Below, piece after piece: positions 1 to 64,000 of a stretch of DNA of 64,000 nucleotides. Under the pieces are notes generated by a model. That model saw only the letters and a program-made list of their open reading frames with translations. It did no database searches and was not told the origin of the DNA. The translations under genes and the position numbers were made by a program. Source of the stretch: Halosimplex rubrum. GTDB taxonomy: Archaea > Halobacteriota > Halobacteria > Halobacteriales > Haloarculaceae. The number at the start of each line of letters is the position of its first letter. The first letter of the stretch is position 1. The stretch covers positions 2,852,001 to 2,916,000 of the forward strand of contig NZ_CP058910.1 of the NCBI RefSeq assembly GCF_013415885.1, read 5' to 3'.

Positions 1-988
1 GACAGGGACGCTTACTGAGGGTGAACACGGCGTCGTGGATATGGCGACCGTCGACGGCGTTGACGAGGACGACGCGCTCGGGCTGGCGGCAGCCGTCGAG
101 AGTGACTCCGAACACATGATCGCCCGAGCGATCCGTGAGGCCGCCGACGAGCGAGATGTAACTACTCCTGACGCGACAGCCTTCGAGGCGATCAAAGGAC
201 GAGGGGTCCGGGCGAATGTCGACGGAAACGAGGTGTACGTCGGTGGCCCGAACCTGTTGGCCCAACTCGATAGCGAAATTCCCGACCATCTCCAGCACTT
301 CGCTGACGAGGCCGGTCAGAACGCCCAGACTGTGGTGTATCTCGTTCGTGACGGAGAGCTGATCGCCGCCTTCGCGATGGCCGACGTGATCCGCGAGGAG
401 AGTTTCCGCGTCGTCGACGCCCTCCACGATCTGGGCATCGAGGTGGCGATGCTGACTGGGGACTCCCAGGACGTCGCCAACGCTGTCGCCGACGAACTGG
501 GCATCGACACGGTGTTCGCGGAGGTCCTACCCCAAGACAAGGACGAGAAAGTCCAGGAACTCCAGGACCAGGGCAAACTCGTGGGGATGGTCGGCGACGG
601 CGTCAACGACGCGCCGGCGCTGACGCGAGCCGACGTCGGCATTGCGATCGGGAGTGGCACCGACGTCGCGGTCCAGTCGGCCGACGTTATTCTCGTGCAG
701 AACAACCCGATGGACGTCGTTCGGCTGGTGAAGCTCAGTAAGGCGAGCTACCGGAAGATGCAGGAGAACATCGTCTGGGCCGCCGGCTACAACGTCTTCG
801 CGATTCCGCTCGCAGCAGGCGTGTTGGCACCGATTGGGATTCTGCTGTCCCCCGCTGTGGGTGCACTTCTGATGTCGTTGAGTACGGTCATCGTCGCGAT
901 CAACGCTCAGCTGCTCCGCCGCGTGGACCTGTCCATCCCCGAGCTTCCAAGCGGGACACCAGCGACTGACGCACAACCTGCAGACTGA
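1..988 (+). CDS. Heavy-metal P1B-type ATPase, C-terminal part (5' end outside window)
   Basis: The reading frame is open from the first base. The window opens inside the phosphorylation motif: the first codons read TGT-LTEG, so the DK of DKTGT lies just outside. The ATP-binding domain follows, then the hinge motif MVGDGVNDAPAL and GIAIGSGTDVA, and two closing hydrophobic segments (VWAAGYNVFAIPLAAGVLAPIG and a following one). Only about 328 residues are present, so the metal-binding domains, the first six helices and the CPC-type motif that would define the metal are missing. The family exports Cu(I)/Ag(I) or Zn/Cd/Pb across the cytoplasmic membrane. The substrate cannot be decided here. Confidence 0.95.
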   Translation, partial: TGTLTEGEHGVVDMATVDGVDEDDALGLAAAVESDSEHMIARAIREAADERDVTTPDATAFEAIKGRGVRANVDGNEVYVGGPNLLAQLDSEIPDHLQHFADEAGQNAQTVVYLVRDGELIAAFAMADVIREESFRVVDALHDLGIEVAMLTGDSQDVANAVADELGIDTVFAEVLPQDKDEKVQELQDQGKLVGMVGDGVNDAPALTRADVGIAIGSGTDVAVQSADVILVQNNPMDVVRLVKLSKASYRKMQENIVWAAGYNVFAIPLAAGVLAPIGILLSPAVGALLMSLSTVIVAINAQLLRRVDLSIPELPSGTPATDAQPAD

Positions 989-1174
989 ACCGCTCCCGAT
1001 CGCTTCGGAGCTTCTTTCAATTGAGTTCGGTTAATGGACAGCAAATGGCGACACTGCGTGATTTCGGTGGGTATCGCTATGCGGTCACCGATTCCACAGT
1101 TATCCCGAGGGGTGCGAAGTTTGGTATACACAGACGCTTCCTCTGATGGGCGACATTGTTGCGCCAGCACTAGG

Positions 1175-1180
1175 TTTATA
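1175..1180 (+). promoter_or_regulatory. TATA-like box for the small gene at 1205
   Basis: TTTATA ends 25 bases before the ATG at 1205, the spacing expected for a leaderless haloarchaeal transcript. Confidence 0.5.
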
Positions 1181-1204
1181 CCGTTAGACGGACTTCATTC
1201 CGAT

Positions 1205-1309
1205 ATGAGCCTCGAAGAGACGGTTGACTACCTCGCCGAGGAACTCGACCTCGAGCGAAGTGAACACGTCCGTGAGGTTGGTCAGTCGGTCGCCGAGCTT
1301 CGCGACTGA
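1205..1309 (+). CDS. Small acidic protein, 34 aa, function unknown
   Basis: A 34-residue ORF begins MSLEETVDYLAEELDLERSE and ends VGQSVAELRD. It is strongly acidic with a helical, amphipathic pattern typical of real haloarchaeal microproteins, and a TATA-like box sits 25 bases upstream. A longer in-frame ORF could start at 1034, but its extra N-terminus is rich in Arg, Ser and Cys and is not haloarchaeal in character, so the ATG at 1205 is preferred. I do not recognise a named family. It lies between the ATPase and the right end of the TnpB element and could be the start of a longer gene cut by that insertion, although a natural stop is present. Confidence 0.5.
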   Translation: MSLEETVDYLAEELDLERSEHVREVGQSVAELRD

Positions 1310-1370
1310 TCAAAACATTTCTCTGAAGTCTCGTTCGACCAGTCCGTTCTCCAGATACGTGGTAAGCTAG

Positions 1371-1540
1371 CCCACGGCTAAAGCCGTGGGCGTTCAGCGT
1401 GGACTCCCGCTCTGGCCGACACTGTCGGCAGGAGAATCATACGCCCCGTTCGCGTTCAGCGTCCCGCTGTTCAAGCGCACGCCTACGGGTGCGCCTCCAC
1501 CGGAGCCAGTTTGGGTCCGACGGAGATACCGCAGTCCAAT
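1371..1540 (-). ncRNA. Probable TnpB guide RNA (omega/re RNA), approximate extent
   Basis: In IS605-type elements the guide RNA is made from the 3' end of tnpB and extends through the right-end hairpin. Here that corresponds to the last part of tnpB (from about 1540 down to 1394) plus the hairpin at 1371-1390. The guide would be the sequence immediately past the hairpin. The extent is inferred from family knowledge; only the hairpin is seen. Confidence 0.4.
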
Positions 1541-2623
1541 ATTCTTCGCGGCGTTGTAGTCAGCGTGGTTCTCGTAGCCACACTTCAGACACTCGAACAA
1601 CTCACTCTCACGATTATCCGGGTGCGTAAACCCACACGTCGAACACCGCCGAGAGGTATTCTCCGGGTCAACCTGCTCTACGTCGATGCCGTACTCGGCG
1701 GCCTTGTACTGGACGTATTCGTAGAGGCGGTTGAACGCCCACTTGTGTCCCCACGACGCCCCAGTGCGGTCACGGATGTCCGTCAGGTCTTCGAACGCTA
1801 TCACCGAACACTCGTACTCGCGGGCTTCAGCTACCAACTCGTTCGATATACGGTGGAGCGTGATCTTGAATCGGCCTTTCTCTTTCCGTCCAACGGATTG
1901 GATGTTCTCATGCGCCCATCGCGTCCCGCACTGCTGGAGATTGCCACGGCGGTTCTCGTATTCGCGCCGCCAGTGGTCGAACTCATCACCAGTCCAGAAC
2001 GTGCCCGTCGAGGCGACGGCCAGATTGTTCACGCCGAGGTCTACCCCGAGAACCGTTCTGTTCTCGGTGGCATCCTGTTCCGGCGTGTCGGACTCCACCT
2101 CCATTTTGCAGTGGATGTGAAGCATCCAGCTGCCGTTCGAGTAGTGCAGTTCGGCTCCCGTGGTTTCGTACTCGTCCGAGAAGATGTATTCCGCGTGGGG
2201 CGTCTCTCGCTCGTTGTCGGGGAGCACGTAGTCGGCTTCGATGCGACCGTCAACAGTCGCCAGCGACACGGACTCGTCGTGGAAGGTGGCGGTGCGATGG
2301 TCGTAGACGACGTGTGGGCTGGTGAAATACGGCCTCGACGCTTTCTTGCCGTTTTTCCACTTCTCGACCACGCTCTTGCAGGCGTCAGCAGCCTTGTTTC
2401 GGGCGGCTTGGACGTGATTGCTGTGCAACGCCGTTTCGTCGCGCACGTCTTCGTAGGTGTCGTCGTGGAGCGTGGTTTTGCTCGTCGTGACGTATTCGCC
2501 CTCGAACGCGTGGCGTGTGACGTAGTTGGCGGCCCACAGAAACTCGTCGACGGTGTCTTCGAGGAGTGCGGCGTCGTCACTGTCCACGTCAAGCTTGACC
2601 GGGACAGTACGCCGCTTCTCCAT
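1394..2623 (-). CDS. tnpB: TnpB RNA-guided endonuclease of an IS1341-like element
   Basis: This 409-residue protein has a full-length TnpB layout. An N-terminal RNA/DNA-binding region is followed by a split RuvC domain with [15 protein letters not shown] (Asp195), FEDLTDI (Glu278) and [12 protein letters not shown] (Asp355). A Cys4 zinc finger (Cys327, 330, 345, 348) sits between the last two motifs. All catalytic residues are present, so it is probably active as an RNA-guided DNA nuclease that maintains the element at its site. The ATG start lies about 90 bases inside the left-end hairpin. The last 20 or so residues are low-complexity and overlap the presumed guide-RNA region. Confidence 0.93.
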
Positions 2624-2743
2624 ACATCATATGTAGTTTTGGTGGTTCAAAAGTATTGGGGGTCGACCCCGTCGTCGTCGGTGGGTTGTCGCACGGAGTG
2701 TACGCGCTTCCTCCCACCCCTGAAGGGGTGGGTTTCCCCGCTG

Positions 2744-3586
2744 TTACGCTATGAACTCTTGTTTCGTTGGTCCTTGACGGTCGAGTAGATCGTCCCGTCC
2801 TGCTCGTTCGAGAACTGCCTGCGCGAAGTCCGTACAGTGGGATTCGTGCTGCCCAGCGTACTCTGAGAGGGCTTCTCGCCAGTGCATATCCAGCTCGAAC
2901 TCGGCTAATCGGATTTGAATCCCGTCTTTCCGTTCGACGAGGTCGACGTCCAAGTCTTCGAGTTGCTTGAAACGGAGGTTGTTCCGGCGGACAGTAATGA
3001 GTCGCTTGGAATCGACGATGTAGGGATTGACCCACTCTCGCCAGGTATCGTCGTCGACGTGCGTTCGTGGCATCTCAAAATCCGGGTCCACACTCTCAAT
3101 ACAGAACTGCAGCATCGCGATGCCAGTTCGGTGATTCGCATTTGGGAGGGAATGTCGGAGGATCAAATTCGACATCACCTCTCCAGCGACGATCGGAAGT
3201 GGAGCTCCCCAGGAGACGTGATCGAGTGCCTGCTGGATCTTTTGCGGTTCGAACTCCTTGTAGAGCCGGAACTCATCCTCATCGCGAACATCGACCGCAG
3301 CTTCGAGCAACTCTACTAATCGGAATGCGACAACCTGCCCAGCACGGGGGAGGTCACGAATACGGTCGCTCAGCCATTCCTGATCGAAGTCGACCTCTCG
3401 GGCTGATTCGATCTCTGAATCGCCTTCGTAGAGCACATAGACCGGTGTGTCAAAGGGATACCCGATGAGCTTTGTCGACTCGTCGGATTGCTCTCGCTGA
3501 GACAGGGTCTCTGCCACCGATGCCGAGCTATATTTGAGTGAGAAATTCTCGGCCTGGGGGTGGTGATAGAAGACGAGCCGAGCCAT
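2744..3586 (-). CDS. Fic/Doc-like domain protein, 280 aa
   Basis: Residues 145-155 read HSLPNANHRTG, which resembles the Fic/Doc active-site loop HxFx(D/N)(G/A)N(K/G)RT, with Leu in place of Phe. Fic-fold enzymes usually transfer AMP or phosphate to target proteins, and many are toxins. The N-terminal 110 residues and the C-terminal third match nothing I recognise. The gene follows a PadR-type regulator on the same strand with a 53-bp gap, which suggests a regulator-toxin unit. The last codons run into the left end of the TnpB element, so the C-terminus may have been altered by that insertion. The ATG start is about 15 bases before a conserved-looking MARLVFYHHP start. Function is inferred from one motif only. 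Confidence 0.7.
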   Translation of the reverse strand: MARLVFYHHPQAENFSLKYSSASVAETLSQREQSDESTKLIGYPFDTPVYVLYEGDSEIESAREVDFDQEWLSDRIRDLPRAGQVVAFRLVELLEAAVDVRDEDEFRLYKEFEPQKIQQALDHVSWGAPLPIVAGEVMSNLILRHSLPNANHRTGIAMLQFCIESVDPDFEMPRTHVDDDTWREWVNPYIVDSKRLITVRRNNLRFKQLEDLDVDLVERKDGIQIRLAEFELDMHWREALSEYAGQHESHCTDFAQAVLERAGRDDLLDRQGPTKQEFIA

Positions 3587-3639
3587 CTTACTGTGGATTC
3601 GTGGGAAGTGGGTAAAGCAGTCCCGCTTTTATAATGATT

Positions 3640-3936
3640 CTACGACGGAATGGGTGCGTTCACGTCTTCTAAATACTGACTTTCCCACTCACGTCGCGCC
3701 TCGATTTCCCGCAATCCGCGTTGCGTGACTGTGTACACGTTCGTCCGCTTGTCGAGTTCGCCCTTCTCCAGCAGTCCTTTGTTGACGAGATCGTCGAGAT
3801 TCGGATAGAGGCGGCCATGATTGATCTCCTGCTCGTAATAGTCGTCGAGTTCGTCCTTGATTGCGAGCCCATGTGGTTCCTCGAGCCCGGTGGTTACGTA
3901 CAAGATATCCCGCTGGAACCCAGTTAGATCGTGCAT
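3640..3936 (-). CDS. PadR-family winged-helix transcriptional regulator
   Basis: This 98-residue protein has the PadR layout: LTGFQRDILYVTTGLEEPHGLAIKDEL, then a recognition helix region with INHGRLYPNLDDLVNKGLLEKGE and a wing with YTVTQRGL. It probably acts as a local repressor. Its position just upstream of and co-directional with the Fic-like gene suggests control of that gene, possibly as the antitoxin-like or autoregulatory partner. No effector can be read from the sequence. Confidence 0.85.
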   Translation of the reverse strand: MHDLTGFQRDILYVTTGLEEPHGLAIKDELDDYYEQEINHGRLYPNLDDLVNKGLLEKGELDKRTNVYTVTQRGLREIEARREWESQYLEDVNAPIPS

Positions 3937-4037
3937 CTGCCTGTTCCCTATTTTTGAGGGGTGGCATATGTTCTCTCTGGTACTCAGAGGCGAATTCGGC
4001 GGGACTGGTCAGGAAGACTACGTGAGAACTTCGAACC

Positions 4038-4044
4038 TTTATAT
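4038..4044 (+). promoter_or_regulatory. TATA box of the small gene at 4071
   Basis: TTTATAT lies 27-33 bases before the ATG, consistent with a leaderless transcript. Confidence 0.6.
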
Positions 4045-4070
4045 GGTGGACAAGAGAAGTCCGCGATGGA

Positions 4071-4238
4071 ATGTCTGACCTAATCGTCAAAGCAGCCGTG
4101 AAGGACGCACTTTCGGACCACAACGTCTCGGCAGATTTCTACGACGCCCTCAACGAAGAGGTCGCCGAACTGCTCGACGACGCCGCGGAGCGTGCTGAGG
4201 CCAACGATCGGAAGACGGTCCAGCCCCGCGACCTGTAG
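4071..4238 (+). CDS. Small DUF1931-like (histone-fold type) protein, 55 aa
   Basis: The ORF begins MSDLIVKAAVKDAL, continues with NVSADFYDALNEEVAELLDDAAERAEAND and ends RKTVQPRDL. This pattern matches small haloarchaeal proteins annotated as DUF1931, whose larger relatives have a histone-like fold; the assignment is from memory. The TVQPRDL ending is typical of histone-fold C-termini. A TATA box at 4038-4044 supports the start. The gene is monocistronic and is followed by an exonuclease VII remnant. Confidence 0.8.
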   Translation: MSDLIVKAAVKDALSDHNVSADFYDALNEEVAELLDDAAERAEANDRKTVQPRDL

Positions 4239-4313
4239 GCCTGCGTAACGCAGCCAACCCCGGCACTCGAACGTAGCTTTTTGAGGTTCCTGTTCAGAGG
4301 TTAGTAGACGAAG

Positions 4314-4590
4314 ATGGCGGAGGCACCGGATACCGAACGGCAGGCGGTCGAACCCGATGCGAGAGAGGTCCTCAGTGTGTCACAGCTGAACGACCGGATT
4401 GCGTCAGTCGTATAGGACACGCCGCCCTGAACCGCGTCCTCGGATTAGCGAAATCAGTGGCCTCCACCAGGGCAGTACGGCACTCTATTTCACGCTCACC
4501 GGCGACGACGAACTCCCCGGTATGGTCTTGGAAAATCGGTACTGAGACATGGACGCGGAATTTAAACACGGAAGCGAGGTTATTCCGTTC
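4314..4590 (+). pseudogene. xseA: Exonuclease VII large subunit remnant (xseA)
   Basis: An ATG at 4314 starts MAEAPDTERQAVEPDAREVL and SVSQLNDRIASVV, which matches the N-terminus of haloarchaeal exodeoxyribonuclease VII large subunits, and is then cut by a TAG. After a frame change near 4440 the OB-fold region continues as ISGLHQGSTALYFTLTGDDELPG, followed by a TGA and DMDAEFKHGSEV. Homology ends where the wHTH gene on the other strand begins. The gene is broken by at least two stops and a frameshift and has lost about three quarters of its length, so it cannot encode a working nuclease. Confidence 0.8.
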
Positions 4591-5035
4591 TACGACAATC
4601 TTCGATATCTGCGATGAGGGCTTCTGCTCGTGCTTCTGCCGTTTCGGAGTTCCCCTCCGGGGCATCGGCTTTTCCATCTGGATCGAAGGTCGGGAGTTCC
4701 TGTTCCCAGCCCTTCTCAGCGTAGCTGTCGTCAGGTGCTGACTCGAAGAATTGAACAAGTGAATCGAGCGATTCGAGCCGTCGCTTTAGCTCACTGGCTC
4801 GGCTTGGGTCAACGTAATAGACGTTGTCTACTCGTTCGATAAGCCCGTGCTCGAAGAGACGATCCATCGTGTTCGACACGGCGGTCTTGTTGAGGGCTGT
4901 TCGATCTACGATTTCGCGTCGGGTGAAGCCGTATTCGCGGTGTGCGATAAGGAAGCTGAGAGCGCAGTACTCGTTCGTGTCCGGCTTGATCGGGAACCGA
5001 TCGTCACTCGTGAGTTCGCCAACCGGAACGGGCAT
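4580..5035 (-). CDS. Winged-helix (MarR/TrmB-like) regulator, orphan
   Basis: The preferred start, at 5035, gives MPVPVGELTSDDRFPI and a 151-residue protein. A longer frame from 5155 adds a Cys/Ser-rich N-terminus that looks untranslated. The DNA-binding core is YCALSFLIAHREYGFTRREI, then TALNKTAVSNTMDRLFEHGLIERVDNVYYVDP. Related haloarchaeal regulators usually sit upstream of a PemK/MazF-type toxin gene. Here the downstream position is taken by the end of the xseA remnant, so the toxin, if there was one, is lost. The C-terminal 60 residues are acidic and probably disordered. Confidence 0.75.
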   Translation of the reverse strand: MPVPVGELTSDDRFPIKPDTNEYCALSFLIAHREYGFTRREIVDRTALNKTAVSNTMDRLFEHGLIERVDNVYYVDPSRASELKRRLESLDSLVQFFESAPDDSYAEKGWEQELPTFDPDGKADAPEGNSETAEARAEALIADIEDCRRTE

Positions 5036-5178
5036 CCGTACCAATATCTGTCGGCGGACGATAATACGATTTTCGCAGATGGATATGCCTAAGCAGATCT
5101 CCGAAGAACATTTCAGAGAATTTCGCTCCTGGCCAGTAGAAGTATAATTCGACACTCGGTGTCCAATCCTGTAGAGAG

Positions 5179-6225
5179 TTAATGACCAGCAGCGGGATGC
5201 GCATCGTCATCCCGATCATTCTCGATCGGTTCGTAATCGGCGTCGTTGCCGACTGGCTTGAACCCGGGGACGTAGCTGAAGCGTTTCCCTGGCTCGCTGC
5301 GGAACATCAACGGGAACATGCCACGATGCTCGCGAGCGCGGTACTGTGGCTCCCATTCTCGGAATTCCATCGTTGGTTTGGCAATCTGTGGGGCAGGCAG
5401 CTCTGCACGCTCTAAGTCTGATAGCTCAAGCACGCGCACTTCGAGTTCACGCGCCAGTTTCTCGGTTCGAGGCGTCAACTCGGTCGTGTGACAGAGCACT
5501 GGCATCGCACGACAGGCAAACGCCACCGTACACAACCGGAAGAGAGCTGTCGGGGTGATTGGGTCGTCTGTCCAGTCTTTACACTGGGCGACAATCCAGT
5601 CGCTTGGCTGCTGCTGTTTCTCACTCCGTCTGGCGACGACATCAATCTCCATACTATAGAGGTGTTGGCGTGTCGCTGCACGGTATCCCCAGCGTCCGAG
5701 TGCACGCTCAAGTTGATACTCGAGCCACCGCCCATCACCATTCCCACGCCCCCCGACGTGCGGGTCAACGTTGTCAAGGTTGATATCCTCTCTGTCGGCG
5801 AGAACTGGACTATCTTCCGGGACCGATGACAGAATGTCTCGAAGGGCTGTCGCGTACTCGAGGGCTGTTGTGAACTTCTCGACAGGTGGTTCGTCATAGT
5901 GGTGGGCTGCCGGCTGTACAGCACGGAGTGAGCGAACTAGCCAGCACAACTGCCGTTCGATGTTGATGACTGCAGCCGCGTAGTCATCCCATGAAGCGGG
6001 AGTTAGATCTTCTGCTGAGTCAACATCTCGGTCTGGCTCGGGCAGAATCCGTTCGGCTTCAGTGATCGGCTGGCTCGCGAGGAAGAGGAGCCGGCAGGCG
6101 AACATCCGTTGGTCAGTGGGAAGCGAATGATCGCGCTCGAGTGTTTCACGGAGTGCCTCGATTGTCTTCGTCAGCAGGCTCAGGCGGTCATCGTATCCCT
6201 CTGGAGTGGGCTCATCCGTCGTCAT
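5179..6225 (-). CDS. PD-(D/E)XK (Mrr-like) endonuclease domain protein, 348 aa
   Basis: In the middle of the protein, GRWLEYQLERALGRWGYRA is followed by MEIDVVARR and then WIVAQCKDW. This is the E...(E)xD...QxK arrangement of the restriction-endonuclease-like fold, close to the Mrr/RecB-like group. The N-terminal 140 residues are helical with no recognised domain, and the C-terminal 90 residues are unassigned and end in an Asp/His-rich tail. It is the last gene of a minus-strand run with overlapping starts (7296 to 5179), so it is co-transcribed with a wHTH protein and an unknown protein. A defence or DNA-processing role is inferred; no methyltransferase is nearby. Confidence 0.75.
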   Translation of the reverse strand: MTTDEPTPEGYDDRLSLLTKTIEALRETLERDHSLPTDQRMFACRLLFLASQPITEAERILPEPDRDVDSAEDLTPASWDDYAAAVINIERQLCWLVRSLRAVQPAAHHYDEPPVEKFTTALEYATALRDILSSVPEDSPVLADREDINLDNVDPHVGGRGNGDGRWLEYQLERALGRWGYRAATRQHLYSMEIDVVARRSEKQQQPSDWIVAQCKDWTDDPITPTALFRLCTVAFACRAMPVLCHTTELTPRTEKLARELEVRVLELSDLERAELPAPQIAKPTMEFREWEPQYRAREHRGMFPLMFRSEPGKRFSYVPGFKPVGNDADYEPIENDRDDDAHPAAGH

Positions 6226-6913
6226 CGGTGAGTGGACTCGGCGTAAAGTGCTGGCGCGTCAGCGAAGTCTCCGAGAGCGACTGGACGGTCGGCTGACCCT
6301 GCTTCTGGACGTGATGAGAGAGTTCCGCTTCGTCGGTGACGGTGTACCACTGGTGACTATCGGCTCCTCGATACCGGAGTTCGTCCTCGACAGCCACGAG
6401 GACGCCCTGTTCAGTCATCCCGGCCGTATCGAAGACGAGAACGGCCGGGTCCGGATTCGTCCAGGTGCCGCGAATCAAGGCGAGAAGCGTGTCGAGTGTT
6501 GGCGGATCGACGGGGTCTGGGTAGCGTGGTTCCGCGGGGGCGCTAATCGCAACATCACGGATGGTGTCGCGACGACAGCTGCGCCAGCCAGCGCCTGTCC
6601 ACTCGAGTTCACGCCGCGTCCAGCTATCGCCGTCGCCGTCGGGCTCCAGAACGAGCCGCCGCGGTGGAGACGTAGTTGGAGTCCACTGGAGGACACACGA
6701 GCCGCCATCTGGGAGTGGGTTGTCGTCTGTTCGACGGTGCTGTTCAAAGAGCGCAGCGTCGATCTGCGAGCGTGCACGTCGGAGTGTGGTGATTGGGTCT
6801 GGGACTGGCGTGGCTGCTGTCTCATCCGTGTTATCGACCGCCTCAAAGAGCCGGTGGAAACGGCCATCGATGTCTCGAAGCGTCGCGAGGGCGTGCGCTT
6901 GGGTGTCTGTCAT
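6212..6913 (-). CDS. Conserved-looking hypothetical protein, 233 aa
   Basis: No family is recognised. The protein is acidic and haloarchaeal in character. It has a helical N-terminus (ATLRDIDGRFHRLFEAVDNT), a central part with Trp-rich strands (VLQWTP, WTRRELEWTGAGWRSCRRD) and a segment GTWTNPDPAVLVFDTAGMTEQ that resembles a small alpha/beta fold. Its stop overlaps the start of the downstream nuclease gene by 14 bp, and its start overlaps the upstream wHTH gene by 4 bp. This points to translational coupling and a joint function. It could be a partner or specificity protein for the nuclease. Confidence 0.7.
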   Translation of the reverse strand: MTDTQAHALATLRDIDGRFHRLFEAVDNTDETAATPVPDPITTLRRARSQIDAALFEQHRRTDDNPLPDGGSCVLQWTPTTSPPRRLVLEPDGDGDSWTRRELEWTGAGWRSCRRDTIRDVAISAPAEPRYPDPVDPPTLDTLLALIRGTWTNPDPAVLVFDTAGMTEQGVLVAVEDELRYRGADSHQWYTVTDEAELSHHVQKQGQPTVQSLSETSLTRQHFTPSPLTDDDG

Positions 6914-7296
6914 GTGGATTCCTCCGACTTGGGCTTGTAGCAGGCCGTCTGGAGTCGACGAATGTATTCGGCGAGCGGTTCCGTCGCGTCCGTCGAAGTC
7001 ACAGTCTTCGAACGGTCATCATAGTCGACCGCGCCGACCCCATCGAGCGTCTCAAGATGCCGTTGGGTCAATGCGATGTAGACTGGGGTTCGGTCGTCGC
7101 TCCCGACTTTGCTGGGGTCGATTCCGTTTTCGATGGCCGCGATTTCGACCGCAAGCTCGTCAGCAGTGACTTCATCGGGAGCCCGTGACAAGGACAACAG
7201 GACGCGACGACGGCGACGGTTCCCGATTGCATCGAATACGCTATCAGGATCCATTGGGATGGCAAGTGACGCCGATTCGCTGGATGTCGCGGTCAT
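6910..7296 (-). CDS. Winged-helix protein (DUF7344-like), 128 aa
   Basis: The sequence PDSVFDAIGNRRRRRVLLSLS, followed by a helix and PVYIALTQRHLETLDGVGAVDYDDRSKTV, is the layout of the haloarchaeal winged-helix family often named DUF7344 (assignment from memory). It probably binds DNA and may control the operon it heads. Its stop overlaps the next gene by 4 bp and its start overlaps a possible short upstream ORF by 4 bp. Confidence 0.8.
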   Translation of the reverse strand: MTATSSESASLAIPMDPDSVFDAIGNRRRRRVLLSLSRAPDEVTADELAVEIAAIENGIDPSKVGSDDRTPVYIALTQRHLETLDGVGAVDYDDRSKTVTSTDATEPLAEYIRRLQTACYKPKSEEST

Positions 7297-7520
7297 GCAG
7301 CTCGCCCTCCTCGTCGGTGCGTCGTTCGATGGGCCTGTCGCGTTCTCTGGAATGCGCCTTCGTCAAGGCGGGCCTGCTGGCGTATCTGTGACTTCGTGGT
7401 CGCTTCACGGGGTTGATGTGCGAGTTGTACGACTCGGTGTGTCTGTGGGTCGGTGTCCGGAGTGGTGTTCTGAGAGACAGAGTTATCACTCCTGACACGG
7501 GTATTCTGGCTTGCTGTCAT
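7293..7520 (-). CDS. Possible short upstream ORF, 75 aa
   Basis: An ORF with a Gln/Arg/Thr-rich product begins MTASQNTRVRSDNSVSQ and ends with an ATGA overlap on the wHTH start. The overlap is the main argument for translation. The composition is basic and unlike the acidic neighbours, so it may be a chance frame. No family is recognised. Confidence 0.3.
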   Translation of the reverse strand: MTASQNTRVRSDNSVSQNTTPDTDPQTHRVVQLAHQPREATTKSQIRQQARLDEGAFQRTRQAHRTTHRRGGRAA

Positions 7521-7538
7521 CCGTCTGGCAGCACGAAC

Positions 7539-7562
7539 CCTCCGGCGTCCTGACGCCGGGGG
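7539..7562. repeat. IS605-end-like hairpin (possible remnant)
   Basis: CCTCCGGCGTC-CT-GACGCCGGGGG forms a strong hairpin and is followed by GATTCCGC. This resembles the left-end hairpin of the TnpB element at 2713-2732 (hairpin followed by TTTCCCCGC). It could be the end of a lost IS200/IS605 element or a simple terminator for a gene no longer present. Confidence 0.35.
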
Positions 7563-7942
7563 ATTCCGCTGGACTCGTGCTAGTCTGGCGTAGGAGCGAT
7601 TGTAGCTTTTATATCAGCACCACAAACCTCGCACGCCGAATTCCGGTCTTTGAGTACTTTTACCGCTCGAATCAGTCCGTATGCTTAATCACTTAGTAAA
7701 TCACACTCCACGCCTACCGGTAGCTAAAAACAAACCACTCACAACACGAGTGATCCGGGGAGGCGCTTGCGCTCCGGAAGTATGGAAACAGATTGTCGGC
7801 TAAGTCCACATCGACAACATCAGCACGTAAATCGCACTTGCTGACTTATCCGCAAGTGCCTAATAGTGGTTACGGGAGATTCGTTCTCGGACGTGACGAG
7901 TACGGCTCTCTAGCCCTCGGAACGTAGAATTTGATTTTAGAA
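7563..7942. other. AT-richer intergenic region, no gene seen
   Basis: Nothing convincing on either strand. The base composition falls abruptly relative to the operon on the left. Confidence 0.6.
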
Positions 7943-8458
7943 CTATGTGTTTGCCGATTCCAAATAATCTGGTTTGTTTTCCCCATTAGCTGCGAATTTG
8001 AAGAGCGTTGATTGATTTTCAGGATGGGTTTCTAACCTGTTATGCAAGGTTGTGTGTTCACTGTGCGATAGCAATTCGAGATTAGTCGGACGATTATCGA
8101 AGGCAATCTTCGTTTGATGATGGACATCACGGTTGTACACAGCTTTGGTGCCATGCTCAGCGACCATAACTAGTTGATGGATGTCGACTGATCTGTGTGA
8201 TCCGGACGCTTCCTCGTTGCCATCAGTATTCGTCCGGAAGGTACTGCGTCTGGTCCATGGTCCGGGGCCTCGAGTTGGAACTTTGCGGTCTTTCATTCGC
8301 CGGTGGACCGTTGTTATCGAAACCCCCACCTTCGTTGCGATGTCTTTGAGGGTCATTCCGTTGCCCCAATACATTTCTCGTAGGTTTTCGGCTGTATCCC
8401 AAACCCAGATTTTACGATTCATCTGAAGGGTCTGTTGTCGTGGGTCATCTGGTTCCAT
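7943..8458 (-). CDS. HTH plus HNH-type endonuclease, 171 aa
   Basis: The N-terminus has a Hin/Sigma-like helix-turn-helix, LREMYWGNGMTLKDIATKVG followed by VSITTVHRRMKDRKVP. The C-terminal half carries an HNH-3-like segment: VYNRDVHHQTKIAFDNRPTN followed by LELLSHSEHTTLHN, with paired His and the Asn/His pattern of that nuclease fold. Such proteins occur in haloviruses and as free-standing homing nucleases. The gene sits in an AT-rich island (7.6-9.1 kb) with codon use unlike the GC-rich neighbours, which suggests recent or viral origin. No intron or intein context is visible. Confidence 0.75.
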   Translation of the reverse strand: MEPDDPRQQTLQMNRKIWVWDTAENLREMYWGNGMTLKDIATKVGVSITTVHRRMKDRKVPTRGPGPWTRRSTFRTNTDGNEEASGSHRSVDIHQLVMVAEHGTKAVYNRDVHHQTKIAFDNRPTNLELLSHSEHTTLHNRLETHPENQSTLFKFAANGENKPDYLESANT

Positions 8459-9117
8459 GTTATCGTTCTAATTAGTAGTCAGAGCCGAATTATTATAATA
8501 TTTTCTTCATTTTCCAATTGATTGAAGGATATCTTCAGTTATTTATTTAGATTGGACTGTAATCTGCCATAGATCTTTCCAGAGACCACTAATGGCCGGA
8601 ATTTTAGCCCAAATTTCCAACCCTCTGCGAAATAGAATCACCCGCACTCAGGCATCTTATCTAGTAATACTGTATGCTTAATATAAATTCAATACACTCC
8701 GTGCGATTTGGAGAGGAGCATAATAACCACACTCACAAAATCAGTTTGACATTTCAATTCGTGATTTGGCGAGAAAATCATATCGTACGCCCAGTCGGAG
8801 TTGTGACAACTGGACCAGTAATTCGCCAGATAACCGAACAACACCCCCAATACGGTAGTCGGCTATCAGAGAAGTCACCACAAAGGAACTGTCCGAATCG
8901 TTCTGAACCACTAATAAAAATAGAATTTTTACTACTATCTCTTTCGGCTAAAAGTTCTAAGCGATTTTGTGAACATAGATCGCCCAAACGTGTGCACCCA
9001 GCAGGACGGGGAAATAAGTCGAAGCGACACATATTAGAATATTCTCCTACCCCTCGAACCTTACTTGGCTGTGAGACTCTAGTTGACAGCTCCTATAGCT
9101 ATGTTTAAACCCTACTC
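8459..9117. other. AT-rich region without a supported gene
   Basis: A 144-codon frame exists on the plus strand (8674-9108), but its product has no recognisable motif and is Ser/Arg/His-rich. The stretch includes TATA-like sequences and the 11-mer GTATGCTTAAT, which also occurs near 7679. Confidence 0.5.
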
Positions 9118-10400
9118 TTGACTGCCAACTTCGGCCTTACTCCGCGTTCTCTGCCGGCCCCGGCTACTCCCCGCCGCCGCGCTCATCATCTGGCCCCGCC
9201 CTGTCCTGCTTCTCGGCTCCGCCCTGATCAGCCCGCCCACGGCAACGCGGGGAGACTATCCCCCCGCTCTCTACACCAACCCCCACCCACCATCCTTCTC
9301 GCTCCCCTTCTCCCGAGTCAGAGAAGGGGTCCGCCGCGCCCACCCTCGAGTGCCGTCGCCCGTCGAGAGCTGTCCCTCCTGCTGTCGCTGTCTGCTGTCG
9401 CCGTCTGTTGTCGCCCTCCGCTCCCCGCCCCACCCACCAACCGCTGCCGCCGTCGTTGTCGTCGTCGCTCTCGCTCCCGCCCAATCCCCCACCCTCGCTC
9501 CTGCTCCTCGCCATCGCCCTCGTCGTCGACGCCGACGTCGTCGCTGTCGCTATCGCCGCCCCCGGACCCCAGTGCTTCCGCTGTTCTCGCTCCACCCAAA
9601 CCCCATCGTCTCTCGAGACGCCGCCTCCTCCCTCTCGCTACGCGACATCGCCTCCGGCATATGCTGTCGCCGTCGCCCCCTCTCTCGTCGCCCCGGACCC
9701 AGCTGTTCTCCGTCGCCGTTCGCCGCGAAGATGACTCCCCATCATGGCGAGTCCAGACCACTCCCCGAATCGCCGCCCCCCGGCGCGACCGCAGCAGTCC
9801 CCCGCCCATGCCGAGCCACGACGGACCCACCACCTCGCCACTCGTTCGCCAGCCACCCATCCTCGCTGTTCGGTCCTCGTCAGACGACTCCCGTAGCCCC
9901 ACCCCTCACCAGACGATCTCCCCCGCCGCTGCGCTCACCAGACGTCGTCCACCGAAGCCGCCGGTCGCCTCCTCGCTCCTCGCTGTCTTCTCAACTCAGT
10001 CCCTCGCCAGTCGCCGCCGCCGAGATCGTCCACGCCACACCTCGCCGTTGACGCCTCCTGTCCTCCTCGCCTCGCCGCGCCTCTGCCCCGCCTCCACCCG
10101 TGCGCTCCCCCAGGGTTCCCTCCACTATCAACAATCTGGTAGTACCTCTATCGCCTACGCTCCCACTCCACCCCTCTCCCCCGCCGGCTCCTCGGCTCTG
10201 CCTGAATCAGCCGCCACGCGACTACCCACTGGAACTTCAACTCCCCTGAACCCTAATTGTGTAATTTCGGCTGGTCATGTTCGAGCAATAGAGATTGCTT
10301 TAGAGATGCTATCGAAGGCTCTCAGTTTGTGGCTGAACGTGTTCGCTCGATTTCGGCCCCTCCAGAGTAATGATTTACCCCCGTTAATCCTGCCGCCATA
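9118..10400. other. 1.3-kb pyrimidine-rich, low-complexity tract
   Basis: The plus strand is strongly enriched in C and T: in 9421-9480 I count only 12 G and 4 A out of 60. It is built from short variants of CCTC, CGCC, TCGCTC and CCGTCGTCG. The open frames that result (430 aa on plus, up to 194 aa on minus) encode Pro/Arg/Ser or Gly/Arg/Arg-rich products with no domain and no acidic bias, and I do not accept them as genes. The opposite strand is a long GA-rich strand. Confidence 0.7.
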
Positions 10401-10402
10401 CC

Positions 10403-10847
10403 GTAATTAGTGGAAATGTAGTCTAAAACGTATAAGATAATATGGGTGGGTCGGATTCGATTGCCGTCTGGTAATTAGGGGTGGTCTGAGCCGCTGGTTC
10501 ATGGGTTATTACGACTACCTTGAATTCCATCGCCGTCCCGTAATTAGCCATCTAATGAGTGGGTGCGTCAATCCTGCTGCCGTCCCGTAATTACAGTTGT
10601 TATCGTCGGTAGTAGACGCCGAAAATCCCGGTAATCACGAACCCCCGGTAATCCGCGCCCCGTGGTGTAATTAGGGGTTTGATTAGGAGCAGGCGCAATT
10701 CGGACGCCGTCCTGTAATTACGGCTTGGCTTGGGGGAGCTGTTGATCCAGTTTCGGGTGTAATGAGAGAGCATCCAAACTGGGGGTGCGTCCGGTAATTA
10801 CACGTCTAATGAGGTGTTCCGATGATTCGGCCGCCGTCTGGTAATTA
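10403..10847 (+). repeat. GTAATTA repeat array with higher-order 127-bp period
   Basis: Eight exact copies of GTAATTA occur at 10403, 10471, 10540, 10587, 10667, 10714, 10794 and 10841. The second member of each close pair, and several others, are preceded by GCCGTCYNG. From 10540 on, the spacing alternates 47 and 80 bp exactly, giving a 127-bp unit repeated at 10540, 10667 and 10794. Eleven bases after the first member of each pair is TCTAATGAG (10551, 10805) or a variant. Weaker copies (GTAATCA at 10631, GTAATGA at 10759) fill the longer gaps. The first two spacings are 68 and 69 bp. Confidence 0.8.
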
Positions 10848-11297
10848 GAGCGTGCTCTGACTGCCGTTAGTATAAGAATCGTGATATGGGGTGGTGCTAT
10901 TCGGGAAGGTTCGGAGCTTGATCGACGGTTGGTATTGGTTCAGGCTCATGTTCACGCGAGGAGCGCGCCACCAGTTACGTGGTATCGACGCGACCCCCGA
11001 GGTTTGTCGTGTGTATGCCGACGCGGAGGCGTTCTCCACCCGTTGCGAACAAAATCTGCGAAGACTGCGAGTAGTTCGCGTACAGATTCTGCGAAGATTG
11101 CGAAAACGCCGAGGGTGGGAGGCACCAGCGGTCGCGTGCCGAGGCCGGGGTGACGGCTATGGCGGTGCGGTGGCTACCGGTACCCGAGATCCTGGCGTGT
11201 CCGAAAAGAATGCCTGTTGTGGAGTGTCGTTGAGCTTCGCGTCCACGGAGTTCGAGCAGATGCTGGCCGAACTGTAGAGCCAGCCCAACGACTCTGG
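10848..11297. other. Region without a supported gene; short direct repeat
   Basis: An 18-bp direct repeat with two mismatches (ATCTGCGAAGACTGCGA type) occurs at 11053-11070 and 11085-11102. A 128-aa plus-strand frame across the region is basic and unlike haloarchaeal proteins, so it is not called. Confidence 0.45.
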
Positions 11298-11492
11298 TTA
11301 CGCTTCTGCTCCGTCAGCTTCCTCGTCCGCCCCGTCGTTCGCTGCCGGGGAGACCTCGCCCTCTTGGCCGAGGTCAATGACGAGCGCACCGGGGACTTTC
11401 ACGCTACCGATGTCTTCGTCCCACTCCGGCGGGTACCGAATCGTTTGGTCTGGCTTGATGTTGTGCTGCTTGAGGAACCCGCTCACCGACAT
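11298..11492 (-). CDS. Small acidic hypothetical protein, 64 aa
   Basis: The product begins MSVSGFLKQHNIKPDQTIRY, contains PPEWDEDIGSVKVPGALVID and ends in an Ala/Glu/Asp-rich tail. It has clear haloarchaeal character. It lies 21 bases after the stop of a broken upstream gene on the same strand and may have formed an operon with it. No family is recognised. Confidence 0.6.
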   Translation of the reverse strand: MSVSGFLKQHNIKPDQTIRYPPEWDEDIGSVKVPGALVIDLGQEGEVSPAANDGADEEADGAEA

Positions 11493-11513
11493 GGAGACAC
11501 GATCATCGTTCCA

Positions 11514-11746
11514 CTAGAGCGAGTAGACGTTCGTCCGGTCGTAGTCTTCCTCCAGCGGGATGATTGCGATCTCGTTGTCGTCCTCGTTGTACGCCCGGAT
11601 AACTGCTTTCTTCCCTTTGAGGTACTGCTTGGACACCGTGGAGTTCGGCGCGAGCTGGCCGTTCTCCCGAAGCGAGACGAACTCCAGCCTGTGGAAAACT
11701 CCGTAGCCTTCGTCACTGAGCGCGTCCGAGATTTCGTCGAGGAGTG
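11514..11746 (-). pseudogene. 5'-truncated hypothetical gene
   Basis: The frame reads LLDEISDALSDEGYGVFHRL, then EFVSLRENGQLAPNSTVSKQ, then KGKKAVIRAYNEDDNEIAII and LEEDYDRTNVYSL-stop. This is clearly protein-like and acidic, but an in-frame TAG precedes it and no start codon is available. It is therefore the C-terminal part of a gene whose 5' end has been lost near 11747. No family is recognised. Confidence 0.55.
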
Positions 11747-11762
11747 TCTACTGTTGTCGTTA

Positions 11763-11999
11763 TTAATCGCGAGCCATCCCCGGGCAGTCGTGTGCTTGGA
11801 TTCGCTCTGGTAATCCGACTCGTCCACAGACCGGGCACTCGACGAGCGGCGTCGGCGGGAGGTCACGACACTGCCGCAACGCGGCCTCCAGATGGGCACG
11901 GACGACGGCTGACTCACAGCGAGTGAGTGCTTGTGCGAGGTGCATCTCGAGTGCTTCGCGCGTGGTCTGTCCCTGTTCGGGACGCGTCCGCCGCGTCAT
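11763..11999 (-). CDS. Small protein with a C-terminal zinc finger, 78 aa
   Basis: The start at 11999 gives MTRRTRPEQGQTTREALEMH, a helical acidic middle (LAQALTRCESAVVRAHLEAA) and a C-terminal CPVCGRVGLPERIQAHDC. That last segment is a CxxC...HxxxC-like zinc finger. A longer frame to 12116 adds a Ser/Pro-rich part that is probably not translated. Small zinc-finger proteins of this kind are common in haloarchaeal replicons, where most have no known role; some regulate. Confidence 0.65.
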   Translation of the reverse strand: MTRRTRPEQGQTTREALEMHLAQALTRCESAVVRAHLEAALRQCRDLPPTPLVECPVCGRVGLPERIQAHDCPGMARD

Positions 12000-12871
12000 C
12001 GTGGGCCTCGAAACAGTACGGGCTGGGTCAGGAGTTGATACAACTTGGTGGCGGTGTGTTGCCACTGGGGAAGATATTGCATGTGATTCAGAGGCAGGAG
12101 GTGATGGGGCGACCACGCCAGAACAACACCGTGCTGGGTCGTGGCCGTCACATTCCTTTTCAATCCCACCTCACCCCACTCGGGAGTTACAAACTTCCCG
12201 TCTCGAACCGATCCTTCTCAATCTCTCTAAACGCCCTCATTACGGACATCAGCTCTTATCCTAGCTCTTCGCTGCTGACTGTGATTACTATAGCACACCA
12301 AATATCCATGCTAAATTTCTCCCGTAGCCAGAAAAGGGGGGGAGGGGGGGAGAGGGGATCGGCAGCCTTGCGGCTGGGTGGTAGCTACAGTGTTGCTCAC
12401 TATCGACGGAATTTCTCCGCCGGCATCCGCCTCGGAGCCTCGCAGTTGGTGCTTCCGAGTGAACCATGTACTCCAGATTCCGTTGGCAGCCGATCGGAAT
12501 TCGGGCGTCCGCTCCCAGCTAGAGCGGACAGTCCGAACCACGATGACGGCCTGATCGCGTGTTAGGCGACCTACATGGGTTGCAACCTTTGATATCTTCC
12601 ACCTGCCGCACGCGACAGACGGCTTCTCCATGCTACCGGGGCTTACTTATTCAATATTGAATTCCACCATCAAATAAAGCTTCGTAAAATCCCCCTAAAA
12701 CCCGGTTTAATCAGGATATATGCGCTCTACGAACGGATTACTACATCAAACCGGTTGCTTGCGCATGTTCTCATCGTCCGATAACCCCTCCCGATTGGTC
12801 CTTCCCCGCCTCGGTGGGACCGTCTGCAGAGGATGCGTTTCACCGAATCTACTCCATACACAGCGTACATC
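12000..12871. other. Gene-poor stretch with a possible coding remnant
   Basis: On the minus strand near 12170-12265 the frames MSVMRAFREIEKDRFETG and FVTPEWGEVGLKRNVTATTQ abut across a frameshift and look like a decayed protein. ATTCAATATTGAAT (about 12650) is a perfect 14-bp palindrome. A G-run occurs at about 12338-12358. No intact gene is seen. Confidence 0.45.
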
Positions 12872-13024
12872 CTACGAGACATCATATTGAGCAAACGCAC
12901 GCCTGCCGCACGCTGGACACTCATCGGCCTCGGGCGTGACAGTCGTCCCACAGTGCCGGCACTCAACGATGCTGTCAGCCTTGTTGATTGCACGGAGGCG
13001 AGCGAGGAGTGTCCGAACCCCCAT
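12872..13024 (-). CDS. Zinc-ribbon microprotein, 50 aa
   Basis: The product starts MGVRTLLARLRAINKADSIV and contains ECRHCGTTVTPEADECPACG, two CxxC knuckles forming a zinc ribbon, before ending FAQYDVS. This matches a common haloarchaeal pattern of a short helix followed by a double CxxC. An alternative ATG lies one codon upstream (13027). Function is unknown; such proteins are suspected adaptors or regulators. Confidence 0.75.
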   Translation of the reverse strand: MGVRTLLARLRAINKADSIVECRHCGTTVTPEADECPACGRRAFAQYDVS

Positions 13025-13183
13025 CATCCATAGGCCCACTGCAGGACGGTATGTAGACGTATTGGCCGCACGTAATCGCCCACAATTCGGTCTGCTAGCC
13101 GCTGGAACAGTCGAAACCATTAGAGATACGCAATCAAACATAGAGATGGACGGACGAGTCATACGCTCCGTCCACCCCGTTCC

Positions 13184-13336
13184 ATGACCACAAACACGTC
13201 GCTGCTTGGTTACTGTCCGGACTGTGGCGACCAAATTACCCAAGCGTGGCTGCTTGTCGAATATGAGACAAGCGACGGCGAGAACGGTCTTTGGGCGGAG
13301 TGCCCCAGCTGCGAGGACGTCGTTGCGCCTGAGTGA
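13184..13336 (+). CDS. Zinc-ribbon microprotein (DUF7837-like), 50 aa
   Basis: The ORF reads MTTNTSLLGYCPDCGDQITQ, then AWLLVEYETSDGENGLWAEC and PSCEDVVAPE. It has two CxxC knuckles flanking a short beta segment with the recurrent phrase LVEYETSDG, which is typical of a haloarchaeal zinc-ribbon family (DUF7837 from memory). The gene diverges from the zinc-ribbon gene at 12872-13024. Confidence 0.8.
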   Translation: MTTNTSLLGYCPDCGDQITQAWLLVEYETSDGENGLWAECPSCEDVVAPE

Positions 13337-13786
13337 AACTCACGTCAGTTACGTGGTCTACGGGCGGCGGGGGCTGAGGGCCTAGGGACTTGTCTCCGGG
13401 GGCGATTCACGGGGGTCGGTTAGGATGGTTCGGGTGCTGTAGGTGCCGAAAATTGCCGCGAGTAGCCCCATCGGGAGATAGCGAAGGCGAGTGGGGGTGG
13501 CTGTGGAAAATATTAGAGTGTTCAGAAAATACACATAACGAGAGTAACCACTACCGTGTGTATCGCCAAGTTGGCGCCAGAATTGAGACCGCTGCCGCCA
13601 GATTACCTGTCACCACCCTTCGCCCTCCATCCCCATGGAGGAGCACCGGCGATACACCGCTTCACCGTTTTCGACTACACTGCAGAACCCGCTCGTTCTG
13701 AGAAGTTACTCCCCGTATTACCGCAAGTCGGCGTGGATCAGTCCGACTGAAATAAGGAGCATAGAGGATACGGGCAGCAGTCGTAG
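13337..13786. other. No supported gene
   Basis: Several short frames exist, but none has recognisable motifs or consistent composition. Confidence 0.5.
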
Positions 13787-14029
13787 CCGGTTCGACGATG
13801 GACGCAGTACGTCGCCAGCGGCGACGACGGCGAGCAGTTCCAGAAACGGCACTTCGACGACCGGCAGGGCTGGCACGAGACCACCATCCCTCGCCGAGCC
13901 GTTCGCGACGAGCTCATCACTCAGCTCACGCAGTCGCCCGCGACACCGGCGAAGCGGTCAGGTGAGGGAGTAGCCAGCGAGCCAGACACCTTCGTCGTGA
14001 AGCCAGTTCGAGAGCTCCGAACGCCGTAG
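13787..14029 (+). pseudogene. 5'-truncated paralogue of the backbone gene at 18913
   Basis: The frame reads RWTQYVASGDDGEQFQKRHF, then DDRQGWHETTIPRRAVRDEL, and ends EPDTFVVKPVRELRTP-stop. The intact protein at 18913-19353 shows the same pattern (KRTQFIAVDDVGETFQKRHY, ERLGWHESTVSRQAVREELI, FSVKPARALR). About 70 N-terminal residues are missing; an in-frame stop lies at 13784. The inverted repeat at 14039 follows its stop by 9 bp, as it does after the intact copy. Confidence 0.8.
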
Positions 14030-14038
14030 GGACTAGAC

Positions 14039-14080
14039 TTAACCAATATTCCCGATCAATACCGGCACAGTGTTGGTTAA
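14039..14080. repeat. Backbone inverted repeat, copy 1
   Basis: TTAACCAATA (14039-14048) and TGTTGGTTAA (14071-14080) are separated by 22 bp. This is one of four copies of the family TTAACCAACA-N21/22-TGTTGGTTAA. Confidence 0.85.
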
Positions 14081-14230
14081 CGGTGGGGCTGGGTCCACTC
14101 CCTCGCCCCACCCACCGCCCGACTCCTCGAGTGAGTGTACCCTGGCGGCCGGGCGATCCGAGGAGGGACCGAATCTGTACGCTATGAGTTGTTTGTCGGC
14201 GTCCCCAGAACGCGGAGCGTTCTGGTGTGC

Positions 14231-14290
14231 GCACGAGAAACGCGTTTCTCGTGCACGCCGGGAGGCGTGCAGCGCACGACAGCGTGCGCT
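14231..14290 (+). promoter_or_regulatory. Three consecutive hairpins upstream of the gene at 14303
   Basis: A perfect 24-bp palindrome (half-site GCACGAGAAACG, 14231-14254) is followed by GCACGCC/GGCGTGC with a 4-nt loop (14253-14270) and AGCGCACG/CGTGCGCT with a 4-nt loop (14271-14290). They end 12 bases before the ATG. They would fold in RNA as a structured leader or act as DNA binding sites. Confidence 0.6.
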
Positions 14291-14302
14291 GCGTGACCCA
14301 TT

Positions 14303-14593
14303 ATGCCTGGTCCCGATCCGCACGACGACACGAGTCGCGACTACGAACAGTTCGAGAAAGAACAGCTCGCCCAGGACCCCGACGCCGCCGGGGCCGATAC
14401 GGCCGACGTCGACGACAGGACGGCCCAGAACCTGGTCAGCGACCTCGTCGACGCGGACGTCGTCACTCCGGTTGCCGAGGACCAAGTTCTGGTTCACGAG
14501 CCCAGCAGCGCCGCGTTCGACTTGACGACGCAACTAGCCGTCTTCCACCGTGGCTGGACGGCCGGCCGTGACGCCGACGCGGAGGGCGAGTGA
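14303..14593 (+). CDS. Conserved-looking plasmid backbone protein, 96 aa
   Basis: The protein is acidic, beginning MPGPDPHDDTSRDYEQFEKE. A folded-looking C-terminal half contains NLVSDLVDADVVTPVAEDQVL and FDLTTQLAVFHRGWTAGRD. No family is recognised. Its TGA overlaps the next start (TGATG), so the two are translationally coupled. The gene sits just downstream of inverted-repeat copy 1 and a triple hairpin. Confidence 0.75.
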   Translation: MPGPDPHDDTSRDYEQFEKEQLAQDPDAAGADTADVDDRTAQNLVSDLVDADVVTPVAEDQVLVHEPSSAAFDLTTQLAVFHRGWTAGRDADAEGE

Positions 14594-14928
14594 TGCAGCA
14601 AACCCTCGTCGGCTGTGCGTTCTGCGACGCGCCGCCCGGAACCAAGACTGGAGAGGCCCATACCTGGGGACAGGACGAGCGGGTCACCCACCCGATCTGT
14701 GACGACTGCGCGATTCAGACGGAGCCGGATCCCGACGAGCGCGATCACGTCGCCTGTGACGGCTGTGGGCTGGTCGTCAACACGCTCGCAGCACTGACCC
14801 GGTTCCGGGTCGAACTCGGGCATCTCGAAGGCCCGTTGCAGTTGTGCGCCCGCTGTAGTCCAGGTGGGCTCGCGACGTACTGGACGTGCGACCTCGAGGA
14901 GCATCTTGTTGCGACGCCAGCGGAGTGA
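14593..14928 (+). CDS. Multi-zinc-knuckle protein, 111 aa
   Basis: Three Cys clusters are visible: CAFCDAPPG; ICDDCAIQTEPDPDERDHVACDGCG in two parts; and LCARCSPGG. They suggest two zinc-binding sites. It may correspond to the haloarchaeal family DUF7558 (from memory, uncertain). The ATG at 14593 overlaps the preceding stop; a GTG one codon earlier (14590) is an alternative. Its role is unknown, and its coupling to the 96-aa protein suggests joint function. Confidence 0.78.
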   Translation: MQQTLVGCAFCDAPPGTKTGEAHTWGQDERVTHPICDDCAIQTEPDPDERDHVACDGCGLVVNTLAALTRFRVELGHLEGPLQLCARCSPGGLATYWTCDLEEHLVATPAE

Positions 14929-15018
14929 CTCCATCCCGCGTCCCAAACAGGGAACTCCCCACAGAGATTACAACAAACAGTCCAAACAGCTATGTTCCAA
15001 CAGTCCCAACACTTGTCT

Positions 15019-15378
15019 ATGTCGAGCGGCGCTATCGATATCGAGGAGTTCGAGGACGCGGATGCCGACGACTTCGAGGAACGAACTGATACCGAGCGGA
15101 TCGTGTTGTTCCTCGACGAGCACGACGACCGTGCGTGGAAGGCGACGACGATCGCCGACCAACTCGGGCTGGAGACGGACGCGGTCAGTGCGATTCTGTC
15201 CCGCCTGAAGGAGCGCGGGCTCGTGCGACACAAGCGTCCGTACTGGGCAATCACGGACGACGAGGAACGGCTGCAGTCCGCCTATCGGCTCCACCGCCAC
15301 CACGAGACGGCTGACGAACAGTACGGCGAGGAGCGGCTTGAAGACCTCAAGACCGACGAGCTGGAGGACGTACAGTGA
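15019..15378 (+). CDS. Winged-helix antitoxin-type regulator paired with PemK
   Basis: The preferred start gives MSSGAIDIEEFEDADADDFE; an ATG at 14992 would add nine residues. The wHTH core is WKATTIADQLGLETDAVSAI, then LSRLKERGLVRHKRPYWAIT, with an acidic helical tail. The downstream toxin gene starts with GTG inside the last codon (4-bp overlap), the arrangement of a type II toxin-antitoxin operon. The regulator probably binds its own promoter and neutralises the toxin through the C-terminal tail. Confidence 0.82.
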   Translation: MSSGAIDIEEFEDADADDFEERTDTERIVLFLDEHDDRAWKATTIADQLGLETDAVSAILSRLKERGLVRHKRPYWAITDDEERLQSAYRLHRHHETADEQYGEERLEDLKTDELEDVQ

Positions 15379-15716
15379 CGGCATTCGAAGACCTGGAACG
15401 TGGCGACATCGTTTGGGCGAGCGACCCGCTCTCGGGGAAAGGCCGCCCGATGCTCGTGCTCGGAACTCCCCAATTCCCGACCCACGGCGTGCAACTCATC
15501 ACGGTCCTCATCTCCACGAAGACCTACCACGAGGAGTCACTCACACTCCGAGATGACGACTACGCGGGTGACTCACTCGGGAAACGAAGTCACGTCCTCC
15601 CGTGGTCGGTTGCGACGCTCACCAGTACTGCAGACGTCGACCACTATCTGACTTCGCTCGTCGACGACCGCATCGAGGACGTGGTGAACCAGCTGACTGA
15701 CTACATTTCCGCGTAA
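15375..15716 (+). CDS. PemK/MazF-family toxin, 113 aa
   Basis: The opening LERGDIVWASDPLSGKGRPM and then LVLGTPQF are the PemK/MazF SH3-like barrel signature (GDIVW...KxRPxLVL). The protein continues with LITVLISTKTYHEESLTL and ends with a helical LTSLVDDRIEDVVNQLTDYI. The family cleaves RNA at specific short sequences. The GTG start overlaps the upstream antitoxin stop, so translation is coupled. Confidence 0.88.
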   Translation: MTAFEDLERGDIVWASDPLSGKGRPMLVLGTPQFPTHGVQLITVLISTKTYHEESLTLRDDDYAGDSLGKRSHVLPWSVATLTSTADVDHYLTSLVDDRIEDVVNQLTDYISA

Positions 15717-15833
15717 GAACCACCGCTTGTCGTGGTAGCCATCAGCCCGTCAGTACGTCCTGTGTCAGTTGATTCTCGAGTGGTCGCGGCACGTGACGCC
15801 AGCAGCGGCACCCCAAACACCTTTTACTGATTC

Positions 15834-15847
15834 ACTGTAAACTGTAA
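15834..15847 (+). promoter_or_regulatory. ACTGTAA direct repeat, candidate operator
   Basis: ACTGTAAACTGTAA lies 9 bases before the GTG start of the HTH-PIN operon and overlaps the expected promoter region. It is a likely autoregulatory site, inferred from position only. Confidence 0.4.
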
Positions 15848-15855
15848 TTGAAACC

Positions 15856-16452
15856 GTGGAACACGACGCAAACCGCGCCGACGGCGACATCGTCCAGGAC
15901 TTCCTCTCGGTCGCGGACCTCCTCGAGGAGCCACAGCTCGCCCAGCTGTACGCGTACCTCGCCCGGGAGGGCGAGGCGACCGTCCAGAACGTGATGGACG
16001 ACCTCGAACTCGCCCAGGGAACGGCTTACAGCTACGTCAACCGGCTCGTCGACGCCGGCGTCCTCACTGTCACCGACGACGAGCAACCCCGACGATACGC
16101 CCCCCGTGAGATCGACCTGACCGTGACGACGGCTGCTGGTGACCGCGAGTACACGATCACGCCGGCGCTCATCGACGCCGTCGGCCGCCGCGAGACGGAC
16201 GCCGACATCGACACCTACATCGACCGCCACGGTGTCGCCGGCCTCGCGACCGCGCTCACCTACGCGATTGCTCGGGAGCGTGGGGAAGTGACCCACCGGC
16301 TGATGGCGGAGGACCTCGACATCTCGCCGCTGGCTGCAGAGATGATCCTCCAGGCGCTCCGGCCCGTCGTCCACGAGCACTACGACACCGAGGAGTCTGG
16401 GGCGGGACTCGACGAGTTGGACATCGACGGCGACGCGGCTGACGACGCGTGA
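15856..16452 (+). CDS. Winged-helix regulator paired with a PIN-like protein
   Basis: This 198-residue protein starts at a GTG. Its N-terminal wHTH is LLEEPQLAQLYAYLAREGEA and then VQNVMDDLELAQGTAYSYVN, followed by a wing (AGVLTVTDDEQPRRYAPREI). The middle region has beta strands and an ALIDAVGRRETDADIDTYID motif, and a second helical domain follows. It overlaps the next gene by 4 bp. Its role is presumably antitoxin and autorepressor of the pair; the family is one of the haloarchaeal DUF-class regulators (DUF7437 from memory, unsure). Confidence 0.8.
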   Translation: MEHDANRADGDIVQDFLSVADLLEEPQLAQLYAYLAREGEATVQNVMDDLELAQGTAYSYVNRLVDAGVLTVTDDEQPRRYAPREIDLTVTTAAGDREYTITPALIDAVGRRETDADIDTYIDRHGVAGLATALTYAIARERGEVTHRLMAEDLDISPLAAEMILQALRPVVHEHYDTEESGAGLDELDIDGDAADDA

Positions 16453-16958
16453 GCGCACTCCACATCGCCGACACCGGCCTGTTCGTCGCGATGGGGCAGC
16501 CCTCGAACAGCCGCTACCAGGCCGTTCGCCGGTGCGCTCGACGGAACGACGTCACCTTCGTCCTGCCCGAACGAGTGTACGAGGAGCTGACCGTCGACGA
16601 GCCCGACGTTGAAGCGCCACCTGTCGACGCCGCGATCGACGAGGGCTGGGCGACGGTTGCGGCGCCGCTGGAGTTCTCCAAGCCGATCGTCTCGCGGGTG
16701 ATGGACGGCGTCCAGCGGTACATCGCGAACGCGGACGACCGCCCTGCCGACGAGGTCGAACGTGCCGACGCCGCCCTCGCCGCCCTCGCTGCCCAGCATC
16801 TCAGTGCGGGGTCGGCGGCCGAGGTCTACATCTACACAACAGATATCGCGGCCGGCGATGGGGCCGAAACCGTACTCGCGAGTGAAGGGTACGGGGACTC
16901 GGTGACGTACGTGAACGGCTTCCGGTTCATCGAAGACCTGGTCGCCGGCGACAGCTAA
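16449..16958 (+). CDS. PIN-domain-like toxin, 169 aa
   Basis: The product begins VSALHIADTGLFVAMGQPSN, where IADTGLFV resembles the first PIN motif (hhhDTxxhh). Later acidic positions (FVLPERVYEEL, VERADAALAALAAQHL, YIYTTDIAAGDGAE) fit the remaining PIN carboxylates. PIN toxins (VapC-type) are Mg-dependent RNases. The GTG start lies inside the last codons of the upstream HTH gene, which supports a toxin-antitoxin operon. The protein is somewhat longer than a usual VapC of about 130 aa. Confidence 0.8.
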   Translation: MSALHIADTGLFVAMGQPSNSRYQAVRRCARRNDVTFVLPERVYEELTVDEPDVEAPPVDAAIDEGWATVAAPLEFSKPIVSRVMDGVQRYIANADDRPADEVERADAALAALAAQHLSAGSAAEVYIYTTDIAAGDGAETVLASEGYGDSVTYVNGFRFIEDLVAGDS

Positions 16959-17221
16959 CGCTGTTCGTGGTCGAGGTCACGAGCGTCGAGGTCGCCGGCG
17001 AGATACTGCTCGCCCTCTCGTGTGATGTCGTAGACACCGTTGCCGAGGTGGACGAGGAGTCCATATTCGACGAGTGTCTTGCAGCGGGCGTTGATGTGTT
17101 GCCGGGAGAACCGGACGCGGTCGCTATCAGCCATTTCCTTGGGGGTATCAGGGCCGTCCTCAGAGAGATGCTCCAGAATGCGGTCATCGGCGCGAGACAT
17201 CCAGTCGGCGTCAAATCGCAT
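16955..17221 (-). CDS. PhiH1-repressor-like winged-helix protein, 88 aa
   Basis: The start at 17221 gives MRFDADWMSRADDRILEHLS, the recurring opening of proteins named after the halovirus PhiH1 repressor. RVRFSRQHINARCKTLVEYG and LLVHLGNGVYDITREGEQYL then form the HTH and wing. A start at 17245 would add eight residues. It converges on the HTH-PIN operon with a 4-bp overlap of the 3' ends. It probably represses lysogeny or plasmid genes, although its target is not visible. Confidence 0.85.
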   Translation of the reverse strand: MRFDADWMSRADDRILEHLSEDGPDTPKEMADSDRVRFSRQHINARCKTLVEYGLLVHLGNGVYDITREGEQYLAGDLDARDLDHEQR

Positions 17222-17342
17222 AATCGCTTCTGGTTGCGCCGACACTATCCCGAACGCGCTAAGTCAAATAGAGGAGCGTATCGCTTCTGTGGTTGACTCC
17301 TAACGTTTTAAACGTCTGTCACCCAAAGCCCCGAGTGTTCAG

Positions 17343-17603
17343 ATGCATTCCCCTCCAGCGGACAGTTCGGGCGGACCGAATGACCTCGTCGTCGAGATCA
17401 TCGAGACACTGGAGACATGCGGGCTCGAAGACGACGGCTATCAACTCCACGATTACGTGGACATCGATGCGCTCGAACAGTTGCTTGCCTCATCCGATGG
17501 GGACATCGCCGTCCAGTTTACTGTCGAAGGGATTCCACTCGAGGTCTCACCGGACGGTGTCGACGTCATCGTCGAGGATGAGTCCGAGTGCGTCAACGAA
17601 TAA
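17343..17603 (+). CDS. HalOD1 output-domain protein, 86 aa
   Basis: The sequence LVVEIIETLETCGLEDDGYQ, then LHDYVDIDALEQLLASSDGD and IAVQFTVEGIPLEVSPDGVD, follows the pattern of the HalOD1 domain, a small haloarchaeal module thought to act in signal output. It is freestanding here. The promoter area contains ACGTTTTAAACGT (17303-17315), a palindrome that could be the TATA region or an operator. Its 3' end overlaps a truncated primase frame. Confidence 0.75.
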   Translation: MHSPPADSSGGPNDLVVEIIETLETCGLEDDGYQLHDYVDIDALEQLLASSDGDIAVQFTVEGIPLEVSPDGVDVIVEDESECVNE

Positions 17604-18711
17604 CGACAGCTTCGAGACGGCACTCGAGTACGTCGAAACAGGGAATGCTGATGGCGTTGGCTTCGTCTTTACTGACGATGATCCGATTGTTGGCGTGGAT
17701 CTCGATGACTGCCGCGATCCTGAGACCGGGGACGTCGACGACGCGGCGCTGGACATCATTGAGCGACTCGACTCCTATACGGAGATTTCGCCATCCGGCA
17801 CCGGCTACCACGTGCTCATCACCGGAGAGCTACCGGAGGGCCGAAACCGCCGCGGAAGTATCGAACTGTACGACACCGCGCGCTTTTTCACCGTTACTGG
17901 CAACCACGTTGAGGAGACTCCCACTCACGTTGCACGCCGACAGGACGCGCTCGTAGCGATTCACCGCGAGTACGTCCATGACACTGATAGCGATGTGAAG
18001 TCCGAATCCGGGTATCGTGGCACTACTGACGAGCAGTCAGCAACGAACGGTGGAGGCGGGGTTGACGTTGACCTCGAGGACGAGGAGATTCTCGAGAAGG
18101 CAACGAACGCGTCGAATGGGACGAAGTTCGAGCGACTCTGGAACGGGAACACGGTCGGATACGACAGCCAGTCGGAAGCCGACATGGCACTCTGCTATCT
18201 GCTGGCGTTCTGGACCGGCGGCGACCAAACACAGGTAGATCAGCTCTTTCGCCAGTCAGGGCTGCTCCGGGAGAAGTGGGATGAAGTCCACTACGCGGAT
18301 GGGTCGACGTACGGGGAGAAGACCATCGAGCGGGCGATTGCGAACACCTCGGAGTTCTATGATCCCGACTCGGGCGACGAGTCCACGCAATCCCACGCCA
18401 GTTCGAGTACGTCGACTACCGATGCCGGACGTGACGAATCAGATCGTAGTCACGCGTATCTGGCCGAGAAAAATCGGCTGTTAACCGACCGTGTCGACGA
18501 ACTCGAGGCCACGCTCGAACAGAAAAACGAGCGTATCGAGACACTCGAAGCAGAGATCGAGCGGCTCACGGAAGAACTCGCAGATCGTGACCGAGAGACA
18601 GACCGGACCCACGAAGAGCAAGCGGTCACTGCGAGCGAGAGCGATGATGAGTCCGAGACAGCGTCTGTTTGGGGGCGGACGAAACGGTTGTTCGGGAGTG
18701 GCTCCGAGTAA
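17578..18711 (+). pseudogene. N-terminally truncated primase/polymerase-like protein (NrS-1 type)
   Basis: After the HalOD1 gene, a second frame reads SFETALEYVETGNADGVGFV, then FTDDDPIVGVDLDDCRDP, then DSYTEISPSGTGYHVLITGE and RRGSIELYDTARFFTVTGNH. This is the pattern of haloarchaeal proteins related to phage NrS-1 primase-polymerase, with the DxD pair in GVDLDDC. Roughly the first 90-100 residues are missing. The possible start (ATG 17578) lies inside the HalOD1 gene. A helical domain follows (WNGNTVGYDSQSEADMALCY), then a coiled coil (RLLTDRVDELEATLEQKNER and after) and a Ser/Glu-rich tail. It could be a translated shortened protein rather than a dead gene. Confidence 0.7.
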
Positions 18712-18864
18712 CGGCGAGACCGCGACGTAGCGTTTATCCTCCCCGTGAGGGGTGACGGGATTTCGAACTGCCTGGAGCAACGTACGCATTCTGAGCGACA
18801 GCACCAGCGAGACCGTGGTATCGACCCTAGTACTCAATCACGAGGCGATTCGCGGTGGAGTTTG

Positions 18865-18901
18865 TCACCCCCAGAGGGGTGAGGGGGCGCAGTGAGCGCC
18901 C
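18865..18901 (+). promoter_or_regulatory. Double hairpin leader upstream of the gene at 18913
   Basis: TCACCCC-CAGA-GGGGTGA (18865-18882) is followed by GGGCGC-AGTGA-GCGCCC (18885-18901), ending 11 bases before the ATG. A related CCCC-GTGA-GGGG element lies at about 18739-18752. It belongs to the GC-hairpin leader family seen also at 24526, 24953 and 26017. Confidence 0.6.
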
Positions 18902-18912
18902 ACTGAACTACC

Positions 18913-19353
18913 ATGTCCTCAGAACACAAGCGACAGCAACCACAACTACGTAACGAGCAGACAGAGCAAGCAAGTGAAGCACCGTGGGGGGATCTCGAAC
19001 TGACGGTTCCCAACGAGAGAAGTCAGCTCTCCATCGTCTCACTCGTCGAGTGCGCTCTTGTGGAACTCACCCACGAAGAGGTCGGTGCGGAGTACGTCTC
19101 CGCGAACGTGTGGGGAGCGAAGCGAACGCAATTTATCGCCGTCGACGACGTCGGGGAAACGTTCCAGAAACGCCACTACGACGAGCGACTCGGGTGGCAC
19201 GAGTCGACGGTCAGCCGGCAGGCTGTTCGCGAGGAACTCATCACCCGACTCACGCGGTCATCATCGCTGGCATCGGATCGCAGTCACGACACCCCAGTCG
19301 ACGGTGCGGATACGTTTAGCGTCAAACCAGCTCGAGCGCTCCGACGAAATTGA
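18913..19353 (+). CDS. Plasmid backbone protein of unknown function, 146 aa
   Basis: No family is recognised. After a polar N-terminus comes a hydrophobic helix (SIVSLVECALVELTHEEVGA). The C-terminal half (TQFIAVDDVGETFQKRHYDE, then LGWHESTVSRQAVREELITR) ends in FSVKPARALRRN. A truncated paralogue lies at 13787-14029. Both are followed within 9-10 bp by the same inverted repeat, so gene and repeat were copied as a unit. The Trp-His and Arg-rich patches suggest nucleic-acid or protein binding, but this is a guess. Confidence 0.75.
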   Translation: MSSEHKRQQPQLRNEQTEQASEAPWGDLELTVPNERSQLSIVSLVECALVELTHEEVGAEYVSANVWGAKRTQFIAVDDVGETFQKRHYDERLGWHESTVSRQAVREELITRLTRSSSLASDRSHDTPVDGADTFSVKPARALRRN

Positions 19354-19363
19354 GCCCGTCAGG

Positions 19364-19404
19364 TTAACCAACAATCGCGCCAGCCTTCTGGAGTTGTTGG
19401 TTAA
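19364..19404. repeat. Backbone inverted repeat, copy 2
   Basis: TTAACCAACA (19364-19373) and TGTTGGTTAA (19395-19404) are separated by 21 bp. It lies between the backbone gene and the HTH-TumE pair. Confidence 0.88.
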
Positions 19405-19510
19405 TACGGTGTCCCGCTCAACTTTACCCAGCTGGTAGCCCATTCGCCGCGTTGATCGGGAAACTATTCCCTGAAGCAAGAACTATATCCATCGAGGCAC
19501 AAGAACACGT

Positions 19511-20044
19511 ATGGCCGATTCAGAATCCACGAATGGACCGCCGCCGTTTGAAGACGCCTTCAGCGGCGAGGATGTCGAACAGCGCATCTACGGAACCATC
19601 CTCCAGACCCGCGAGCCCGCCACCGCGAGCGCGATCACGGAGCGCGTCGACTGTGACCCGAAGACCGCCCGGAAGTACCTCGACTGGTTCGCAGACCTCG
19701 GCATCGTCACGCGCCACGACGGGCATCCGGCCACCTACGAACGCAACGACGCGTACTTCGAGTGGCGCCGCATCAACCAGCTCGCCGCAGACCACTCTGT
19801 CGAGGAACTACAGGTACGCGTTCGCGAGCTGACGACGCGAATCACCGACTACGAAGCGGTGTACGACGCCGGGACGCCGGCCGCGGTCGACGCCGTCGCC
19901 GTCGCGGAGGGGAGCGACGAGCGGACGATCGACGACGTGTACAGTGACCTCGGCGACTGGGAAACCGCTCGGGAAGAGCGCGAGCGCTATGAACGCGCCC
20001 GCCAGCAACGCACCGGTGCCGAGGGCGAACAGGCGTCCGGGTAG
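19511..20044 (+). CDS. HTH regulator of a TumE-like pair (DUF7342-like), 177 aa
   Basis: The wHTH is YGTILQTREPATASAITERV, then DPKTARKYLDWFADLGIVTR and YERNDAYFEWRRINQLA. A helical segment ELQVRVRELTTRITDYEAVY and a charged tail follow. This is the pattern of the haloarchaeal family DUF7342 (from memory), which is usually encoded next to a small toxin-like protein. The next gene begins 8 bp downstream on the same strand. It probably binds its own promoter, which lies near inverted-repeat copy 2. Confidence 0.8.
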   Translation: MADSESTNGPPPFEDAFSGEDVEQRIYGTILQTREPATASAITERVDCDPKTARKYLDWFADLGIVTRHDGHPATYERNDAYFEWRRINQLAADHSVEELQVRVRELTTRITDYEAVYDAGTPAAVDAVAVAEGSDERTIDDVYSDLGDWETAREERERYERARQQRTGAEGEQASG

Positions 20045-20052
20045 GACCAGCG

Positions 20053-20487
20053 ATGGCACCGCCAGCTGGCGATGGGGGCAGCCCTGCCCCCATCGACCGT
20101 CCGATCCTCGAGTTTCTACAGACGCGTCTCCGAGCGACACAGCAAGTCGAACAGGCGACCATCACGGACGCGAGCGGCCATCTCGAACTGTACGTCCGGT
20201 TCGCGTCGCCGTACTATCCAGCGACCGTCGACGAGGCTACTCTTACCGTTCGCTGGTACACGAACGACGATTTCAAAATTCACTATCGGGAGATACATCC
20301 GGAGAGTACCTGGGAGTGCCGGTGGGACCAGCATCCGAACCCCCACAATACACGAGACCACTTTCATCCCCCACCGACCGCCCCGACGCCCGGCGACGAT
20401 GCCTCATGGCCGACCGATCATCGTGATGTGCTGAGGCTCGTCCTTGACGAGGTCGAAGACCGAATCACCCAGTTATGGCACGAGTAG
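20053..20487 (+). CDS. TumE-like (DUF6516-type) toxin candidate, 144 aa
   Basis: The beta-rich middle (HLELYVRFASPYYPATVDEA, TLTVRWYTNDDFKIHYREIH) leads to ECRWDQHPNPHNTRDHFHPP. This last part resembles the RYDN-P-H...HxH ending of DUF6516/TumE proteins. A C-terminal helix (DVLRLVLDEVEDRITQLWHE) follows. TumE-type proteins are toxins in toxin-antitoxin pairs with an HTH partner, which fits the upstream gene. The assignment rests on motif resemblance and operon context. Confidence 0.7.
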   Translation: MAPPAGDGGSPAPIDRPILEFLQTRLRATQQVEQATITDASGHLELYVRFASPYYPATVDEATLTVRWYTNDDFKIHYREIHPESTWECRWDQHPNPHNTRDHFHPPPTAPTPGDDASWPTDHRDVLRLVLDEVEDRITQLWHE

Positions 20488-20607
20488 GCGGTCCGGCAAT
20501 CGCGACCATTCGGTTTCGTCGAACAGCGTACGCCGCACGACGGTGCTCACCCATCTCGGTGACGGTGCGGCCATCCTCCCCGTGCATGAACCGACCTGTG
20601 GATTCGA

Positions 20608-22278
20608 CTAGCTTTCACGGTCAGCGTGTCCGTCGGCATTCTCCGAGACCACCCCGTCTTGAAGCAGCACGCGCAGCCGCTGGCCATGTTCGAGGTGTTC
20701 TGGCGGGTTGTCGAGTCGAAGCAGGAGGGTGTCATCGCCAGCGTCGACAACACGAGCACCAATTCCTCGATCGGTCACTGCCGTTTCGATTCGCTCGAGC
20801 CGAGCGTCGATACTCGTGAGTGCCGTCTCGACATCCGGCTCATCGGTCGTCCCCGCCCACTCACCGGCCATCCCGTCGGCCCGCACACTTTCTGTCGCCG
20901 CCGTACTACCGTCGTCACCCTGCTGGTCGTCACTGGCGCCGTCCGGCGGCTGTCCCACGCGTCCGGTGGGGAGCCGATCACGAAGCCGCTCCAGGTCGAG
21001 GCCTTCCGCACCGAGATCGACGTCATCGACGCGCGTGACGTTCGGGAGTGGCATCTCTAGGTCCTCGACCGCGTCGCCGAGCTGCCGTCCACTTGTGTTC
21101 GTCCCGGCCTGCACGCGGCGGGTTGTTGATTCCGTCACCCACGGGGGCGGTGTCCAGCCCGACTCGTCCAGTAACGTATAGCAGGTCGTGTCGTCGGTCG
21201 CCCAGACGAAACTATCGTACTTGTCCTTGTACTGGTCCGCGGCCGCCCCCTGTTGATGGGTGATGACCACGTGAACTGGCGAGAGGCCCTCGACCACACC
21301 GTCGAGGGTTTCCGGAGTGGGGTGATTACTGAGCGAAAACTGGTAGGTCGTACACGCCGCACTCGTCACCGGGAAACTCCCGCCGTTGATGAGCTGGACG
21401 AGTGTTGCCCCGGGGTCGTCCGAAATTATTCCGAAGAGCCGTTCGGCGCTCCCGTCGACCGGCACCTCCGGTCCGGCAATCGTCACGCCGTCCGCCGCCA
21501 GTACATCCGTTGGGTCAGCAAATTCGGGTGTCGCTTCGACGTTCGGCACGGTATAGTCGAGGCGGTCGTAGAGTTTTGCGACGTGGCCCACAAGCGTGAT
21601 CGGCAGCGTCTCGTCGCGGTGGTCGGCGAGATGCCCGAGGAGGTACGCTATCTGGAGCCCGGTCAGGCCACTGGCCGTCGCGAGAACCGTCGAGCCAGCC
21701 CGGACGCGTTCACAGATCGTGGCGACTGCGTCGGTGAGCGTCGGTTCATACGCCTCACTGGTTGCGGCCGTGAGCACGAGGACGTCGACGTCCACGGGCA
21801 GGTCGGGATCGAAGCCGGGATAGCCGGCAGCGCGACGGTTCGTGAAATCACCGGTGACGAGAATCGTTCGTCGTTCGTCGCCGTCAGTGACGTCGAAGAG
21901 GAAGCCCGCTGCGCCCGGCGTGTGTCCCGCCGGAACGGGATGCACACGGAGCCCTGGAACGACCTGCGTCCATTCTGCAATCGGTTCCAGTTGTTCGAGA
22001 ACGCGGTCAGTGTTCGATAGCTCGTAGTGGTCCGCGCCAGCTGCGAAGACATCCTCGAGCATCTGAGCGGTATCAGTGGCGGCGTACACTGGTGCGGCGT
22101 GGTCGAGGGTCGTGCCGAGGGACTGGTAGTGATCGAGATGGGCGTGCGTCAAGCAGACCGCGGAGAGATACTCATTGGCGTCCTCGTCGAGGAGATCAGT
22201 AGTCGACACGTTCGCTCCAGCATCGACGAGCACGCAGACTGTTTGGTCGGCGAGCAATCCATCAACCCGGAGGAGCAC
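20608..22278 (-). CDS. Metallo-beta-lactamase-fold hydrolase, 5' end lost
   Basis: The metal-binding motif THAHLDH (His45, His47, Asp49, His50 from the GTG at 22278), AGHTPGAAG (His) and TGDFTNRR (Asp) are present. A long region resembling the beta-CASP/RNase J-type group follows, and the C-terminus is low-complexity with a helix (TALTSIDARLERIETAV). The frame stays open upstream to a stop at 22315-22317, giving LHANPYSGRESVLLRVDG. Relatives start a few residues before such a sequence, so the native start has been cut at the junction near 22300. The core enzyme could still be intact if translated from the GTG. It may act as a nuclease or hydrolase; the substrate is unknown. Confidence 0.78.
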   Translation of the reverse strand: MLLRVDGLLADQTVCVLVDAGANVSTTDLLDEDANEYLSAVCLTHAHLDHYQSLGTTLDHAAPVYAATDTAQMLEDVFAAGADHYELSNTDRVLEQLEPIAEWTQVVPGLRVHPVPAGHTPGAAGFLFDVTDGDERRTILVTGDFTNRRAAGYPGFDPDLPVDVDVLVLTAATSEAYEPTLTDAVATICERVRAGSTVLATASGLTGLQIAYLLGHLADHRDETLPITLVGHVAKLYDRLDYTVPNVEATPEFADPTDVLAADGVTIAGPEVPVDGSAERLFGIISDDPGATLVQLINGGSFPVTSAACTTYQFSLSNHPTPETLDGVVEGLSPVHVVITHQQGAAADQYKDKYDSFVWATDDTTCYTLLDESGWTPPPWVTESTTRRVQAGTNTSGRQLGDAVEDLEMPLPNVTRVDDVDLGAEGLDLERLRDRLPTGRVGQPPDGASDDQQGDDGSTAATESVRADGMAGEWAGTTDEPDVETALTSIDARLERIETAVTDRGIGARVVDAGDDTLLLRLDNPPEHLEHGQRLRVLLQDGVVSENADGHADRES

Positions 22279-22301
22279 GGATTCGCGCCCGGAATACGGG
22301 T

Positions 22302-22535
22302 TTGCGTGCAGGAGTCATCTGCCACGGCCCGTGGACGCTGGTCGAGGCCGACGTGGTCGAGGGTCGGACGCTGACTTCCTTCCCCAGTTTACAGACCGAC
22401 ATCCGCAACGCGGGCGGCGAGTGGGTCAACGAGGAAGTCGTCGTCGACGAGGGACTGGTGACCAGCCGCAAGCCCGACGACATCCCCGCCTTCTGTGATA
22501 AAATCATCGAGGAGTTCGAGGAAGGTCGCCACTAA
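22302..22535 (+). pseudogene. C-terminal fragment of a DJ-1/PfpI-family protein
   Basis: GVICHGPWTLVEADVVEGRT, then LTSFPSLQTDIRNAGGEWVN and EEVVVDEGLVTSRKPDDIPA, is the C-terminal half of a PfpI/YhbO-type glutamine-amidotransferase-like protein. The nucleophile cysteine lies in the ICHG motif. The N-terminal 100 or so residues are missing. The fragment starts where the MBL-fold gene on the opposite strand is cut, so one recombination event removed both 5' ends. Confidence 0.85.
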
Positions 22536-22632
22536 CGGCGCGGTAGCGCGAAAGGGTCCATCGCCACGTCCGGCGTTCGTGAACGAGATGTGAGATTCGT
22601 CTTTGCTGCTTCTGTCTGTCCAATTTCAGATG

Positions 22633-22938
22633 TTAGGGGAGTTTGGCCTCCAGTACGTCGACTTCTTCTATCTCCGGCGGTTCTGCGAACAGCTCGTCCG
22701 CGTTTTCCTCCAAGGCAGCAGCGATTTCGCCCGAGAGATGCGCTTCCCGACCGGATTCATCCGGAAAGGTGTCGAAGATGCCGAACGTCGAATCGTCCAT
22801 GCGGAGCGCGAACCACGTGGTGGTGTCCGGTTCTTCCTCGGCCATCGGCAGTGCCGAACGGAGGAATTCCTCGACATCGGATTCTTTGCCGGACTGTGCT
22901 TGGAGTCGAACGAGGAGGGCGACGTTTGCGTCGGTCAT
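22633..22938 (-). CDS. Antibiotic-biosynthesis-monooxygenase (ABM)-fold protein
   Basis: The start at 22938 gives MTDANVALLVRLQAQSGKES. VEEFLRSALPMAEEEPDTTT, WFALRMDDSTFGIFDTFPDE and GREAHLSGEIAAALEENADE follow. This is the ABM/YgiN dimeric alpha-beta barrel pattern (TxxWFAxR, FGIFDTFPxExGRxAHLxG). A start at 22968 is less likely. Members act as small oxygenases or quinol-related enzymes; many have no assigned role. It is part of a short chromosomal-type cargo segment with the PfpI fragment. Confidence 0.85.
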   Translation of the reverse strand: MTDANVALLVRLQAQSGKESDVEEFLRSALPMAEEEPDTTTWFALRMDDSTFGIFDTFPDESGREAHLSGEIAAALEENADELFAEPPEIEEVDVLEAKLP

Positions 22939-23053
22939 ACCCAGTCCGTAGGTAGGTGCGCAACTCACATAACTATTTATGCTAGACGCTCAGGTGCTGA
23001 GGAGTACTCGGGTGAAACGCAGAGCCTTACCCGCTGCTTCCTCCTTCCGATTC

Positions 23054-24379
23054 TTACGCCGCCTGAGTTACGTGATCTTCTTTCCGGGGCGGTAGCGGCT
23101 GTGTCGAGGACTCACCCAACACCTGCTCAAAGCTAAATGAGCCGTGGCGGTGAGCGAAGCTCTCCGCCGGCTCGCCGTTTGTGAACGTCGACATCGATTC
23201 ACGCAGCGCCAACAACGATGTACGCGCGCGTGCCGCATGGCACCGCGCGTACGGGACTCCAAGGCCGTATTTCAGCCGCCAGTTCCCCCCTTCGATTGCA
23301 TTCGTACTCACTGGCCCATTGAACTCTTCTTCGTCCTCGTCCCAGAACGATGGGTGCTCCTCACGGAGTGTCGCCACTATCTCCTCGTACGCAGTCTCGT
23401 ACTCGTCTTCGAGATACTCCCGCAACTCCTCTAACTCGCCCGCCTCGTGCAGTTCGGACACGCGCTCGTCGCTGCGAGCGCGTGTCCGGAGCTTGTGGAC
23501 GAGACACTTCACCCGATCCGGCAAGATGTCGTTGTAGCAGTCGTTGTCGTCGGTGAGCCAATAATCCACACCCAAGAGCGGGAAGACGAGCGCGAGCGCC
23601 AGCGCTCGCGCGAAGGCGGTGTTCCGACACTGGAGTCCGGCGAAACAACCCAGCTGAGTCAGATAGGAACATCCGACAGTGAACCCTTCCGGCCACTTCT
23701 TCGGGTTTTCTCCCTCCTGTTTCCGGCGCATATTTTCCTCGTAGAGGTCTTTCTTTGCGCCCTTCTTCGCCGGATAGGTCTCGTCGGCGACCCCGACGAG
23801 ACCGTCGATGTCCTCGGCAGCGAGTTCGTCGGCGAACTCGGTTTTGAGTTCGTCAACGGTGCTGACACCGAACAACAGCGAGAGGAAGTTCATCGAGAGG
23901 ATGCAGCCGGCAATCGTGACGCTGTGCTGCTCGGCGACTTCGTCGCCGAACAGCTCGGCATAGCGTTGGATCGTATCGCGGTCAACCTGGAGACCGTACT
24001 GATTCTGAAGAATCCGTTCGCACGCGTGGAACGGATTCTTCGCCGCATGGAACAGGCAGAGATCAACGACTGGTTTGGCGTATTCACAGTCCTCGTAGAA
24101 CAGCTCCCCGATATCGCCATCGTAGGAATGTCTGCACTCGGAGCACTGATACCGCTGAATCTCGACAGTGATCTCGTCGAAGCCATCCTCGGTGATGAGG
24201 ATGGCGAAGAGCCGATCCGTTCGGTAGCCGTTCTTCCAGACCGTGGTTTCACCGCACTTCGGACAGGGCCGCGGGTCTCCGACCCGCTGGCCCTGAAACC
24301 CGCGAAACCAACTCTGAAACGCATGAATTAGACCGAGTGGTACGAGGCTGTTCAGCGTCTTTTCTTCGGTTTCGTGCAT
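23054..24379 (-). CDS. IS transposase with N-terminal zinc ribbon, 441 aa
   Basis: The N-terminus has CPKCGETTVWKNGYRT and later CSECRHSYDG, a four-Cys zinc ribbon typical of transposases in which a DNA-binding ribbon precedes an HTH (VDRDTIQRYAELFG). The catalytic part contains GVADETYPAKKG, DYWLTDDNDCYNDILPDRVK and TNAIEGGNWRLKYGLG, consistent with a DDE core (VADE, TDDND, AIEGGN Glu). It resembles haloarchaeal ISNCY-like elements related to ISHwa16, but I am not sure of the name. I could not identify terminal repeats in the flanks, so the element's limits are open. The reading frame is intact. Confidence 0.8.
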   Translation of the reverse strand: MHETEEKTLNSLVPLGLIHAFQSWFRGFQGQRVGDPRPCPKCGETTVWKNGYRTDRLFAILITEDGFDEITVEIQRYQCSECRHSYDGDIGELFYEDCEYAKPVVDLCLFHAAKNPFHACERILQNQYGLQVDRDTIQRYAELFGDEVAEQHSVTIAGCILSMNFLSLLFGVSTVDELKTEFADELAAEDIDGLVGVADETYPAKKGAKKDLYEENMRRKQEGENPKKWPEGFTVGCSYLTQLGCFAGLQCRNTAFARALALALVFPLLGVDYWLTDDNDCYNDILPDRVKCLVHKLRTRARSDERVSELHEAGELEELREYLEDEYETAYEEIVATLREEHPSFWDEDEEEFNGPVSTNAIEGGNWRLKYGLGVPYARCHAARARTSLLALRESMSTFTNGEPAESFAHRHGSFSFEQVLGESSTQPLPPRKEDHVTQAA

Positions 24380-24525
24380 GAGTAGTGGCCAGTAAGAGAG
24401 GGTGGTATTTCACTCCCGTTGCAGACACCACCCCAAGAGGGGCACGAGCGTATTCTATGACAGGGTGCGACGGAGTCACTCCGTAACCCTGAGCGGATTC
24501 TTCCTGCCGGTGTGACGCCGTCGTC

Positions 24526-24560
24526 CAGTTTTTCGAGCCCCCGAAGAGGGCGAAGGCTCG
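24526..24560 (+). promoter_or_regulatory. GC-hairpin leader upstream of the gene at 24592
   Basis: A T-run is followed by a nested hairpin: outer CGAGCC/GGCTCG, inner CCC-GAAGA-GGG. It ends about 32 bases before the GTG start. Same layout (T-run then C-rich/G-rich hairpin) as at 24953 and 26017. Confidence 0.55.
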
Positions 24561-24591
24561 ATAACGAGTCTTCAGACTGAGGTGAATTCCC

Positions 24592-24939
24592 GTGAGTCAA
24601 CAACAACGTGTGAACGACGTCTCGATCGATGCGATTCCAGTCGATATCACGAACACACAATCCGGCGAGGTCGAGCCCGCCGAAGTTCCCGAGGAGATCC
24701 GGTCAATCACTCGTGGACTCGCAAGTGAGCAGCCGCCGACGAACCCGCTCGTCGTCTTGAAAGCGGCTCGCTGGTGGTACATCCACGGGAAGGGCGGGAC
24801 TGATCCCGCGTTCCAGTGGGCCACCGAGTGGGCGCGACACCTCGCGACCGACACGCCCAGCGACGTGGAGCAGTTCGATGAGTTCCTCGAGTACCTCGTC
24901 GCGGTCGGCTTCGCTGACGAGAAAGCAGTCCTGCGGTGA
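24592..24939 (+). CDS. Plasmid backbone protein, 115 aa, function unknown
   Basis: The gene has a GTG start. The product contains AEVPEEIRSITRGLASEQPP, TNPLVVLKAARWWYIHGKGG and FQWATEWARHLATDTPSDVE, a compact helical protein with conserved-looking Trp residues. No family is recognised. It is co-directional with the ArdC/ImmA-like gene and the SWIM gene, each of which has its own hairpin leader, suggesting separate but coordinated transcription. Confidence 0.72.
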   Translation: MSQQQRVNDVSIDAIPVDITNTQSGEVEPAEVPEEIRSITRGLASEQPPTNPLVVLKAARWWYIHGKGGTDPAFQWATEWARHLATDTPSDVEQFDEFLEYLVAVGFADEKAVLR

Positions 24940-24952
24940 CCGCCGCCGCGAG

Positions 24953-24982
24953 TTTTTTGTGCGCCCCCAAGGGGTGCGGCGC
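24953..24982 (+). promoter_or_regulatory. GC-hairpin leader upstream of the ArdC/ImmA-like gene
   Basis: TTTTTTG is followed by GCGCCCCC-AA-GGGGTGCGGCGC, a nested hairpin (outer GCGCC/GGCGC). It lies about 45 bases before the ATG at 25028. Confidence 0.55.
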
Positions 24983-25027
24983 GTCCTGAACTGACGCAAT
25001 CGCCGTGAACTCGATTCGGTGAATATT

Positions 25028-25957
25028 ATGGCTACGGCCAGTGACTCGTCGGTCTCGTTCGAGGAGACCGACGCCCGACACGACGAGATGCACAGTACCA
25101 TCGAAGACTGGATCGACGACCTCGTTGCAGACGTCGAGGACGCGCAGTCCAGCTCAGAGTTCCAGGAGTGGCTTGATGTTCAATCCCGGTTCCACGACTA
25201 TTCGCACCGGAATACACTCCTCATCAATCTCCAGTGCCCTGACGCGACGAAGGTCGCGGGGTACAACACCTGGCGGAATGAGTTCGACCGGCACGTCCAG
25301 GAGGGCGAGCAGGCGATCTGGATCTGGGCCCCGATCATCACCACGCAATGTCCTGAGTGCGAAAATTCGCCCAGCTACCACGAGCAAAGCGGCTGTGAGT
25401 ACGACGAGACGGCGCCGGACGAGTGGTCGAAAGGGCTTGTCGGGTTCAAACCAACGGCTGTCTTCGACGTGTCCCAGACCGAGGGTGAGCCGCTTCCCGA
25501 GTTGGAGACAGAGGCGACTGGCGATGCCGACGACCTAGTACCCGCACTCGAGGATGCAGCCGCTGAGATCGACGTGACGGTCCGTATCGTCGACGCTGTC
25601 GACTGGGAGCATGGCGACGCCAAGGGCGTCTGCAAATACCGGAGTAAGCGTGATCTCCAACCAGTCGTTGAGGCGAAAGCCCGCACGAATCAGGCCGATC
25701 TCGCCGTGACGCTCATCCACGAGTTCGCTCACGCGCTCCTCCACGCAGACGTCACCGACGAGACCGAGCGGGCGAAACGCGAGGTCGAAGCCGAAGCCGT
25801 CGCGTACATCGTCGGTCGGTATTTCGATCTCGACACGAGCGGATCCGCATTCTACTTAGCCGCGTGGCAAGGTGATGAGCCGGACGTGATTCAGGATCGT
25901 CTCAGTCGGATCAGTTCGACGGCTCAGGAAATCATCGGAACGGTTACAGAGAGCTGA
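25028..25957 (+). CDS. ArdC-like N-terminal plus ImmA/IrrE-like metallopeptidase, 309 aa
   Basis: The start at 25028 gives MATASDSSVSFEETDARHDE; 25019 is an in-frame alternative. Residues about 55-102 (HDYSHRNTLLINLQCPDATK, VAGYNTWRNEF, AIWIWAPI) follow the ArdC N-terminal ssDNA-binding/antirestriction pattern. Four Cys (QCPECEN, GCEYDE) interrupt this domain and probably bind zinc. The C-terminal domain has HEFAH (231-235) with a downstream Glu (EVEAEAVAYIVG), the zinc peptidase site of the DUF955/ImmA group. ArdC proteins protect incoming plasmid DNA from restriction, which supports a transmissible replicon. Confidence 0.88.
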   Translation: MATASDSSVSFEETDARHDEMHSTIEDWIDDLVADVEDAQSSSEFQEWLDVQSRFHDYSHRNTLLINLQCPDATKVAGYNTWRNEFDRHVQEGEQAIWIWAPIITTQCPECENSPSYHEQSGCEYDETAPDEWSKGLVGFKPTAVFDVSQTEGEPLPELETEATGDADDLVPALEDAAAEIDVTVRIVDAVDWEHGDAKGVCKYRSKRDLQPVVEAKARTNQADLAVTLIHEFAHALLHADVTDETERAKREVEAEAVAYIVGRYFDLDTSGSAFYLAAWQGDEPDVIQDRLSRISSTAQEIIGTVTES

Positions 25958-25975
25958 ACGCGCGGTTCTCGCCTG

Positions 25976-26017
25976 TTAACCAACATCTGGACGCTAATAC
26001 CGTTCTGCGTTGGTTAA
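25976..26017. repeat. Backbone inverted repeat, copy 3
   Basis: TTAACCAACA (25976-25985) and CGTTGGTTAA (26008-26017) are separated by 22 bp. The right arm runs directly into the T-run of the hairpin leader of the next gene. Confidence 0.85.
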
Positions 26018-26048
26018 GTTTTTAGCGCCCGCCGAGGGGCGGAGGCGC
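26017..26048 (+). promoter_or_regulatory. GC-hairpin leader upstream of the SWIM gene
   Basis: A T-run (TTTTTA) is followed by the nested hairpin GCGCC-CGCC-GAGG-GGCG-GA-GGCGC, ending 19 bases before the ATG. It abuts inverted-repeat copy 3. Confidence 0.55.
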
Positions 26049-26067
26049 ATTCCGGTCTCCACGAATC

Positions 26068-26886
26068 ATGACTGACCAGTATGTAACCGCCGTCCTCGAC
26101 GAGGCGGAACGAGTTGCAGACCAGCACGACCAGGTCGCCCGGTCGACGGACAATCCAGCGCACGAGTATCTCAGATACGCAATCCTTCGGTTGCTCGAAG
26201 GCGAGTCTGACGATGCACCAGCAGACGTGCCGCAGATCGACGGCGTGACCGTCGGGTACGGGGAGGACGAGGCAATGTTTGATAGTTGGAGCGCCGACGT
26301 CGAGTGGTGGGAGACGGTACCGGCGCAAGAAGCGTGTACTCGCTTCCGCGTGTTCTACCCCGACGAGCACGAGACCGTCCCGCGGGTGATCGTCGACGTG
26401 ATGGGCGCCCTCGGCGCGTGGCGCGTCTGGACCGGCAGCGCTGCCGCCTGCGGCTCCTACGACCATCGCGAACGGCGCGAAATCCACTTCCTCTGGCCGG
26501 AAGGGCATCCGGTCGAAGAACTTCTTCCAGATCGCCTCCAGGGACCTGACGCCGCCGTTGCGCCGGATGGCGGACAAACAGGTGACGTGCGTGACCGGAT
26601 GGTCGTCACGGAGCACTCAAGCCAGCAGGACGACCTCGAACCGCGAACCAGACGCGCCGTCGACGAAGAGATGGCCGTCTCGCTGCTCGAAAAGGGCGGC
26701 CGCTACGAGATTCACTCAGCGTCCGGGAATCGATACGAAGTGGATGTGATCAGCGAATCCTGTACCTGTCCAGACTGGACGCAACGAACGCCCGATGGTG
26801 GATGTAAACATATGCGCCGGGCGGATCACGAAATCAAGCAGGGACGTGTCCCGCGACCGGACGGTCGACTTCCCTCGGATTCCTGA
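26068..26886 (+). CDS. SWIM zinc-finger protein, 272 aa
   Basis: The C-terminal YEVDVISESCTCPDWTQRTP and GGCKHMRRADHEIKQGRVP form a SWIM finger (CxC...CxH), which binds DNA or protein. The N-terminal two thirds are unassigned; they contain DSWSADVEWWETVPAQEACT and VPRVIVDVMGALGAWRVWTG. This type recurs in haloarchaeal plasmids near ArdC-like genes. Inverted-repeat copy 3 and a hairpin leader lie just upstream. Its role is unknown, perhaps plasmid DNA metabolism. Confidence 0.8.
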   Translation: MTDQYVTAVLDEAERVADQHDQVARSTDNPAHEYLRYAILRLLEGESDDAPADVPQIDGVTVGYGEDEAMFDSWSADVEWWETVPAQEACTRFRVFYPDEHETVPRVIVDVMGALGAWRVWTGSAAACGSYDHRERREIHFLWPEGHPVEELLPDRLQGPDAAVAPDGGQTGDVRDRMVVTEHSSQQDDLEPRTRRAVDEEMAVSLLEKGGRYEIHSASGNRYEVDVISESCTCPDWTQRTPDGGCKHMRRADHEIKQGRVPRPDGRLPSDS

Positions 26887-26901
26887 GTGAATCCCGGCGA
26901 T

Positions 26902-27705
26902 CTACTCCGCTGGACGGACTGTCTCACCATCTCGGGAGACCCGGTCGAACTCCTCGAGATACGTGACTCGCTCCACGACCTCCGCCGTATCGAGTTCGAG
27001 GTCGGCCGCCAATTCGTCAACCGTCTTTGGTTCATCGAGTATCTGGAGTACCTCGAGCCCGCGGTAGTACCGGGTCGTCAGCTCCTGGACGCGGTCCTCG
27101 ATCGGCGTGGTCACCCCGTACCGCTCGTCGAGGTCGACCAGGGCCTCGTTCGCGAAGGTGGCGAACTGGTCGTCGCCGAGCCGGTCGATCTGCGCCTCGA
27201 GTTCGGCCCGGACGACGTCGTAGTTGAGTCCAGCCTGCACGAGCATATTCATATCCTCGATGTCGTCGTCGCGGCCTGCGATCAGTTTGAACAGGAAGAT
27301 ATCCTCGTTGTTGACTAGGCGGACCGTCAGTCGATCCGTGTCGAGGAACTGCTCGCTGCGCTCTTGCATCCCGTCGGTGAGCACGAGTTTGTTCGCGACC
27401 TGCTGGTTGAAGATATCGAGGCGACACCCATCGTCGTTCTCGACGCAACTCGTCGCCCCCAGCGCCCGATAATCTGGATCCAGCGACTGGACCTCCGCAT
27501 ACCCGAGGTCCATCAGGACGGCCCACAGCTGGCCGTACGCGTCGCCATCTGGGACGACCAGGTCGATATCTTTCGTCGCCCCCTTGAGGTCTCGTAACGA
27601 CATCGCGCCACCACCGATCAGGTAGACCGTGAGCGGTTCAGATAGCCCGTCCCCGATGCGCTGGAATTCGTTCTCGATGTACTCGCGTCCGAATGTGGGT
27701 CTCAT
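26902..27705 (-). CDS. Nucleotidyltransferase-like toxin (DUF6036/AbiEii-like), 267 aa
   Basis: VYLIGGGAMSLRDLKGATKD followed by IDLVVPDG matches the NTase-fold signature GG(A)x...KDxD. Later parts are CRLDIFNQQVANKLVLTDGM and FLFKLIAGRDDDIEDMNMLV. A wHTH-like C-terminus (KTVDELAADLELDTAEVVER) closes the protein. Enzymes of this class in abortive-infection or toxin systems transfer nucleotides to tRNA or protein. It is co-transcribed with, and overlaps by 4 bp, the regulator gene at 27702-28628, the order typical for an AbiE-like pair. Confidence 0.82.
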   Translation of the reverse strand: MRPTFGREYIENEFQRIGDGLSEPLTVYLIGGGAMSLRDLKGATKDIDLVVPDGDAYGQLWAVLMDLGYAEVQSLDPDYRALGATSCVENDDGCRLDIFNQQVANKLVLTDGMQERSEQFLDTDRLTVRLVNNEDIFLFKLIAGRDDDIEDMNMLVQAGLNYDVVRAELEAQIDRLGDDQFATFANEALVDLDERYGVTTPIEDRVQELTTRYYRGLEVLQILDEPKTVDELAADLELDTAEVVERVTYLEEFDRVSRDGETVRPAE

Positions 27706-28628
27706 TGTGGTAGTGGCACCGCGTAGTCAGCCGCCAGCTCCTGGAACTCATCCCACTCCGGGAGCTGCTCGTCATCAACCTCCCCGTACGTCTCGAGGTA
27801 GCGCAGCAAGGCGTCGATTTCGTCTTCGAGACCATATTTCGCCGCCTGCTCTCGGAGGTCCTCCTCGTCGACGTCGACGTGGCTGAGCAGGAGGAGACAG
27901 TACGAGCGGTGGCGGCTGCCGTCGTCGATCAGTAGCGTGTGACAGCAAAGTTCCGCCGGCGAGACTGCGTCGAGATCCTCGGAGTGGAAGTAGTAGCGAT
28001 GGCCGGTGAGCAGGAATTGGAGGTCGAAGGCCGCGAACCGAGCGAGGCCGGTTTCGTGGAACGCCTCTGCGTCGATTTCCGTCTCGGTCTGGGCGAGGAA
28101 TTCGTCGTAGTCCTCCCAGAGAATCGTGCCCTTCGGGGCGACGGCTTCGAGGCGCTGGCGATGTAGATGGTGTGCGAGTTCACGGGTGAACTCGTGGAGG
28201 CGGTCGAAATCGGCGTTGAACTCGTAGCGGCCGTCGGCCGTCCCGACGAGCCCACGGTCGCGAAACCGCTTGAGGACCCGGTTGACCGTGTTGCGGTAGT
28301 TGTCGCTCCGGTCGGCGATCTCGGAGACGGTTCGCGGCTGGTCGAGGTAGTACAGCACTTCGAGTGCCTTGCCCGTCAGCAGTTCGGGGAAGTCGATGTG
28401 GGAGTGCTGACGAACGAGGTCCTGATAGAGCTCGACGGCACGAGCGTCTGACGGGATGACTCGTTTTCGCCGGCCGTCGCGTTCCGTGTAGACGAGTCCC
28501 TTCTCGACGAGGTCGGCGACGGCACGAGAGAGGTAACTCTCGCTGTGGTCGAGCTTCGTCGCGAGTTCGGAGATCGTGTCGCCACGGTCGACCGTGGCGA
28601 GGACCTCGAGTTCGATGCGCCGGAGCAC
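27702..28628 (-). CDS. Two-wHTH regulator paired with the nucleotidyltransferase, 308 aa
   Basis: The first wHTH is ELEVLATVDRGDTISELATK, LDHSESYLSRAVADLVEKGL. The second is ALEVLYYLDQPRTVSEIADR, NYRNTVNRVLKRFRDRGLVG. A long C-terminal domain follows. It probably acts as the antitoxin and transcriptional repressor of the two-gene operon. The TATA-like sequence TATATAAAG (about 28650-28658) stands about 25 bp upstream. The divergent spacer with the gene at 28767 contains inverted-repeat copy 4. Confidence 0.82.
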   Translation of the reverse strand: MLRRIELEVLATVDRGDTISELATKLDHSESYLSRAVADLVEKGLVYTERDGRRKRVIPSDARAVELYQDLVRQHSHIDFPELLTGKALEVLYYLDQPRTVSEIADRSDNYRNTVNRVLKRFRDRGLVGTADGRYEFNADFDRLHEFTRELAHHLHRQRLEAVAPKGTILWEDYDEFLAQTETEIDAEAFHETGLARFAAFDLQFLLTGHRYYFHSEDLDAVSPAELCCHTLLIDDGSRHRSYCLLLLSHVDVDEEDLREQAAKYGLEDEIDALLRYLETYGEVDDEQLPEWDEFQELAADYAVPLPQ

Positions 28629-28649
28629 GGTGTAACAGAATACGAAACT

Positions 28650-28658
28650 TGTATATAA
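28650..28658 (-). promoter_or_regulatory. TATA box of the wHTH-nucleotidyltransferase operon
   Basis: TATATAAAG as read on the plus strand, 22-30 bp upstream of the start at 28628. Confidence 0.5.
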
Positions 28659-28711
28659 AGAAGTTTCGAGTAGTGTTACAGTCAGCAGGCACGAGAGCCG
28701 TCTCCATCGTC

Positions 28712-28752
28712 TTAACCAACAAAACTATGAATTCGTGGGCCGTGTTGGTTAA
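28712..28752. repeat. Backbone inverted repeat, copy 4
   Basis: TTAACCAACA (28712-28721) and TGTTGGTTAA (28743-28752) are separated by 21 bp. It sits in the divergent promoter region, its right end 14 bp before the ATG at 28767, so it would overlap the core promoter of that gene. Confidence 0.9.
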
Positions 28753-28766
28753 CACGAGAGTAGCCG

Positions 28767-29090
28767 ATGTCCTACGAACCCCCGACCCCACCAGCCAACC
28801 TCCCGACGGAGATCGTCAACACGCTCAACGAGTCGGACCCGGAGCAGCTCCGAGACGTTGCGACGTACGCTGAAGCGCTCGCCGAGCACAAGGAACGAGA
28901 GGCCCGTCTCGAGGAGTCGGCAGATCAAGAAGAGGTCGAAGAGCGACCGGACGATCTCCCGGACGACGTCCCTGCCAAAGCGACGATCACGATCAAGGAA
29001 ATCAACGACAATCGCTACTACTACTGGCAGTGGCGAGAGGGAGAGAAGATTCGTTCTCAGTACAAGGGTCCGGTCAACCCGGACGAGTAA
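28767..29090 (+). CDS. Small backbone protein (DUF6788-like), 107 aa
   Basis: The N-terminal helix is PTEIVNTLNESDPEQLRDVA, TYAEALAEHKEREARLEE. The C-terminus, IKEINDNRYYYWQWREGEKI followed by RSQYKGPVNPDE, has the NRYYYWQWREG...QYKGP pattern common in haloarchaeal and viral proteins of family DUF6788 (from memory). The function is unknown; the aromatic motif resembles a nucleic-acid-binding beta hairpin. It is the last gene before the replication origin region. Confidence 0.8.
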   Translation: MSYEPPTPPANLPTEIVNTLNESDPEQLRDVATYAEALAEHKEREARLEESADQEEVEERPDDLPDDVPAKATITIKEINDNRYYYWQWREGEKIRSQYKGPVNPDE

Positions 29091-29113
29091 AACTCGATGA
29101 TGGAGGACACCCA

Positions 29114-29196
29114 CCCCACGTTTCCGTCGTAACTGGATGTTGGTGGAGGGGGTGACGCTGATTTCGAAGGGACCACACCCCCCGCGTTTCCGTCGT
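29114..29196 (-). other. Two origin recognition boxes, left arm of the origin
   Basis: On the minus strand, ACGACGGAAACGTGGGG (29130-29114) and ACGACGGAAACGCGGGG (29196-29180) match the boxes near cdc6 but point the opposite way, as expected for boxes on the far side of an archaeal origin. Confidence 0.75.
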
Positions 29197-29257
29197 TTCT
29201 CCACGACGGCGTAGGGAGAGACTACGATAGTGCTATGCAGCCACTAATTCTGTTGAC

Positions 29258-30318
29258 CTATAGTAGTTGTTAGAAGTAATTGCTCACATTTGGGAGCGAC
29301 AGTTGGTCGAGAGCGGTATCGATCGCGGTGGTCAGTTGCTCAAGCGAGTCGAAGAATCGGTTGCTCAGAGCGTCTTGGAGTTGTCGCCAGCACTCTTCGA
29401 CAGGATTGAGTTCCGGCGAATACGCCGGCAACGTCACGAAGGCGAGGTCGTCACGGGCCGCTAGGTCCGTGACGGCCGACGCCTGGAAATACGGCGCTCC
29501 GTCCAGCACGACGATCAAATCCTCTTCGAATTCTTCGCATAACGCGAGAATGAAATGTTTCGCGTGATCGGCGGTGACGTATTCGGTAAATCGGGAGAAA
29601 AAGCAGTCACCATCTTCGGTGATCGCGCCGAGCAGACACGTCCAGTCGCGTTGACCGGAAAGTTCGACGCTCGGCCGCGTGCCGCGCGGAAACCACGCGG
29701 CACGCGGCTCGACCTGGACCGATTTCTTCGTCTGATCGATGCAGACTATTTGGGCGTCCATCTCCGCTCGCTTTTTTTGATCTCGTCGTGGAACTCCTCT
29801 TGGTCGGATTCCTCGGCTTCGGCGGCGGTACGACGAGGTTTTTGATAACTCAATCCAGCTTCTTTCAGCAACCGCCGACAACTCGGATAGGAGTACTCGA
29901 CGCCGTAGGTGTCTTCAAGAAACTCCTGGACGAGCGCCGGCGTCCACGCCGGCGCGTCGATCCCGACTTCTTCGGGCGGTTGGTGAACGGCTTGTTCGAA
30001 TTCATTTTGCTGTGATTCTGAGAGCTTTCGTTTTCTCCCGGATCGATGAGCATCAGAGACGGCTTGCTCAAGCGGTTCGTCCGTATCAAGTCGCATCAGC
30101 CAGCTGTAGATCGTTCTTCGACCGGTGTCGTGCCACTCTGCAAGTTCGGTCTGCGTCACGCCGTTCTTGTACGCGATCGCCGCTAACAACCGTTGTGTCG
30201 GCTTATTTCCCTCAACGTTGTCGAGGGCGTCTTGGAGCTCTTCGACGGAGATCTCGTCGAGATGGTCCATTGATCACAGTAACCATCTCTGAGCAGAAAG
30301 TTCTAACGGTTACTATAG
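29258..30318 (-). mobile_element. IS630-family insertion sequence inside the origin
   Basis: Imperfect terminal repeats start CTATAGTAGTTGTTAGAAGT at 29258 and, on the opposite strand, CTATAGTAACCGTTAGAACT at 30318. TA occurs at both edges, the IS630 target. The element separates origin boxes at 29114-29196 from those at 30556-30728. Confidence 0.8.
29270..30270 (-). CDS. IS630-family transposase made by -1 frameshifting
   Basis: Two overlapping frames encode one transposase. Frame 1 (30270-29746) holds an HTH region: NGVTQTELAEWHDTGRRTIY and SWLMRL, then PEEVGIDAPAWTPALVQEFL. Frame 2 (to 29270) holds the DDE core: IVCIDQTKKSVQVEPRAAWF, LIVVLDGAPYFQASAV and LPAYSPELNPVEECWRQL. Seven A residues on the coding strand (positions 29778-29772) provide a slippery site; a -1 shift there joins EIKK to KRAEMDAQ. 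IS630 elements commonly use this mechanism. All DDE residues are seen, so the element may be active. Confidence 0.87.
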
Positions 30319-30774
30319 AACCAATCTAGAGATGAACTAACTTCTGCAACACATAGATTAAAGTGGTATAGCTGAGAAAAGCTCATTAAGTTTACTTCGA
30401 CCAAAGAGGGGGCGAAGTACTTCGCCCCCTCAGATGAAACGATCCTTTCCAGCTGCTTCTGTAGACGGCCAGTATTGGACGGCTAGGCCGCTCTCGTCTT
30501 TGGTATCTCGTCGTGGATGTTTTCTTCGAGTCCCCACCCCACCTATTCGGTGATTACGACGGAAACGTGGGGTGTGTGGGTTCGGGATTCGACATCGAGG
30601 CGACGCTTCCGTCTACGGGTTTCCTATCTCACGTCGGAAACGCGGCTATATTGTCAACAATCCAATTCCACCGAATTACGGCATTTTCCCGCTGATATCG
30701 GACAAGGAACGTCGGAAACGTGGGGTGGCGTTCTCCACTAGATTTATACTCCCCCCGCTCACACCGTGTGATAT
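30319..30774 (+). other. Replication origin region: AT-rich stretch, palindrome, three ORBs
   Basis: An AT-richer segment (about 30319-30403) could be the unwinding element. It is followed by a perfect 26-bp palindrome (half-site GAGGGGGCGAAGT, 30406-30431). Origin recognition boxes of the form ACGWCGGAAACGTGGGG lie at 30556-30574, 30631-30645 (degenerate) and 30709-30728, all in the same orientation as cdc6. The third is about 50 bp before the ATG of cdc6 and may mediate autoregulation. Confidence 0.78.
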
Positions 30775-30777
30775 TCA

Positions 30778-32010
30778 ATGACGCCCGACTCTTCACCCAG
30801 TTCTGTCGACGATCCACTCTTTGAATCCGGGCATCGCATCTTCGCGAACAAGGATCTCCTGAAAATCGGCCACGTTCCGGAGGCTGACCGGATCGTCGGT
30901 CGCGACGAGGAAATCTCGAAGCTCGCGAAACGTCTCAACGGTGCTGTCCACGGGTACTCCCCGGAGAACGTGATGATCTACGGGAAAACGGGGACCGGGA
31001 AATCTCTCGTTTCAAAACACGTCTGTCAACGAGCTCAAAATGCCGCTCAGGATGGCGTCAAGATTGGAACAGCGTATATCGACTGTGCTGAAGACAACAC
31101 GGAGACTCAGGCGATCTCCTCACTTGCCGCGAAGCTGAACGATGAATCTTCGACTGGAATCTCCGTCCCACATACCGGCCTCAGTACGTCGAAATACTAC
31201 AAACTCCTCTGGAAGACGCTCGACGCTCAATTCGATTCTGTGATCATCATCCTCGACGAGATCGATCTGATGAACGACGACAGCGTGCTGATGAAGCTCT
31301 CGCGCGCTGAGGAGGCGGGGAAAATCGACTGTAGCGTCGGCGTCATCGCGATCAGCAACAAGATCCAGTACGTCGACAACGTGAACGAGCGCGTGAAAAG
31401 CAGCTTCCAGCACAAGGAGCTGTTCTTCAAGCCATACGACGCCAACCAGCTCCGGGAGATCATGTTCAACCGTGAGGACGCCTTCCAGGACGGCGTCCTT
31501 TCCGAGGACGTGATTCCGCTCTCGGCGGCCTTCGCCGCGCAGGAACACGGCGACGCTCGGAAGGCGATCGACATTCTTCGCCACGCCGGCGAGGTCGCCT
31601 ACGAGGCCGGAGCAGAGCAAGTGACGGAGGAACACGTCCGCCAGGCACAGCAACACGCCGAAAAGGACCGGTTCAGAGAACTCGTGAACGGCGCACCCAC
31701 GCAGGCGAAAGCGGCGTTGCTGGCGCTCACGGAACTGAGTGTCAACAGCAATGACGATGCGTTCCTCACGAGCCGGGTGTACGACCAGTACGAACGCATC
31801 TGCAACCATCTCGATATGGATATCCTCTCAGTCCGTCGGTTCCGCGACATCCTGAAAGAGCAAGCCTTCCTCGGGGTTGTCGAAATCGAGAAGATCAACA
31901 AGGGGAGTGCGGGCGGCATCCACCTCCAGAACCGACTCATCGAAGATCCCCAGGTCGTCCGCGAAACGATCCTCGAGGACAGCCGGATGCAGGACTGGAC
32001 TCGCGAGTAG
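30778..32010 (+). CDS. cdc6: Orc1/Cdc6 replication initiator, 410 aa
   Basis: This is an AAA+ ATPase with Walker A GKTGTGKS (69-76), Walker B LDEID (159-163) and sensor region VIAISN. A C-terminal winged helix (LTELSVNSNDDAFLTSRVYD, LSVRRFRDILKEQAFLGVVE) recognises the origin boxes. It assembles on the ORBs flanking the gene and loads the MCM helicase. The length is normal for archaeal Orc1/Cdc6. Box sequences both upstream (30556-30728) and downstream (32038-32141) show that it is the cognate initiator of this replicon. Confidence 0.97.
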   Translation: MTPDSSPSSVDDPLFESGHRIFANKDLLKIGHVPEADRIVGRDEEISKLAKRLNGAVHGYSPENVMIYGKTGTGKSLVSKHVCQRAQNAAQDGVKIGTAYIDCAEDNTETQAISSLAAKLNDESSTGISVPHTGLSTSKYYKLLWKTLDAQFDSVIIILDEIDLMNDDSVLMKLSRAEEAGKIDCSVGVIAISNKIQYVDNVNERVKSSFQHKELFFKPYDANQLREIMFNREDAFQDGVLSEDVIPLSAAFAAQEHGDARKAIDILRHAGEVAYEAGAEQVTEEHVRQAQQHAEKDRFRELVNGAPTQAKAALLALTELSVNSNDDAFLTSRVYDQYERICNHLDMDILSVRRFRDILKEQAFLGVVEIEKINKGSAGGIHLQNRLIEDPQVVRETILEDSRMQDWTRE

Positions 32011-32037
32011 TAACCCCCTACTACTGAATGGGTGCGG

Positions 32038-32141
32038 ACGACGGAAATCCGGGGTGGGGCGTGAGGAAACGACGGAAACGAGGGGGGTCGAAAATTACGT
32101 CGGAAACGTGGGGTTGGATCGAAACGACGGAAACGAGGGGT
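32038..32141 (+). other. Four origin recognition boxes downstream of cdc6
   Basis: Boxes at 32038-32057 (ACGACGGAAATCCGGGGTGG), 32068-32087, 32098-32115 and 32124-32141 have the form ACGWCGGAAACGWGGGG, spaced 30, 30 and 26 bp, all on the plus strand. Confidence 0.75.
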
Positions 32142-32149
32142 GGGGTCCA

Positions 32150-34318
32150 CTACGACAGTTCGTTGGTGGCTCCGAACGAACTCAAAACGGCGTCCCTCTC
32201 ACCGGAGAGCTCCCGGCGAATGTCGGAGCGGTCCCATCCGAGCGGTGAAAGCACGCTCTCAATCGCTCGAACCAGCTGCGTCTCGTAGTACGAGGCGTCG
32301 TAGGTCTTGATCTCCTCGTGGACGAGGGCGACCCGGTCTCGCGAGGATTTCTCGTCGTCGACGACCACGTACTCGATATCCTGACCCGGGTGGACTGCCA
32401 GGTCCTGCTCGCGGGCTCGCTTCAAGGCGGCCACGTTCTGGGTATTCTGTGAGTAGCCCTCCAGGGGCTTCGAGACACGGTTCCGTTCGACGAGCCGCTC
32501 CACCGCCACGTTGCCTGCCTGCAGTTCGTCGATTGCTCGTTCGAGCCGGCCGAGCACCGCGTCCGGTGACCGCGTGGCATCGAGCTGGTCGAGACAGTCC
32601 CGCTGGACGTCCTCGATGAACGGCGGGGTTGAACGCTGCCGGGCTTCGATGCCTCTGACCTTGAAGTCGTCGTCGCCGGCGACCTTCCCAAAGTACTTCG
32701 TTAGCGCGCCGGCGTCGCTCTCGCGCTGCGGGACGAACGCCACCCAGTCGTAGTGGGCTTCGTGTTCGAGCCGGATTTCGACCTCTTCCGTGATTGCCGT
32801 CGCGAGCGTCTCGAGGTCCTCACGGTCATCGTCGTCGACGTCGGGGTCCGGCGTCACCCAGATGGAGTCGACGATGCCGTGGACGACGCGCCAGCCGCCC
32901 GCTTCCAGCCGCTGTTTCGCCGTCAGCAGAATCTCACGAGCGAATGCATTAATCGCCTCGTGGCACTCGATGCGGCCGAACTTCGCGTTGCTGAACCCTT
33001 GATAGCCGAAGCAGGCGACGAGGATCCACTTTAGCGCTCCCGACCGCCCTTCGAGTTCAGCCAGGCGGTCCTCGTCGGGATCGTCCCGTTCCTTCTCACG
33101 ACGGATGGCCGCCTTGATCTCGTCGCGTGCGTTGATGATTGGCTGTAGCACATCGACGAGGTAGCCCCGGTCGTCGCAGATCGAGTATTCGAGCCCGGGG
33201 ACGTCGTCGCGGTCGCCGTGGCAGTCACACCGGATGACGTCCGGTGAGACGTTCCGGGTACAGATGATGTTCGGGTACAACGAGGAGAAGTCGAGTTCGT
33301 GGACGTTCTCGTGAAGGCCGACCTCGGGGGCAAAGATGAACCCGCCGCGGTCGGCGTCGTGGAGCGTCCCCATCGGCTTGTAGAACTCGTGGCGCCAGGA
33401 GTTCCACGGGACGAGGACGCCGCGGTCGTGGGCCTCACAGATTTGAATCGCGGTGAGGACGTTCCCGATCGACGCCCACGCGAGCTCCTGGACGGGCTTT
33501 TTCGAGCGCGACACGAGGTCGATGACGCCCTCGAGGTTCGTCTCCCCGTAGAAGAACGTGTTCGACTCGTCGATGATCGCCCGTCCGGGCACGTTGTACC
33601 GCGCCGGTGAGTGACCGACGCGACCGTAGCTCGAGTACGTCGACCGGCTCGCGAGCTGCTGGTAGTCGACGTCCGGCCACCGACTCAGCGAGAAGTCGTC
33701 GATGCCGGCGTCCGTCGCCATCTCGTGGAGGGTCGGGACGATTTCGCTCGTCGAGCAGACCAGGACATCTGGATCGTGTGCGTCGAGCGCCCCCTGGACG
33801 GCGGGCAGGAGATCCGTCGGCGAGCCGATGACGGTGTCGCCGGCGACGGACAGCTCCCCATAGACGTCGTTGCTCGTTTCGGTCACCGGAACGCTGAGCC
33901 GGAGCGTCGACAGCTCGCTCGCCGGCGTCGGATCGGCGCCGGTCTCCAGACAGTACCGAAACTCTCGCGAGAAGTCGACATTGAAACAGGTGAGATCCCC
34001 GACTGGATAGGCCGACAGCTGGCGTGCCTGCCGGGCGAGTGGGGTGACACGGTCGATGTGGGCAACGTCGACCGCAAGAACGGCCTCCTCGTCTCGTCGA
34101 AAGCCCGGCCGTCGCGCAACCATCTCGGTCGCGACGACATCCGGGTGCTGGTCGTACACCGACTGGAGGGTCGTGAGGTCGAGGTCGGACGCTGGGTCGC
34201 GAGCGGCGACGTAGAAGCGCGGCGAGTAGTCTTCGTGCTCGGTCGCGACGGCGCCGTCGGCGGTTGTCTCCCACTCCAGGACACGGCCGTCGTCCAGGAA
34301 GCCAATACTGAATGACAT
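32150..34318 (-). CDS. polB: B-family DNA polymerase, 722 aa
   Basis: Polymerase motif A is ELDFSSLYPNII (Asp343), motif B is KWILVACFGYQGFSNAKFG (Lys430) and motif C is HGIVDSIWV (Asp484). In motif C the usual DTD is I-V-D; the retained Asp is the one known from RB69-type structures as the essential metal ligand. The exonuclease region around 183-193 (DPDVLVCSTSEIV) lacks a recognisable DxE, so proofreading is probably absent. It belongs to the haloarchaeal plasmid/PolB2-like group. It is convergent with cdc6 and shares the origin region, so it probably replicates or repairs this replicon. Confidence 0.92.
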   Translation of the reverse strand: MSFSIGFLDDGRVLEWETTADGAVATEHEDYSPRFYVAARDPASDLDLTTLQSVYDQHPDVVATEMVARRPGFRRDEEAVLAVDVAHIDRVTPLARQARQLSAYPVGDLTCFNVDFSREFRYCLETGADPTPASELSTLRLSVPVTETSNDVYGELSVAGDTVIGSPTDLLPAVQGALDAHDPDVLVCSTSEIVPTLHEMATDAGIDDFSLSRWPDVDYQQLASRSTYSSYGRVGHSPARYNVPGRAIIDESNTFFYGETNLEGVIDLVSRSKKPVQELAWASIGNVLTAIQICEAHDRGVLVPWNSWRHEFYKPMGTLHDADRGGFIFAPEVGLHENVHELDFSSLYPNIICTRNVSPDVIRCDCHGDRDDVPGLEYSICDDRGYLVDVLQPIINARDEIKAAIRREKERDDPDEDRLAELEGRSGALKWILVACFGYQGFSNAKFGRIECHEAINAFAREILLTAKQRLEAGGWRVVHGIVDSIWVTPDPDVDDDDREDLETLATAITEEVEIRLEHEAHYDWVAFVPQRESDAGALTKYFGKVAGDDDFKVRGIEARQRSTPPFIEDVQRDCLDQLDATRSPDAVLGRLERAIDELQAGNVAVERLVERNRVSKPLEGYSQNTQNVAALKRAREQDLAVHPGQDIEYVVVDDEKSSRDRVALVHEEIKTYDASYYETQLVRAIESVLSPLGWDRSDIRRELSGERDAVLSSFGATNELS

Positions 34319-34654
34319 TTTGGATCATTCTCTACCAAACTTCATGAGTCGCCGGTCAATAGGCGGTGGCGTGTCATTTCCAGAATTCAGAAAATTTGCT
34401 CATGAACGCGCAACAGACCCTATGCCGTCTGTTTCTCCGTTTTGTACCTTTCCGGAATGCGTTCCCAAATCCGTGTCTGCTTTCTAATATGAGATACCGC
34501 TAACCCAGTCTGCTAATTTATTCAAAACCTGACAAAGGATGTTGAATACAGAGGAGGACTATCTGTGTCCACCATCTTCCGATGAATCAGACGTTAGAGT
34601 GGGTTCCAGTACTTTCCGAAAACTTACTGGGCACTCATCAGAAAACCATATTTA
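34319..34654. other. AT-richer intergenic region
   Basis: No gene is seen. The stretch contains the promoter regions of the polymerase (minus) and of the interrupted membrane-protein gene (plus). Confidence 0.5.
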
Positions 34655-35150
34655 ATGCGGAAACGCCGATGGATCGTTCTCAAACTGACAGGCCTGCTCA
34701 AACCTGTCTATCGCCGGCTAGGATTCTTCCCATATCGAGGTTCCATATTACTGCAGAGAAACACCGAGACGAAACCGTGGGCCAGCAGAGAGGAACTAAA
34801 ACAGACCATCTACGGCCTCTATGAGCGACGATATACATCAGCCACAGCGCTTCTACTGTTGATTGGTACATTTCTTCTCACTGCCGCAGTGAATATCTCC
34901 CCGTTCGCCACCCCCAGCTGGTTTGCTGTCAGCACTGTGTGGCAAACCCATGCAACGATAATCGGGCTCAGCTTCGTCGTTCTAGTCTTTCTCCTTGAGA
35001 TAGTTTCACGAAGCCGCCTTGTTGAGGGTGCGTTAGAACAGTTCCTGCGGAAATCGATGGTGCTACCGATCCTCGTTTACTCACTTCTTGGGAGCCTGAT
35101 TATCGGTATTTTGGTCCTGTATCCGGGTCTCCGAACAGATTGGATTAATC

Positions 35151-36088
35151 TGCTCTATTGAATCCACGGAGGGCGTAGGGATCACTTCTTGATGGCTTGT
35201 TCGAGGTTATAGACAGCGGCGGTGAGCACTAGTTCACGGAACTGGCGGTACCAGGCGCTCGGCCCGACAGCGGACCCGTATCGGCGTTTGATGGCCGAGA
35301 ATGCGCTCTCGGCCATCCAGCGCTGCCCGTAGAGTTCGCTGTCCAACCGCGCGTTGTGGGCATGGTCGTAGTGCGCGAACAGCCGGTGTTTGATCAGCGG
35401 TCGGACACCCTCTGAACGAAGGGTGTCCCGCAGTGATTGGTCGTCGTAGCCTTTGTCCCCGGCGAGACTCTCAATTTCGTCGGTGTTGCGCAGCGCTACC
35501 CGACGGCCCACCTGTGTATCGTGAGGCCAGTGTGCCGAGCAGTGGAGGTCGAGGACGGCACACGACTCCGTATCGACCAGGGCCGTCGTTTTCAGCGTTC
35601 GTATGTGGCGATCCGAGCGATCGACGTAGTGACTGGATGCCGCTTCGCGGTCGAAAAACGTGGCATCCAGGGCACCGTGCTCGCCCGGATCGCATCTGGC
35701 CGCCGACCGGGCGAGCAGTTGGCGCCAGACACGAGTTGGCACCCGCTGGAACGACCGCCATAGCGTCGAGGGTGCCGGGAATTCGGTTCTGGCCAACTGC
35801 AAGACGGCGCGAACGCGATCCATCTCGCTGGCCCAATCGACGATTTCTTCGAAGGCTGCGTCCATGTGAATTCGCAAAAAATGCAGCGTGAGATGCTTCC
35901 AGCCGGCAAATCCATTGCCAGCCGGGTCACTCACCACCGCCGTGGGGCTGGCAGCACAGCGCTTTTGAGCGAGCGACGCCGCTTGCTTAACGAAGCGGAA
36001 GAGGATCTTAGGCACATTTCCTCTCTCCGCTTCGCTTCCACCTTCAGAGCGACGCTATCCGCTCGCCGTCTGCGGGTTCAATAGAGCA
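35151..36088 (-). mobile_element. IS5-family (ISH1-like) element with 8-bp target duplication
   Basis: Terminal repeats TGCTCTATTGAA are found at 35151 and, inverted, ending at 36088. The flanking target duplication is GATTAATC at 35143-35150 and 36089-36096. The 938-bp element is complete and carries one intact transposase. Confidence 0.9.
35182..36015 (-). CDS. IS5-family transposase, 277 aa
   Basis: The DDE core is visible as ALDATFFDREAASSHYVDRS (first Asp), SLAGDKGYDDQSLRDTLRSE (second Asp) and RWMAESAFSAIKRRYGS (Glu), with the IS5 signature Y-(2)-R-(3)-E-(6)-K around GQRWMAESAFSAIKRR. The N-terminus is helical and probably binds the ends. The frame is intact. Confidence 0.92.
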   Translation of the reverse strand: MPKILFRFVKQAASLAQKRCAASPTAVVSDPAGNGFAGWKHLTLHFLRIHMDAAFEEIVDWASEMDRVRAVLQLARTEFPAPSTLWRSFQRVPTRVWRQLLARSAARCDPGEHGALDATFFDREAASSHYVDRSDRHIRTLKTTALVDTESCAVLDLHCSAHWPHDTQVGRRVALRNTDEIESLAGDKGYDDQSLRDTLRSEGVRPLIKHRLFAHYDHAHNARLDSELYGQRWMAESAFSAIKRRYGSAVGPSAWYRQFRELVLTAAVYNLEQAIKK

Positions 36089-36577
36089 GATTAATCCGAA
36101 TCTACCTGCTATATTTTTCACCGTCACTATTCTTGGCGTAATGTTTGTCTATTGGAAAGTTGTTACACTGGTGCTGACCGACGAGACCGACCAGGAAGCA
36201 TACAGCATATTGAAAAACAACATCACCCAGAAAATCCATCAAGATGTCACGATATATGAATACGACCAGATCCTAGAAAATGAACTACCTGAGGGCGTTG
36301 AAATACAGAAAACACTGTATCCATACTATGGTGGTGGAAAGGATTCTCTGACAGCTGAGGACCTTGATCTGGATGGAGTAGTCGCAGACATACACACCCC
36401 GACTTTGGCCTATGGCGTCTCTGAACTCATACGCATCGGTGAAATCCATCAAGAAGACAGTGACGAACCAGATGAAGAGACGGATCACCCCGTCGAGATC
36501 CGCGTCAAAATCGGGGATCAGCTACAGGAGTTCTCATCAATCCTTCACATTGATTCAGACTTCTTCCAGAAGGAGAG

Positions 36578-37510
36578 GCCTTGTTTAGACGCTTGATTTC
36601 ACGGTTGTGAGTGGCTGACGCTCAGTTCGATGTTTCTGACAGCACATTTCAGAACGAGTTCTCGGAACTGTCCGAACCACGTTCGAGCGCGAACGACCTC
36701 GCCGTATTTGCGGCGAAGCGCGAAAAACGTGGATTCGGCGTTCGAGCGTTGATGGTACGTTGTATCATCGAGCAAGACATTGTTGGCGATGCCGTGCCAG
36801 CCGAATTCGCGGTGCTTAATCACCGGTTTAACGCCTTCAGCCCGTAATCTTTGGCGAAGCAGCCACCAGTCGTAGCCTTTGTCGGCAGTAAGAATGTTCA
36901 GTTTGTCGAGATTCCGTTTGACCATCTGCCAGCCGATCTTGGAATCATGCGGTTGTTTCATCGAGCAATGTATATCTAGGATCGCACCAGTTTTGCAATC
37001 ACTGAGAAGCGTCGTTTTCACCGCCTCGAACGTGTAATTCGTCCGTTTTGCGTAGTGCTGGCTGGCAGCTATCCGATCCATGCCAGTTGCGTCAATGGCC
37101 TGAATATCGCCGAGATCGTGCAACTCCGCCGACAACCGCAACAAGACGCGCCAGATCCGCATTTCGAGATCCTGCTTTCGCGTACACACGGTCGTAAAAT
37201 CAGGCAGATCAGACACCGCTAGGTCGAGTTTTTCGACAATCCCGTGCATCTCATGCAGCACGTCCAGCAGCCGCCGATACGTGTGATCTAAGTACTCGCG
37301 GAGGCCGTGAATCGCCACGATCACCCAGTCTGCGTAGCCGCCGTCGCCGTCTTCGTATGCTGGGTCGGGCTCGCCGACGACGGCTTTTTGCGCAAGCGAA
37401 ACAACCCGATCAGTGAAGCGGGCGAGTTTGCTGGACACAAACCCGTCTTCCCGCTTCACTTCCTAGTAAGTTAGACATTTAGCCGCTCTTACTAGCGCCT
37501 AAACACGGCC
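36578..37510 (-). mobile_element. IS5-family element, copy 1 (complete)
   Basis: Ends are GGCCTTGTTTAGACGC at the left (about 36578) and GGCCGTGTTTAGGCGC on the opposite strand at the right (to about 37510). No matching target duplication is visible, and different genes are broken on its two sides. This suggests recombination or deletion after insertion. A truncated second copy lies at 41338. Confidence 0.82.
36599..37459 (-). CDS. IS5-family transposase, 286 aa
   Basis: The catalytic elements are AIDATGMDRIAASQHYAKRT, NILTADKGYDWWLLRQRLRA and RSNAESTFFALRRKYGEVVR, with DDE residues present. The N-terminal MKREDGFVSSKLARFTDRVV is shared with the truncated copy at 41388. The frame is intact, so it may be able to mobilise both itself and related copies. 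Confidence 0.92.
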   Translation of the reverse strand: MKREDGFVSSKLARFTDRVVSLAQKAVVGEPDPAYEDGDGGYADWVIVAIHGLREYLDHTYRRLLDVLHEMHGIVEKLDLAVSDLPDFTTVCTRKQDLEMRIWRVLLRLSAELHDLGDIQAIDATGMDRIAASQHYAKRTNYTFEAVKTTLLSDCKTGAILDIHCSMKQPHDSKIGWQMVKRNLDKLNILTADKGYDWWLLRQRLRAEGVKPVIKHREFGWHGIANNVLLDDTTYHQRSNAESTFFALRRKYGEVVRARTWFGQFRELVLKCAVRNIELSVSHSQP

Positions 37511-37660
37511 ATCTCAGGTGAGATCGATCTGCAACTCGATGGGGAGTCTCATATTGTACAGTCGGGAGATGTCGTCCAGTTCGACGGGACGCGTGAAGTA
37601 GCGCCAGCAGCACAGGCCGATAGTACTGCATTGATCGTTCTCGCCAAAAAGAGTGATTAA
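37511..37660 (+). pseudogene. Cupin-domain C-terminal fragment
   Basis: Immediately right of the IS the frame reads ISGEIDLQLDGESHIVQSGD, then VVQFDGTREVAPAAQADSTA and LIVLAKKSD-stop. This is the second cupin motif (GxxxxxGDxxxxP/DGxxxHxxxN-like) of a small cupin. The N-terminal metal-binding half is gone. Confidence 0.7.
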
Positions 37661-37732
37661 CAGCGTTTCGGTCCAATTCGTCGACTCGTTGCGATGACCA
37701 TCCTTATCGGCTAGCTGAACGAACGTTGCTCT

Positions 37733-38182
37733 ATGTACGACCAGATTCTACTCGCCACGGATGGCACGATTGCATCGAAGAACGCGGAATCCCATGCGAT
37801 CGAACTCGCCGAGATGCACGATGCTACCCTTCATGCGCTTTTCGTCGTCGACGAGAGCATCTACACGGCATACAGTGGAGATGAGTACGTCGACGAGGCA
37901 GAGGGACCCGAACATGGGCTCGAAGAACGCGGACAGGAGGCAATCGAGGAGGTCCGAAGGAGTGCGGAAGACAGTGAGGTCGAGATGATCGCGGCAGTAA
38001 AACACGGACATCCCGTCGAAACGATACTCGAGTATGGGGATCGACAGGATATCGATATGGTCGTCCTCGGGACGAAACACCGGCCAGCGGAATACCGCGC
38101 GCTACTCGGAAGTGTAACCGAACGCGTGCTTCGGCTAACCACCCGACCGACAGTCGTCGTGAAAACGGAAGTCGATGAATAA
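37733..38182 (+). CDS. Universal stress protein (UspA family), 149 aa
   Basis: The N-terminus MYDQILLATDGTIASKNAES has the Usp ATP-binding Asp. The C-terminal loop DMVVLGTKHRPAEYRALLGS and VTERVLRLTTRPTVVVK is the nucleotide-binding G-(2)-...-G-S/T motif region, slightly relaxed. Usp proteins are cytosolic stress-response proteins of unclear biochemical role. The gene is monocistronic within an IS-bounded segment. Confidence 0.92.
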   Translation: MYDQILLATDGTIASKNAESHAIELAEMHDATLHALFVVDESIYTAYSGDEYVDEAEGPEHGLEERGQEAIEEVRRSAEDSEVEMIAAVKHGHPVETILEYGDRQDIDMVVLGTKHRPAEYRALLGSVTERVLRLTTRPTVVVKTEVDE

Positions 38183-38309
38183 ACGAATTCTGTATGTACT
38201 TTGATAAAACTACAATTCCTGAGTCTTGGGAGGATATCATAGAAACATTCTACTCACAGTGATTACTCAACTCAAATTATGTGGTTCAAACTGACGGAGC
38301 CGCTGTTTG

Positions 38310-38783
38310 TCAGACTGCCTCGACGGCCTTGATGAGTTCATCGTAGTCTGGTTCGTTCGTCGGATCTTCAGCTACCCACCTGTAGGCCACAGTCCGATCT
38401 TCGTCAAGGACGATCACAGCCCGGTTGGCGACACCGTACAGGCCTAAGTCTGGGATGTCGATTGAAAGGTCGTATTCCGGAATCGCTTCGCCCCCCATAT
38501 CACTGACGAGGTCGAACTCGAGATCGTACTCGTCTGCGAACGCTCCAAGAGAGAATGATGAATCGGCGCTGATGCCGAAGAGTGTCGCTCCCGCATCTTG
38601 AAGTTCATCGAGACGTTCTTGGAGGGCTACCATCTCGTTCGAACACGGAGGTGTAAACGCCCCGGGGAAGAACGCTAATACGGTAGGACCCTCTCCAAGA
38701 TGCTCGACAAGTTCGAATGTCTCATGTTCGCTTCCTCGGTACGTCGCTGTGAAATTCGGCGCAGTATCTCCTGTTGAAACCAT
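38310..38783 (-). CDS. Peroxiredoxin (AhpC/TSA family), 157 aa
   Basis: The start at 38783 gives MVSTGDTAPNFTATYRGSEH; an in-frame upstream ATG adds an improbable 18 residues. The active-site segment VLAFFPGAFTPPCSNEMVAL carries the peroxidatic Cys in FTPPC. Later parts (LFGISADSSFSLGAFADEYD, YGVANRAVIVLDEDRTVAYR) complete the thioredoxin fold. No obvious resolving Cys is seen, so it may be 1-Cys or use a partner. It reduces hydroperoxides in the cytosol. Confidence 0.92.
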   Translation of the reverse strand: MVSTGDTAPNFTATYRGSEHETFELVEHLGEGPTVLAFFPGAFTPPCSNEMVALQERLDELQDAGATLFGISADSSFSLGAFADEYDLEFDLVSDMGGEAIPEYDLSIDIPDLGLYGVANRAVIVLDEDRTVAYRWVAEDPTNEPDYDELIKAVEAV

Positions 38784-38955
38784 AGCAGATCTATTTAAAT
38801 GCGGAAGCGCCCTAAACCCTTGGCCGAACGGTTTCAAGAACTCAAACCGAACCCATATCCAAACCCCAGATTGTGCACCATAAGAGCAATGATACAGCCT
38901 TTCGGCTCTGTTGAAATCCTCAAAGAGTTACATGTTCGCTGTGTAATTTGACGAG

Positions 38956-39777
38956 ATGAAGGCCCTCCCGAAGTCGCAGATTCTCCGTTTTACTGAGAAG
39001 GCGATTCATCTGGCGCGTCGAGCGGTCTCTCGATACTCCTCTAAATTCTCTAAACACCGTTATACACTTCCCCAACACGTTGTTCTGCTGTGTCTCAAAG
39101 TTCGGAAGAACACGACCTATCGTGGCCTGCTTGACGAATTAATCGAGATGCCACGTATCCGTCGTGTTCTTGGGCTAGCTGAGCTTCCTACGCCATCAAC
39201 GCTCTGTAAGGCGTTCAACCGACTTGATATGGCCGTATGGCGTATCATATTGATTCTCTCAACGACGCTACTTCCGACGAGCGGAGTTGTTGGCGTTGAT
39301 GCGTCAGGGTTTGACCGCAGTCACGCTTCGAAACACTACACAAAACGCGCTGAACTTACGATTCAGCAGCTCAAAGTGACGTTGCTGGTCGATGCGAAGG
39401 TAAACGCGATTCTCGATTTACACGTGACGACGACTCGGAAACACGATAGCCAGATCGCTCCGTCGTTGATCAAGCGCAACCCCGAGGATATTGACATTCT
39501 GCTCGGTGACAAGGGCTACGACGACCAGAAAATCAGGCGACTTACCCGGCAACACGAGGTTCGGCCACTGATTAAGTACCGTGAGTTCACGTCACTCCAT
39601 AAGGCATGGAACGCACGCTTAGACACTGATCTCTACGGCCAGCGGAGTCAATCAGAGACAGTTAACTCAACTCTCAAGCGGAAGTACGGTGCGTTTGTCC
39701 GGTCACGACGCTGGTGGAAGCAGTTCCGTGAACTCACCATCGCCTGTCTCAGTCACAACATCGACCGATCACTCTGA
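38956..39777 (+). CDS. IS5-family transposase of the passenger-carrying element, 273 aa
   Basis: The DDE core is GVDASGFDRSHASKHYTKRA, DILLGDKGYDDQKIRRLTRQ and QRSQSETVNSTLKRKYGAFV. The N-terminus (LPKSQILRFTEKAIHLARRA) probably binds DNA. The frame is intact, with the usual length for this IS group. It starts 38 bp inside the left terminal repeat. Confidence 0.92.
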   Translation: MKALPKSQILRFTEKAIHLARRAVSRYSSKFSKHRYTLPQHVVLLCLKVRKNTTYRGLLDELIEMPRIRRVLGLAELPTPSTLCKAFNRLDMAVWRIILILSTTLLPTSGVVGVDASGFDRSHASKHYTKRAELTIQQLKVTLLVDAKVNAILDLHVTTTRKHDSQIAPSLIKRNPEDIDILLGDKGYDDQKIRRLTRQHEVRPLIKYREFTSLHKAWNARLDTDLYGQRSQSETVNSTLKRKYGAFVRSRRWWKQFRELTIACLSHNIDRSL

Positions 39778-39827
39778 ACGGTCAATACAGGAACTGCACG
39801 TATCACAGGGGTCGGATTCTCGTGGCC

Positions 39828-40391
39828 TTAGTCGGCGTTCAGTTCTTTGACTACGCTCGCGGGGTTGCCCTGTACGACCACCTCGTCGGGAACGTCCTCA
39901 GTCACGACTGCACCGGACGCGATGACACTGTCATCTCCAACAGTTACGCCAGGATTGACGACCGCCTGTCCACCGATCCAGACGTTGTCACCGATCGTGA
40001 CCGGTTTCGCGTACTCCGGCCCTTTGATTCGTTCGGCGGCATCGAGCGGATGAGTCGCGGTGTAGATGTGGACACCGGGTGCGATCATACAGTTACCGCC
40101 GATTTCCACTCGTGCCGCGTCCAAAACGACGCAGTCGAAGTTCGCATAGAAGTTCTCCCCTAGCTGGATATTGTAGCCGTAGTCACAGCGAAATGGCGGT
40201 TCTATCTGACACTCGGCACCGACTGAGCCGAGGAGGTCTTCGAGTACTTCTCGTCGGGCAGTCTGTTCGTCAGGTCTGGTGTCATTGTATCGCCGCGTGA
40301 GCTCCCGTGCACGGTTCCGGTCGGCCACAAGCTCGGGGTCGGTCGGGTCGTATAGCTCTCCGTCCACCATCTTCTCCTTCTCTCTACACAT
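39828..40391 (-). CDS. maa: Maltose/sugar O-acetyltransferase (hexapeptide family), 187 aa
   Basis: The N-terminal maltose-acetyltransferase helices ([40 protein letters not shown]) are followed by [20 protein letters not shown] and [40 protein letters not shown] and [20 protein letters not shown] then form the left-handed beta helix, with the catalytic His in ATHP. It transfers acetyl from acetyl-CoA to a sugar. It is convergent to the transposase within the same terminal repeats, so it is a passenger gene. Relevance to the nearby carbohydrate locus is possible but unproven. Confidence 0.93.
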
Positions 40392-40524
40392 GCCTGCTAC
40401 TGCGAAGCCGTCTCAATAGAACCCTTCGAGTCTGCTAAAGGTCGTTCAGTTCACATCTCTCATCGATCTGCTGTTTCAAATGGGAACCTATCTGAAGAAA
40501 AGTATTTCAACAGAGCCAGCCTTT

Positions 40525-41337
40525 CTAAAACAGCTCCTCATCTAGAAATCCGACTCGTTGGCGAGCCCGCTTTCGCTCAGCATCGGTCAATCTGTACGCT
40601 GGTAACTCATCCACGAGTGACCCCAACTGCCTTCGTCGTTCTTGGTGACGTTCGAGAAAATCAGCTATGTTCTCTGCCGCGATATCCTTGAGTTCACCAC
40701 TCAACAGCGATCCATCACGATATTCCTGGGCGAGTCGTTCCAGCCGTTCGTCGTCCGCTTCGAAGAAATACGAAAGAAACTGGAACGACGTGTCTCTCTC
40801 GGGATCTCCACCCAGGTCTCTGTGCTCGTCGATGGTCGATTGACCACCGGAATACGCGTGGGCCCGAATCTTCTCGAACACGGCCTCTCTGTCGTCGGAG
40901 AGGAGAATACTGGGCGCGTCGTCCGAAGAGCTCATCTTGCCTGGCCCTGCGAGGCTCGGAAGGAATTTCGAGAGCAACGCGCTCGGTTTATCGACGTCGT
41001 ATCGCTGTTTGTCCGCAATGTCCCGACAGATGCGGATATGGGGGTCTTGATCGATTGCGATCGGGACGAGCGTCGGATGACGGCCCTCGATGAGTTGCGG
41101 CAGGAGGAGGTGTGTCGCCTGCACTGCGGGATAGAATGACAGACCAATATTCGCAGGTTCTCCGTACGTTGCCTCGATAGTCGATTGGGTCACCGCCTTT
41201 GCAAATGCGGTTGCGAGGGGATACACCACGTCTCCATCCGCTGTATCCACGATGATACGCGTCCGATCTGGATCAAATCCTACTGCGAGCAGATCGAGTA
41301 AGTTCTCACGAGTGTGAGCGCCGATTACTTCGAGAGG
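40525..41337 (-). pseudogene. trpS: Tryptophanyl-tRNA synthetase, 5'-truncated by an IS
   Basis: The frame reads GPLEVIGAHTRENLLDLLAV, then DPDRTRIIVDTADGDVVYPL, and includes FLPSLAGPGKMSSSDDAPSI (the KMSSS class I motif). It continues to the normal C-terminus. The N-terminal Rossmann part with the HIGH motif is missing because an IS starts at about 41338. The passenger-carrying IS at 38904-40517 inserted exactly at the stop codon. A functional trpS must exist elsewhere. Confidence 0.88.
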
Positions 41338-41939
41338 GCCGTGTTTAGACGCAAGTAAGAGCGGCTAAATGTCTAACTTACTAGGGAGTGAAGCGGGAAG
41401 ACGGGTTTGTGACCAGCAAACTCGCCCGCTTCACTGATCGGGTTGTTTCGCTAGCTCAAAAAGCCGTCGTCGGCGAGCCAGATCCAGCGTTCGAAGAAGG
41501 CGAAAATGGGTACGCAGACTGGGTGATCGTGGCAGTTCACGGTCTCCGCGAGTATCTTGATCACACGTATCGACGGTTGGTAGACGTGCTCCACGAGATG
41601 CATGGAATTGTCGGTCAACTCGACCTAGCGGTGGCTGATCTGCCTGATTTTACGACCGTGTGTACGCGCAAACAGGACCTCGAAATGCGGATCTGGCGCG
41701 TCCTGCTGTGGCTGTCTGCGGAGTTGCACGATCTTGGCGATGTTCAGGCGATCGACGCAACCGGCATGGATCGGATAGCTGCCAGCCAACACTACGCAAA
41801 ACTGACGAATTATACGTTCGAAGTGGTGAAAACGACGCTCCTCAGTGATTACAAGACCAGTTCGATCCTTGATATACATTGTTCGATGAAACAACCGTAT
41901 GATTCCAAGATCGGCTGGCAGATGGTCAAACGGAATCTC
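41338..41939 (+). mobile_element. IS5-family element, copy 2 (3'-truncated)
   Basis: The left end GGCCGTGTTTAGACGC at about 41338 and the start of the transposase match copy 1 in the opposite orientation. The element stops abruptly at about 41939. Roughly one third of the transposase and the right end are missing; the GH51 gene begins 41 bp later. Confidence 0.88.
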
Positions 41940-41984
41940 TCGCCGGTAGAATTAAGCAACGAGCCGGCAACCGTTAGAGTATGA
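41388..41984 (+). pseudogene. Truncated IS5-family transposase
   Basis: The frame reads MKREDGFVTSKLARFTDRVV to SKIGWQMVKRNL, closely similar to the intact copy at 36599-37459. It then departs into SPVELSNEPATVRV and a stop that overlaps the GH51 start. It lacks the second Asp and the Glu of the catalytic triad. Confidence 0.9.
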
Positions 41985-44158
41985 GTCGAGAAGCACCAGC
42001 AGTCTCGATAGCTGTCGATACCGACGACACGGGAGAGTGGAGCGTTTCGCCGCTGCTCTTCGGTAAGTTCCAGGAACATCTCGACAGCGCCATCTACCCG
42101 GGCGTCTACGAGGATTATCTCCGGAACGGCTCCTTCGAGGTGTGGAACCGCTCCGGTGACGGGCCGATGGCGGGCATCGTTTTCGAGAATGTCGCAGAAC
42201 ATGAGGGAGTCGCCTACCCGTGGCAGCCCGTCGATAGCGATGCGACGTACGAGCAGGTGAGAGGAGGGGTCCACGGTCGCCACCGCGACGACGCACTTGA
42301 CGGAGGGCCGGAGGTTCCGGAGGAGTTCGCTCCGGTCCCCGGGGGCGTCACGGAGTCGCGATTCCAGCGGGTCCTACTCCACGGCAGGAACGATGGGAGT
42401 GTAGACGGCGACGTCGCTGCCGGCGTTTTCCAGCGCGTGGCGTTGCCTGACCAGCGCGTCCAGACGTTCGACGTGACGGTGACCGTTCGCGGCGAGGGCG
42501 TGGACGAGTGCACAGTCGCGCTGACCGCCCTCGACGGCGAGACGCTGGCGTCGGAGACAGTTCCGGTGACGGATTCGTGGAACCGTGAGGAAGCCACGCT
42601 CGAACTTGCCACCTCAACCACCGATCGCTACAGCGAGCCCCGATACGGCACGTACGACCTGACGATCACGGCCGAGGGGTCGGGACACCTCGATCTCGAC
42701 TGGTCGACGCTGATCCCGGCCGACGCGGTCGAGGGGATCTACAACCCAACGACGATCGAACTCCTGCAGGAGTTCGACGTGACGACGATCCGCTGGCCGG
42801 GCGGCAACTACGCGAGTCAAGTCCGCTGGCGCGACACGGTCGGTCCGGTCGAGGATCGACCGGTCATTCCCATCGTCAACTGGGGTGGACTGGAGCCTAA
42901 CTACCTCGGTACCAACGAGTGGCTGCGCTTCTGCGAACTGGCAGACGTCGAGCCGTACATCACGGTACCGTTCTGGTCTGCGACAGGCCCCGAAGAAGCG
43001 GCCAACTGGGTCGAGTACGTGAACGGCGACCCCGACGAGACGGAACTGGGAGCGCTACGCGCAGAACACGGCTACGAGGAGCCCTGGGACGTGACCTACT
43101 GGGGGATCGGAAACGAGGTTTGGGGGTACTGGCAGGTCGGCAACACCGACGCCGCGACCTACGCAGAGGGATACGTCGAGTACTGTGACGCGATGCGGAC
43201 GGTCGACCCCGACATCGAAATCGACGCGACCGCGATCGACCCCTGGTTCACCAGCGTCCACGACGGCGACACTGAGGACAGTCGCGAGGGCGAACCACCG
43301 ATCTGGAACGAGGTACTCTTCGAGACGGCGGGCGACGCCATCGAGGGGATCGACCTACACCGATACACCGCCGGGATCAAGGGCGATGCGGCGGAGTCAC
43401 GCGAGGCGTGGCTCGAAGACCACGACGAGGACCCCGTCGGCTACAACGAAGTGCTCGTCAACTTTCCGCAGGTCTACGATCGCCTGCTCTCCGACGTCGA
43501 AGCACTGGCTACAGAACACGGCGTGCCCGACTGTCGGCTCACGATCGGCGAGTGGAACCTCGGCCCCGCGGTCAATGACGACTGGCCGTCCGCGCAGATG
43601 GGGACGATGGCTCACGCCGCTTACGCCGCAAAGACCTTCCAGACGTTCATCCGCCACGGGGACCACGTCGAGATGGGCCACTGGACGGACTACACCCTGT
43701 ATCCGCATCCCGACCCCCGCGGGCCGGCACCGCCCCACCCCGGTGCGTACATCCAGCGCGAGATGGCCGATCCGCTGCTAGAGAGTGACAGCGAGTGGAC
43801 CGTCACCGACACGAGCGTTGACAGTCCCGAGCGCCCCTTCCTGCAAACGGGTAACTGGAGCATGGCGGCCGATGACGTTGCTCTCGTTGACGCCGTGACT
43901 ATCGTCAGCGAGAACGGGACGAGCCACACCTTCGCGACCAACGGTTCGCTTCGAGAGAGCTACGATACGGAAATCGAATTTGCCGGCGACGCCGGGAGCG
44001 TCGCGGTGACGCTGTATCGTCCAGTCGACGACGACCCGTTCTTGGCCCAGGAGTCTTGGGAAGAACCCGACGCCTTCGTGGTCGAGACGTTCCCCCTCGA
44101 CGACAGGCGACTTGAACTCCCGCCGGCGTCGTTCGCGAAGTTCACGCGCCGGCCGTGA
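41981..44158 (+). CDS. GH51-type alpha-L-arabinofuranosidase, 725 aa
   Basis: The (beta/alpha)8 part contains IRWPGGNYASQVRWRDTVGP, the acid/base TYWGIGNEVWGYWQ (Glu379) and the nucleophile RLTIGEWNLGP (Glu524). A carbohydrate-binding-like beta domain precedes the barrel (about 85-240), and a C-terminal beta domain ends SFAKFTRRP. No signal peptide is seen, so it acts in the cytosol on imported oligosaccharides. The start overlaps the truncated transposase frame. The TATA-like GAATTAAG at about 41949 is immediately behind the IS relic, so its promoter may be partly IS-derived. It differs from the second GH51 at 52073 in sequence details. Confidence 0.92.
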   Translation: MSREAPAVSIAVDTDDTGEWSVSPLLFGKFQEHLDSAIYPGVYEDYLRNGSFEVWNRSGDGPMAGIVFENVAEHEGVAYPWQPVDSDATYEQVRGGVHGRHRDDALDGGPEVPEEFAPVPGGVTESRFQRVLLHGRNDGSVDGDVAAGVFQRVALPDQRVQTFDVTVTVRGEGVDECTVALTALDGETLASETVPVTDSWNREEATLELATSTTDRYSEPRYGTYDLTITAEGSGHLDLDWSTLIPADAVEGIYNPTTIELLQEFDVTTIRWPGGNYASQVRWRDTVGPVEDRPVIPIVNWGGLEPNYLGTNEWLRFCELADVEPYITVPFWSATGPEEAANWVEYVNGDPDETELGALRAEHGYEEPWDVTYWGIGNEVWGYWQVGNTDAATYAEGYVEYCDAMRTVDPDIEIDATAIDPWFTSVHDGDTEDSREGEPPIWNEVLFETAGDAIEGIDLHRYTAGIKGDAAESREAWLEDHDEDPVGYNEVLVNFPQVYDRLLSDVEALATEHGVPDCRLTIGEWNLGPAVNDDWPSAQMGTMAHAAYAAKTFQTFIRHGDHVEMGHWTDYTLYPHPDPRGPAPPHPGAYIQREMADPLLESDSEWTVTDTSVDSPERPFLQTGNWSMAADDVALVDAVTIVSENGTSHTFATNGSLRESYDTEIEFAGDAGSVAVTLYRPVDDDPFLAQESWEEPDAFVVETFPLDDRRLELPPASFAKFTRRP

Positions 44159-44267
44159 AAGCGATACGGACAGCCGCAGATGTAGCAGAAACCTGACGGA
44201 TTTTTTCGTCCGGTAGCTTGATACTCTAACACATGCCACATCCGTTCTGGTCGCTGGCGTGCTAGGC

Positions 44268-44459
44268 GATGCCGGTGATCCGGATCTTGCTCGTCGTCGA
44301 ACTCGTCTTCGTGATTCTGCTCGCGCTCGTGTTCCCCACTTTCTCCCCGTCCCCCCGGTGTACTACGTCAGCGGCTTTTCCTTCGCCGTTATCGCCGTGA
44401 CCGTCGCCGGGATGTCGTTCGTCTACTGGAAGTGTCTGAACTACCAGCCCACAGATTAA
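44268..44459 (+). pseudogene. Small two-helix membrane protein with a frameshift
   Basis: The first frame gives MPVIRILLVVELVFVILLAL and VFPTFSPS. After a C-run at about 44351-44356 the next frame continues PVYYVSGFSFAVIAVTVAGM and SFVYWKCLNYQPTD-stop. Joined, they make a typical haloarchaeal two-helix membrane protein of about 63 residues. The break is in a homopolymer, so a sequencing error is possible. Confidence 0.6.
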
Positions 44460-44592
44460 TCGAGACTTCCTGAATCCTTCAGTGGTCACCTAGGTGGGTG
44501 ATCTGGCCGGTAGCTCTGGTGGATATTTTACTTCGTTTACAGCGAAAAACTATAAAATCATCCGATTGAAATTTTTTAGTTGGGCATGCAGT

Positions 44593-46530
44593 TCATATCT
44601 CGGTCACCCTCTCATATTCCTCATCGAGGGCTTGGGCATCCTCAGGGAGGAGAGCGACGACGACGTACTCGGCATAGTCGGCAACGTACTCAACGAGGCG
44701 GGCGATGCGGTCGGAATCGATCGCCTCGATCGAGTCCATCAGGAGGAACGGACAGGTCTCGTAAACGTCGTGGGTAAGATAGCCCGCGAGCGCGAAGACT
44801 AACCCCGTGACTTCCCGTTCAGACTCCGAGAGGTGGTCGACAGTATCTTCGTAGGTAGTTCCGTCTGCCGTACTGCGGACCACATGCAATTCGAAGACGG
44901 ATTGTTCGACACTCCGTCCCCCCTGTGAAACCGTCTCTTGGCGGCGCTCGATCCAGATCCGCTCCAAATTTTCGTAGCTCAAGATCTCCAGCACGGTCTC
45001 CATGTGCTCGTTGAACTGATCGACGGCTTCGCTCTCGACCTGGTCGATGCGCGTCCGCAGGTCGGCGATTTCGTCGCTGATCTCCTCCCGACGGGCTTTG
45101 AAGTTGTCTCGACGCTCGAGTTCTTCGTCGATACGGTCGATCTCGGAAGTGACCTGGCCGAAGTCATCTTGGAGTTGGTTGAGTTCGAACTCGAACTGGT
45201 TGGCCTCGCGGTGGAGGTCGAGCAGGTCGCTCTGAGTTTCGTCTTCCAGGGTTTCGACCTCCGCTTCGAGTTCGTCGATCTCGGCTTCGAGACGGTCGCG
45301 CTCGGTCTCGAGTTCTTCGACTCGACCGCGCCGCGTTCGAAGTTCCGATTGGATCTGTTCGATCCGGTCTTCCAACTGCGTACGCTGGCGTTGTTGCTCT
45401 TCGAAGGTCGCCTTCTCTGTTTTCAGGTCGTCCATCTTGGACTGGATCTCACGGCGTTCCTGAAGTTTCTCGCTACGGAGGTCACGGAGTCGGTCAAGCG
45501 TTTCTTCGATGATGTCGCTTTCGACAGTGCTCCCACACGTCCAGCAGACAACCTGCTCGTCGACTAGTCTGTCAGTGGGGTCGTCCATGTCTCGAAGTGC
45601 GGCTACGACATCTGAATCCGCCCCCTCAAGCATTTCCTCGTTGAACTGGATAACCTTCTGGAGGGAGTTAGTCACATCGTCAATATCCGCGCGCTGTGAA
45701 CGCAATTCGTCAAGTCGGTCGGCTACCTCATCGACGCCGGCCATTGGGGTTTCCGAGAGCTCGTCTAATTCGCTTTCCAGGTCGTCGAGTTCCGATTCGA
45801 GGGCGGTGATGCTCTCGCGCTCCATCTCAAGATTATATCGTGTGTCTTCGAGCTCACCCCGCGTTTCGCGGAATGATTCAAGCGCGTCGTCAAGCTCGTC
45901 TTTCTGATCGCGCGTGGCACTGAGGTCCTGATCAGCATCCTCGATGGCTTCTTTGGTCGCTTCGAGTTCAGCCTCTTTCTCTTCGATTTCCTGCTTGAGG
46001 TCCTGTCGGCGCTGTTCCAACGTAGGTAGTTCCCGCTGCATCGAATCGAGATTCTCAAGCTGTCGTTCGACGTCATTCCGTTGGTCTTGGAGCTCCTCGA
46101 TCCCGGCTTCGATAGCCGCTGTGTCGACAGGGCGCATAATGAGTTCGCGAAGACCCTCTTCAAGTTCGACAGCTCGGCGCGCTTCGTTGGACTCCAATAG
46201 GAATACGAATAGGTCAGCCAACTCCGGGTTGTCGAGAAACGCATCGCCGTCAGCGTAGACACCGCCGCCGTTAGTTCGGGTGAGCGTTCGTTTATACGTC
46301 TCATCTCCGATGGTCAACTCGACATGGGCTTCGTCTGCGTCACCCTTGATCGAGACGTTCTCGCTGCCCAATCCAGCCATCAATGCCTGTAGGAACGAGG
46401 TTCGATTCGTCGCATTCCGGCCAGCCAGGATTGTAACACCGGATGAAAAGGAAACTGAGGATTCATCGATGCCACCGATATTCTCAATGGAAAGTTGAAC
46501 GGGATCCGTTGCTGAAAGTGGTGTACTCAT
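44593..46530 (-). CDS. Archaea-specific SMC-related (Sph-like) coiled-coil ATPase, 645 aa
   Basis: The N-terminal Walker A is relaxed (AGRNATNRTSFLQALMAGLG, residues 36-55). Long coiled coils (about 140-320 and 340-510) flank a zinc hook VCWTCGS (CxxC at 329-332). The C-terminal part carries the signature-like SESEREVTGLVFALAGYL and the Walker B/D-loop region CPFLLMDSIEAIDSDRIARL. This is the haloarchaeal SMC-related family, thought to act in chromosome or cell-shape functions and often next to the rod-determining factor rdfA. No rdfA is present here, and the gene sits alone between carbohydrate genes and a gene-free stretch. Confidence 0.88.
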   Translation of the reverse strand: MSTPLSATDPVQLSIENIGGIDESSVSFSSGVTILAGRNATNRTSFLQALMAGLGSENVSIKGDADEAHVELTIGDETYKRTLTRTNGGGVYADGDAFLDNPELADLFVFLLESNEARRAVELEEGLRELIMRPVDTAAIEAGIEELQDQRNDVERQLENLDSMQRELPTLEQRRQDLKQEIEEKEAELEATKEAIEDADQDLSATRDQKDELDDALESFRETRGELEDTRYNLEMERESITALESELDDLESELDELSETPMAGVDEVADRLDELRSQRADIDDVTNSLQKVIQFNEEMLEGADSDVVAALRDMDDPTDRLVDEQVVCWTCGSTVESDIIEETLDRLRDLRSEKLQERREIQSKMDDLKTEKATFEEQQRQRTQLEDRIEQIQSELRTRRGRVEELETERDRLEAEIDELEAEVETLEDETQSDLLDLHREANQFEFELNQLQDDFGQVTSEIDRIDEELERRDNFKARREEISDEIADLRTRIDQVESEAVDQFNEHMETVLEILSYENLERIWIERRQETVSQGGRSVEQSVFELHVVRSTADGTTYEDTVDHLSESEREVTGLVFALAGYLTHDVYETCPFLLMDSIEAIDSDRIARLVEYVADYAEYVVVALLPEDAQALDEEYERVTEI

Positions 46531-48149
46531 TATTTGATTGTGGTTAATAGTTCCAGATAAACATTACTTCCGGATTAGGTCTTAAAAAGTTTGAGACTTG
46601 CGTATATAGCCACCCATCAGCCATTACCTTTATGAAAATTAAACAAATTATATGATTCGGGTAGTTCTGCAATCTCATCCTGAAATGCGTTGCCCGAAAC
46701 ATTGAAATCAGTATCAGCCGCTCATGACCGTGAATTCACGCGACTAAACAATACCCCGATTTACGGGTCGCCTGTCGAAAGCACAGTGTAGACCGGCGTT
46801 CGGGACCTTCTGCTGGCGTTCGATGAGGATATTCTGTCGCCGTCGATCACGACGGCGTACGATCGATTCTTCAGCGACTCTCCGAGACTGCAGAGATCGA
46901 CATCGACCATCCGAAACACGACTCTCTATGACCGGTGAGGCGGGCGATTTCTGCCATAGACCAGCAAGAAATCTTGACTCTCACATTTTATGTTTAAATG
47001 ACACGGCCAGCATGAGAGAGAAAGGAAGTTCTACTTCCGTCTGGATTTCGAAGACTAGACAGTCGGCATCAGGGGATCCAACTGGTATCGTGAACAGAGT
47101 TGGGTGGGCCGTACCGTGCCAATAGTACGAGATCAAGCGGAATAGCTGCGAAGTGATTGAGGCATCGAGATCGATGACAGCCTACGTGTCATATGTGAGA
47201 GAACATCAACCGCGCTGGGTCTCAGTACTTAATGTCCAACACGTGGGGCCGCAGCACAGATGGAAACTGCGGCTTATTGAAAAGGAGGATGATACCCGGA
47301 TCAATTTATTCTGACACTCTTAAGCAGTTTCAGTCGAAGACGATATCCTATGATTCGAAAATATCGAACCACCTGTTGACCCAATTCGGCTTCTCAACAG
47401 GGAACTCTTTTTCCCTACTGATCGCTTCGAGCGTTGGATCGTTCACCCAAAATTGGGATCGATAGTAGCGAAAGAGGATTTGTTAGGCGCAACTGAGTGA
47501 ATGGGGGCTGAGTATCCATCTACCAACCGGTATGACCACCGAAAAGGGCGGATCTTGCGTCAGACTCTGTTGGGGTATTAGCTGTGGGTGCGGACAAAAT
47601 TACAATCATGAATATGTAATTTTAGATGGCCACGGAGGATTCCAGTGCTCTGTGATCCGGGGTTAGCCTTCGACCGGTATCGTAGTGCCTTCGGCCAATA
47701 GAGCGACGACCGGATGATCTGAATACTATTCGAAGTGTTCTACTAAACAAGCGGATCTCTCCCATCCGTACCTCCCGAAGCGAACTGAGCCCCTCATCAT
47801 TGCGTTCCTCAGCGAGCGTGCCTATACTGTTTTCTCGGGAACCAATGTGTTAATCGAGTCGATGATAGTGATATTGTTTTTAGAAGTTCATCGGTCGCCC
47901 GCCCATCAAACTTCAACAATTAGCATTACAAGTATAACAATGTAATGGTGGTAGATTTGGTCGAATCACGGATGGTGGAGTGATATCGATCAATTGCCGG
48001 TTCCAACCAGATTCCTCCGGGACGACGCTTTCATGAGACGGTTTGCAGAGGGCATGTTACGGTGAAACATTCTAGTTCGATATTATCGAAGCAACCAATT
48101 GATTTGGTCATCACATTCTAAATGAACCAAACTCAGCGAGCGAAATCAT
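46531..48149. other. 1.6-kb stretch without a supported gene
   Basis: Only short, non-protein-like frames are present. A plus-strand piece at about 46835-46930 (YSVAVDHDGVRSILQRLSET, EIDIDHPKHDSL) looks like a decayed coding sequence. Otherwise it is AT-richer intergenic DNA separating the SMC-related gene from the first IclR regulator. Confidence 0.5.
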
Positions 48150-48157
48150 TATAAATG
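48150..48157 (+). promoter_or_regulatory. TATA box of the IclR gene at 48181
   Basis: TATAAATG lies 24-31 bases before the ATG, consistent with a leaderless transcript. Confidence 0.55.
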
Positions 48158-48180
48158 GAAAAGCATGATATTTACGCAAG

Positions 48181-48957
48181 ATGACTCCACAATCCAACCG
48201 ACAGATCAAAACCGCCCAGAGAGTGTTCGATATTATCGACTGTCTTCACGAGAACGGCCATTCTCGGCTGGGAGAGGTCGCCGATAACGTGGATCTCGCA
48301 AAAAGTACCACACACGATTACCTTCAAACACTAATCGCACTCGGGTTCGTCAAACGGAACGAGGCTGGTTATTATTTGAGCCTGAAAATCCTCCGATATG
48401 GCGGGCTTGCCCGACGACGACGTGCTGCCTATGAGGAGTCGATGCCGGAGATCAGTCAACTGACCAATGAACTCCGCGAGGAGATCAGTGAACGAGGGCT
48501 TACGTCCCACCTCGCGATTCTGGAGGACAAAGACGTATTTCTCGCTGACTTCTCTAAGACTGATTGGGATATCAGCACGGGCAATTACTCTGGCGGTGAC
48601 GTTGACGTTCACAGCTCGGAACTTGGAAAAGCTGTCTTGGCATTTGTTACCGAGGACCGGCTATCTTCGATGTTATCGAATACAGAATTCGAAGCGTTCA
48701 CTGACCAGACAATCACCGACGAGGAAACCCTCCGCAAGGAGCTCGAAACCGTCCGAGAACGGGGATATGCGGTAAACGACGAGGAGGAGTTCGGGCACAT
48801 CAAAGGGATTGGTCTCCCCATCCTGTTCGAAAACGACGTGTTGGGTTCGATCAGCGTGTCGGGCCCGAAAGCCGGAATCGAGCAGGATGAGGAAACTATT
48901 CTGGAACTGCTGCAGACGACAGTCGAGAACATCGAACTACGGCTCGAACACCACTGA
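48181..48957 (+). CDS. IclR-family transcriptional regulator, 258 aa
   Basis: The N-terminal wHTH is AQRVFDIIDCLHENGHSRLG, VADNVDLAKSTTHDYLQTLI. The effector domain follows: GLTSHLAILEDKDVFLADFS, HSSELGKAVLAFVTEDRLSS, RERGYAVNDEEEFGHIKGIG. The family binds sugars or acids and commonly controls catabolic genes. It is followed 74 bp later by the dehydrogenase gene, then a GH2, all on the plus strand, so it probably senses a pentose or derivative and controls this run. Xylose/arabinose regulators of haloarchaea belong to the same family. Confidence 0.92.
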   Translation: MTPQSNRQIKTAQRVFDIIDCLHENGHSRLGEVADNVDLAKSTTHDYLQTLIALGFVKRNEAGYYLSLKILRYGGLARRRRAAYEESMPEISQLTNELREEISERGLTSHLAILEDKDVFLADFSKTDWDISTGNYSGGDVDVHSSELGKAVLAFVTEDRLSSMLSNTEFEAFTDQTITDEETLRKELETVRERGYAVNDEEEFGHIKGIGLPILFENDVLGSISVSGPKAGIEQDEETILELLQTTVENIELRLEHH

Positions 48958-49031
48958 ACTATGTTCGCCAATTCTTGAGTTGTTGACCGTACTGGGTGAG
49001 TCGAAAGTGGATCGCTGGCTTGCCTATCTTT

Positions 49032-50105
49032 ATGTTCTCTGATCCGGATTATCTGGCTGTGTTGCAGGATATCGCACGTAACGAAGTGGCGCACCGCGAC
49101 TGGGACTCAGGAACCGACACGACCGTTAGGTTCGCCTTCGTCGGTCTCGGTGGTTTCACCGAGAATGTTGTCCTCCCAGCGATTTCAGAAACCGACTACT
49201 GTACAGCGACCGTCGGCGTCACTGGGACGCCTGAGACTGGGGAACGCCTCGTCACGGAGTACGATCTTGAGCGGATCCTCTCGTACGATGAGTTCCACGA
49301 CGGTGAGGCGCTCACGGAGTACGATGCCGTGTACATTTGCACGCCAAATGCGTTGCACTTAGAGTACGCCGAGTCAGCGGCAGACTTCGGAAAACCCGTG
49401 CTATGTGAGAAACCTCTCGAAGCCACGTCAGAACGTGCACGACAACTGCGAGACGTGTGCGACGAAGCCGGCGTCCCGCTGATGACTGCCTACCGTATGC
49501 AACTCGAACCGGTTACCCGACGGCTTCGTGAGTGGATTCGCGACGGAAAACTGGGAGATATCGTCGCGGTACGCGGGAGTTTAGACATCGACATTCCGAA
49601 TGATCAGTGGCGGTTTGACGAGGACCTCGCCGGAGGTGGGGCGACGATGGATATCGGGATATATCCGCTCAATACGGCCCGGTTTGTCCTTGACGCGGAA
49701 CCGAAGGCAGTCACTGCTTGCACGGCCAGTCCGCGAGACATGGAGGTCGACGAGCACGTTACTTTCCAACTCACATTCCCTGGTGACATCACCGTTCACG
49801 GGCAGGCAAGCTTCGAGGCCCAACCGAAGACAGAATTTCAAGTCGTCGGGACCGACGCCACGGTGTGCGTCTCCCCAGCGTTCAATGTGGCTCGAGACCG
49901 GACAGTTGAGATCCTGAAAGACGACCAGACGACCGAGTTGGTGGCCAAATGGGGTGATGAGATCGTCGAAGAATTCGACTACTTCGCCCAGTGTCTCGAA
50001 ACAGGAATGGCTCCTACTCCTGATGGGAACGAAGGCGTTCGTGACCTCGAGATCATCGATGCGATCTACGAATCCGCCGAAAGGGACGATACTATTGAAC
50101 TCTGA
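49032..50105 (+). CDS. Gfo/Idh/MocA-family sugar dehydrogenase (D-xylose dehydrogenase-like), 357 aa
   Basis: The preferred start gives MFSDPDYLAVLQDIARNEVA; an upstream ATG (48996) would add 12 residues. The Rossmann part is VRFAFVGLGGFTENVVLPAI. The family signature EKPLEATSERARQLRDVCDE and PLMTAYRMQLEPVTRRLREW carries the conserved Lys of the EKP motif. GGGATMDIGIYPLNTARFVL follows. It closely resembles haloarchaeal NADP-dependent D-xylose 1-dehydrogenase, the first step of oxidative pentose degradation. The sugar specificity (xylose or arabinose) is inferred. Confidence 0.9.
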   Translation: MFSDPDYLAVLQDIARNEVAHRDWDSGTDTTVRFAFVGLGGFTENVVLPAISETDYCTATVGVTGTPETGERLVTEYDLERILSYDEFHDGEALTEYDAVYICTPNALHLEYAESAADFGKPVLCEKPLEATSERARQLRDVCDEAGVPLMTAYRMQLEPVTRRLREWIRDGKLGDIVAVRGSLDIDIPNDQWRFDEDLAGGGATMDIGIYPLNTARFVLDAEPKAVTACTASPRDMEVDEHVTFQLTFPGDITVHGQASFEAQPKTEFQVVGTDATVCVSPAFNVARDRTVEILKDDQTTELVAKWGDEIVEEFDYFAQCLETGMAPTPDGNEGVRDLEIIDAIYESAERDDTIEL

Positions 50106-50210
50106 CTTGTCCGCTCGTGGCGATTCGAGTTGATGAATCCATCCTAAACTGTAAACAATAACTCACGTCCGAAGGAAACAGTTAAGGACGATACCACCTC
50201 TGCACAGAGT

Positions 50211-51965
50211 GTGAATCTTGAGTCCCAGCCACGCCCCGAGTATCCTCGGCCGCAACTACGTCGAGAAGAGTGGCAGAACTTGAACGGCCAGTGGGAGTTC
50301 GAGATCGATCACGGTGCAAGCGGACGTGAGCGGGGTCTCCCCGAGAAAGAAAGGCTTGCCCGAGAGATCACAGTCCCGTTCGCCCCGGAAAGCGAACTGT
50401 CGGGCATCGGCTACACCGACTTCATGGACGCAGTGTGGTATCGTCGCGAGGTCGATATCCCAGTAGAATGGTTCGATGGGCGCATCAAACTCCACTTCGG
50501 GGCGGTCGATTACGAAGCGGAGGTCTGGGTAAACGGCGAATCCGTCGGGAGCCATCGTGGCGGGTACACCCCATTTAGCGTCGACATCACCGAAGCTGCC
50601 GAACCTGGAGTCAACGCCGTTACGATCTGTGCTGAAGATGATACCTGCTCGCCCATTCAACCTTCGGGCAAACAAAGCCAAGAGTACGAACCTGAGGGCG
50701 CTCGTTACACCCGCGTCACGGGGATATGGCAGACGGTCTGGCTCGAACCAGTTCCAGAAACCCACGTCGACGACCTACAGATCGAACCAGATCCTGAGAA
50801 CGATGCTGTCCATGTCGATGTCTCACTCAGCGGAGAGCTTGTTGATGGGAGAATCCATGCCACGGCGACGTTCAACGGCGAATCAGTCGGCGAGGTCACG
50901 GTTGTAACCAACGGTCGTTACGCTGGTTTCACGCTGAGCGTGGATGAGACTCACCGCTGGTCGCCCGAGGAACCGAATCTTTACGATCTGCATCTCCAAC
51001 TCGTTGCCGACGGCGAGACAATCGACTCGGTCGAGAGCTACTTCGGTCTCCGGTCGGTGACACTAGGTGATGACTGCGTCTATCTCAACGGTGAACCCCG
51101 TTTCCAGCGTCTCGTACTCGATCAAGGCTACTATCCGGACGGTCTCTACACAGCACCCTCCGACGACGACTTGATCGAGGACATCGAGATTGCCAAACAA
51201 ATGGGATTCGACGGGGCCCGTCTCCATCAAAAAGTGTTCGAGCCGCGCTTCCTCTATCACGCCGACCGGCTTGGTTATCTCGTCTGGGACGAACACGCCA
51301 ACTGGGGCATCGACCACGAGAGTGTTGACGCGCTCGGACCGTTCCTGCAGGAATGGATCGAAGTCGTCAAACGTGACTACAACCACCCGTCGGTGGTCGG
51401 CTGGACGCCGTTCAACGAGACAGAACCCGATCAGGACGACGACCTCATCAGAACGATCTACCGGACGACCAAGGCTCTCGATCCGACGCGGCCCGTCATC
51501 GATACAAGCGGCTGGGTCCACGTTGAAACGGACCTCGAGGACGCGCATGACTACATACAGGATCCCGAGGCATTCGCTGAGTCCTACAGCGAGATCGACG
51601 GCCCTGTCAAGAAGGGATCACACAGCCCCGTCGCGTGGAGCGAGGATCTGAGTTACGTCAGCGAGTTCGGAGGCATCTGGTGGAATCCCGACGCCGACGA
51701 CGGGTGGGGTTACGGTGATCGGCCCGACGGTGAGGCGGATTTCTTCGAGCGCTACCGGAATATGGTCGAGACCCTGCTCGGCAACGAGGACATGTGGGCA
51801 TTTTGCTACACGCAGCTGTACGACATCGAACAGGAGGCCAACGGGCTCTACACTTACGACCGTGAACCGAAGTTCGATCCAGCACGGATCCGTGAGATTA
51901 ACGAGCAGATCGCCGCCTTCGAGCAGTCGGCCTGTCGCCAGCGACAGGAGCACCCGGCAGAGTAA
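50211..51965 (+). CDS. GH2-family glycoside hydrolase, 584 aa
   Basis: The GTG start is at 50211. The sugar-binding jelly-roll domain (LNGQWEFEIDHGASGRERGL, YRREVDIPVEWFDGRIKLHF, EVWVNGESVGSHRGGYTPFS) is followed by an Ig-like domain and the catalytic barrel. The acid/base is in GWTPFNETEPDQ (Glu403) and the nucleophile in SYVSEFGGIWW-type DLSYVSEFGG (Glu485). There is no signal peptide, so it is cytosolic. GH2 enzymes remove beta-galactosyl, beta-glucuronyl or beta-mannosyl units; specificity cannot be fixed. It follows the IclR and dehydrogenase genes in one direction. Confidence 0.92.
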   Translation: MNLESQPRPEYPRPQLRREEWQNLNGQWEFEIDHGASGRERGLPEKERLAREITVPFAPESELSGIGYTDFMDAVWYRREVDIPVEWFDGRIKLHFGAVDYEAEVWVNGESVGSHRGGYTPFSVDITEAAEPGVNAVTICAEDDTCSPIQPSGKQSQEYEPEGARYTRVTGIWQTVWLEPVPETHVDDLQIEPDPENDAVHVDVSLSGELVDGRIHATATFNGESVGEVTVVTNGRYAGFTLSVDETHRWSPEEPNLYDLHLQLVADGETIDSVESYFGLRSVTLGDDCVYLNGEPRFQRLVLDQGYYPDGLYTAPSDDDLIEDIEIAKQMGFDGARLHQKVFEPRFLYHADRLGYLVWDEHANWGIDHESVDALGPFLQEWIEVVKRDYNHPSVVGWTPFNETEPDQDDDLIRTIYRTTKALDPTRPVIDTSGWVHVETDLEDAHDYIQDPEAFAESYSEIDGPVKKGSHSPVAWSEDLSYVSEFGGIWWNPDADDGWGYGDRPDGEADFFERYRNMVETLLGNEDMWAFCYTQLYDIEQEANGLYTYDREPKFDPARIREINEQIAAFEQSACRQRQEHPAE

Positions 51966-52072
51966 CTGCAATTGACTCCATCTCTGGATATCCCGATCCA
52001 ATTGTCGAAACTAGTTTCCCCTGCGACGGTACGTATCCCGTCGCAGGGAGAGGACGAACGCAGAGTCGGGGA

Positions 52073-54217
52073 TTACGCTCGTTCGAAGTCGATGCGAGCC
52101 ATCGAATAGGAGGGGAGATCGAAGGCAGCACCGTCGGCGACGGAGAGCGTATCCTCGTCGGGCGTCACTAGCTCCGGTTCCTCGCGAGTGTTTTCGTCGT
52201 ATAGTGCGTCGCTTCCAAGGGTCGTGAGCGTCGCCTCGTTCGCAGGTTCGAACCCGTCGAAGTCGAGCGCGATGGACACTGGCTCGCCTCTGCTGGCACG
52301 ATTGACGACGACGACACTGAGCGTCCCGTCGTCGACGGTCGCCATCGCGTCGATCGAAGGTACGTCTACGGGGTCAATCTCGCGGAAGGAAGTCTCGGTG
52401 ATGATCGAGTCACATTCGAGTTCAACAGTGACGGGCGTTGCGCCCGCCTGGACAGTCCCGATCGAGCGCCCGTAGTGACATGGGTCGGCCCAGACGCGTT
52501 CGCCTTCCTTCTGAAGACCGCCGCCATGGTTGACCGTGGCCGAATGGGTGAGTAACTCCGCGAACTCGCCGAGACGGATCAGGTCGTGGCGCATGCAGGC
52601 ATTGTAGATCGCTTCGCTGATCGTCGTCGGTGTTGGCATCGTCTCGGGGGTAAGTGATTCGCCCGCGTAATCGGTGTCATCGGCATCCATGCGCCCGGCC
52701 CCCTCGGCACCGGGATTGAAGCTGGCGAACAGCTGGAGTTCAGTCACGTCGAGCTTGGGATTTTCCACACCCGCCTCACGCATCTGTTTCTCCAATTCCG
52801 CGTACTGGTCGGTGAGCTGATCGGAGTAGCCCATGAACGCGTGGTACAGTTCGTCGGGATCCGTCTCGCCGTCGACTTGGCCGCCGGCGAGAGGGTGTGA
52901 AGAGATAGCGCGGACATCTTCACCACACTCGTCAAGGAGGACCTGATTCCACGGACGATCCTCGTTGGCGACGACGCCACACGCAGTGACGAGGATGTCG
53001 GGGTCGGCTTCAAGCATGGCCTCGCGGAACTCGTGGTAACGGTCCGCGTTGCCCTGCGGCGTCGTCCAGTGGACCTGCCACTTCCCCCAGAGCTCGTTAC
53101 CGATTTCCCAGTACGTGATATCAAACGGTTCGGGATAGCCGTGCTCCGCCCGGAGTGCCCCCATTTCGGTTTCTTCGGGGTCGCCATTGCAGTATTCAAC
53201 CCACTTCGCAGCCTCTTCGGGAGTGCCGTCACCGGCGTTGACGCAGATCGATGGCTCACAGCCAACATGCCGGCAGAACTGTACGAATTCGGCTGTACCG
53301 AAGAGATTCGGTTCGAGCCCATCCCATGCCGGGTTGATACGCTCGGGACGTTCGTCGACCGGGCCGACCCCGTCGCGCCAGTCGTAGCCTGACACGAAGT
53401 TACCACCGGGCCAGCGCAGCAACGGTAGGTCTGACTCGCGGAGGTACTCGACGACTTCGGGGTCAGCGTAATCGACATGGTCACCGGGATAGAGTAGTAA
53501 CCGCTCGACGACGAGGTCGGCCGGATCGTCAGCGGTGAGTTTTATCTCATAGACGCCATCCGGGTCGACATCGTCCGGCAATTCGAGTGTTCCTTCTATC
53601 GTCGCCCACTCGGTACCCACCTCGAGTGCGATCTCATCGTAGACGGTTTCGTCCGTAACGACAGCGATCCGTGCTGTCGTCGGGTCGGCCGCCCGCAGTT
53701 GCGTTCTGAATTCATAGTCGTTCACTCGATGCAAGGGGAGCCGGGTCTCCTGGAAAACGCCGTCGCCTGCGGCGTCAATCTGGATCCGTTGGGCCCGGTT
53801 GCCACTCGGACCGGTGGCGGGACTCGTCAGCACGTCACCCGCTGGCTGCCAGCCGAACGCCAGTGCGTCTTCGTAAGCCGCGAAGAGTGCATCCGGGTCC
53901 GTCTCGGGCGGATACGCGAGCGGTCGACTGTGATTCTGGATTTTTTCTTCGATCCGTTCGCGGTCGCTCTCGCTGACGAAGCCGCCACTGGGGCGTCGCT
54001 CAACACCACGGAAGTGCCATTCTCCGAATGTGGGGTTGAACAGGATCTGGGCTTCCTTTCCTTGATAGATGTTGTTACCGAGGTGTTCACAGAACTTCCC
54101 AAAGAGCTTCGGTTCGACATCGAAATCGGCTCGCTGGTTCGCGTCGACGGTGATACGCGCCGCCGACGGATCGTCGGTCTCAGTATGAACTAACAGGTCG
54201 CTATCGACCATACGCAA
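52073..54217 (-). CDS. GH51-type alpha-L-arabinofuranosidase, second copy, 714 aa
   Basis: Motifs LLRWPGGNFVSGYDWRDGVG, TYWEIGNELWGKWQ (acid/base Glu near residue 375) and KLDVTELQLFASF (nucleophile Glu) identify GH51. N-terminal VEPKLFGKFCEHLGNNIYQG is typical of the family. The protein is cytosolic and distinct from the GH51 at 41981 in its motif context. It converges with the GH2 gene at 50211-51965. A GH51 fragment with the same YDWRDGVGP motif survives at 57849. Confidence 0.92.
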   Translation of the reverse strand: MRMVDSDLLVHTETDDPSAARITVDANQRADFDVEPKLFGKFCEHLGNNIYQGKEAQILFNPTFGEWHFRGVERRPSGGFVSESDRERIEEKIQNHSRPLAYPPETDPDALFAAYEDALAFGWQPAGDVLTSPATGPSGNRAQRIQIDAAGDGVFQETRLPLHRVNDYEFRTQLRAADPTTARIAVVTDETVYDEIALEVGTEWATIEGTLELPDDVDPDGVYEIKLTADDPADLVVERLLLYPGDHVDYADPEVVEYLRESDLPLLRWPGGNFVSGYDWRDGVGPVDERPERINPAWDGLEPNLFGTAEFVQFCRHVGCEPSICVNAGDGTPEEAAKWVEYCNGDPEETEMGALRAEHGYPEPFDITYWEIGNELWGKWQVHWTTPQGNADRYHEFREAMLEADPDILVTACGVVANEDRPWNQVLLDECGEDVRAISSHPLAGGQVDGETDPDELYHAFMGYSDQLTDQYAELEKQMREAGVENPKLDVTELQLFASFNPGAEGAGRMDADDTDYAGESLTPETMPTPTTISEAIYNACMRHDLIRLGEFAELLTHSATVNHGGGLQKEGERVWADPCHYGRSIGTVQAGATPVTVELECDSIITETSFREIDPVDVPSIDAMATVDDGTLSVVVVNRASRGEPVSIALDFDGFEPANEATLTTLGSDALYDENTREEPELVTPDEDTLSVADGAAFDLPSYSMARIDFERA

Positions 54218-54332
54218 CGCTCAGCATCGGTGGTGAAATATGTTTCCCATTGCTTGGTTATCTATCGTCGTGCAATCCGGACGCGGTACGGTCCGGCAGA
54301 CATGGGCCGGAGAGGTGGGCGAAGGTGATTCG

Positions 54333-57300
54333 CTACTGTCCTGACTCGTAGAGGTCGCGGACCGCCGCGTCGTCAAGCGACGACTGGTAGACGCGGACTT
54401 CGTCGATCGTTCCGTTCCAGAAGTCGACGGGGTTGCCACCGACCGTCGCGCGCCCGACGAGCAGGTCGCCGTTGCTCGTCGTCGGTTCGCGGTTGATGGC
54501 CGCGACCCGTTCGCCGTCGACGTAGAGCTTCGCTCTCCCCTCGTAGGTGTCGTGCACGCCGACGACGTGATACCACTGTCCGGATTCGACAGTGGGACCG
54601 CCGAACGCGCGACCGCCGGAGAAGCTGAAGGCGAACTTCTCTTCGGTACCGAGGTACTGCAGGAAGAAGGCGGCGCCGTCGCCCATCACCTGGCTGACGG
54701 CCGTCTGGAAGCCGCTGGCGTCGTCGAGTTTCACCCACGCCGCGACGCTGTAGTCTTCGGTTGTGTCCAGGACGTTCGCGTTCGTGTCGACGTAGTCGTC
54801 GCTCCCGTCGAAGGCGAGCGCGGATCCGACCGTTCCGGTGACCCACTCTGGGTCCCCGACGAGCGTTCCGTCGTTGCCGCCGGCGCCGTCTGCGGCCGTG
54901 TCGCCGCTGCCGCTGTCGAACGACCACGACCCGACCAGTCTGGGTTCGCTGGCCTCGATCTCGCTCTCGGCCGTCTCAGTGACCGTGATCGTCTCGCCGT
55001 CGTACTCGAAGGATGCCTCGACGATGAACTCGTAGACGCCGGGGTCGACGGTATCGCTGTCCGCGGTGATCTCCCAGCGGGCAGTCTCGGACAACCCTTC
55101 GCCGATCACGTCGAACGCCGTCGCGGTCTGGGTCTCGGTCTCGAAGCCGTCCGGTAGCTCGCTCACGCCGAGTTCAACGTTCGTAGCCGCGAACGAACCG
55201 TCCTCCTCGCGTTCGGGATTCGTGAGCGTCACGGCCAGTTCGAATGTCTCGTCAGCACTGATCGATGTCGGTACATCGAGCGAAAAGTACGGGCGCTGGT
55301 CGATCTCCTTCGATGCGTCGATCAGCGCCTGGTTCGCCGCCCGGATCCGGGAGACAGCGTTATCGGAGACGAGGTCGGGCTTGAACACCTCGCGGTCGTA
55401 GGTCACAACACCCTGATAGTGGTACTCCGTGTCCGTCGTCTGGAGGTTGATGGCGCCACTGAATCCGTCCTCCGTCATGTAGTGGCGGTTGTTCTCGGCG
55501 CGGGTGATCAGGTTCTCGACGAGCACTTCGGGCGTGTTTCCGCTCGGGTCGCTGTCGTCCCACTGGTGGCCCTTGATGGGCGTCCAACCCGCCGACGACT
55601 CGCCGACGACCGACATCTGGGTGTCAGTGGACTCCGGTAGCGGCGTCACCTGCCCGTAGTTGTGATAGTCGAGCATGTCGCCCTCGATCTCGCCATCGAC
55701 GAACATCGTATCGATGCCGCTCAGGCTATCGATCAGGCGCTCCCCGTCGAGTTCAAGGACAAAGTTGGTCGTCGAACGGATCCGGTCGTAGTTCGTCTTG
55801 CCGTGCCCCCAGCCTTCGTTGACGGGGACCCAGACGGCGAGCGACGGGTGATTGTCGTTCTGGGCGATCATGTCCCGCAGTTCCGACCGGAACTGTTCCT
55901 GTGCGTTCTCGTTCCGGACGGGTTGTCCCAGGGGCTGATTCGGGATGTCCTGCCACACTAGCAGCCCGACCCTGTCCGCCCAGTAGAACCACCGCTTCGA
56001 GGGGATCTTGATGTGTTTGCGGTAGGCGTTGAAGCCGAGGTCCTTCGCCAGTTCTAGGTCGTACTTGCGTGCCTCGTCCGTCGGCGGTGTGTAGATGCCG
56101 TCGGGCCAGTAGCCCTGGTCGTAGATGCCGTTGTGGAAGACGAACTCGCCGTTCAGGGTCGGCCGGACGACGCCGCGAATGGACCGCTTGTCGACCGAAC
56201 GCATGCCGAAATAGCTCTCGACTGCGTCGACCACCCGACCGCAAGCGCGGCTGCTGGCACTGTCGTTCGCTTCTCCGCCGGCTTCCTCGCCGTTACCGTC
56301 CGACTGCCCGCACATCTCGCCCTTGTACAGTTCCACTTCGAGGTCGTAGAGGAACGGGTCCTCGGGCGACCACAGGCGGGGATCCGGGATCGGGAGTTCG
56401 AGCGCCTCGTTCGCTGGACCGGTGACGCTGCCAACTTCCCGATCGCCATCGAATGCGGTCGCCCTGGCGGTCGTCCCCTCGGACGCGTCGACGGTGATCT
56501 CCAGTCGCTCCTCCTCGACGTTCGGCGTCAGGTCAAGGCCGTCGATGCTGCTGTCGGGGACGGGCTCCATCCAGACGGAGTCCCAGATGCCCGACGAGGG
56601 GGTGAAGAAGATGTCACGGTCCTGGGCGACCTCCTGTTTGCCGACGGGTTGCGTACCGGTATCCGTCGGATCGTAGACTCCAACTACGAGTTCCTGTTCG
56701 CCCTCTTCGCTGAGGTGTTCGGTCACGTCGACGCTGAAGCTATCGTAGCCCCCGCGATGGGTGGTCGCCTCCTCGCCGTTGACGTACACCGTCGCCTCCC
56801 AGTCGGCCCGCTCGAAGTGCAACAAGAGCCGTTTCGAGTTGGGGTTGTTGTCGACCCCCTTGCCCGGATGCGCCGTCGGCATGAGCCACTCGTTCGGGAC
56901 GGAGAACGTGGTCCGGTACCACATCCGTTCTTCGTGGCGCTGGATGCCCGAGAGCGAGGACTCAGGCGGAAATGGGACGAGGATGTTCTCGCCGAGTTCC
57001 TGACCGATCGGCGCCGACTCGCCCTCGCTCGCGCCCGCGAACTCCCAGACGCCATTGAGGCTCTGCCAGTCGTCGCGGACGAGCTGCGGGCGCGGATACT
57101 TGTCGTGGACGGTGTCCGGCGAAATTTCGTCGTACCACGGCGTGGCCATATCAAACGGGACGGCCGCCGGTTCCCACTCTGAGGCGTCCGTACCGCTCTC
57201 GCGCTGTGCGGCGTGGACGCTTGAGACGGCAGCGTTCGACGCGCCGATGGCCGCCACACTCGCCATGAACGAACGGCGATCGACCGGCAGTGCGGAAGTG

Positions 57301-57443
57301 TCCGTCCGCTGATCGCTCCCGTCTATTCCGGTTTCGCCGCTGGAGGCCGTCGTTTCCTGATCTCTGCTCGCCGCCTCCTGCTGGGCGTCGCGGTGATCCG
57401 TTGATTCTGTGCGTCGATCGGTTGAGCTGTTGTGTTCGTGCAT
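54333..57443 (-). CDS. Tat-secreted GH2 glycoside hydrolase with LamG-like domain, 1036 aa
   Basis: The twin-arginine signal is VDRRSFMASVAAIGASNAAV (Arg56-Arg57) after an unusually long acidic N-terminus, followed by an export cleavage region near AHAAQ-type SSVHAAQ. The GH2 domains carry LAVWVPVNEGWGHGKTNYDR (acid/base Glu near 541) and VVGESSAGWTPIKGHQW (candidate nucleophile). The last 200 residues (LVGSWSFDSGSGDTAADGAG, YSVAAWVKLDDASGFQTAVS, KLYVDGERVAAINREPTTSN) form a concanavalin-type LamG domain for carbohydrate binding. It is the only visible secreted enzyme of the locus, so it probably starts polysaccharide breakdown outside the cell. Confidence 0.92.
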   Translation of the reverse strand: MHEHNSSTDRRTESTDHRDAQQEAASRDQETTASSGETGIDGSDQRTDTSALPVDRRSFMASVAAIGASNAAVSSVHAAQRESGTDASEWEPAAVPFDMATPWYDEISPDTVHDKYPRPQLVRDDWQSLNGVWEFAGASEGESAPIGQELGENILVPFPPESSLSGIQRHEERMWYRTTFSVPNEWLMPTAHPGKGVDNNPNSKRLLLHFERADWEATVYVNGEEATTHRGGYDSFSVDVTEHLSEEGEQELVVGVYDPTDTGTQPVGKQEVAQDRDIFFTPSSGIWDSVWMEPVPDSSIDGLDLTPNVEEERLEITVDASEGTTARATAFDGDREVGSVTGPANEALELPIPDPRLWSPEDPFLYDLEVELYKGEMCGQSDGNGEEAGGEANDSASSRACGRVVDAVESYFGMRSVDKRSIRGVVRPTLNGEFVFHNGIYDQGYWPDGIYTPPTDEARKYDLELAKDLGFNAYRKHIKIPSKRWFYWADRVGLLVWQDIPNQPLGQPVRNENAQEQFRSELRDMIAQNDNHPSLAVWVPVNEGWGHGKTNYDRIRSTTNFVLELDGERLIDSLSGIDTMFVDGEIEGDMLDYHNYGQVTPLPESTDTQMSVVGESSAGWTPIKGHQWDDSDPSGNTPEVLVENLITRAENNRHYMTEDGFSGAINLQTTDTEYHYQGVVTYDREVFKPDLVSDNAVSRIRAANQALIDASKEIDQRPYFSLDVPTSISADETFELAVTLTNPEREEDGSFAATNVELGVSELPDGFETETQTATAFDVIGEGLSETARWEITADSDTVDPGVYEFIVEASFEYDGETITVTETAESEIEASEPRLVGSWSFDSGSGDTAADGAGGNDGTLVGDPEWVTGTVGSALAFDGSDDYVDTNANVLDTTEDYSVAAWVKLDDASGFQTAVSQVMGDGAAFFLQYLGTEEKFAFSFSGGRAFGGPTVESGQWYHVVGVHDTYEGRAKLYVDGERVAAINREPTTSNGDLLVGRATVGGNPVDFWNGTIDEVRVYQSSLDDAAVRDLYESGQ

Positions 57444-57678
57444 GTCCGTGGATGCTGCGTCCGTGATTCGTGGCGCTTCCCCGACATTTCATCATGGACC
57501 GGCCTGATCGATTGCTGCTGCCCGCCTGATCCATTAGTGGCTGATCAGTACTCTTCAAGGATAACTGATGGAAACGGTAAAGTCGTTTTGGAAATTATAA
57601 TATTTCTTTCAACATTGTCTGATGGGCACTGTCTAGTTGAAGGATTGAGAAACGAGGAGGTCGTAGCGAGTTCTGTCC

Positions 57679-57841
57679 ATGAAGCTCGCAGACCTCTTCA
57701 GAGAAGAGTTAGAGGTAGAGAATCAAGACACTTAGGAGAACGAGCGCACGCCGACACCCGTGCGCTATTTCGCGGTTCGACTTCATTCAATGGGGTTGTC
57801 CGTGCGTGAAGTCGATGGTGTCTTGGTTGAGTGTCCATCGC
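57679..57841 (+). pseudogene. Transposase N-terminal remnant
   Basis: MKLADLFREELEVENQDT-stop is followed, one frame away, by RTPTPVRYFAVRLHSMGLSV and REVDGVLVECPS. Together they resemble the N-terminus of a haloarchaeal IS6-like transposase (LHSMGLSVRE motif). It is broken by a stop and frameshift and cut at about 57841. Confidence 0.6.
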
Positions 57842-57848
57842 TGCTACC

Positions 57849-58174
57849 AGGCAGTCTGGAACTGCGTGCGAGCCGGCCGCTCCTCAATCGGGCCGACGCC
57901 GTCGCGCCAGTCGTAACCCAAGACGATGCTCATTGAGGCCGCACCGGCCACGACGGGGGTTCGATTCGATCCTGACTCAAAGTTGGTCGCGATCACCGTC
58001 TCACGCTCGTTCGCTGTGAGCAATGCGAACTCGGCGAATGTTCTGCAGGGAACCAATTCCGATACCGTCGTCGATGAGTCGGTTCACGTACGCTTTGAGG
58101 GCATCGATGTCGACGGGCCCATCCTGAAACGGTGTGATGAGTGGACAGGAGACACTGTTATACTCGATGGCCAT
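57849..58174 (-). pseudogene. Chimeric remnant: DapA-family aldolase N-terminus joined to a GH51 fragment
   Basis: From the ATG at 58174 the frame reads MAIEYNSVSCPLITPFQDGP, then VDIDALKAYVNRLIDDGIGI, the N-terminus of a dihydrodipicolinate-synthase-family aldolase. After a frameshift near 58035, LLTANERETVIATNFESGSN and RTPVVAGAASMS continue the same family. It then switches abruptly to GYDWRDGVGPIEERPARTQF, a GH51 piece also found in the gene at 52073, and stops. Such aldolases split 2-keto-3-deoxy-sugar acids. Confidence 0.72.
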
Positions 58175-58353
58175 TGTTAAATTGTACCGATCGGCCGCTT
58201 GAACCCATCGGCAGATGCCCGGACGTGGTGATCCAGTTGGTTCGCTTAATCCACCAGACCACACCGTTGGCCTCGCTCTGCCTCGATCGTGGTGGACGTT
58301 TCCCATCGATAGTATCAAATTTGCTACTTGTAAGTCTATCGAAGTAGAAGGGC

Positions 58354-58363
58354 AATAATAATA
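58354..58363 (+). promoter_or_regulatory. TATA-like region of the GH2 gene at 58388
   Basis: AATAATATGG-type sequence about 25-34 bases before the ATG supports the start at 58388 rather than the ATG four codons later. Confidence 0.5.
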
Positions 58364-58387
58364 TGGATCGCTTCGGCACTATGGTAT

Positions 58388-61045
58388 ATGGTTTCTCGAA
58401 TGCAGACACCAGAGTCTGCGATCAGTTTGGACGGCGTCTGGCAGTTCAGTACAGGTCCGTCGGCCCGCGTCGACGAGGTTGACTGGTACGAACCCCACGT
58501 TGAGTGGCCGGACAGCCGTACTGTCTCGGTGCCACACTCATGGCAAGAAGAAGTTGACCTCCGCGAGTACACCGGTACTGCCTGGTATCGGCGAAGCTTC
58601 GAGTTCGATGGCTTTGACGGCGATGAGTTGGCGTTTCTCTCGTTCGACGCCGTGGACTACGAGGCCACGGTCTGGGTCAACGGCGAGCACGTCGGCGACC
58701 ACCGCGGTGGGTACCTCCCCTTCGACCTCGACGTCACCGACGCCGTCATGGAGGGCGAAAACGAGGTCGTCCTTCGCGTGTCTGACCCCGAGGATCTCTC
58801 AGAGATCCCGCACGGCAAACAAGGCGACCCGTGGTACACACGCGTCAGCGGCCCCTGGCAGTCCGTCTCGCTCGTGACCGTCCCTGAGACGCACGTCACG
58901 GACGTCCGCGTCACTCCAGACCTCTCGACGGATACTGTAACGGTCGACATGACGGTCGCGAACGGGGCCGGCGAAGACGTGGTCGTCACCGTCAGCAGAC
59001 TCGAGACTGACGTCGCGGAGGAGGTGGCGACGCTCACCGACGGCGAGGCCTCAGTCGATGTCTCCATCCCCGATGCCGACTACTGGACCCCGGAGGATCC
59101 CGCTCTGTACGACGTCGAAGTCAAACTACGCGGCGATGGGGAGACCGTCGATACTTACTCTGACTACTTCGGTATGCGGAGTTTCACTCGCGAAGACGGT
59201 GACTTCTATCTTAACGGCGAACAATTTACGATGCGAGGAGCGCTCGACCAAGCGTTTTACCCGGAGACCTATTACCGTCCGCGCGACCTCGAGACGTTCG
59301 AACAGGAGATTCGGACCGCGAAAGAACTTGGCTTCAACCTCCTCCGCAAGCACATCAAACCGGCTCACCCCGCCTTTCTCGAACTCGCTGACCGTCTTGG
59401 CATCCTCGTTTGGGAGGAACCGGCTAACCCTTCTGTCTACAGTGACCGATCGAAGGCTGAACTCCGTGAACAGTTCGAGGGAATGGTCGCCCGAGACTAC
59501 AACCGGCCGAGTGTCGTCATCTGGTCGCTCTATAACGAGGAGTGGGGGATCGGCGGCCACGAGGACGAGGAACCGCTCTGGACGGATGAGGCGAAGCAGG
59601 ACTACCTTGAGGCGTTCTACGAGGACGTCAGGGACCTCGACGAAACACGGCTGGTCTGCGACAATTCCGGATGGGCACACGTTGCGACCGACATCAACGA
59701 CTACCATGAGTACTTCATCGCGCCAGACCGCGTCGATGCCTGGCGTGAGAAACTCAACCACATCATTGAGGCTCCCGAGGAGAACTACGGTGACGTCCGA
59801 ACGGAACCGAGTGTCCCGCTCGTCGTCTCTGAGTTCGGAACGTGGGGTCTCTCGGACTTATCACGGCTGACCGACAGCTACGGCGGCGACCCTCACTGGT
59901 TCGATCACGACTTCCTCAATGGCCTGAAGCGCCCAGGTGGAGTCCGCGAGCGCTTCAAGGCTAGCCACGCGTCCGATGTATTCGACTCGCTCGACGATCT
60001 CGCGACGGCGTGGCAGCGCCGCGAGTTCGAATCGATCGAGACGATCATCGGCGATATGCGCGAGAACGATTCGGTCGCGGGGTACGTCATCACCGAGCTT
60101 ACCGACATTGAGTGGGAGTTCAACGGCATTCTCGACTACCGCCGTGAGGAGAAGTCCTTCCACGATGACTTTGAGCGCGTGAACGCCCCTGTGATGCTCC
60201 ACCTCGACCCCGACGCGTCTGCCGCTTGGGACGACGAGACCTACTGCGCCGACATCGTTGTTGCCAACGAGACGGGCGATCCCGTTGACACTACCATCGA
60301 GTGGCATGTCTTCGAAGAATCCGGGAAGGTTGAGGTCGCGGTCGGTCCGCACGAAGCGGCCCGCTTCGAAGAGGCGGTCTCCGTTCCCGTGCCGGATGTG
60401 GACGACCTTTGTTCGGAGTCGGTGGAGGTATCGATGAGCGAACCGAACCAGTCGGTCGAACGGTCTGTCTGGGTGGTACCGCGAACTGGAGCCCCCGGGT
60501 CACAGACGGTGTTCGCTGCGGACGACGGGCTGGCAGCCGCGCTGGACGACCGGGGGTACGAGACGGTCGACGACCCAAGTACGGCGGACGTAGCGCTCGT
60601 CTCGGACCCGGACGCCTACGACCACTCGAACCTGCTCGTGGTCCCGGATGCCGACGGCGACGTGGTCGAGACCGAGGCGGTCGAGTATACGGAGCTGCCC
60701 AAAGAGGAAAGCTGGAACCTCTGTGCTTGCTTCGTCTACCAAGATCTTCTGCCGGAGGTCGACGTCCTGCCGGGGTGGGCGTTCGAGAACATCTATCCGT
60801 ACGCCTACGTCAGTGATCCCCGAGACGACGACGCCGTGTCTGTCGGCTACCTCGAAGGTTGGATCGGGAACTCCGGCGCGATCGCGCTTTCTCGACCTGG
60901 CGGGGACGTAGCGGGCGTCTGTACACTCCGTGTGACTGATGTGTACGGCGATCACCCGATCGCGACGGTCGCGCTCGATAGGGTCGTCAAGATGACTGCG
61001 CCTTCAGAAGCCGATGATATGACGACGAGTGCGCGACAGGATTGA
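58388..61045 (+). CDS. GH2-family glycoside hydrolase, 885 aa
   Basis: The jelly-roll domain (LDGVWQFSTG, VPHSWQEEVDLREYTGTAWY, TVWVNGEHVGDHRGGYLPFD, SEIPHGKQGDPWYTRVSG) leads to an Ig-like domain and the barrel. The acid/base is in VIWSLYNEEWG (Glu384) and the nucleophile in VVSEFGTWG (Glu482). The last 230 residues form extra beta domains of unknown role. There is no signal peptide, so it is cytosolic. It is a paralogue of the gene at 62227, with the same SEIPHGKQGDPWYTRVSG and NEEWGIG signatures. The convergent IclR gene at 61129 lies between them. Confidence 0.92.
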   Translation: MVSRMQTPESAISLDGVWQFSTGPSARVDEVDWYEPHVEWPDSRTVSVPHSWQEEVDLREYTGTAWYRRSFEFDGFDGDELAFLSFDAVDYEATVWVNGEHVGDHRGGYLPFDLDVTDAVMEGENEVVLRVSDPEDLSEIPHGKQGDPWYTRVSGPWQSVSLVTVPETHVTDVRVTPDLSTDTVTVDMTVANGAGEDVVVTVSRLETDVAEEVATLTDGEASVDVSIPDADYWTPEDPALYDVEVKLRGDGETVDTYSDYFGMRSFTREDGDFYLNGEQFTMRGALDQAFYPETYYRPRDLETFEQEIRTAKELGFNLLRKHIKPAHPAFLELADRLGILVWEEPANPSVYSDRSKAELREQFEGMVARDYNRPSVVIWSLYNEEWGIGGHEDEEPLWTDEAKQDYLEAFYEDVRDLDETRLVCDNSGWAHVATDINDYHEYFIAPDRVDAWREKLNHIIEAPEENYGDVRTEPSVPLVVSEFGTWGLSDLSRLTDSYGGDPHWFDHDFLNGLKRPGGVRERFKASHASDVFDSLDDLATAWQRREFESIETIIGDMRENDSVAGYVITELTDIEWEFNGILDYRREEKSFHDDFERVNAPVMLHLDPDASAAWDDETYCADIVVANETGDPVDTTIEWHVFEESGKVEVAVGPHEAARFEEAVSVPVPDVDDLCSESVEVSMSEPNQSVERSVWVVPRTGAPGSQTVFAADDGLAAALDDRGYETVDDPSTADVALVSDPDAYDHSNLLVVPDADGDVVETEAVEYTELPKEESWNLCACFVYQDLLPEVDVLPGWAFENIYPYAYVSDPRDDDAVSVGYLEGWIGNSGAIALSRPGGDVAGVCTLRVTDVYGDHPIATVALDRVVKMTAPSEADDMTTSARQD

Positions 61046-61128
61046 CACGATTACTACACTCGGCTGTCGACGACACAGCATGGAAAAACCGGACAGGCCC
61101 TGTGACGGTGACCGCCTCCGGACAGCCC

Positions 61129-61944
61129 TCAGTCCTCTGCGCGCTGGACGAGACTCGTTTCGATAGACTTGGCAGTGTTGACGAGCAGACTCGTGACCTC
61201 CTCTTCCAAGCGGCGGCCGTAGAGGGTCGCTTGGGGACCGCTGAGTTCGATAGCCGCGACCGCGTAGTTGTCGGCGTTGCGGATCGGAACGGCGATGCTA
61301 TTGAGCTCACGGTAGGGTTCCCGGTGGTCACCCTCGTGGCGGTGCCCCTCGAACGCACCGGCGCTGAGGGTGTCCTGCTGGCGTGTGTCTCGCTCGATGA
61401 CCAGCCGCTGGTTGCGGAGGGCACGGAGTTCCGAAAACAACTGGTCAACTTCGTCAACGAACTCGGTCTCGGCGAGTAACCCTTTGACCTCCGATTCAGG
61501 TCGATAGGAGAGGATCGCCTTGCCGGCGGCCGACGCCGAGACGGGCAACCGCTCGCCCTTCGCGATGGGACCAGCCGTGTCCCCGTCTGTCTGCGTCTGT
61601 TCGAGGTAGACTGCGTCGCCCTCCTCCTCAACCACGAGAGAGACGGTCTCGCCGGTCAATTGCGAGAGGCGATCGACTTCAGGTCGCGCGATCTCGTAGA
61701 CCGACCGTTGTTTGAGGATGCCATTGCCGATCTCCAGCCAGCGGAGTGAGAGCGAATACGTCGTGCCTTCCTTCGTGATGAATCCGAGCGCCCGGAGTGT
61801 ATCGAGGTGCTTGTATACCGAGCTCTTCGCAATCCCTGTCTTCTTCGTGATATCAGAGACGCCCATTTTCTCCGACTGCTCAAGCGCTTGAATGATGCGG
61901 AATGCAGTCACGTCGGATTTCACATGGTGGCCAGGGCGGTCCAT
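61129..61944 (-). CDS. IclR-family transcriptional regulator, 271 aa
   Basis: The wHTH is AFRIIQALEQSEKMGVSDIT, KTGIAKSSVYKHLDTLRALG. The effector domain has GETVSLVVEEEGDAVYLEQT, VSASAAGKAILSYRPESEVK and IAVPIRNADNYAVAAIELSG. It starts MDRPGHHVKSDVTAFRIIQA. It diverges from the GH2 gene at 62227, so the 282-bp spacer probably holds its operator. It is a second, different IclR from the one at 48181, which suggests separate inducers for the two halves of the locus. Confidence 0.92.
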   Translation of the reverse strand: MDRPGHHVKSDVTAFRIIQALEQSEKMGVSDITKKTGIAKSSVYKHLDTLRALGFITKEGTTYSLSLRWLEIGNGILKQRSVYEIARPEVDRLSQLTGETVSLVVEEEGDAVYLEQTQTDGDTAGPIAKGERLPVSASAAGKAILSYRPESEVKGLLAETEFVDEVDQLFSELRALRNQRLVIERDTRQQDTLSAGAFEGHRHEGDHREPYRELNSIAVPIRNADNYAVAAIELSGPQATLYGRRLEEEVTSLLVNTAKSIETSLVQRAED

Positions 61945-62226
61945 TGCTTGTATCTAATTGAGCGTCCACGAATAAAACATTTCTTGTGAGGATACGTACG
62001 CTCGGTCAGCCGGTCGCAGTAGCCCGTGCCGAGTGGCTGTGCTGACCGAAATCAGGCATCGAAGCCCGGAAAGGGCGTGGATCTGAACGAGAGAAAGCCT
62101 TATTCCGGCGTTGTACAAAATGGCAATGATGATCACAACTGACAGGTCGTCTGCGGTCGGAGACTCGGGCCTACGGGCGACTATGACGCAAGAGGATAAA
62201 TTCCAACAGACGTGGAGCACGCAGAG

Positions 62227-64000
62227 ATGACTCATCGTGAATCTCTTCCCATTGATTCGCCCCGGACCACGATTGACCTAGATGGCGATTGGGAGTTCGT
62301 CACGGACCCCGATGCAATGGGTGAGGACGCCGAGTGGTCCGAACCCAACGCCGCCTGGCCCGACCGAAGCCGCTCGATCACTGTGCCTCACAGCTGGCAG
62401 GAACACGACGACCTGACCGAGTACACGGGTAATGCATGGTACCGCCGGACCGTCGACATCCCGGCTGTCGACGATCGTGACGTGTTCCTGCGGTTCGGCG
62501 CTGTCGACTACGAGGCGACAGTTTGGGTCAATGGGACGAGGGTGGGAACGAACCGTGGGGGCTACCTCCCTTTCGAATTCGAGATTTCGGACGCACTCTC
62601 GCCGGGCCAGAACCACGTTGCCGTTGCCGTCTCGGACCCGGAAGATCTCTCGGAGATCCCGCACGGCAAGCAGGGCGATCCGTGGTACACCCGAGTCAGC
62701 GGGATCTGGCAATCTGTCTCGCTGGATCTACGTCCGCGGACCCGCGTGACTGTCGCGAAGATCACACCCGACCTCATGACAGACACCGCGCACGTCGAAC
62801 TCGAAGTTGCGCTCGGTGATGTCGATCCCGCCGGATTAGAATACGTCGTGGAGGCGCGGCATGACGGTGATGTCGTCACCTCGACATACGGCCCGGTCAC
62901 AGCCGATGCCTCCGATGTCGCTGATGTCGACCTCGACACCGCGCTCTCGTTCGACGACCCGACGTACTGGTCGCCCGACAATCCAGTGCTGTACGACCTC
63001 GAAGTACGACTCGTGTGTAATGACGAAGTGCTCGACCGCTACGCTGACACCTTCGGACTCAGGTCGTTTAGCGTCGAGGACGGCGAATTCCGCCTGAACG
63101 GTGAGACAATTACGATGCGCGGTGTGCTCGAACAGGGCTATTACCCGCAGACCAACTATCGTCCACCGCACGAGGACACGTTCGAACAGGAGATCCGGAT
63201 CGCGAAGGAACTCGGATTCAACCTCATCAGGAAGCACATCAAACCTGCCCATCCCGCGTTCCTCGCTGAAGCGGACCGACAGGGGATGCTCGTCTGGGAA
63301 GAGCCGGCGAATTCAACTCGATTCACTGAGCGGTCCCGCACGGAACTGGTCGACCAACTCCACGGCCTCATCGCCCGGGACTATAACCGGCCAAGTGTCG
63401 TCGTGTGGTCGCTTTACAACGAGGAGTGGGGAATCGGTCACGAGGACGGCGAGGAGACGCTGTGGACCGACGAGGAGAAGCAGACGTTCCTCGCGGACCT
63501 CTACCGTTCGATCCGCGAGCGTGACGTCACGCGCGTCGTCTGCGACAACTCTGGTTGGGCTCACGTTGCGACGGACATCAACGACTTTCATCGCTACTTC
63601 GTCAGCCCGGACCGCGCAGACCAGTGGGTGGGAGACCTCGACCACATCTGTGCCCACCCGCAGGACAACTACGCCACGACGGAGTTCGACGACGGCGACG
63701 CCCCCGTGGTGATCTCTGAGCTGGGGACATGGGGGCTCGGCGATGTCTCCGCTCTCCGAGATCATTATGGCGGCGACCCGAATTGGTTCGGCCACGAGTT
63801 CCTCACGAACCCCATTAAGCGAGCCGAGGGATTCGATGACCGGTTCACCGAATCGGACCTCGCGGAAGTGTTCGGCGATATGGATTCGCTCGAGAACGCC
63901 TGGCAGTGGCGCCAGTTCGTCTCGATTAAACACCTCATTGAGGAGATCCGTACCCGGCCAACCATCGATGGCTACGTCCTCACGGAGCTGTCTGACATCG
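62227..64000 (+). CDS. GH2-family glycoside hydrolase, N-terminal 591 residues (3' end outside window)
   Basis: The ATG at 62227 gives MTHRESLPIDSPRTTIDLDG, with a TATA-like GGATAAATT about 30 bp upstream. VPHSWQEHDDLTEYTGNAWY, SEIPHGKQGDPWYTRVSG, the acid/base VVWSLYNEEWG (Glu399) and the nucleophile VVISELGTWG (Glu498) are present. It is a close paralogue of the 885-aa GH2 at 58388; the catalytic domain is essentially complete here. There is no signal peptide. It is divergent from the second IclR gene and probably under its control. Confidence 0.92.
   Translation, partial: MTHRESLPIDSPRTTIDLDGDWEFVTDPDAMGEDAEWSEPNAAWPDRSRSITVPHSWQEHDDLTEYTGNAWYRRTVDIPAVDDRDVFLRFGAVDYEATVWVNGTRVGTNRGGYLPFEFEISDALSPGQNHVAVAVSDPEDLSEIPHGKQGDPWYTRVSGIWQSVSLDLRPRTRVTVAKITPDLMTDTAHVELEVALGDVDPAGLEYVVEARHDGDVVTSTYGPVTADASDVADVDLDTALSFDDPTYWSPDNPVLYDLEVRLVCNDEVLDRYADTFGLRSFSVEDGEFRLNGETITMRGVLEQGYYPQTNYRPPHEDTFEQEIRIAKELGFNLIRKHIKPAHPAFLAEADRQGMLVWEEPANSTRFTERSRTELVDQLHGLIARDYNRPSVVVWSLYNEEWGIGHEDGEETLWTDEEKQTFLADLYRSIRERDVTRVVCDNSGWAHVATDINDFHRYFVSPDRADQWVGDLDHICAHPQDNYATTEFDDGDAPVVISELGTWGLGDVSALRDHYGGDPNWFGHEFLTNPIKRAEGFDDRFTESDLAEVFGDMDSLENAWQWRQFVSIKHLIEEIRTRPTIDGYVLTELSDI

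Follow-up and report, generated by a model that had tools for sequence, protein, structure and literature searches.

The 64,000-nucleotide stretch of Halosimplex rubrum DNA analysed here (the window) carries an intact array of eight composite sites on its minus strand (10366-10847). We interpret this array, with a probability of about one half, as a cis-acting recognition site similar to an origin of transfer (oriT) of haloarchaeal conjugative or mobilisable elements. We infer this function from full-length loci in related genomes, where T4SS-type ATPase and RHH-like genes neighbour the array and favour DNA transfer over replication or partition.

The original prediction described eight exact copies of GTAATTA at 10403-10847, the last six of which alternate in steps of 47 and 80 bp. 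Both statements are confirmed: the cores start on the plus strand at positions 10403, 10471, 10540, 10587, 10667, 10714, 10794 and 10841 (gaps of 68, 69, 47, 80, 47, 80 and 47 bp), and the first two gaps, which had been omitted, are part of the same conserved design. All 11 matches to GTAATTA on both strands of the window lie inside the array cluster, compared with a mean of 1.1 and a maximum of 5 matches after shuffling the 64-kb sequence. Autocorrelation over 10380-10860 peaks at 127, 254, 174, 47 and 80 bp. The proposed 127-bp higher-order unit is present, but it is one of several unit lengths among relatives (126/127, 136/137, 149 and 157/158 bp). The shared flanks, GCCGTC 5' of the core (AGACGGC when read on the other strand) and TCTAATGAG 3' of it, are likewise real, but they are pieces of a longer composite site. 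Read along the minus strand, the order of these sites is S1 (10804-10847; TAATTAC-CAGACGGC-GGCCGAATC ... TCATTAG), S2 (10757-10800, 47 bp from S1), S3 (10677-10720, 80 bp from S2), S4 (10630-10673, 47 bp from S3), S5 (10550-10593, 80 bp from S4), S6 (10503-10546, 47 bp from S5), S7 (10434-10477, 69 bp from S6) and S8 (10366-10409, 68 bp from S7). The gene caller placed no coding-like gene across the array, and the non-coding nature claimed for the repeat is upheld. A CRISPR or a coding repeat was rejected because the copies are too divergent and do not code for protein; a structured RNA was rejected because nothing in the window matched Rfam at gathering scores.

A search for exact GTAATTA pairs 47 bp apart, as had been suggested, returned only the window among 146 genomes of the family, because the core letters differ between lineages. 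The spacing itself recurs with other letters, and the uniqueness suggested by the exact-pair search is refuted by letter-independent matches. A template scan that considers repeated 14-mers at the right spacing, with no fixed letters, scored the window array at 100 of 112 (the rest of the 20 kb scanned yielded no score above 78). The same scan gave 95-105 of 112 in most loci where the linked ATPase or p207, a protein of ~207 aa described below, has a close relative (at most 80 elsewhere per locus). A sequence-only DNA model built on sites S5-S8 matched 38 of 391 Halobacteria genomes; about 28 of these matches are strong (E 2e-8 or better) and the weaker remainder are probably due to chance. 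The model located two arrays in Hrr. ezzemoulense and one on plasmid pHS2 of Halobacterium salinarum R1 (L092:16446-16902), and arrays also occur on plasmids of Haloarcula and Halorubrum. BLAST identified homologous DNA on Haloarcula sinaiiensis pHsi204 (551 bp at 87%) and on Halopiger pHALXA01, and a genus-level search added an array in Halosimplex pelagicum (template score 87). Arrays are found on large replicons, and some genomes hold two or three of them, at times on one contig. We found no match to the array DNA in phage records, nor to the one protein searched in viral contigs. Absence of the alternation from all relatives had been named as an outcome that would speak against the original prediction; instead, tens of loci have the geometry but spell their cores differently.

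The composite site spans ~44 bp of the minus strand and consists of an A box (positions 0-6), AGACGGC (8-14), GATT (20-23) and, at about +35, a second box that resembles the A box. A G-run often lies between GATT and the second box, following GATT in 39% of sites compared with 10% in the background. The A box of the window is TAATTAC; in other lineages it reads TAAATAC, GTATACG, TTATTAC, TAATGAC, TAATCGC, ATATAGC or others. The two boxes of one site change together across lineages: the second box is closer to the A box of its own array than to those of other arrays (10 arrays, permutation p = 0.00025, an optimistic value given that related lineages are not fully independent). The A boxes of the window are identical at 56 of 56 positions in each comparison with pHsi204, Hrr. 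saccharovorum and Hrr. persicum, whereas array DNA outside the sites is 85%, 84% and 45% identical, respectively (Fisher p = 2e-4, 1e-4 and 7e-18), a test somewhat favoured by the choice of boxes because the window fits the motif.

The geometry is more constant than the letters. Across relatives the spacing follows the scheme 47-X-47-X-47-68/69-68, where X is 79/80, 89/90, 101 or 109/110 bp, such that the X classes differ by roughly one helical turn. With sites matched by a locus-specific matrix and X not preset, the gaps fall into the classes 47/48, 67-70, 79/80, 89/90, 101 and 109/110 bp, with almost none between. Every class is near a half-integer number of turns at 10.5 bp per turn, hence neighbouring sites would face opposite sides of the DNA. 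The phasing of the six classes differs from random gaps with p = 0.0035, and that of the X classes alone with p = 0.04; an earlier test of five classes gave p = 0.0009, and the later, larger set is preferred. In the H. salinarum array one gap of ~69 bp (measured by eye) replaces X, again about one turn shorter. A geometry that is near-constant to the base pair, or shifts by roughly one turn of the helix as the letters diverge, informs how a bound complex would be built.

These observations support the earlier view of protein-binding-like sites with fixed geometry, as opposed to a tandem duplication in decay. Residual similarity between the 127-bp units (autocorrelation 0.41 versus 0.25) and the near-identical units of the relative L053 are what an old, functionless duplication might leave behind, but we regard this explanation as highly improbable: cores are kept at 56 of 56 positions between loci that share 45-85% identity in the rest of the array, the gaps are quantised, and the box changes are coupled.

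In full-length loci the array is embedded in a recurrent gene order, namely a T4SS-like ATPase, in one subfamily the gene for p207, the array, often a purine-rich tract, and a small conserved gene encoding an RHH-like N-terminus. The order ATPase (with or without p207), array, RHH occurs in Haloarcula sinaiiensis pHsi204, Halosimplex pelagicum, Hrr. halophilum, Haloplanus ruber, Halobacterium KA-4 and others. On pHS2 of H. salinarum R1, a laboratory strain, the array is located between an ATPase gene split by an insertion element and an RHH-like gene. Of 18 loci picked by the DNA model alone and fetched with their flanks, six have a full-length ATPase gene 218-521 bp upstream in the same orientation (the ATPase search had already turned up three of these), eight have an RHH-like gene downstream on the same strand, and several have neither within ~10 kb. 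Some arrays stand alone in genomes that also have a complete system. Distant relatives of the ATPase (35-44%) showed no such array.

The linked ATPase, a coupling/VirB4-type protein, matches the NCBIfam TraD model with E 3e-4, and its best fold matches are TrwK/VirB4 (E 7e-5) and then TrwB, which are supportive at most, given a mean pLDDT of 53 for the structure model. By eye, its C-terminal part looks like a winged helix followed by a PD-(D/E)XK domain. One relative of the gene follows an annotated VirB4 gene, and in Halosimplex pelagicum the gene run of the array locus includes small membrane proteins and a VirB4-like ATPase, which matches a VirB4-like model with E 3e-53, under the curated cut-off. 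Relatives of the linked ATPase are encoded on 144 haloarchaeal plasmids, all of which are typed as non-mobilizable. The relaxase family PF03432 is absent from the two genomes searched, and no nick site was identified.

The RHH-like protein is assigned by its sequence pattern, with weak HMM support (best Pfam match RHH_1, E 0.02 in one member), and is the leading candidate for the reader of the boxes. Its residue 8 is methionine in four loci with TAAATAC boxes and arginine with GTATACG. As the sole specificity residue it was rejected on account of two exceptions: L142 and L079 encode identical RHH proteins yet carry different boxes, and L138 and L077 have the same boxes yet differ at this residue. 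The protein p207 was rejected as a universal reader, since the group of ATPases with 66% identity leaves no space for it between ATPase and array; a fold search for p207 returned nothing at E <= 0.001 (best VRN1 B3, E 0.012, and MraZ, E 0.4).

A gene for an RHH-like protein next to iterated half-sites at fixed spacing would also be expected of a centromere on which this protein loads and by which a segregation ATPase moves the replicon. Binding to plasmid centromeres is common among RHH proteins, and the large replicons that carry arrays fit this role. The known examples (pSM19035 parS/omega, ParG, ParR) resemble the array in their series of short half-sites, which RHH dimers bind there and which, unlike those described here, are packed close together. 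We nevertheless consider a centromere unlikely: among the genes called or annotated near the arrays examined no ParA/ParM-type gene is adjacent, one locus has a ParA-like gene at a distance of ~12 kb, the gene that recurs as partner is T4SS-like, and some genomes hold several arrays. RHH proteins often autoregulate, and an array that precedes the RHH gene in the same orientation would suit an operator from which the protein represses or activates transfer genes. Such a role is improbable, as eight composite sites over ~480 bp with helically quantised spacing are more than an ordinary operator, the RHH gene starts roughly 0.65-3.4 kb past the array, and arrays survive where this gene is gone.

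The iteron-like appearance of the array, together with orc1/cdc6 genes on the same elements, raises the possibility of a replication origin, either an iteron or one recognised by Orc1/Cdc6. The G-run after GATT recalls the G-string of halophile ORBs (PMC3528665), the letters of both kinds of repeat vary between families, and the arrays of L128, L129 and L137, which are without ATPase or RHH genes, lie ~4-5.5 kb from orc1/cdc6-like genes. However, ORBs of haloarchaea are inverted and lie immediately next to orc1/cdc6 (PMC3528665), whereas the array consists of eight direct copies and the orc1/cdc6 gene found is ~20 kb away in the window and ~12 kb away on pHsi204. An ORB-like string occurs no more often than by chance in the window and is absent from the array. 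We rejected an Orc1 origin on these grounds, and regard an origin of either kind as quite unlikely.

In the window itself the locus is degraded around an intact array. The linked ATPase is lost, with two distant paralogues elsewhere in the host genome; p207 is broken (11313-11744, minus strand; in-frame TAG at 11514-11516, N-terminal part missing); and of the RHH-like gene there is at most a fragment, a possible remnant at 7747-7845 (minus strand; residues 80-112, tblastn E 0.002) with a matching remnant in Hrr. saccharovorum. Between array and remnant lies an HNH-endonuclease-like gene (7943-8458, minus strand), whose 171-aa product is identical to the Hrr. saccharovorum copy at the same place, which suggests recent transfer between families. 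Three neighbours on the minus strand are conserved: a DUF7344 winged-helix-like gene (6910-7296), found downstream in many relatives, a gene with no assigned function (6212-6913) that is kept beside the array in relatives, and a gene without Pfam match (5179-6225), by eye possibly a PD-(D/E)XK nuclease. The array is followed by a strand-asymmetric tract of 1.1 kb (9110-10250) that is 68% pyrimidine on the plus strand (49% C, 20% G), hence purine-rich on the array strand, and contains no convincing gene; similar tracts follow the array in many, not all, relatives. The long open reading frames at 9118-10410 were rejected as artefacts of C-richness, all three forward frames being open. With its partner genes lost or broken, the window array may be a recent remnant, or may be used in trans with machinery supplied from elsewhere. 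The window as a whole looks like an integrated replicon, given genes for an NrS-1-like primase-polymerase (17293-18711), Orc1/Cdc6 (30778-32010) and a family B DNA polymerase (32150-34318).

Returning to the oriT-like reading, an element-specific DNA-binding protein, of which the RHH-like protein is the leading candidate, would occupy the A and second boxes, and a more conserved component would read AGACGGC and GATT. Together, the bound proteins would shape the DNA into a single, defined nucleoprotein complex and so identify the element to the coupling ATPase, a role comparable to that of RHH accessory proteins at the oriT of bacteria. Against this reading stand the arrays with neither gene nearby, the distant ATPase relatives that showed no array, the relaxase and nick site looked for and not found, the imperfect match between RHH proteins and boxes, and the three arrays near orc1/cdc6-like genes. 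The bacterial systems (R388 oriT-TrwA-TrwB, PcfF of pCF10, TraY of F) are similar in that genes for RHH-like proteins and T4SS-type ATPases flank an iterated non-coding site with element-specific boxes; they differ from the archaeal array, which has eight composite sites over ~480 bp and no relaxase or nic site found. In oriT-only mobilisable plasmids the oriT stands alone and the transfer machinery is elsewhere, a situation to which the lone arrays compare. The 8-bp TRS repeats of the Streptomyces TraB/clt system (PMC4170104) are likewise short and element-specific, and they may label DNA for a transfer ATPase, again with no relaxase known; there, in contrast, the ATPase is FtsK/TraB-like instead of VirD4/VirB4-like, and the composite sites, helical quantisation and RHH-like partner set the array apart.

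Archaeal conjugative elements encode VirB4/VirD4-like ATPases, whereas recognised relaxases are lacking or nearly lacking (PMC9905601, PMC3158045, PMC12857230), and our literature search found neither an archaeal relaxase nor an archaeal origin of transfer. Integrated haloarchaeal elements with VirB4/VirD4/HerA and fusexin genes carry the same kind of transfer genes, and the parts of that report considered here describe no cis-acting DNA site, unlike the array loci (PMC9259645). The array is a candidate transfer site of a kind for which the literature found describes no archaeal example, and it comes with natural specificity classes and a protein that may read them. It would also allow the haloarchaeal plasmids typed as non-mobilizable to be screened for transfer sites. 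We propose, tentatively and with clearly less confidence than the oriT-like reading itself, that it represents a new kind of archaeal DNA-transfer initiation site: a helically phased array of eight sites whose boxes define compatibility groups, which labels elements for a VirD4-like ATPase with no need of a classical relaxase and is portable alone by use of machinery in trans.

Two further observations concern gene content. The arrays of L091 (23969-24448), L128, L132 and L135 are found near a PAS/methyl-accepting chemotaxis-type gene or its remnant. The window also contains a cluster of arabinofuranosidase-like and GH2 glycoside hydrolase genes (41981-61045).

Follow-up and report, generated by a model that had tools for sequence, protein, structure and literature searches.

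A long-spaced palindrome of haloarchaeal plasmids and its probable binder, the small Orc1-linked protein P107

Why does a plasmid-like region of a haloarchaeal genome carry several copies of one long-spaced palindrome, and which protein reads them? The window analyzed here, a stretch of 64,000 nucleotides of Halosimplex rubrum, holds four such sites, at 14039..14080 (site 1), 19364..19404 (site 2), 25976..26017 (site 3) and 28712..28752 (site 4), as an earlier note on this DNA had reported. The arms, described there as nearly identical, are perfect in sites 2 and 4, both with N21, and carry one mismatch each in site 1 (TTAACCAATA-N22-TGTTGGTTAA, left arm) and site 3 (TTAACCAACA-N22-CGTTGGTTAA, right arm). 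The TTAACCAACA-N21/22-TGTTGGTTAA pattern had no occurrence in shuffled windows, so that none is expected by chance. At one mismatch or fewer, the window contains eight arm matches, all of them within the four pairs, and thus no single arms. The arms are two helical turns apart only if measured edge to edge, as the note had done; from center to center the distance is 31 to 32 bp, or about three turns.

All four sites had been placed ahead of plus-strand genes, a description that hides their main feature, which is that sites 1, 2 and 3 start 9, 10 and 18 bp after stop codons. Site 1 follows the TAG (14027-14029) of a truncated plus-strand gene (13802..14029), the C-terminal half of a paralogue of the gene before site 2, with 81% identity to its best relative. 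Site 2 follows a plus-strand gene for an uncharacterized protein (18913..19353), and its cluster has 12 members, 10 of them with a site that starts 8 to 13 bp past the stop codon. Site 3 follows the plus-strand gene of an ArdC-N/IrrE-like metallopeptidase (25028..25957), whose Pfam matches fall just under the curated cut-offs, and lies 50 bp before the start of another plus-strand gene (26068..26886). The product of the latter, a recurrent neighbor of sites, has no Pfam match and is presumably a SWIM-like zinc-finger protein, judging by its motif. Site 4 alone overlaps a likely core promoter, in agreement with the note. It ends 14 bp upstream of the start codon of a plus-strand gene for a 107-residue protein, P107 (28767..29090), and its spacer starts with AAACTATG, an AT-rich stretch that resembles a TATA element and is conserved across P107 promoters.

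Divergent from P107 is a minus-strand gene for a MarR/HVO_2833-like HTH protein (27702..28628), in whose cluster 11 of 12 members adjoin a site. Next to it, also on the minus strand, lies a gene (26902..27705) that we call a likely nucleotidyltransferase from its position only; the gene in the equivalent position on plasmid pJ7-1 is annotated as a DUF6036 nucleotidyltransferase. On the other side, a two-ORF IS insertion (29270-30270) separates P107 from its neighbor, a plus-strand gene for an Orc1/Cdc6-type replication initiator (30778..32010). The expected link to backbone genes was borne out: the P107, orc1, ArdC/IrrE-like, SWIM-like and HTH/nucleotidyltransferase genes are repeatedly found next to sites, and on pJ7-1 the site-neighbor backbone genes stand in the same order as in the window. 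The term "plasmid backbone" itself is right in kind, but the window does not belong to a free plasmid here: the assembly places it inside a single 4.48-Mb contig, in a plasmid-like region with three P107-orc1 pairs. In this contig we found 13 sites, 10 perfect ones (spacers of 15 to 30) and 3 with one mismatch (spacers of 21 and 22 only), all inside 2.591-2.881 Mb. The inner sequences are unrelated within the window, but site 4 has a paralogous copy at 2712743 of the contig whose spacer differs by one base.

With spacers of 20 to 23 bp, the element is present in 257 of 391 Halobacteria genomes (two thirds), in 1750 copies. A chance origin was rejected, as neither shuffles nor reversed-pattern controls gave a single occurrence. 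Among 203 distinct sites, 166 have a spacer of 21-22 bp, which sets the arms about three helical turns apart. For gene context, genes were called with a simple custom caller on the site-bearing stretches (at least 119 in the scan; bacterial contigs L044 and L082 were omitted from these counts). Stop codons lay at distances of -5 to 15 bp in 48 cases, against about 22 expected. Conversely, only 13 of 127 start distances were below 50 bp, against about 36 expected, showing that most sites lie outside promoters. Promoter control, also envisaged in the note, is thus supported for site 4 only, and a classical operator regulon was rejected because the dispersed copies avoid promoters. The sites are palindromes present in tandem, divergent and convergent gaps and are not oriented with transcription; convergent gaps held a site in 30 of 130 cases compared with 112 of 750 for the others, a modest difference (p = 0.03).

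The arm variants point to the protein that reads the sites. Of 90 P107 homologues (the best-scoring loci, picked by protein similarity), 81 have a long-spaced palindrome whose end lies no more than 20 bp from the start codon, compared with 2 of 600 random other genes, upstream regions with the canonical arm having been excluded from the latter set. The arms shift with the protein branch, from TTAACCAACA to TTACCCCACA and TTATGTAACA, and to TTATCAAACA in phiH1. Thus, TTAACCAACA arms lie directly upstream of the start codon in 43/43 loci of the canonical branch, AGTTACCCCACA arms in 15/17 loci of the second, and CTTATGTA(A/G/T)CA, CCTTGTGCAACA or TCTTACCTAAC in 23/30 loci of the third, one of which (L312) is differently shaped. 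In phiH1 and phiCh1, scanned over the first 50 of 58 kb, TTATCAAACA-N24 adjoins the P107 homologues.

The same pairing was seen across 242 genomes. For the three branches, the matching site was present in 130/131, 12/17 and 20/21 genomes with the protein, and in 30/111, 2/225 and 1/221 genomes without it (p = 1e-37, 8e-15 and 5e-27), an association that is partly built in, as every P107 gene brings its own promoter copy and related genomes are not independent. The protein cut-offs (E of 1e-30 for the canonical, about 1e-24 for the CCCC and about 1e-37 for the TGTA branch) were chosen by eye where the lists showed gaps, and the genome tables behind the counts were transcribed by hand. Mismatched protein-site pairs gave p values of 0.01 to 0.65; two of the six, ACCA-protein/TGTA-site and TGTA-protein/ACCA-site, reached 0.01, which we read as shared plasmid content. 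As mismatched pairs show little association, confounding by plasmid content was rejected as the source of the covariation. At least four arm specificities exist, and each of them belongs to a protein branch of its own. Because the arms change with the branch and each variant tracks its own, P107 is very probably the protein that binds the palindromes, an assignment well supported by the sequences. The earlier note, which had left the binder unnamed, was right in kind in proposing a protein that binds a symmetric site and acts on the whole replicon, with regulation and segregation both among its options.

What kind of protein is P107? It matched no ParB or HTH family in Pfam and showed no recognized DNA-binding fold. 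Its predicted structure (pTM of 0.39) has helices near the N terminus (residues 14-22 and 25-54) and, beyond a linker of low confidence, a sheet of three strands at the C terminus (73-79, 82-91 and 94-102). Foldseek with this model returned no solid match (best E 0.5), a profile search against the PDB sequences found three designed proteins (E 1e-5 to 2e-3) with all others above 0.4, and an NCBIfam search gave one chance match only. DUF6788 (PF20586), a family not named in the literature searched, is a distant kin: in the wider family, 11 of the 37 members reach an E of 0.01 or lower against it (2.4e-11 for the strongest match), and one TTATGTAACA-type gene carries this annotation, but the P107 of the window does not match.

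P107 is closely linked to orc1. The two genes are 97 to 2515 bp apart in all 14 genes mapped, and the other branches adjoin orc1 less often (7/17 and 10/30 within 1.5 kb). We examined nine plasmids, chosen for carrying P107 and having a known length, allowing one mismatch at most and dropping sites less than 450 bp from P107. Among the 54 sites thus outside P107 promoters, 29 lay within 10 kb of P107, against 10.1 expected from uniform placement (p = 9e-9). Around orc1 genes away from P107, sites were somewhat enriched, 12 of 33 lying at 10 kb or less where 6.9 were expected. Gaps adjoining orc1 held a site in 9/18 cases in virus loci, compared with 34/242 for other gaps (p = 6e-4); in genomic loci they were not enriched (13/52 compared with 109/581, p = 0.27). 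The note had also raised the prospect of repeats at random positions on unrelated chromosomes, or in transposons, with no link to backbone genes. This is not what we found, since the arms track one protein branch and complete plasmids have their copies clustered near P107 and orc1.

ParA showed a different pattern. It was found within 1.5 kb of P107 in 0/43 canonical loci and in 4/90 over all branches, and only 9 of the same 54 sites lay within 10 kb of ParA, against 10.3 expected. ParA was somewhat commoner in loci with P107 than in those without (4/31 compared with 3/86, p = 0.08). Given the lack of tight linkage and of site clustering, we rejected P107 as the partner of ParA, although the two are 0.6 to 1.6 kb apart in the phages ChaoS9, phiH1 and phiCh1. 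The ParA gene overlaps another small gene, whose product could be a candidate ParA partner.

Sites also occur where P107 was not found. P107 was looked for in 33 of the 42 distinct site-bearing viral contigs, the 9 shorter ones being left out, and 31 of the 33 records, which may be fragments, showed none; a viral scan with P107 as query matched only ChaoS9. Similarly, among the 182 genomes that lack a strong P107, 50 contain sites. A second reader of the sites is therefore possible, and the viruses with sites but no P107 look as if they borrow the protein.

The sites, their spread, the protein-site covariation, the linkage to orc1, the clustering and the avoidance of promoters are thus supported by sequence. 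On these grounds, we propose that P107 would form a dimer joined via its N-terminal helices, each C-terminal beta-sheet domain sitting on one 10-bp arm, three turns apart on the same face of the DNA. As the arms at the P107 gene flank the TATA-like element, binding there should repress P107 synthesis. The other copies, clustered at the orc1-P107 locus and placed between genes, would disturb promoters little. By bridging or partition, the scattered copies may jointly act in a centromere-like or origin-organizing manner and help the replicon to persist, as parS or KorB operators do on bacterial plasmids, and viruses or other elements with sites but no P107 might use the P107 of a resident plasmid. 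The chances that P107 and its sites play the role of an autoregulated, origin-linked organizing or partition system of the parS/KorB type appear evenly balanced. The proposal as a whole, including the P107 sites, autoregulation, the scattered centromere-like or origin-organizing set and viral borrowing, is one that we slightly favor.

Other roles are not mutually exclusive with a centromere-like one. In the manner of stoperators, site-bound P107 might block RNA polymerase where genes end and within operons. Genes of plasmids and proviruses would thereby stay quiet or insulated, and incoming elements whose arms are the same would meet immunity. We consider this rather unlikely, even though the sites are intergenic, past stop codons and in gaps between virus genes that run in the same direction, for instance before a terminase large-subunit gene (L133) or after a long tandem gene (L148). 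Cluster A phages, too, have most sites off promoters and a repressor that co-varies with them (PMC6550527, as far as excerpted), and control of superinfection by a resident plasmid would agree with the sites seen in viruses that lack P107. However, stoperators mostly have a single orientation relative to transcription according to the same excerpt, whereas the present sites are palindromic, and the orc1-P107 enrichment and convergent-gap excess fit less well. A further candidate role is a control of replication or copy number, in which P107 would handcuff origin-flanking sites or act on Orc1 loading to limit initiation. The constant proximity of orc1, the concentration of sites within 10 kb and their frequency in orc1-adjacent gaps of virus loci argue for it, but 25 of the 54 copies lie beyond 10 kb, where simple handcuffing does not need them, and no site was placed inside an origin, for which orc1 stands in here. 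On balance, we consider such a control unlikely.

The site-bearing virus records and genomes without P107 would also be explained if a different, host-encoded protein read the sites and P107 were just one of its targets. A single reader would leave no cause for arms that differ from one P107 branch to the next, as they do in phiH1 and phiCh1 too, and we regard this explanation as improbable. Least credible of all is that the sites are mobile or recombination sequences, such as REP- or MITE-like units, cassette sites or recombinase sites. They are multicopy, palindromic and intergenic, as such sequences would be, but their spacing is held at 21-22 bp and spacers beside the same gene family have diverged, in a search that demanded perfect arms. 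Whole REP/MITE-type units were not copied, since the spacers differ (203 distinct among 211 matches), on which ground a mobile repeat or cassette site was rejected.

Our analysis connects an orphan DNA element that occurs throughout a class with one particular protein family, itself unstudied, and it gives DUF6788-like proteins a testable function. With at least four specificities, plasmid compatibility and viral borrowing of plasmid functions become directly testable, and the genetics of halophiles would gain a useful tool in a protein-site pair that comes in orthogonal variants. The arm strings retrieved no title on archaea among the matches listed, and we found no description of the site/binder system in the literature searched, nor, in the portions of text covered, of a haloarchaeal plasmid centromere. 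A more tentative, bolder reading is that P107/DUF6788-like proteins and their spaced palindromes constitute an undescribed archaeal centromere system. It would comprise a non-ParB, coiled-coil dimer with beta-sheet DNA readers, encoded next to Orc1, with some five to ten sites scattered near the origin of each plasmid and several mutually blind specificities, parasitized by viruses with sites but without the protein.

Known systems resemble the present one in part; the papers cited are compared through excerpts of their text. ParABS type Ia binders have an HTH/CTPase fold, unlike the helices and three-stranded sheet predicted for P107, and are linked to parA, unlike P107 in the canonical loci; concentration of sites near the origin is shared. 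The KorB operators of RP4 (PMC10954446) and the scattered OB sites (PMC5016525) are likewise scattered palindromes bound by one plasmid protein with partition and regulatory roles, but KorB is a global regulator of the ParB family with an HTH motif, whereas the non-promoter copies of the present site avoid promoters. Cluster A stoperators, with 20-30 sites mostly off promoters, one protein and a site that varies with the repressor, are oriented with transcription rather than arranged as palindromic pairs, and these phages encode their own repressor (PMC6550527). The archaeal proteins SegB and AspA are similarly small and bind a palindrome located ahead of their own gene or cassette, a proposed centromere, but they are encoded with SegA or ParB-ParA, and AspA is a winged helix-turn-helix protein; further scattered SegB sites are called an unknown in the excerpted text (PMC5120986). 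ParB of IncC plasmids has ParB/KorB domains and shares an operon with ParA, whereas P107 has neither these domains nor a tight ParA link, and P107 sites, compared with IncC parS, have 10-bp arms with 21-22 bp between them. As with P107, palindrome copies are scattered over the IncC plasmid (12-14 parS sites) and one of them lies over the binder's own promoter; much as proposed here for viruses with sites, a separate site-carrying element, SGI1, is stabilized by the plasmid proteins (PMC10954446).

The four long-spaced palindromes (10-bp arms, N21/22 spacer) that the earlier note had claimed at 14039-14080, 19364-19404, 25976-26017 and 28712-28752 of the window were confirmed at these positions. 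Two carry one mismatch each, and the pattern was absent from every shuffle of the window sequence. The contig that contains the window is a single one of 4.48 Mb. Its 13 sites (10 perfect, three with one mismatch) all lie inside 2.591-2.881 Mb, and the same region holds three pairs of P107, which encodes a 107-residue protein (window 28767-29090, plus strand), and orc1, an orc1/cdc6 replication-initiator gene (30778-32010, plus strand). The P107-orc1 gap is wider in the window (1685 bp) because of an intervening two-ORF transposase, which we take to be IS630-like, at 29270-30270. Between sites 1 and 2 lie two gene pairs, HTH-like plus PemK/MazF-like (15019-15716) and HTH-like plus PIN-like (15856-16958), which we assume to be possible toxin-antitoxin pairs. 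The annotation of CP101165 has a MarR plus PemK/MazF pair comparable to the former.

With a spacer of 20-23 bp, the pattern was present in 257 of the 391 Halobacteria genomes (66 of the 86 genera), with 1750 copies in total and at most 29 per genome; a reversed-pattern control had zero matches among the Halobacteria matches listed. The spacer measured 20, 21, 22 or 23 bp in 16, 89, 77 and 13, respectively, of the 203 distinct matches listed (8 others), and the arm centres are therefore ~31.5 bp, or three helical turns, apart. Sites lay outside called genes in 194 of 201 cases. A virus collection contained the pattern in 50 stretches (42 contigs), the isolate ChaoS9 among them. The exact palindrome was also present in two bacterial MAG contigs, one of Omnitrophica (L044) and one of Tritonobacter (L082, twice within 120 bp), which were excluded from the gene-context counts.

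When neighbouring genes were clustered, one family, P107, had the site in a constant position. In 29 of 32 members the site was located 1-20 bp (typically 14 bp) 5' of the start codon; as for the other three, L030 has it at the same place with one mismatch, L115 has none, and the third is the window's own copy, already counted as L009. As these first loci had been picked by site, the test was redone on loci picked by P107 protein similarity. Among the best-scoring of these, a palindrome lay within 20 bp of the start in 43/43 canonical loci and, for two variant arm branches, in 15/17 TTACCCCACA-type and 23/30 TTATGTAACA-type loci, one of the latter positives (L312) having a palindrome of another shape; the control, upstream regions of other genes, gave 2/600. 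P107 homologues were found at E 1e-30 or better in 209 of the 391 genomes (298 at E 1e-3). Sites were present in 207 of these 209 genomes, with a mean of 7.9 per genome, and in 50 of the remaining 182, with a mean of 2.0 each. P107 is predicted, with little doubt, to be the binder of the palindromes.

Protein and site were compared by branch in 242 genomes. For the three matching pairs in turn, the site was present in 130/131, 12/17 and 20/21 genomes with the protein and in 30/111, 2/225 and 1/221 genomes without it (p = 1e-37, 8e-15 and 5e-27, statistics that ignore the kinship of the genomes), and the six mismatched pairs gave p values of 0.01 to 0.65. These figures depend on protein cut-offs chosen by eye and on related, non-independent genomes, and each P107 gene contributes its own promoter copy of the site. 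With those limits, such co-occurrence argues against mere residence on the same plasmids. Variant sites also occur away from the protein, as P107 was missing from the stretch in 10 of the 29 loci retrieved with the two variant patterns. The window's contig carries three TTATGTAACA-type sites, at 1233902, 1306815 and 4420517, and a similarity search of the window's genome found no strong TTATGTAACA-branch protein; these sites may point to remnants or to an unseen binder.

The half-sites fit, approximately, a common frame, TT(A/G)nnnnACA. All perfect TTAnnnnACA palindromes with 14-29 bp spacers in 2.19 Mb of loci had one of four inner sequences, namely, ACCA (canonical; 261, a count that is high because the loci had been selected for it), TCAA (3), CCCC (3) or TGTA (1), and a shuffle of the loci contained none. 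In 11 divergent plasmid homologues, the arms immediately 5' of the start codon were canonical in L253 and L261, AGTTACCCCACA in L252 (after its annotated start had been moved), L256, L257 and L259, and TTATGTAACA in L262. L255 has a degenerate palindrome, and no start-adjacent palindrome was found in L254, L258 or L260.

The canonical site is absent from the first 50 kb of the phages phiH1 and phiCh1, two classical haloviruses with a version of their own, TTATCAAACA-N24-TGTTTGATAA, one copy per phage having a single change. In phiH1 (31633-31676 and 38208-38251), it is found at the promoter of the operon containing a P107 relative and at one further place; in phiCh1 (31807-31850, 33587-33630 and 37658-37701), directly 5' of the relative's gene and at two further places. 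The relative in phiH1 is a distant one (28% identity over 76 residues), although the ChaoS9 annotation names its P107 a homologue of it. One of the phage sites is at the start of the constitutive phiH1 T8 transcript and others follow repH; in phiCh1, one precedes a ParA/Soj gene.

The window's P107 had no Pfam match of note, and DUF6788 was matched by 11 of 37 members of the wider family. A structure predicted from 37 sequences (pLDDT 75.5, pTM 0.39) comprises two helices (14-22 and 25-54) and, beyond a linker of low confidence, a three-stranded region within 73-102, which has the most invariant residues among 21 close relatives. We take the sheet to resemble three-stranded DNA-reading domains; Foldseek with the model returned nothing solid. 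Two arms three turns apart, with spacers of 18-24 bp, would suit a dimer joined by its helices and carrying two flexibly tethered readers.

After removal of P107-adjacent gaps, site-bearing gaps were 79 tandem, 21 divergent and 30 convergent, versus 489, 149 and 112 for gaps without sites (p = 0.03). Relative to random placement in the same gaps, 48 distances to a stop codon were between -5 and 15 bp (~22 expected), and 13 of 127 sites lay <50 bp before a start codon (~36 expected). The spacer of P107-promoter sites opens with a conserved AT-rich AAaCTAT (n = 25, 21-bp spacers), an element that dispersed sites do not have (n = 66, 21-bp spacers). Viral sites in L139, L143, L161, L163, L178 and others start exactly at the stop codon, the TAA falling inside the arm's outer TTAA.

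All 14 P107 genes mapped on nine plasmids and in the window's region lay 97-2515 bp from an orc1/cdc6 gene. On the nine plasmids, 16 of the 54 sites away from P107 lay within 5 kb of it (4.9 expected, p = 2e-5) and 29 within 10 kb (10.1 expected, p = 9e-9). These sites were not enriched near ParA (9 versus 10.3 expected), and orc1 genes distant from P107 showed weaker enrichment (12/33 sites versus 6.9 expected). In short loci, the 1.5-kb flanks of P107 contained orc1 in 37/43 canonical cases and in 7/17 and 10/30 of the other branches; site-centred short loci without P107 had it in 3/18. On Natronococcus occultus plasmid 2 (L261), a gene for an archaea-specific SMC-related protein (6904-8868) lies near P107 and orc1, and its product is a possible partner in DNA organisation. 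Plasmid pJ7-1 of Natrinema sp. J7-2 has eight sites. In pJ7-1 (80650-81872), CP101165 (27-1359) and phiCh1 (31923-33084), the haloarchaeal ParA gene overlaps a small gene (~130 residues) lying downstream, whose product could be ParA's true centromere-binding partner.

A P107 gene was found in 2 of the 33 virus records that carry the site. Virus loci had a site in 9/18 orc1-adjacent gaps versus 34/242 others; genomic loci showed no such excess (13/52 versus 109/581). Terminase, integrase, primase and ParA are among the proteins adjoining viral sites. In BJ1 a single site was found, with one mismatch, and in Humcor1 and HJTV-4 none, even allowing five mismatches. Small virus proteins of two families that look rich in cysteine, clusters c14 (phrog_17157) and c81 (phrog_18310), repeatedly flank the sites (e.g., L138, L164, L152).

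We rate a centromere-like role of the sites and P107 as an even prospect. Stoperator-like silencing by P107 at scattered sites, of the kind described in PMC6550527, and origin handcuffing via the sites are possible alternatives. A full-text search (arm strings, haloarchaeal partition/centromere; top-ranked results, with subscription journals mostly outside) found no description of the site and, within the same scope, no function of the P107/DUF6788 (PF20586) family. The literature covered included passages of PMC6471424, PMC2194725, PMC13107129 and PMC5016525. Archaeal SegB and AspA have palindromes upstream of their own genes (PMC5120986). With a copy covering the promoter of the putative binder's own gene, further palindromes scattered around the origin gene and keeping clear of promoters, and other elements carrying the site but not the binder gene, the P107 sites match the pattern of IncC ParB/parS and SGI1 (PMC10954446) and of KorB. 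Membership of P107 in the ParB/KorB family is ruled out by the lack of ParB domains and of tight parA linkage; though outside that family, P107 may work like its members.
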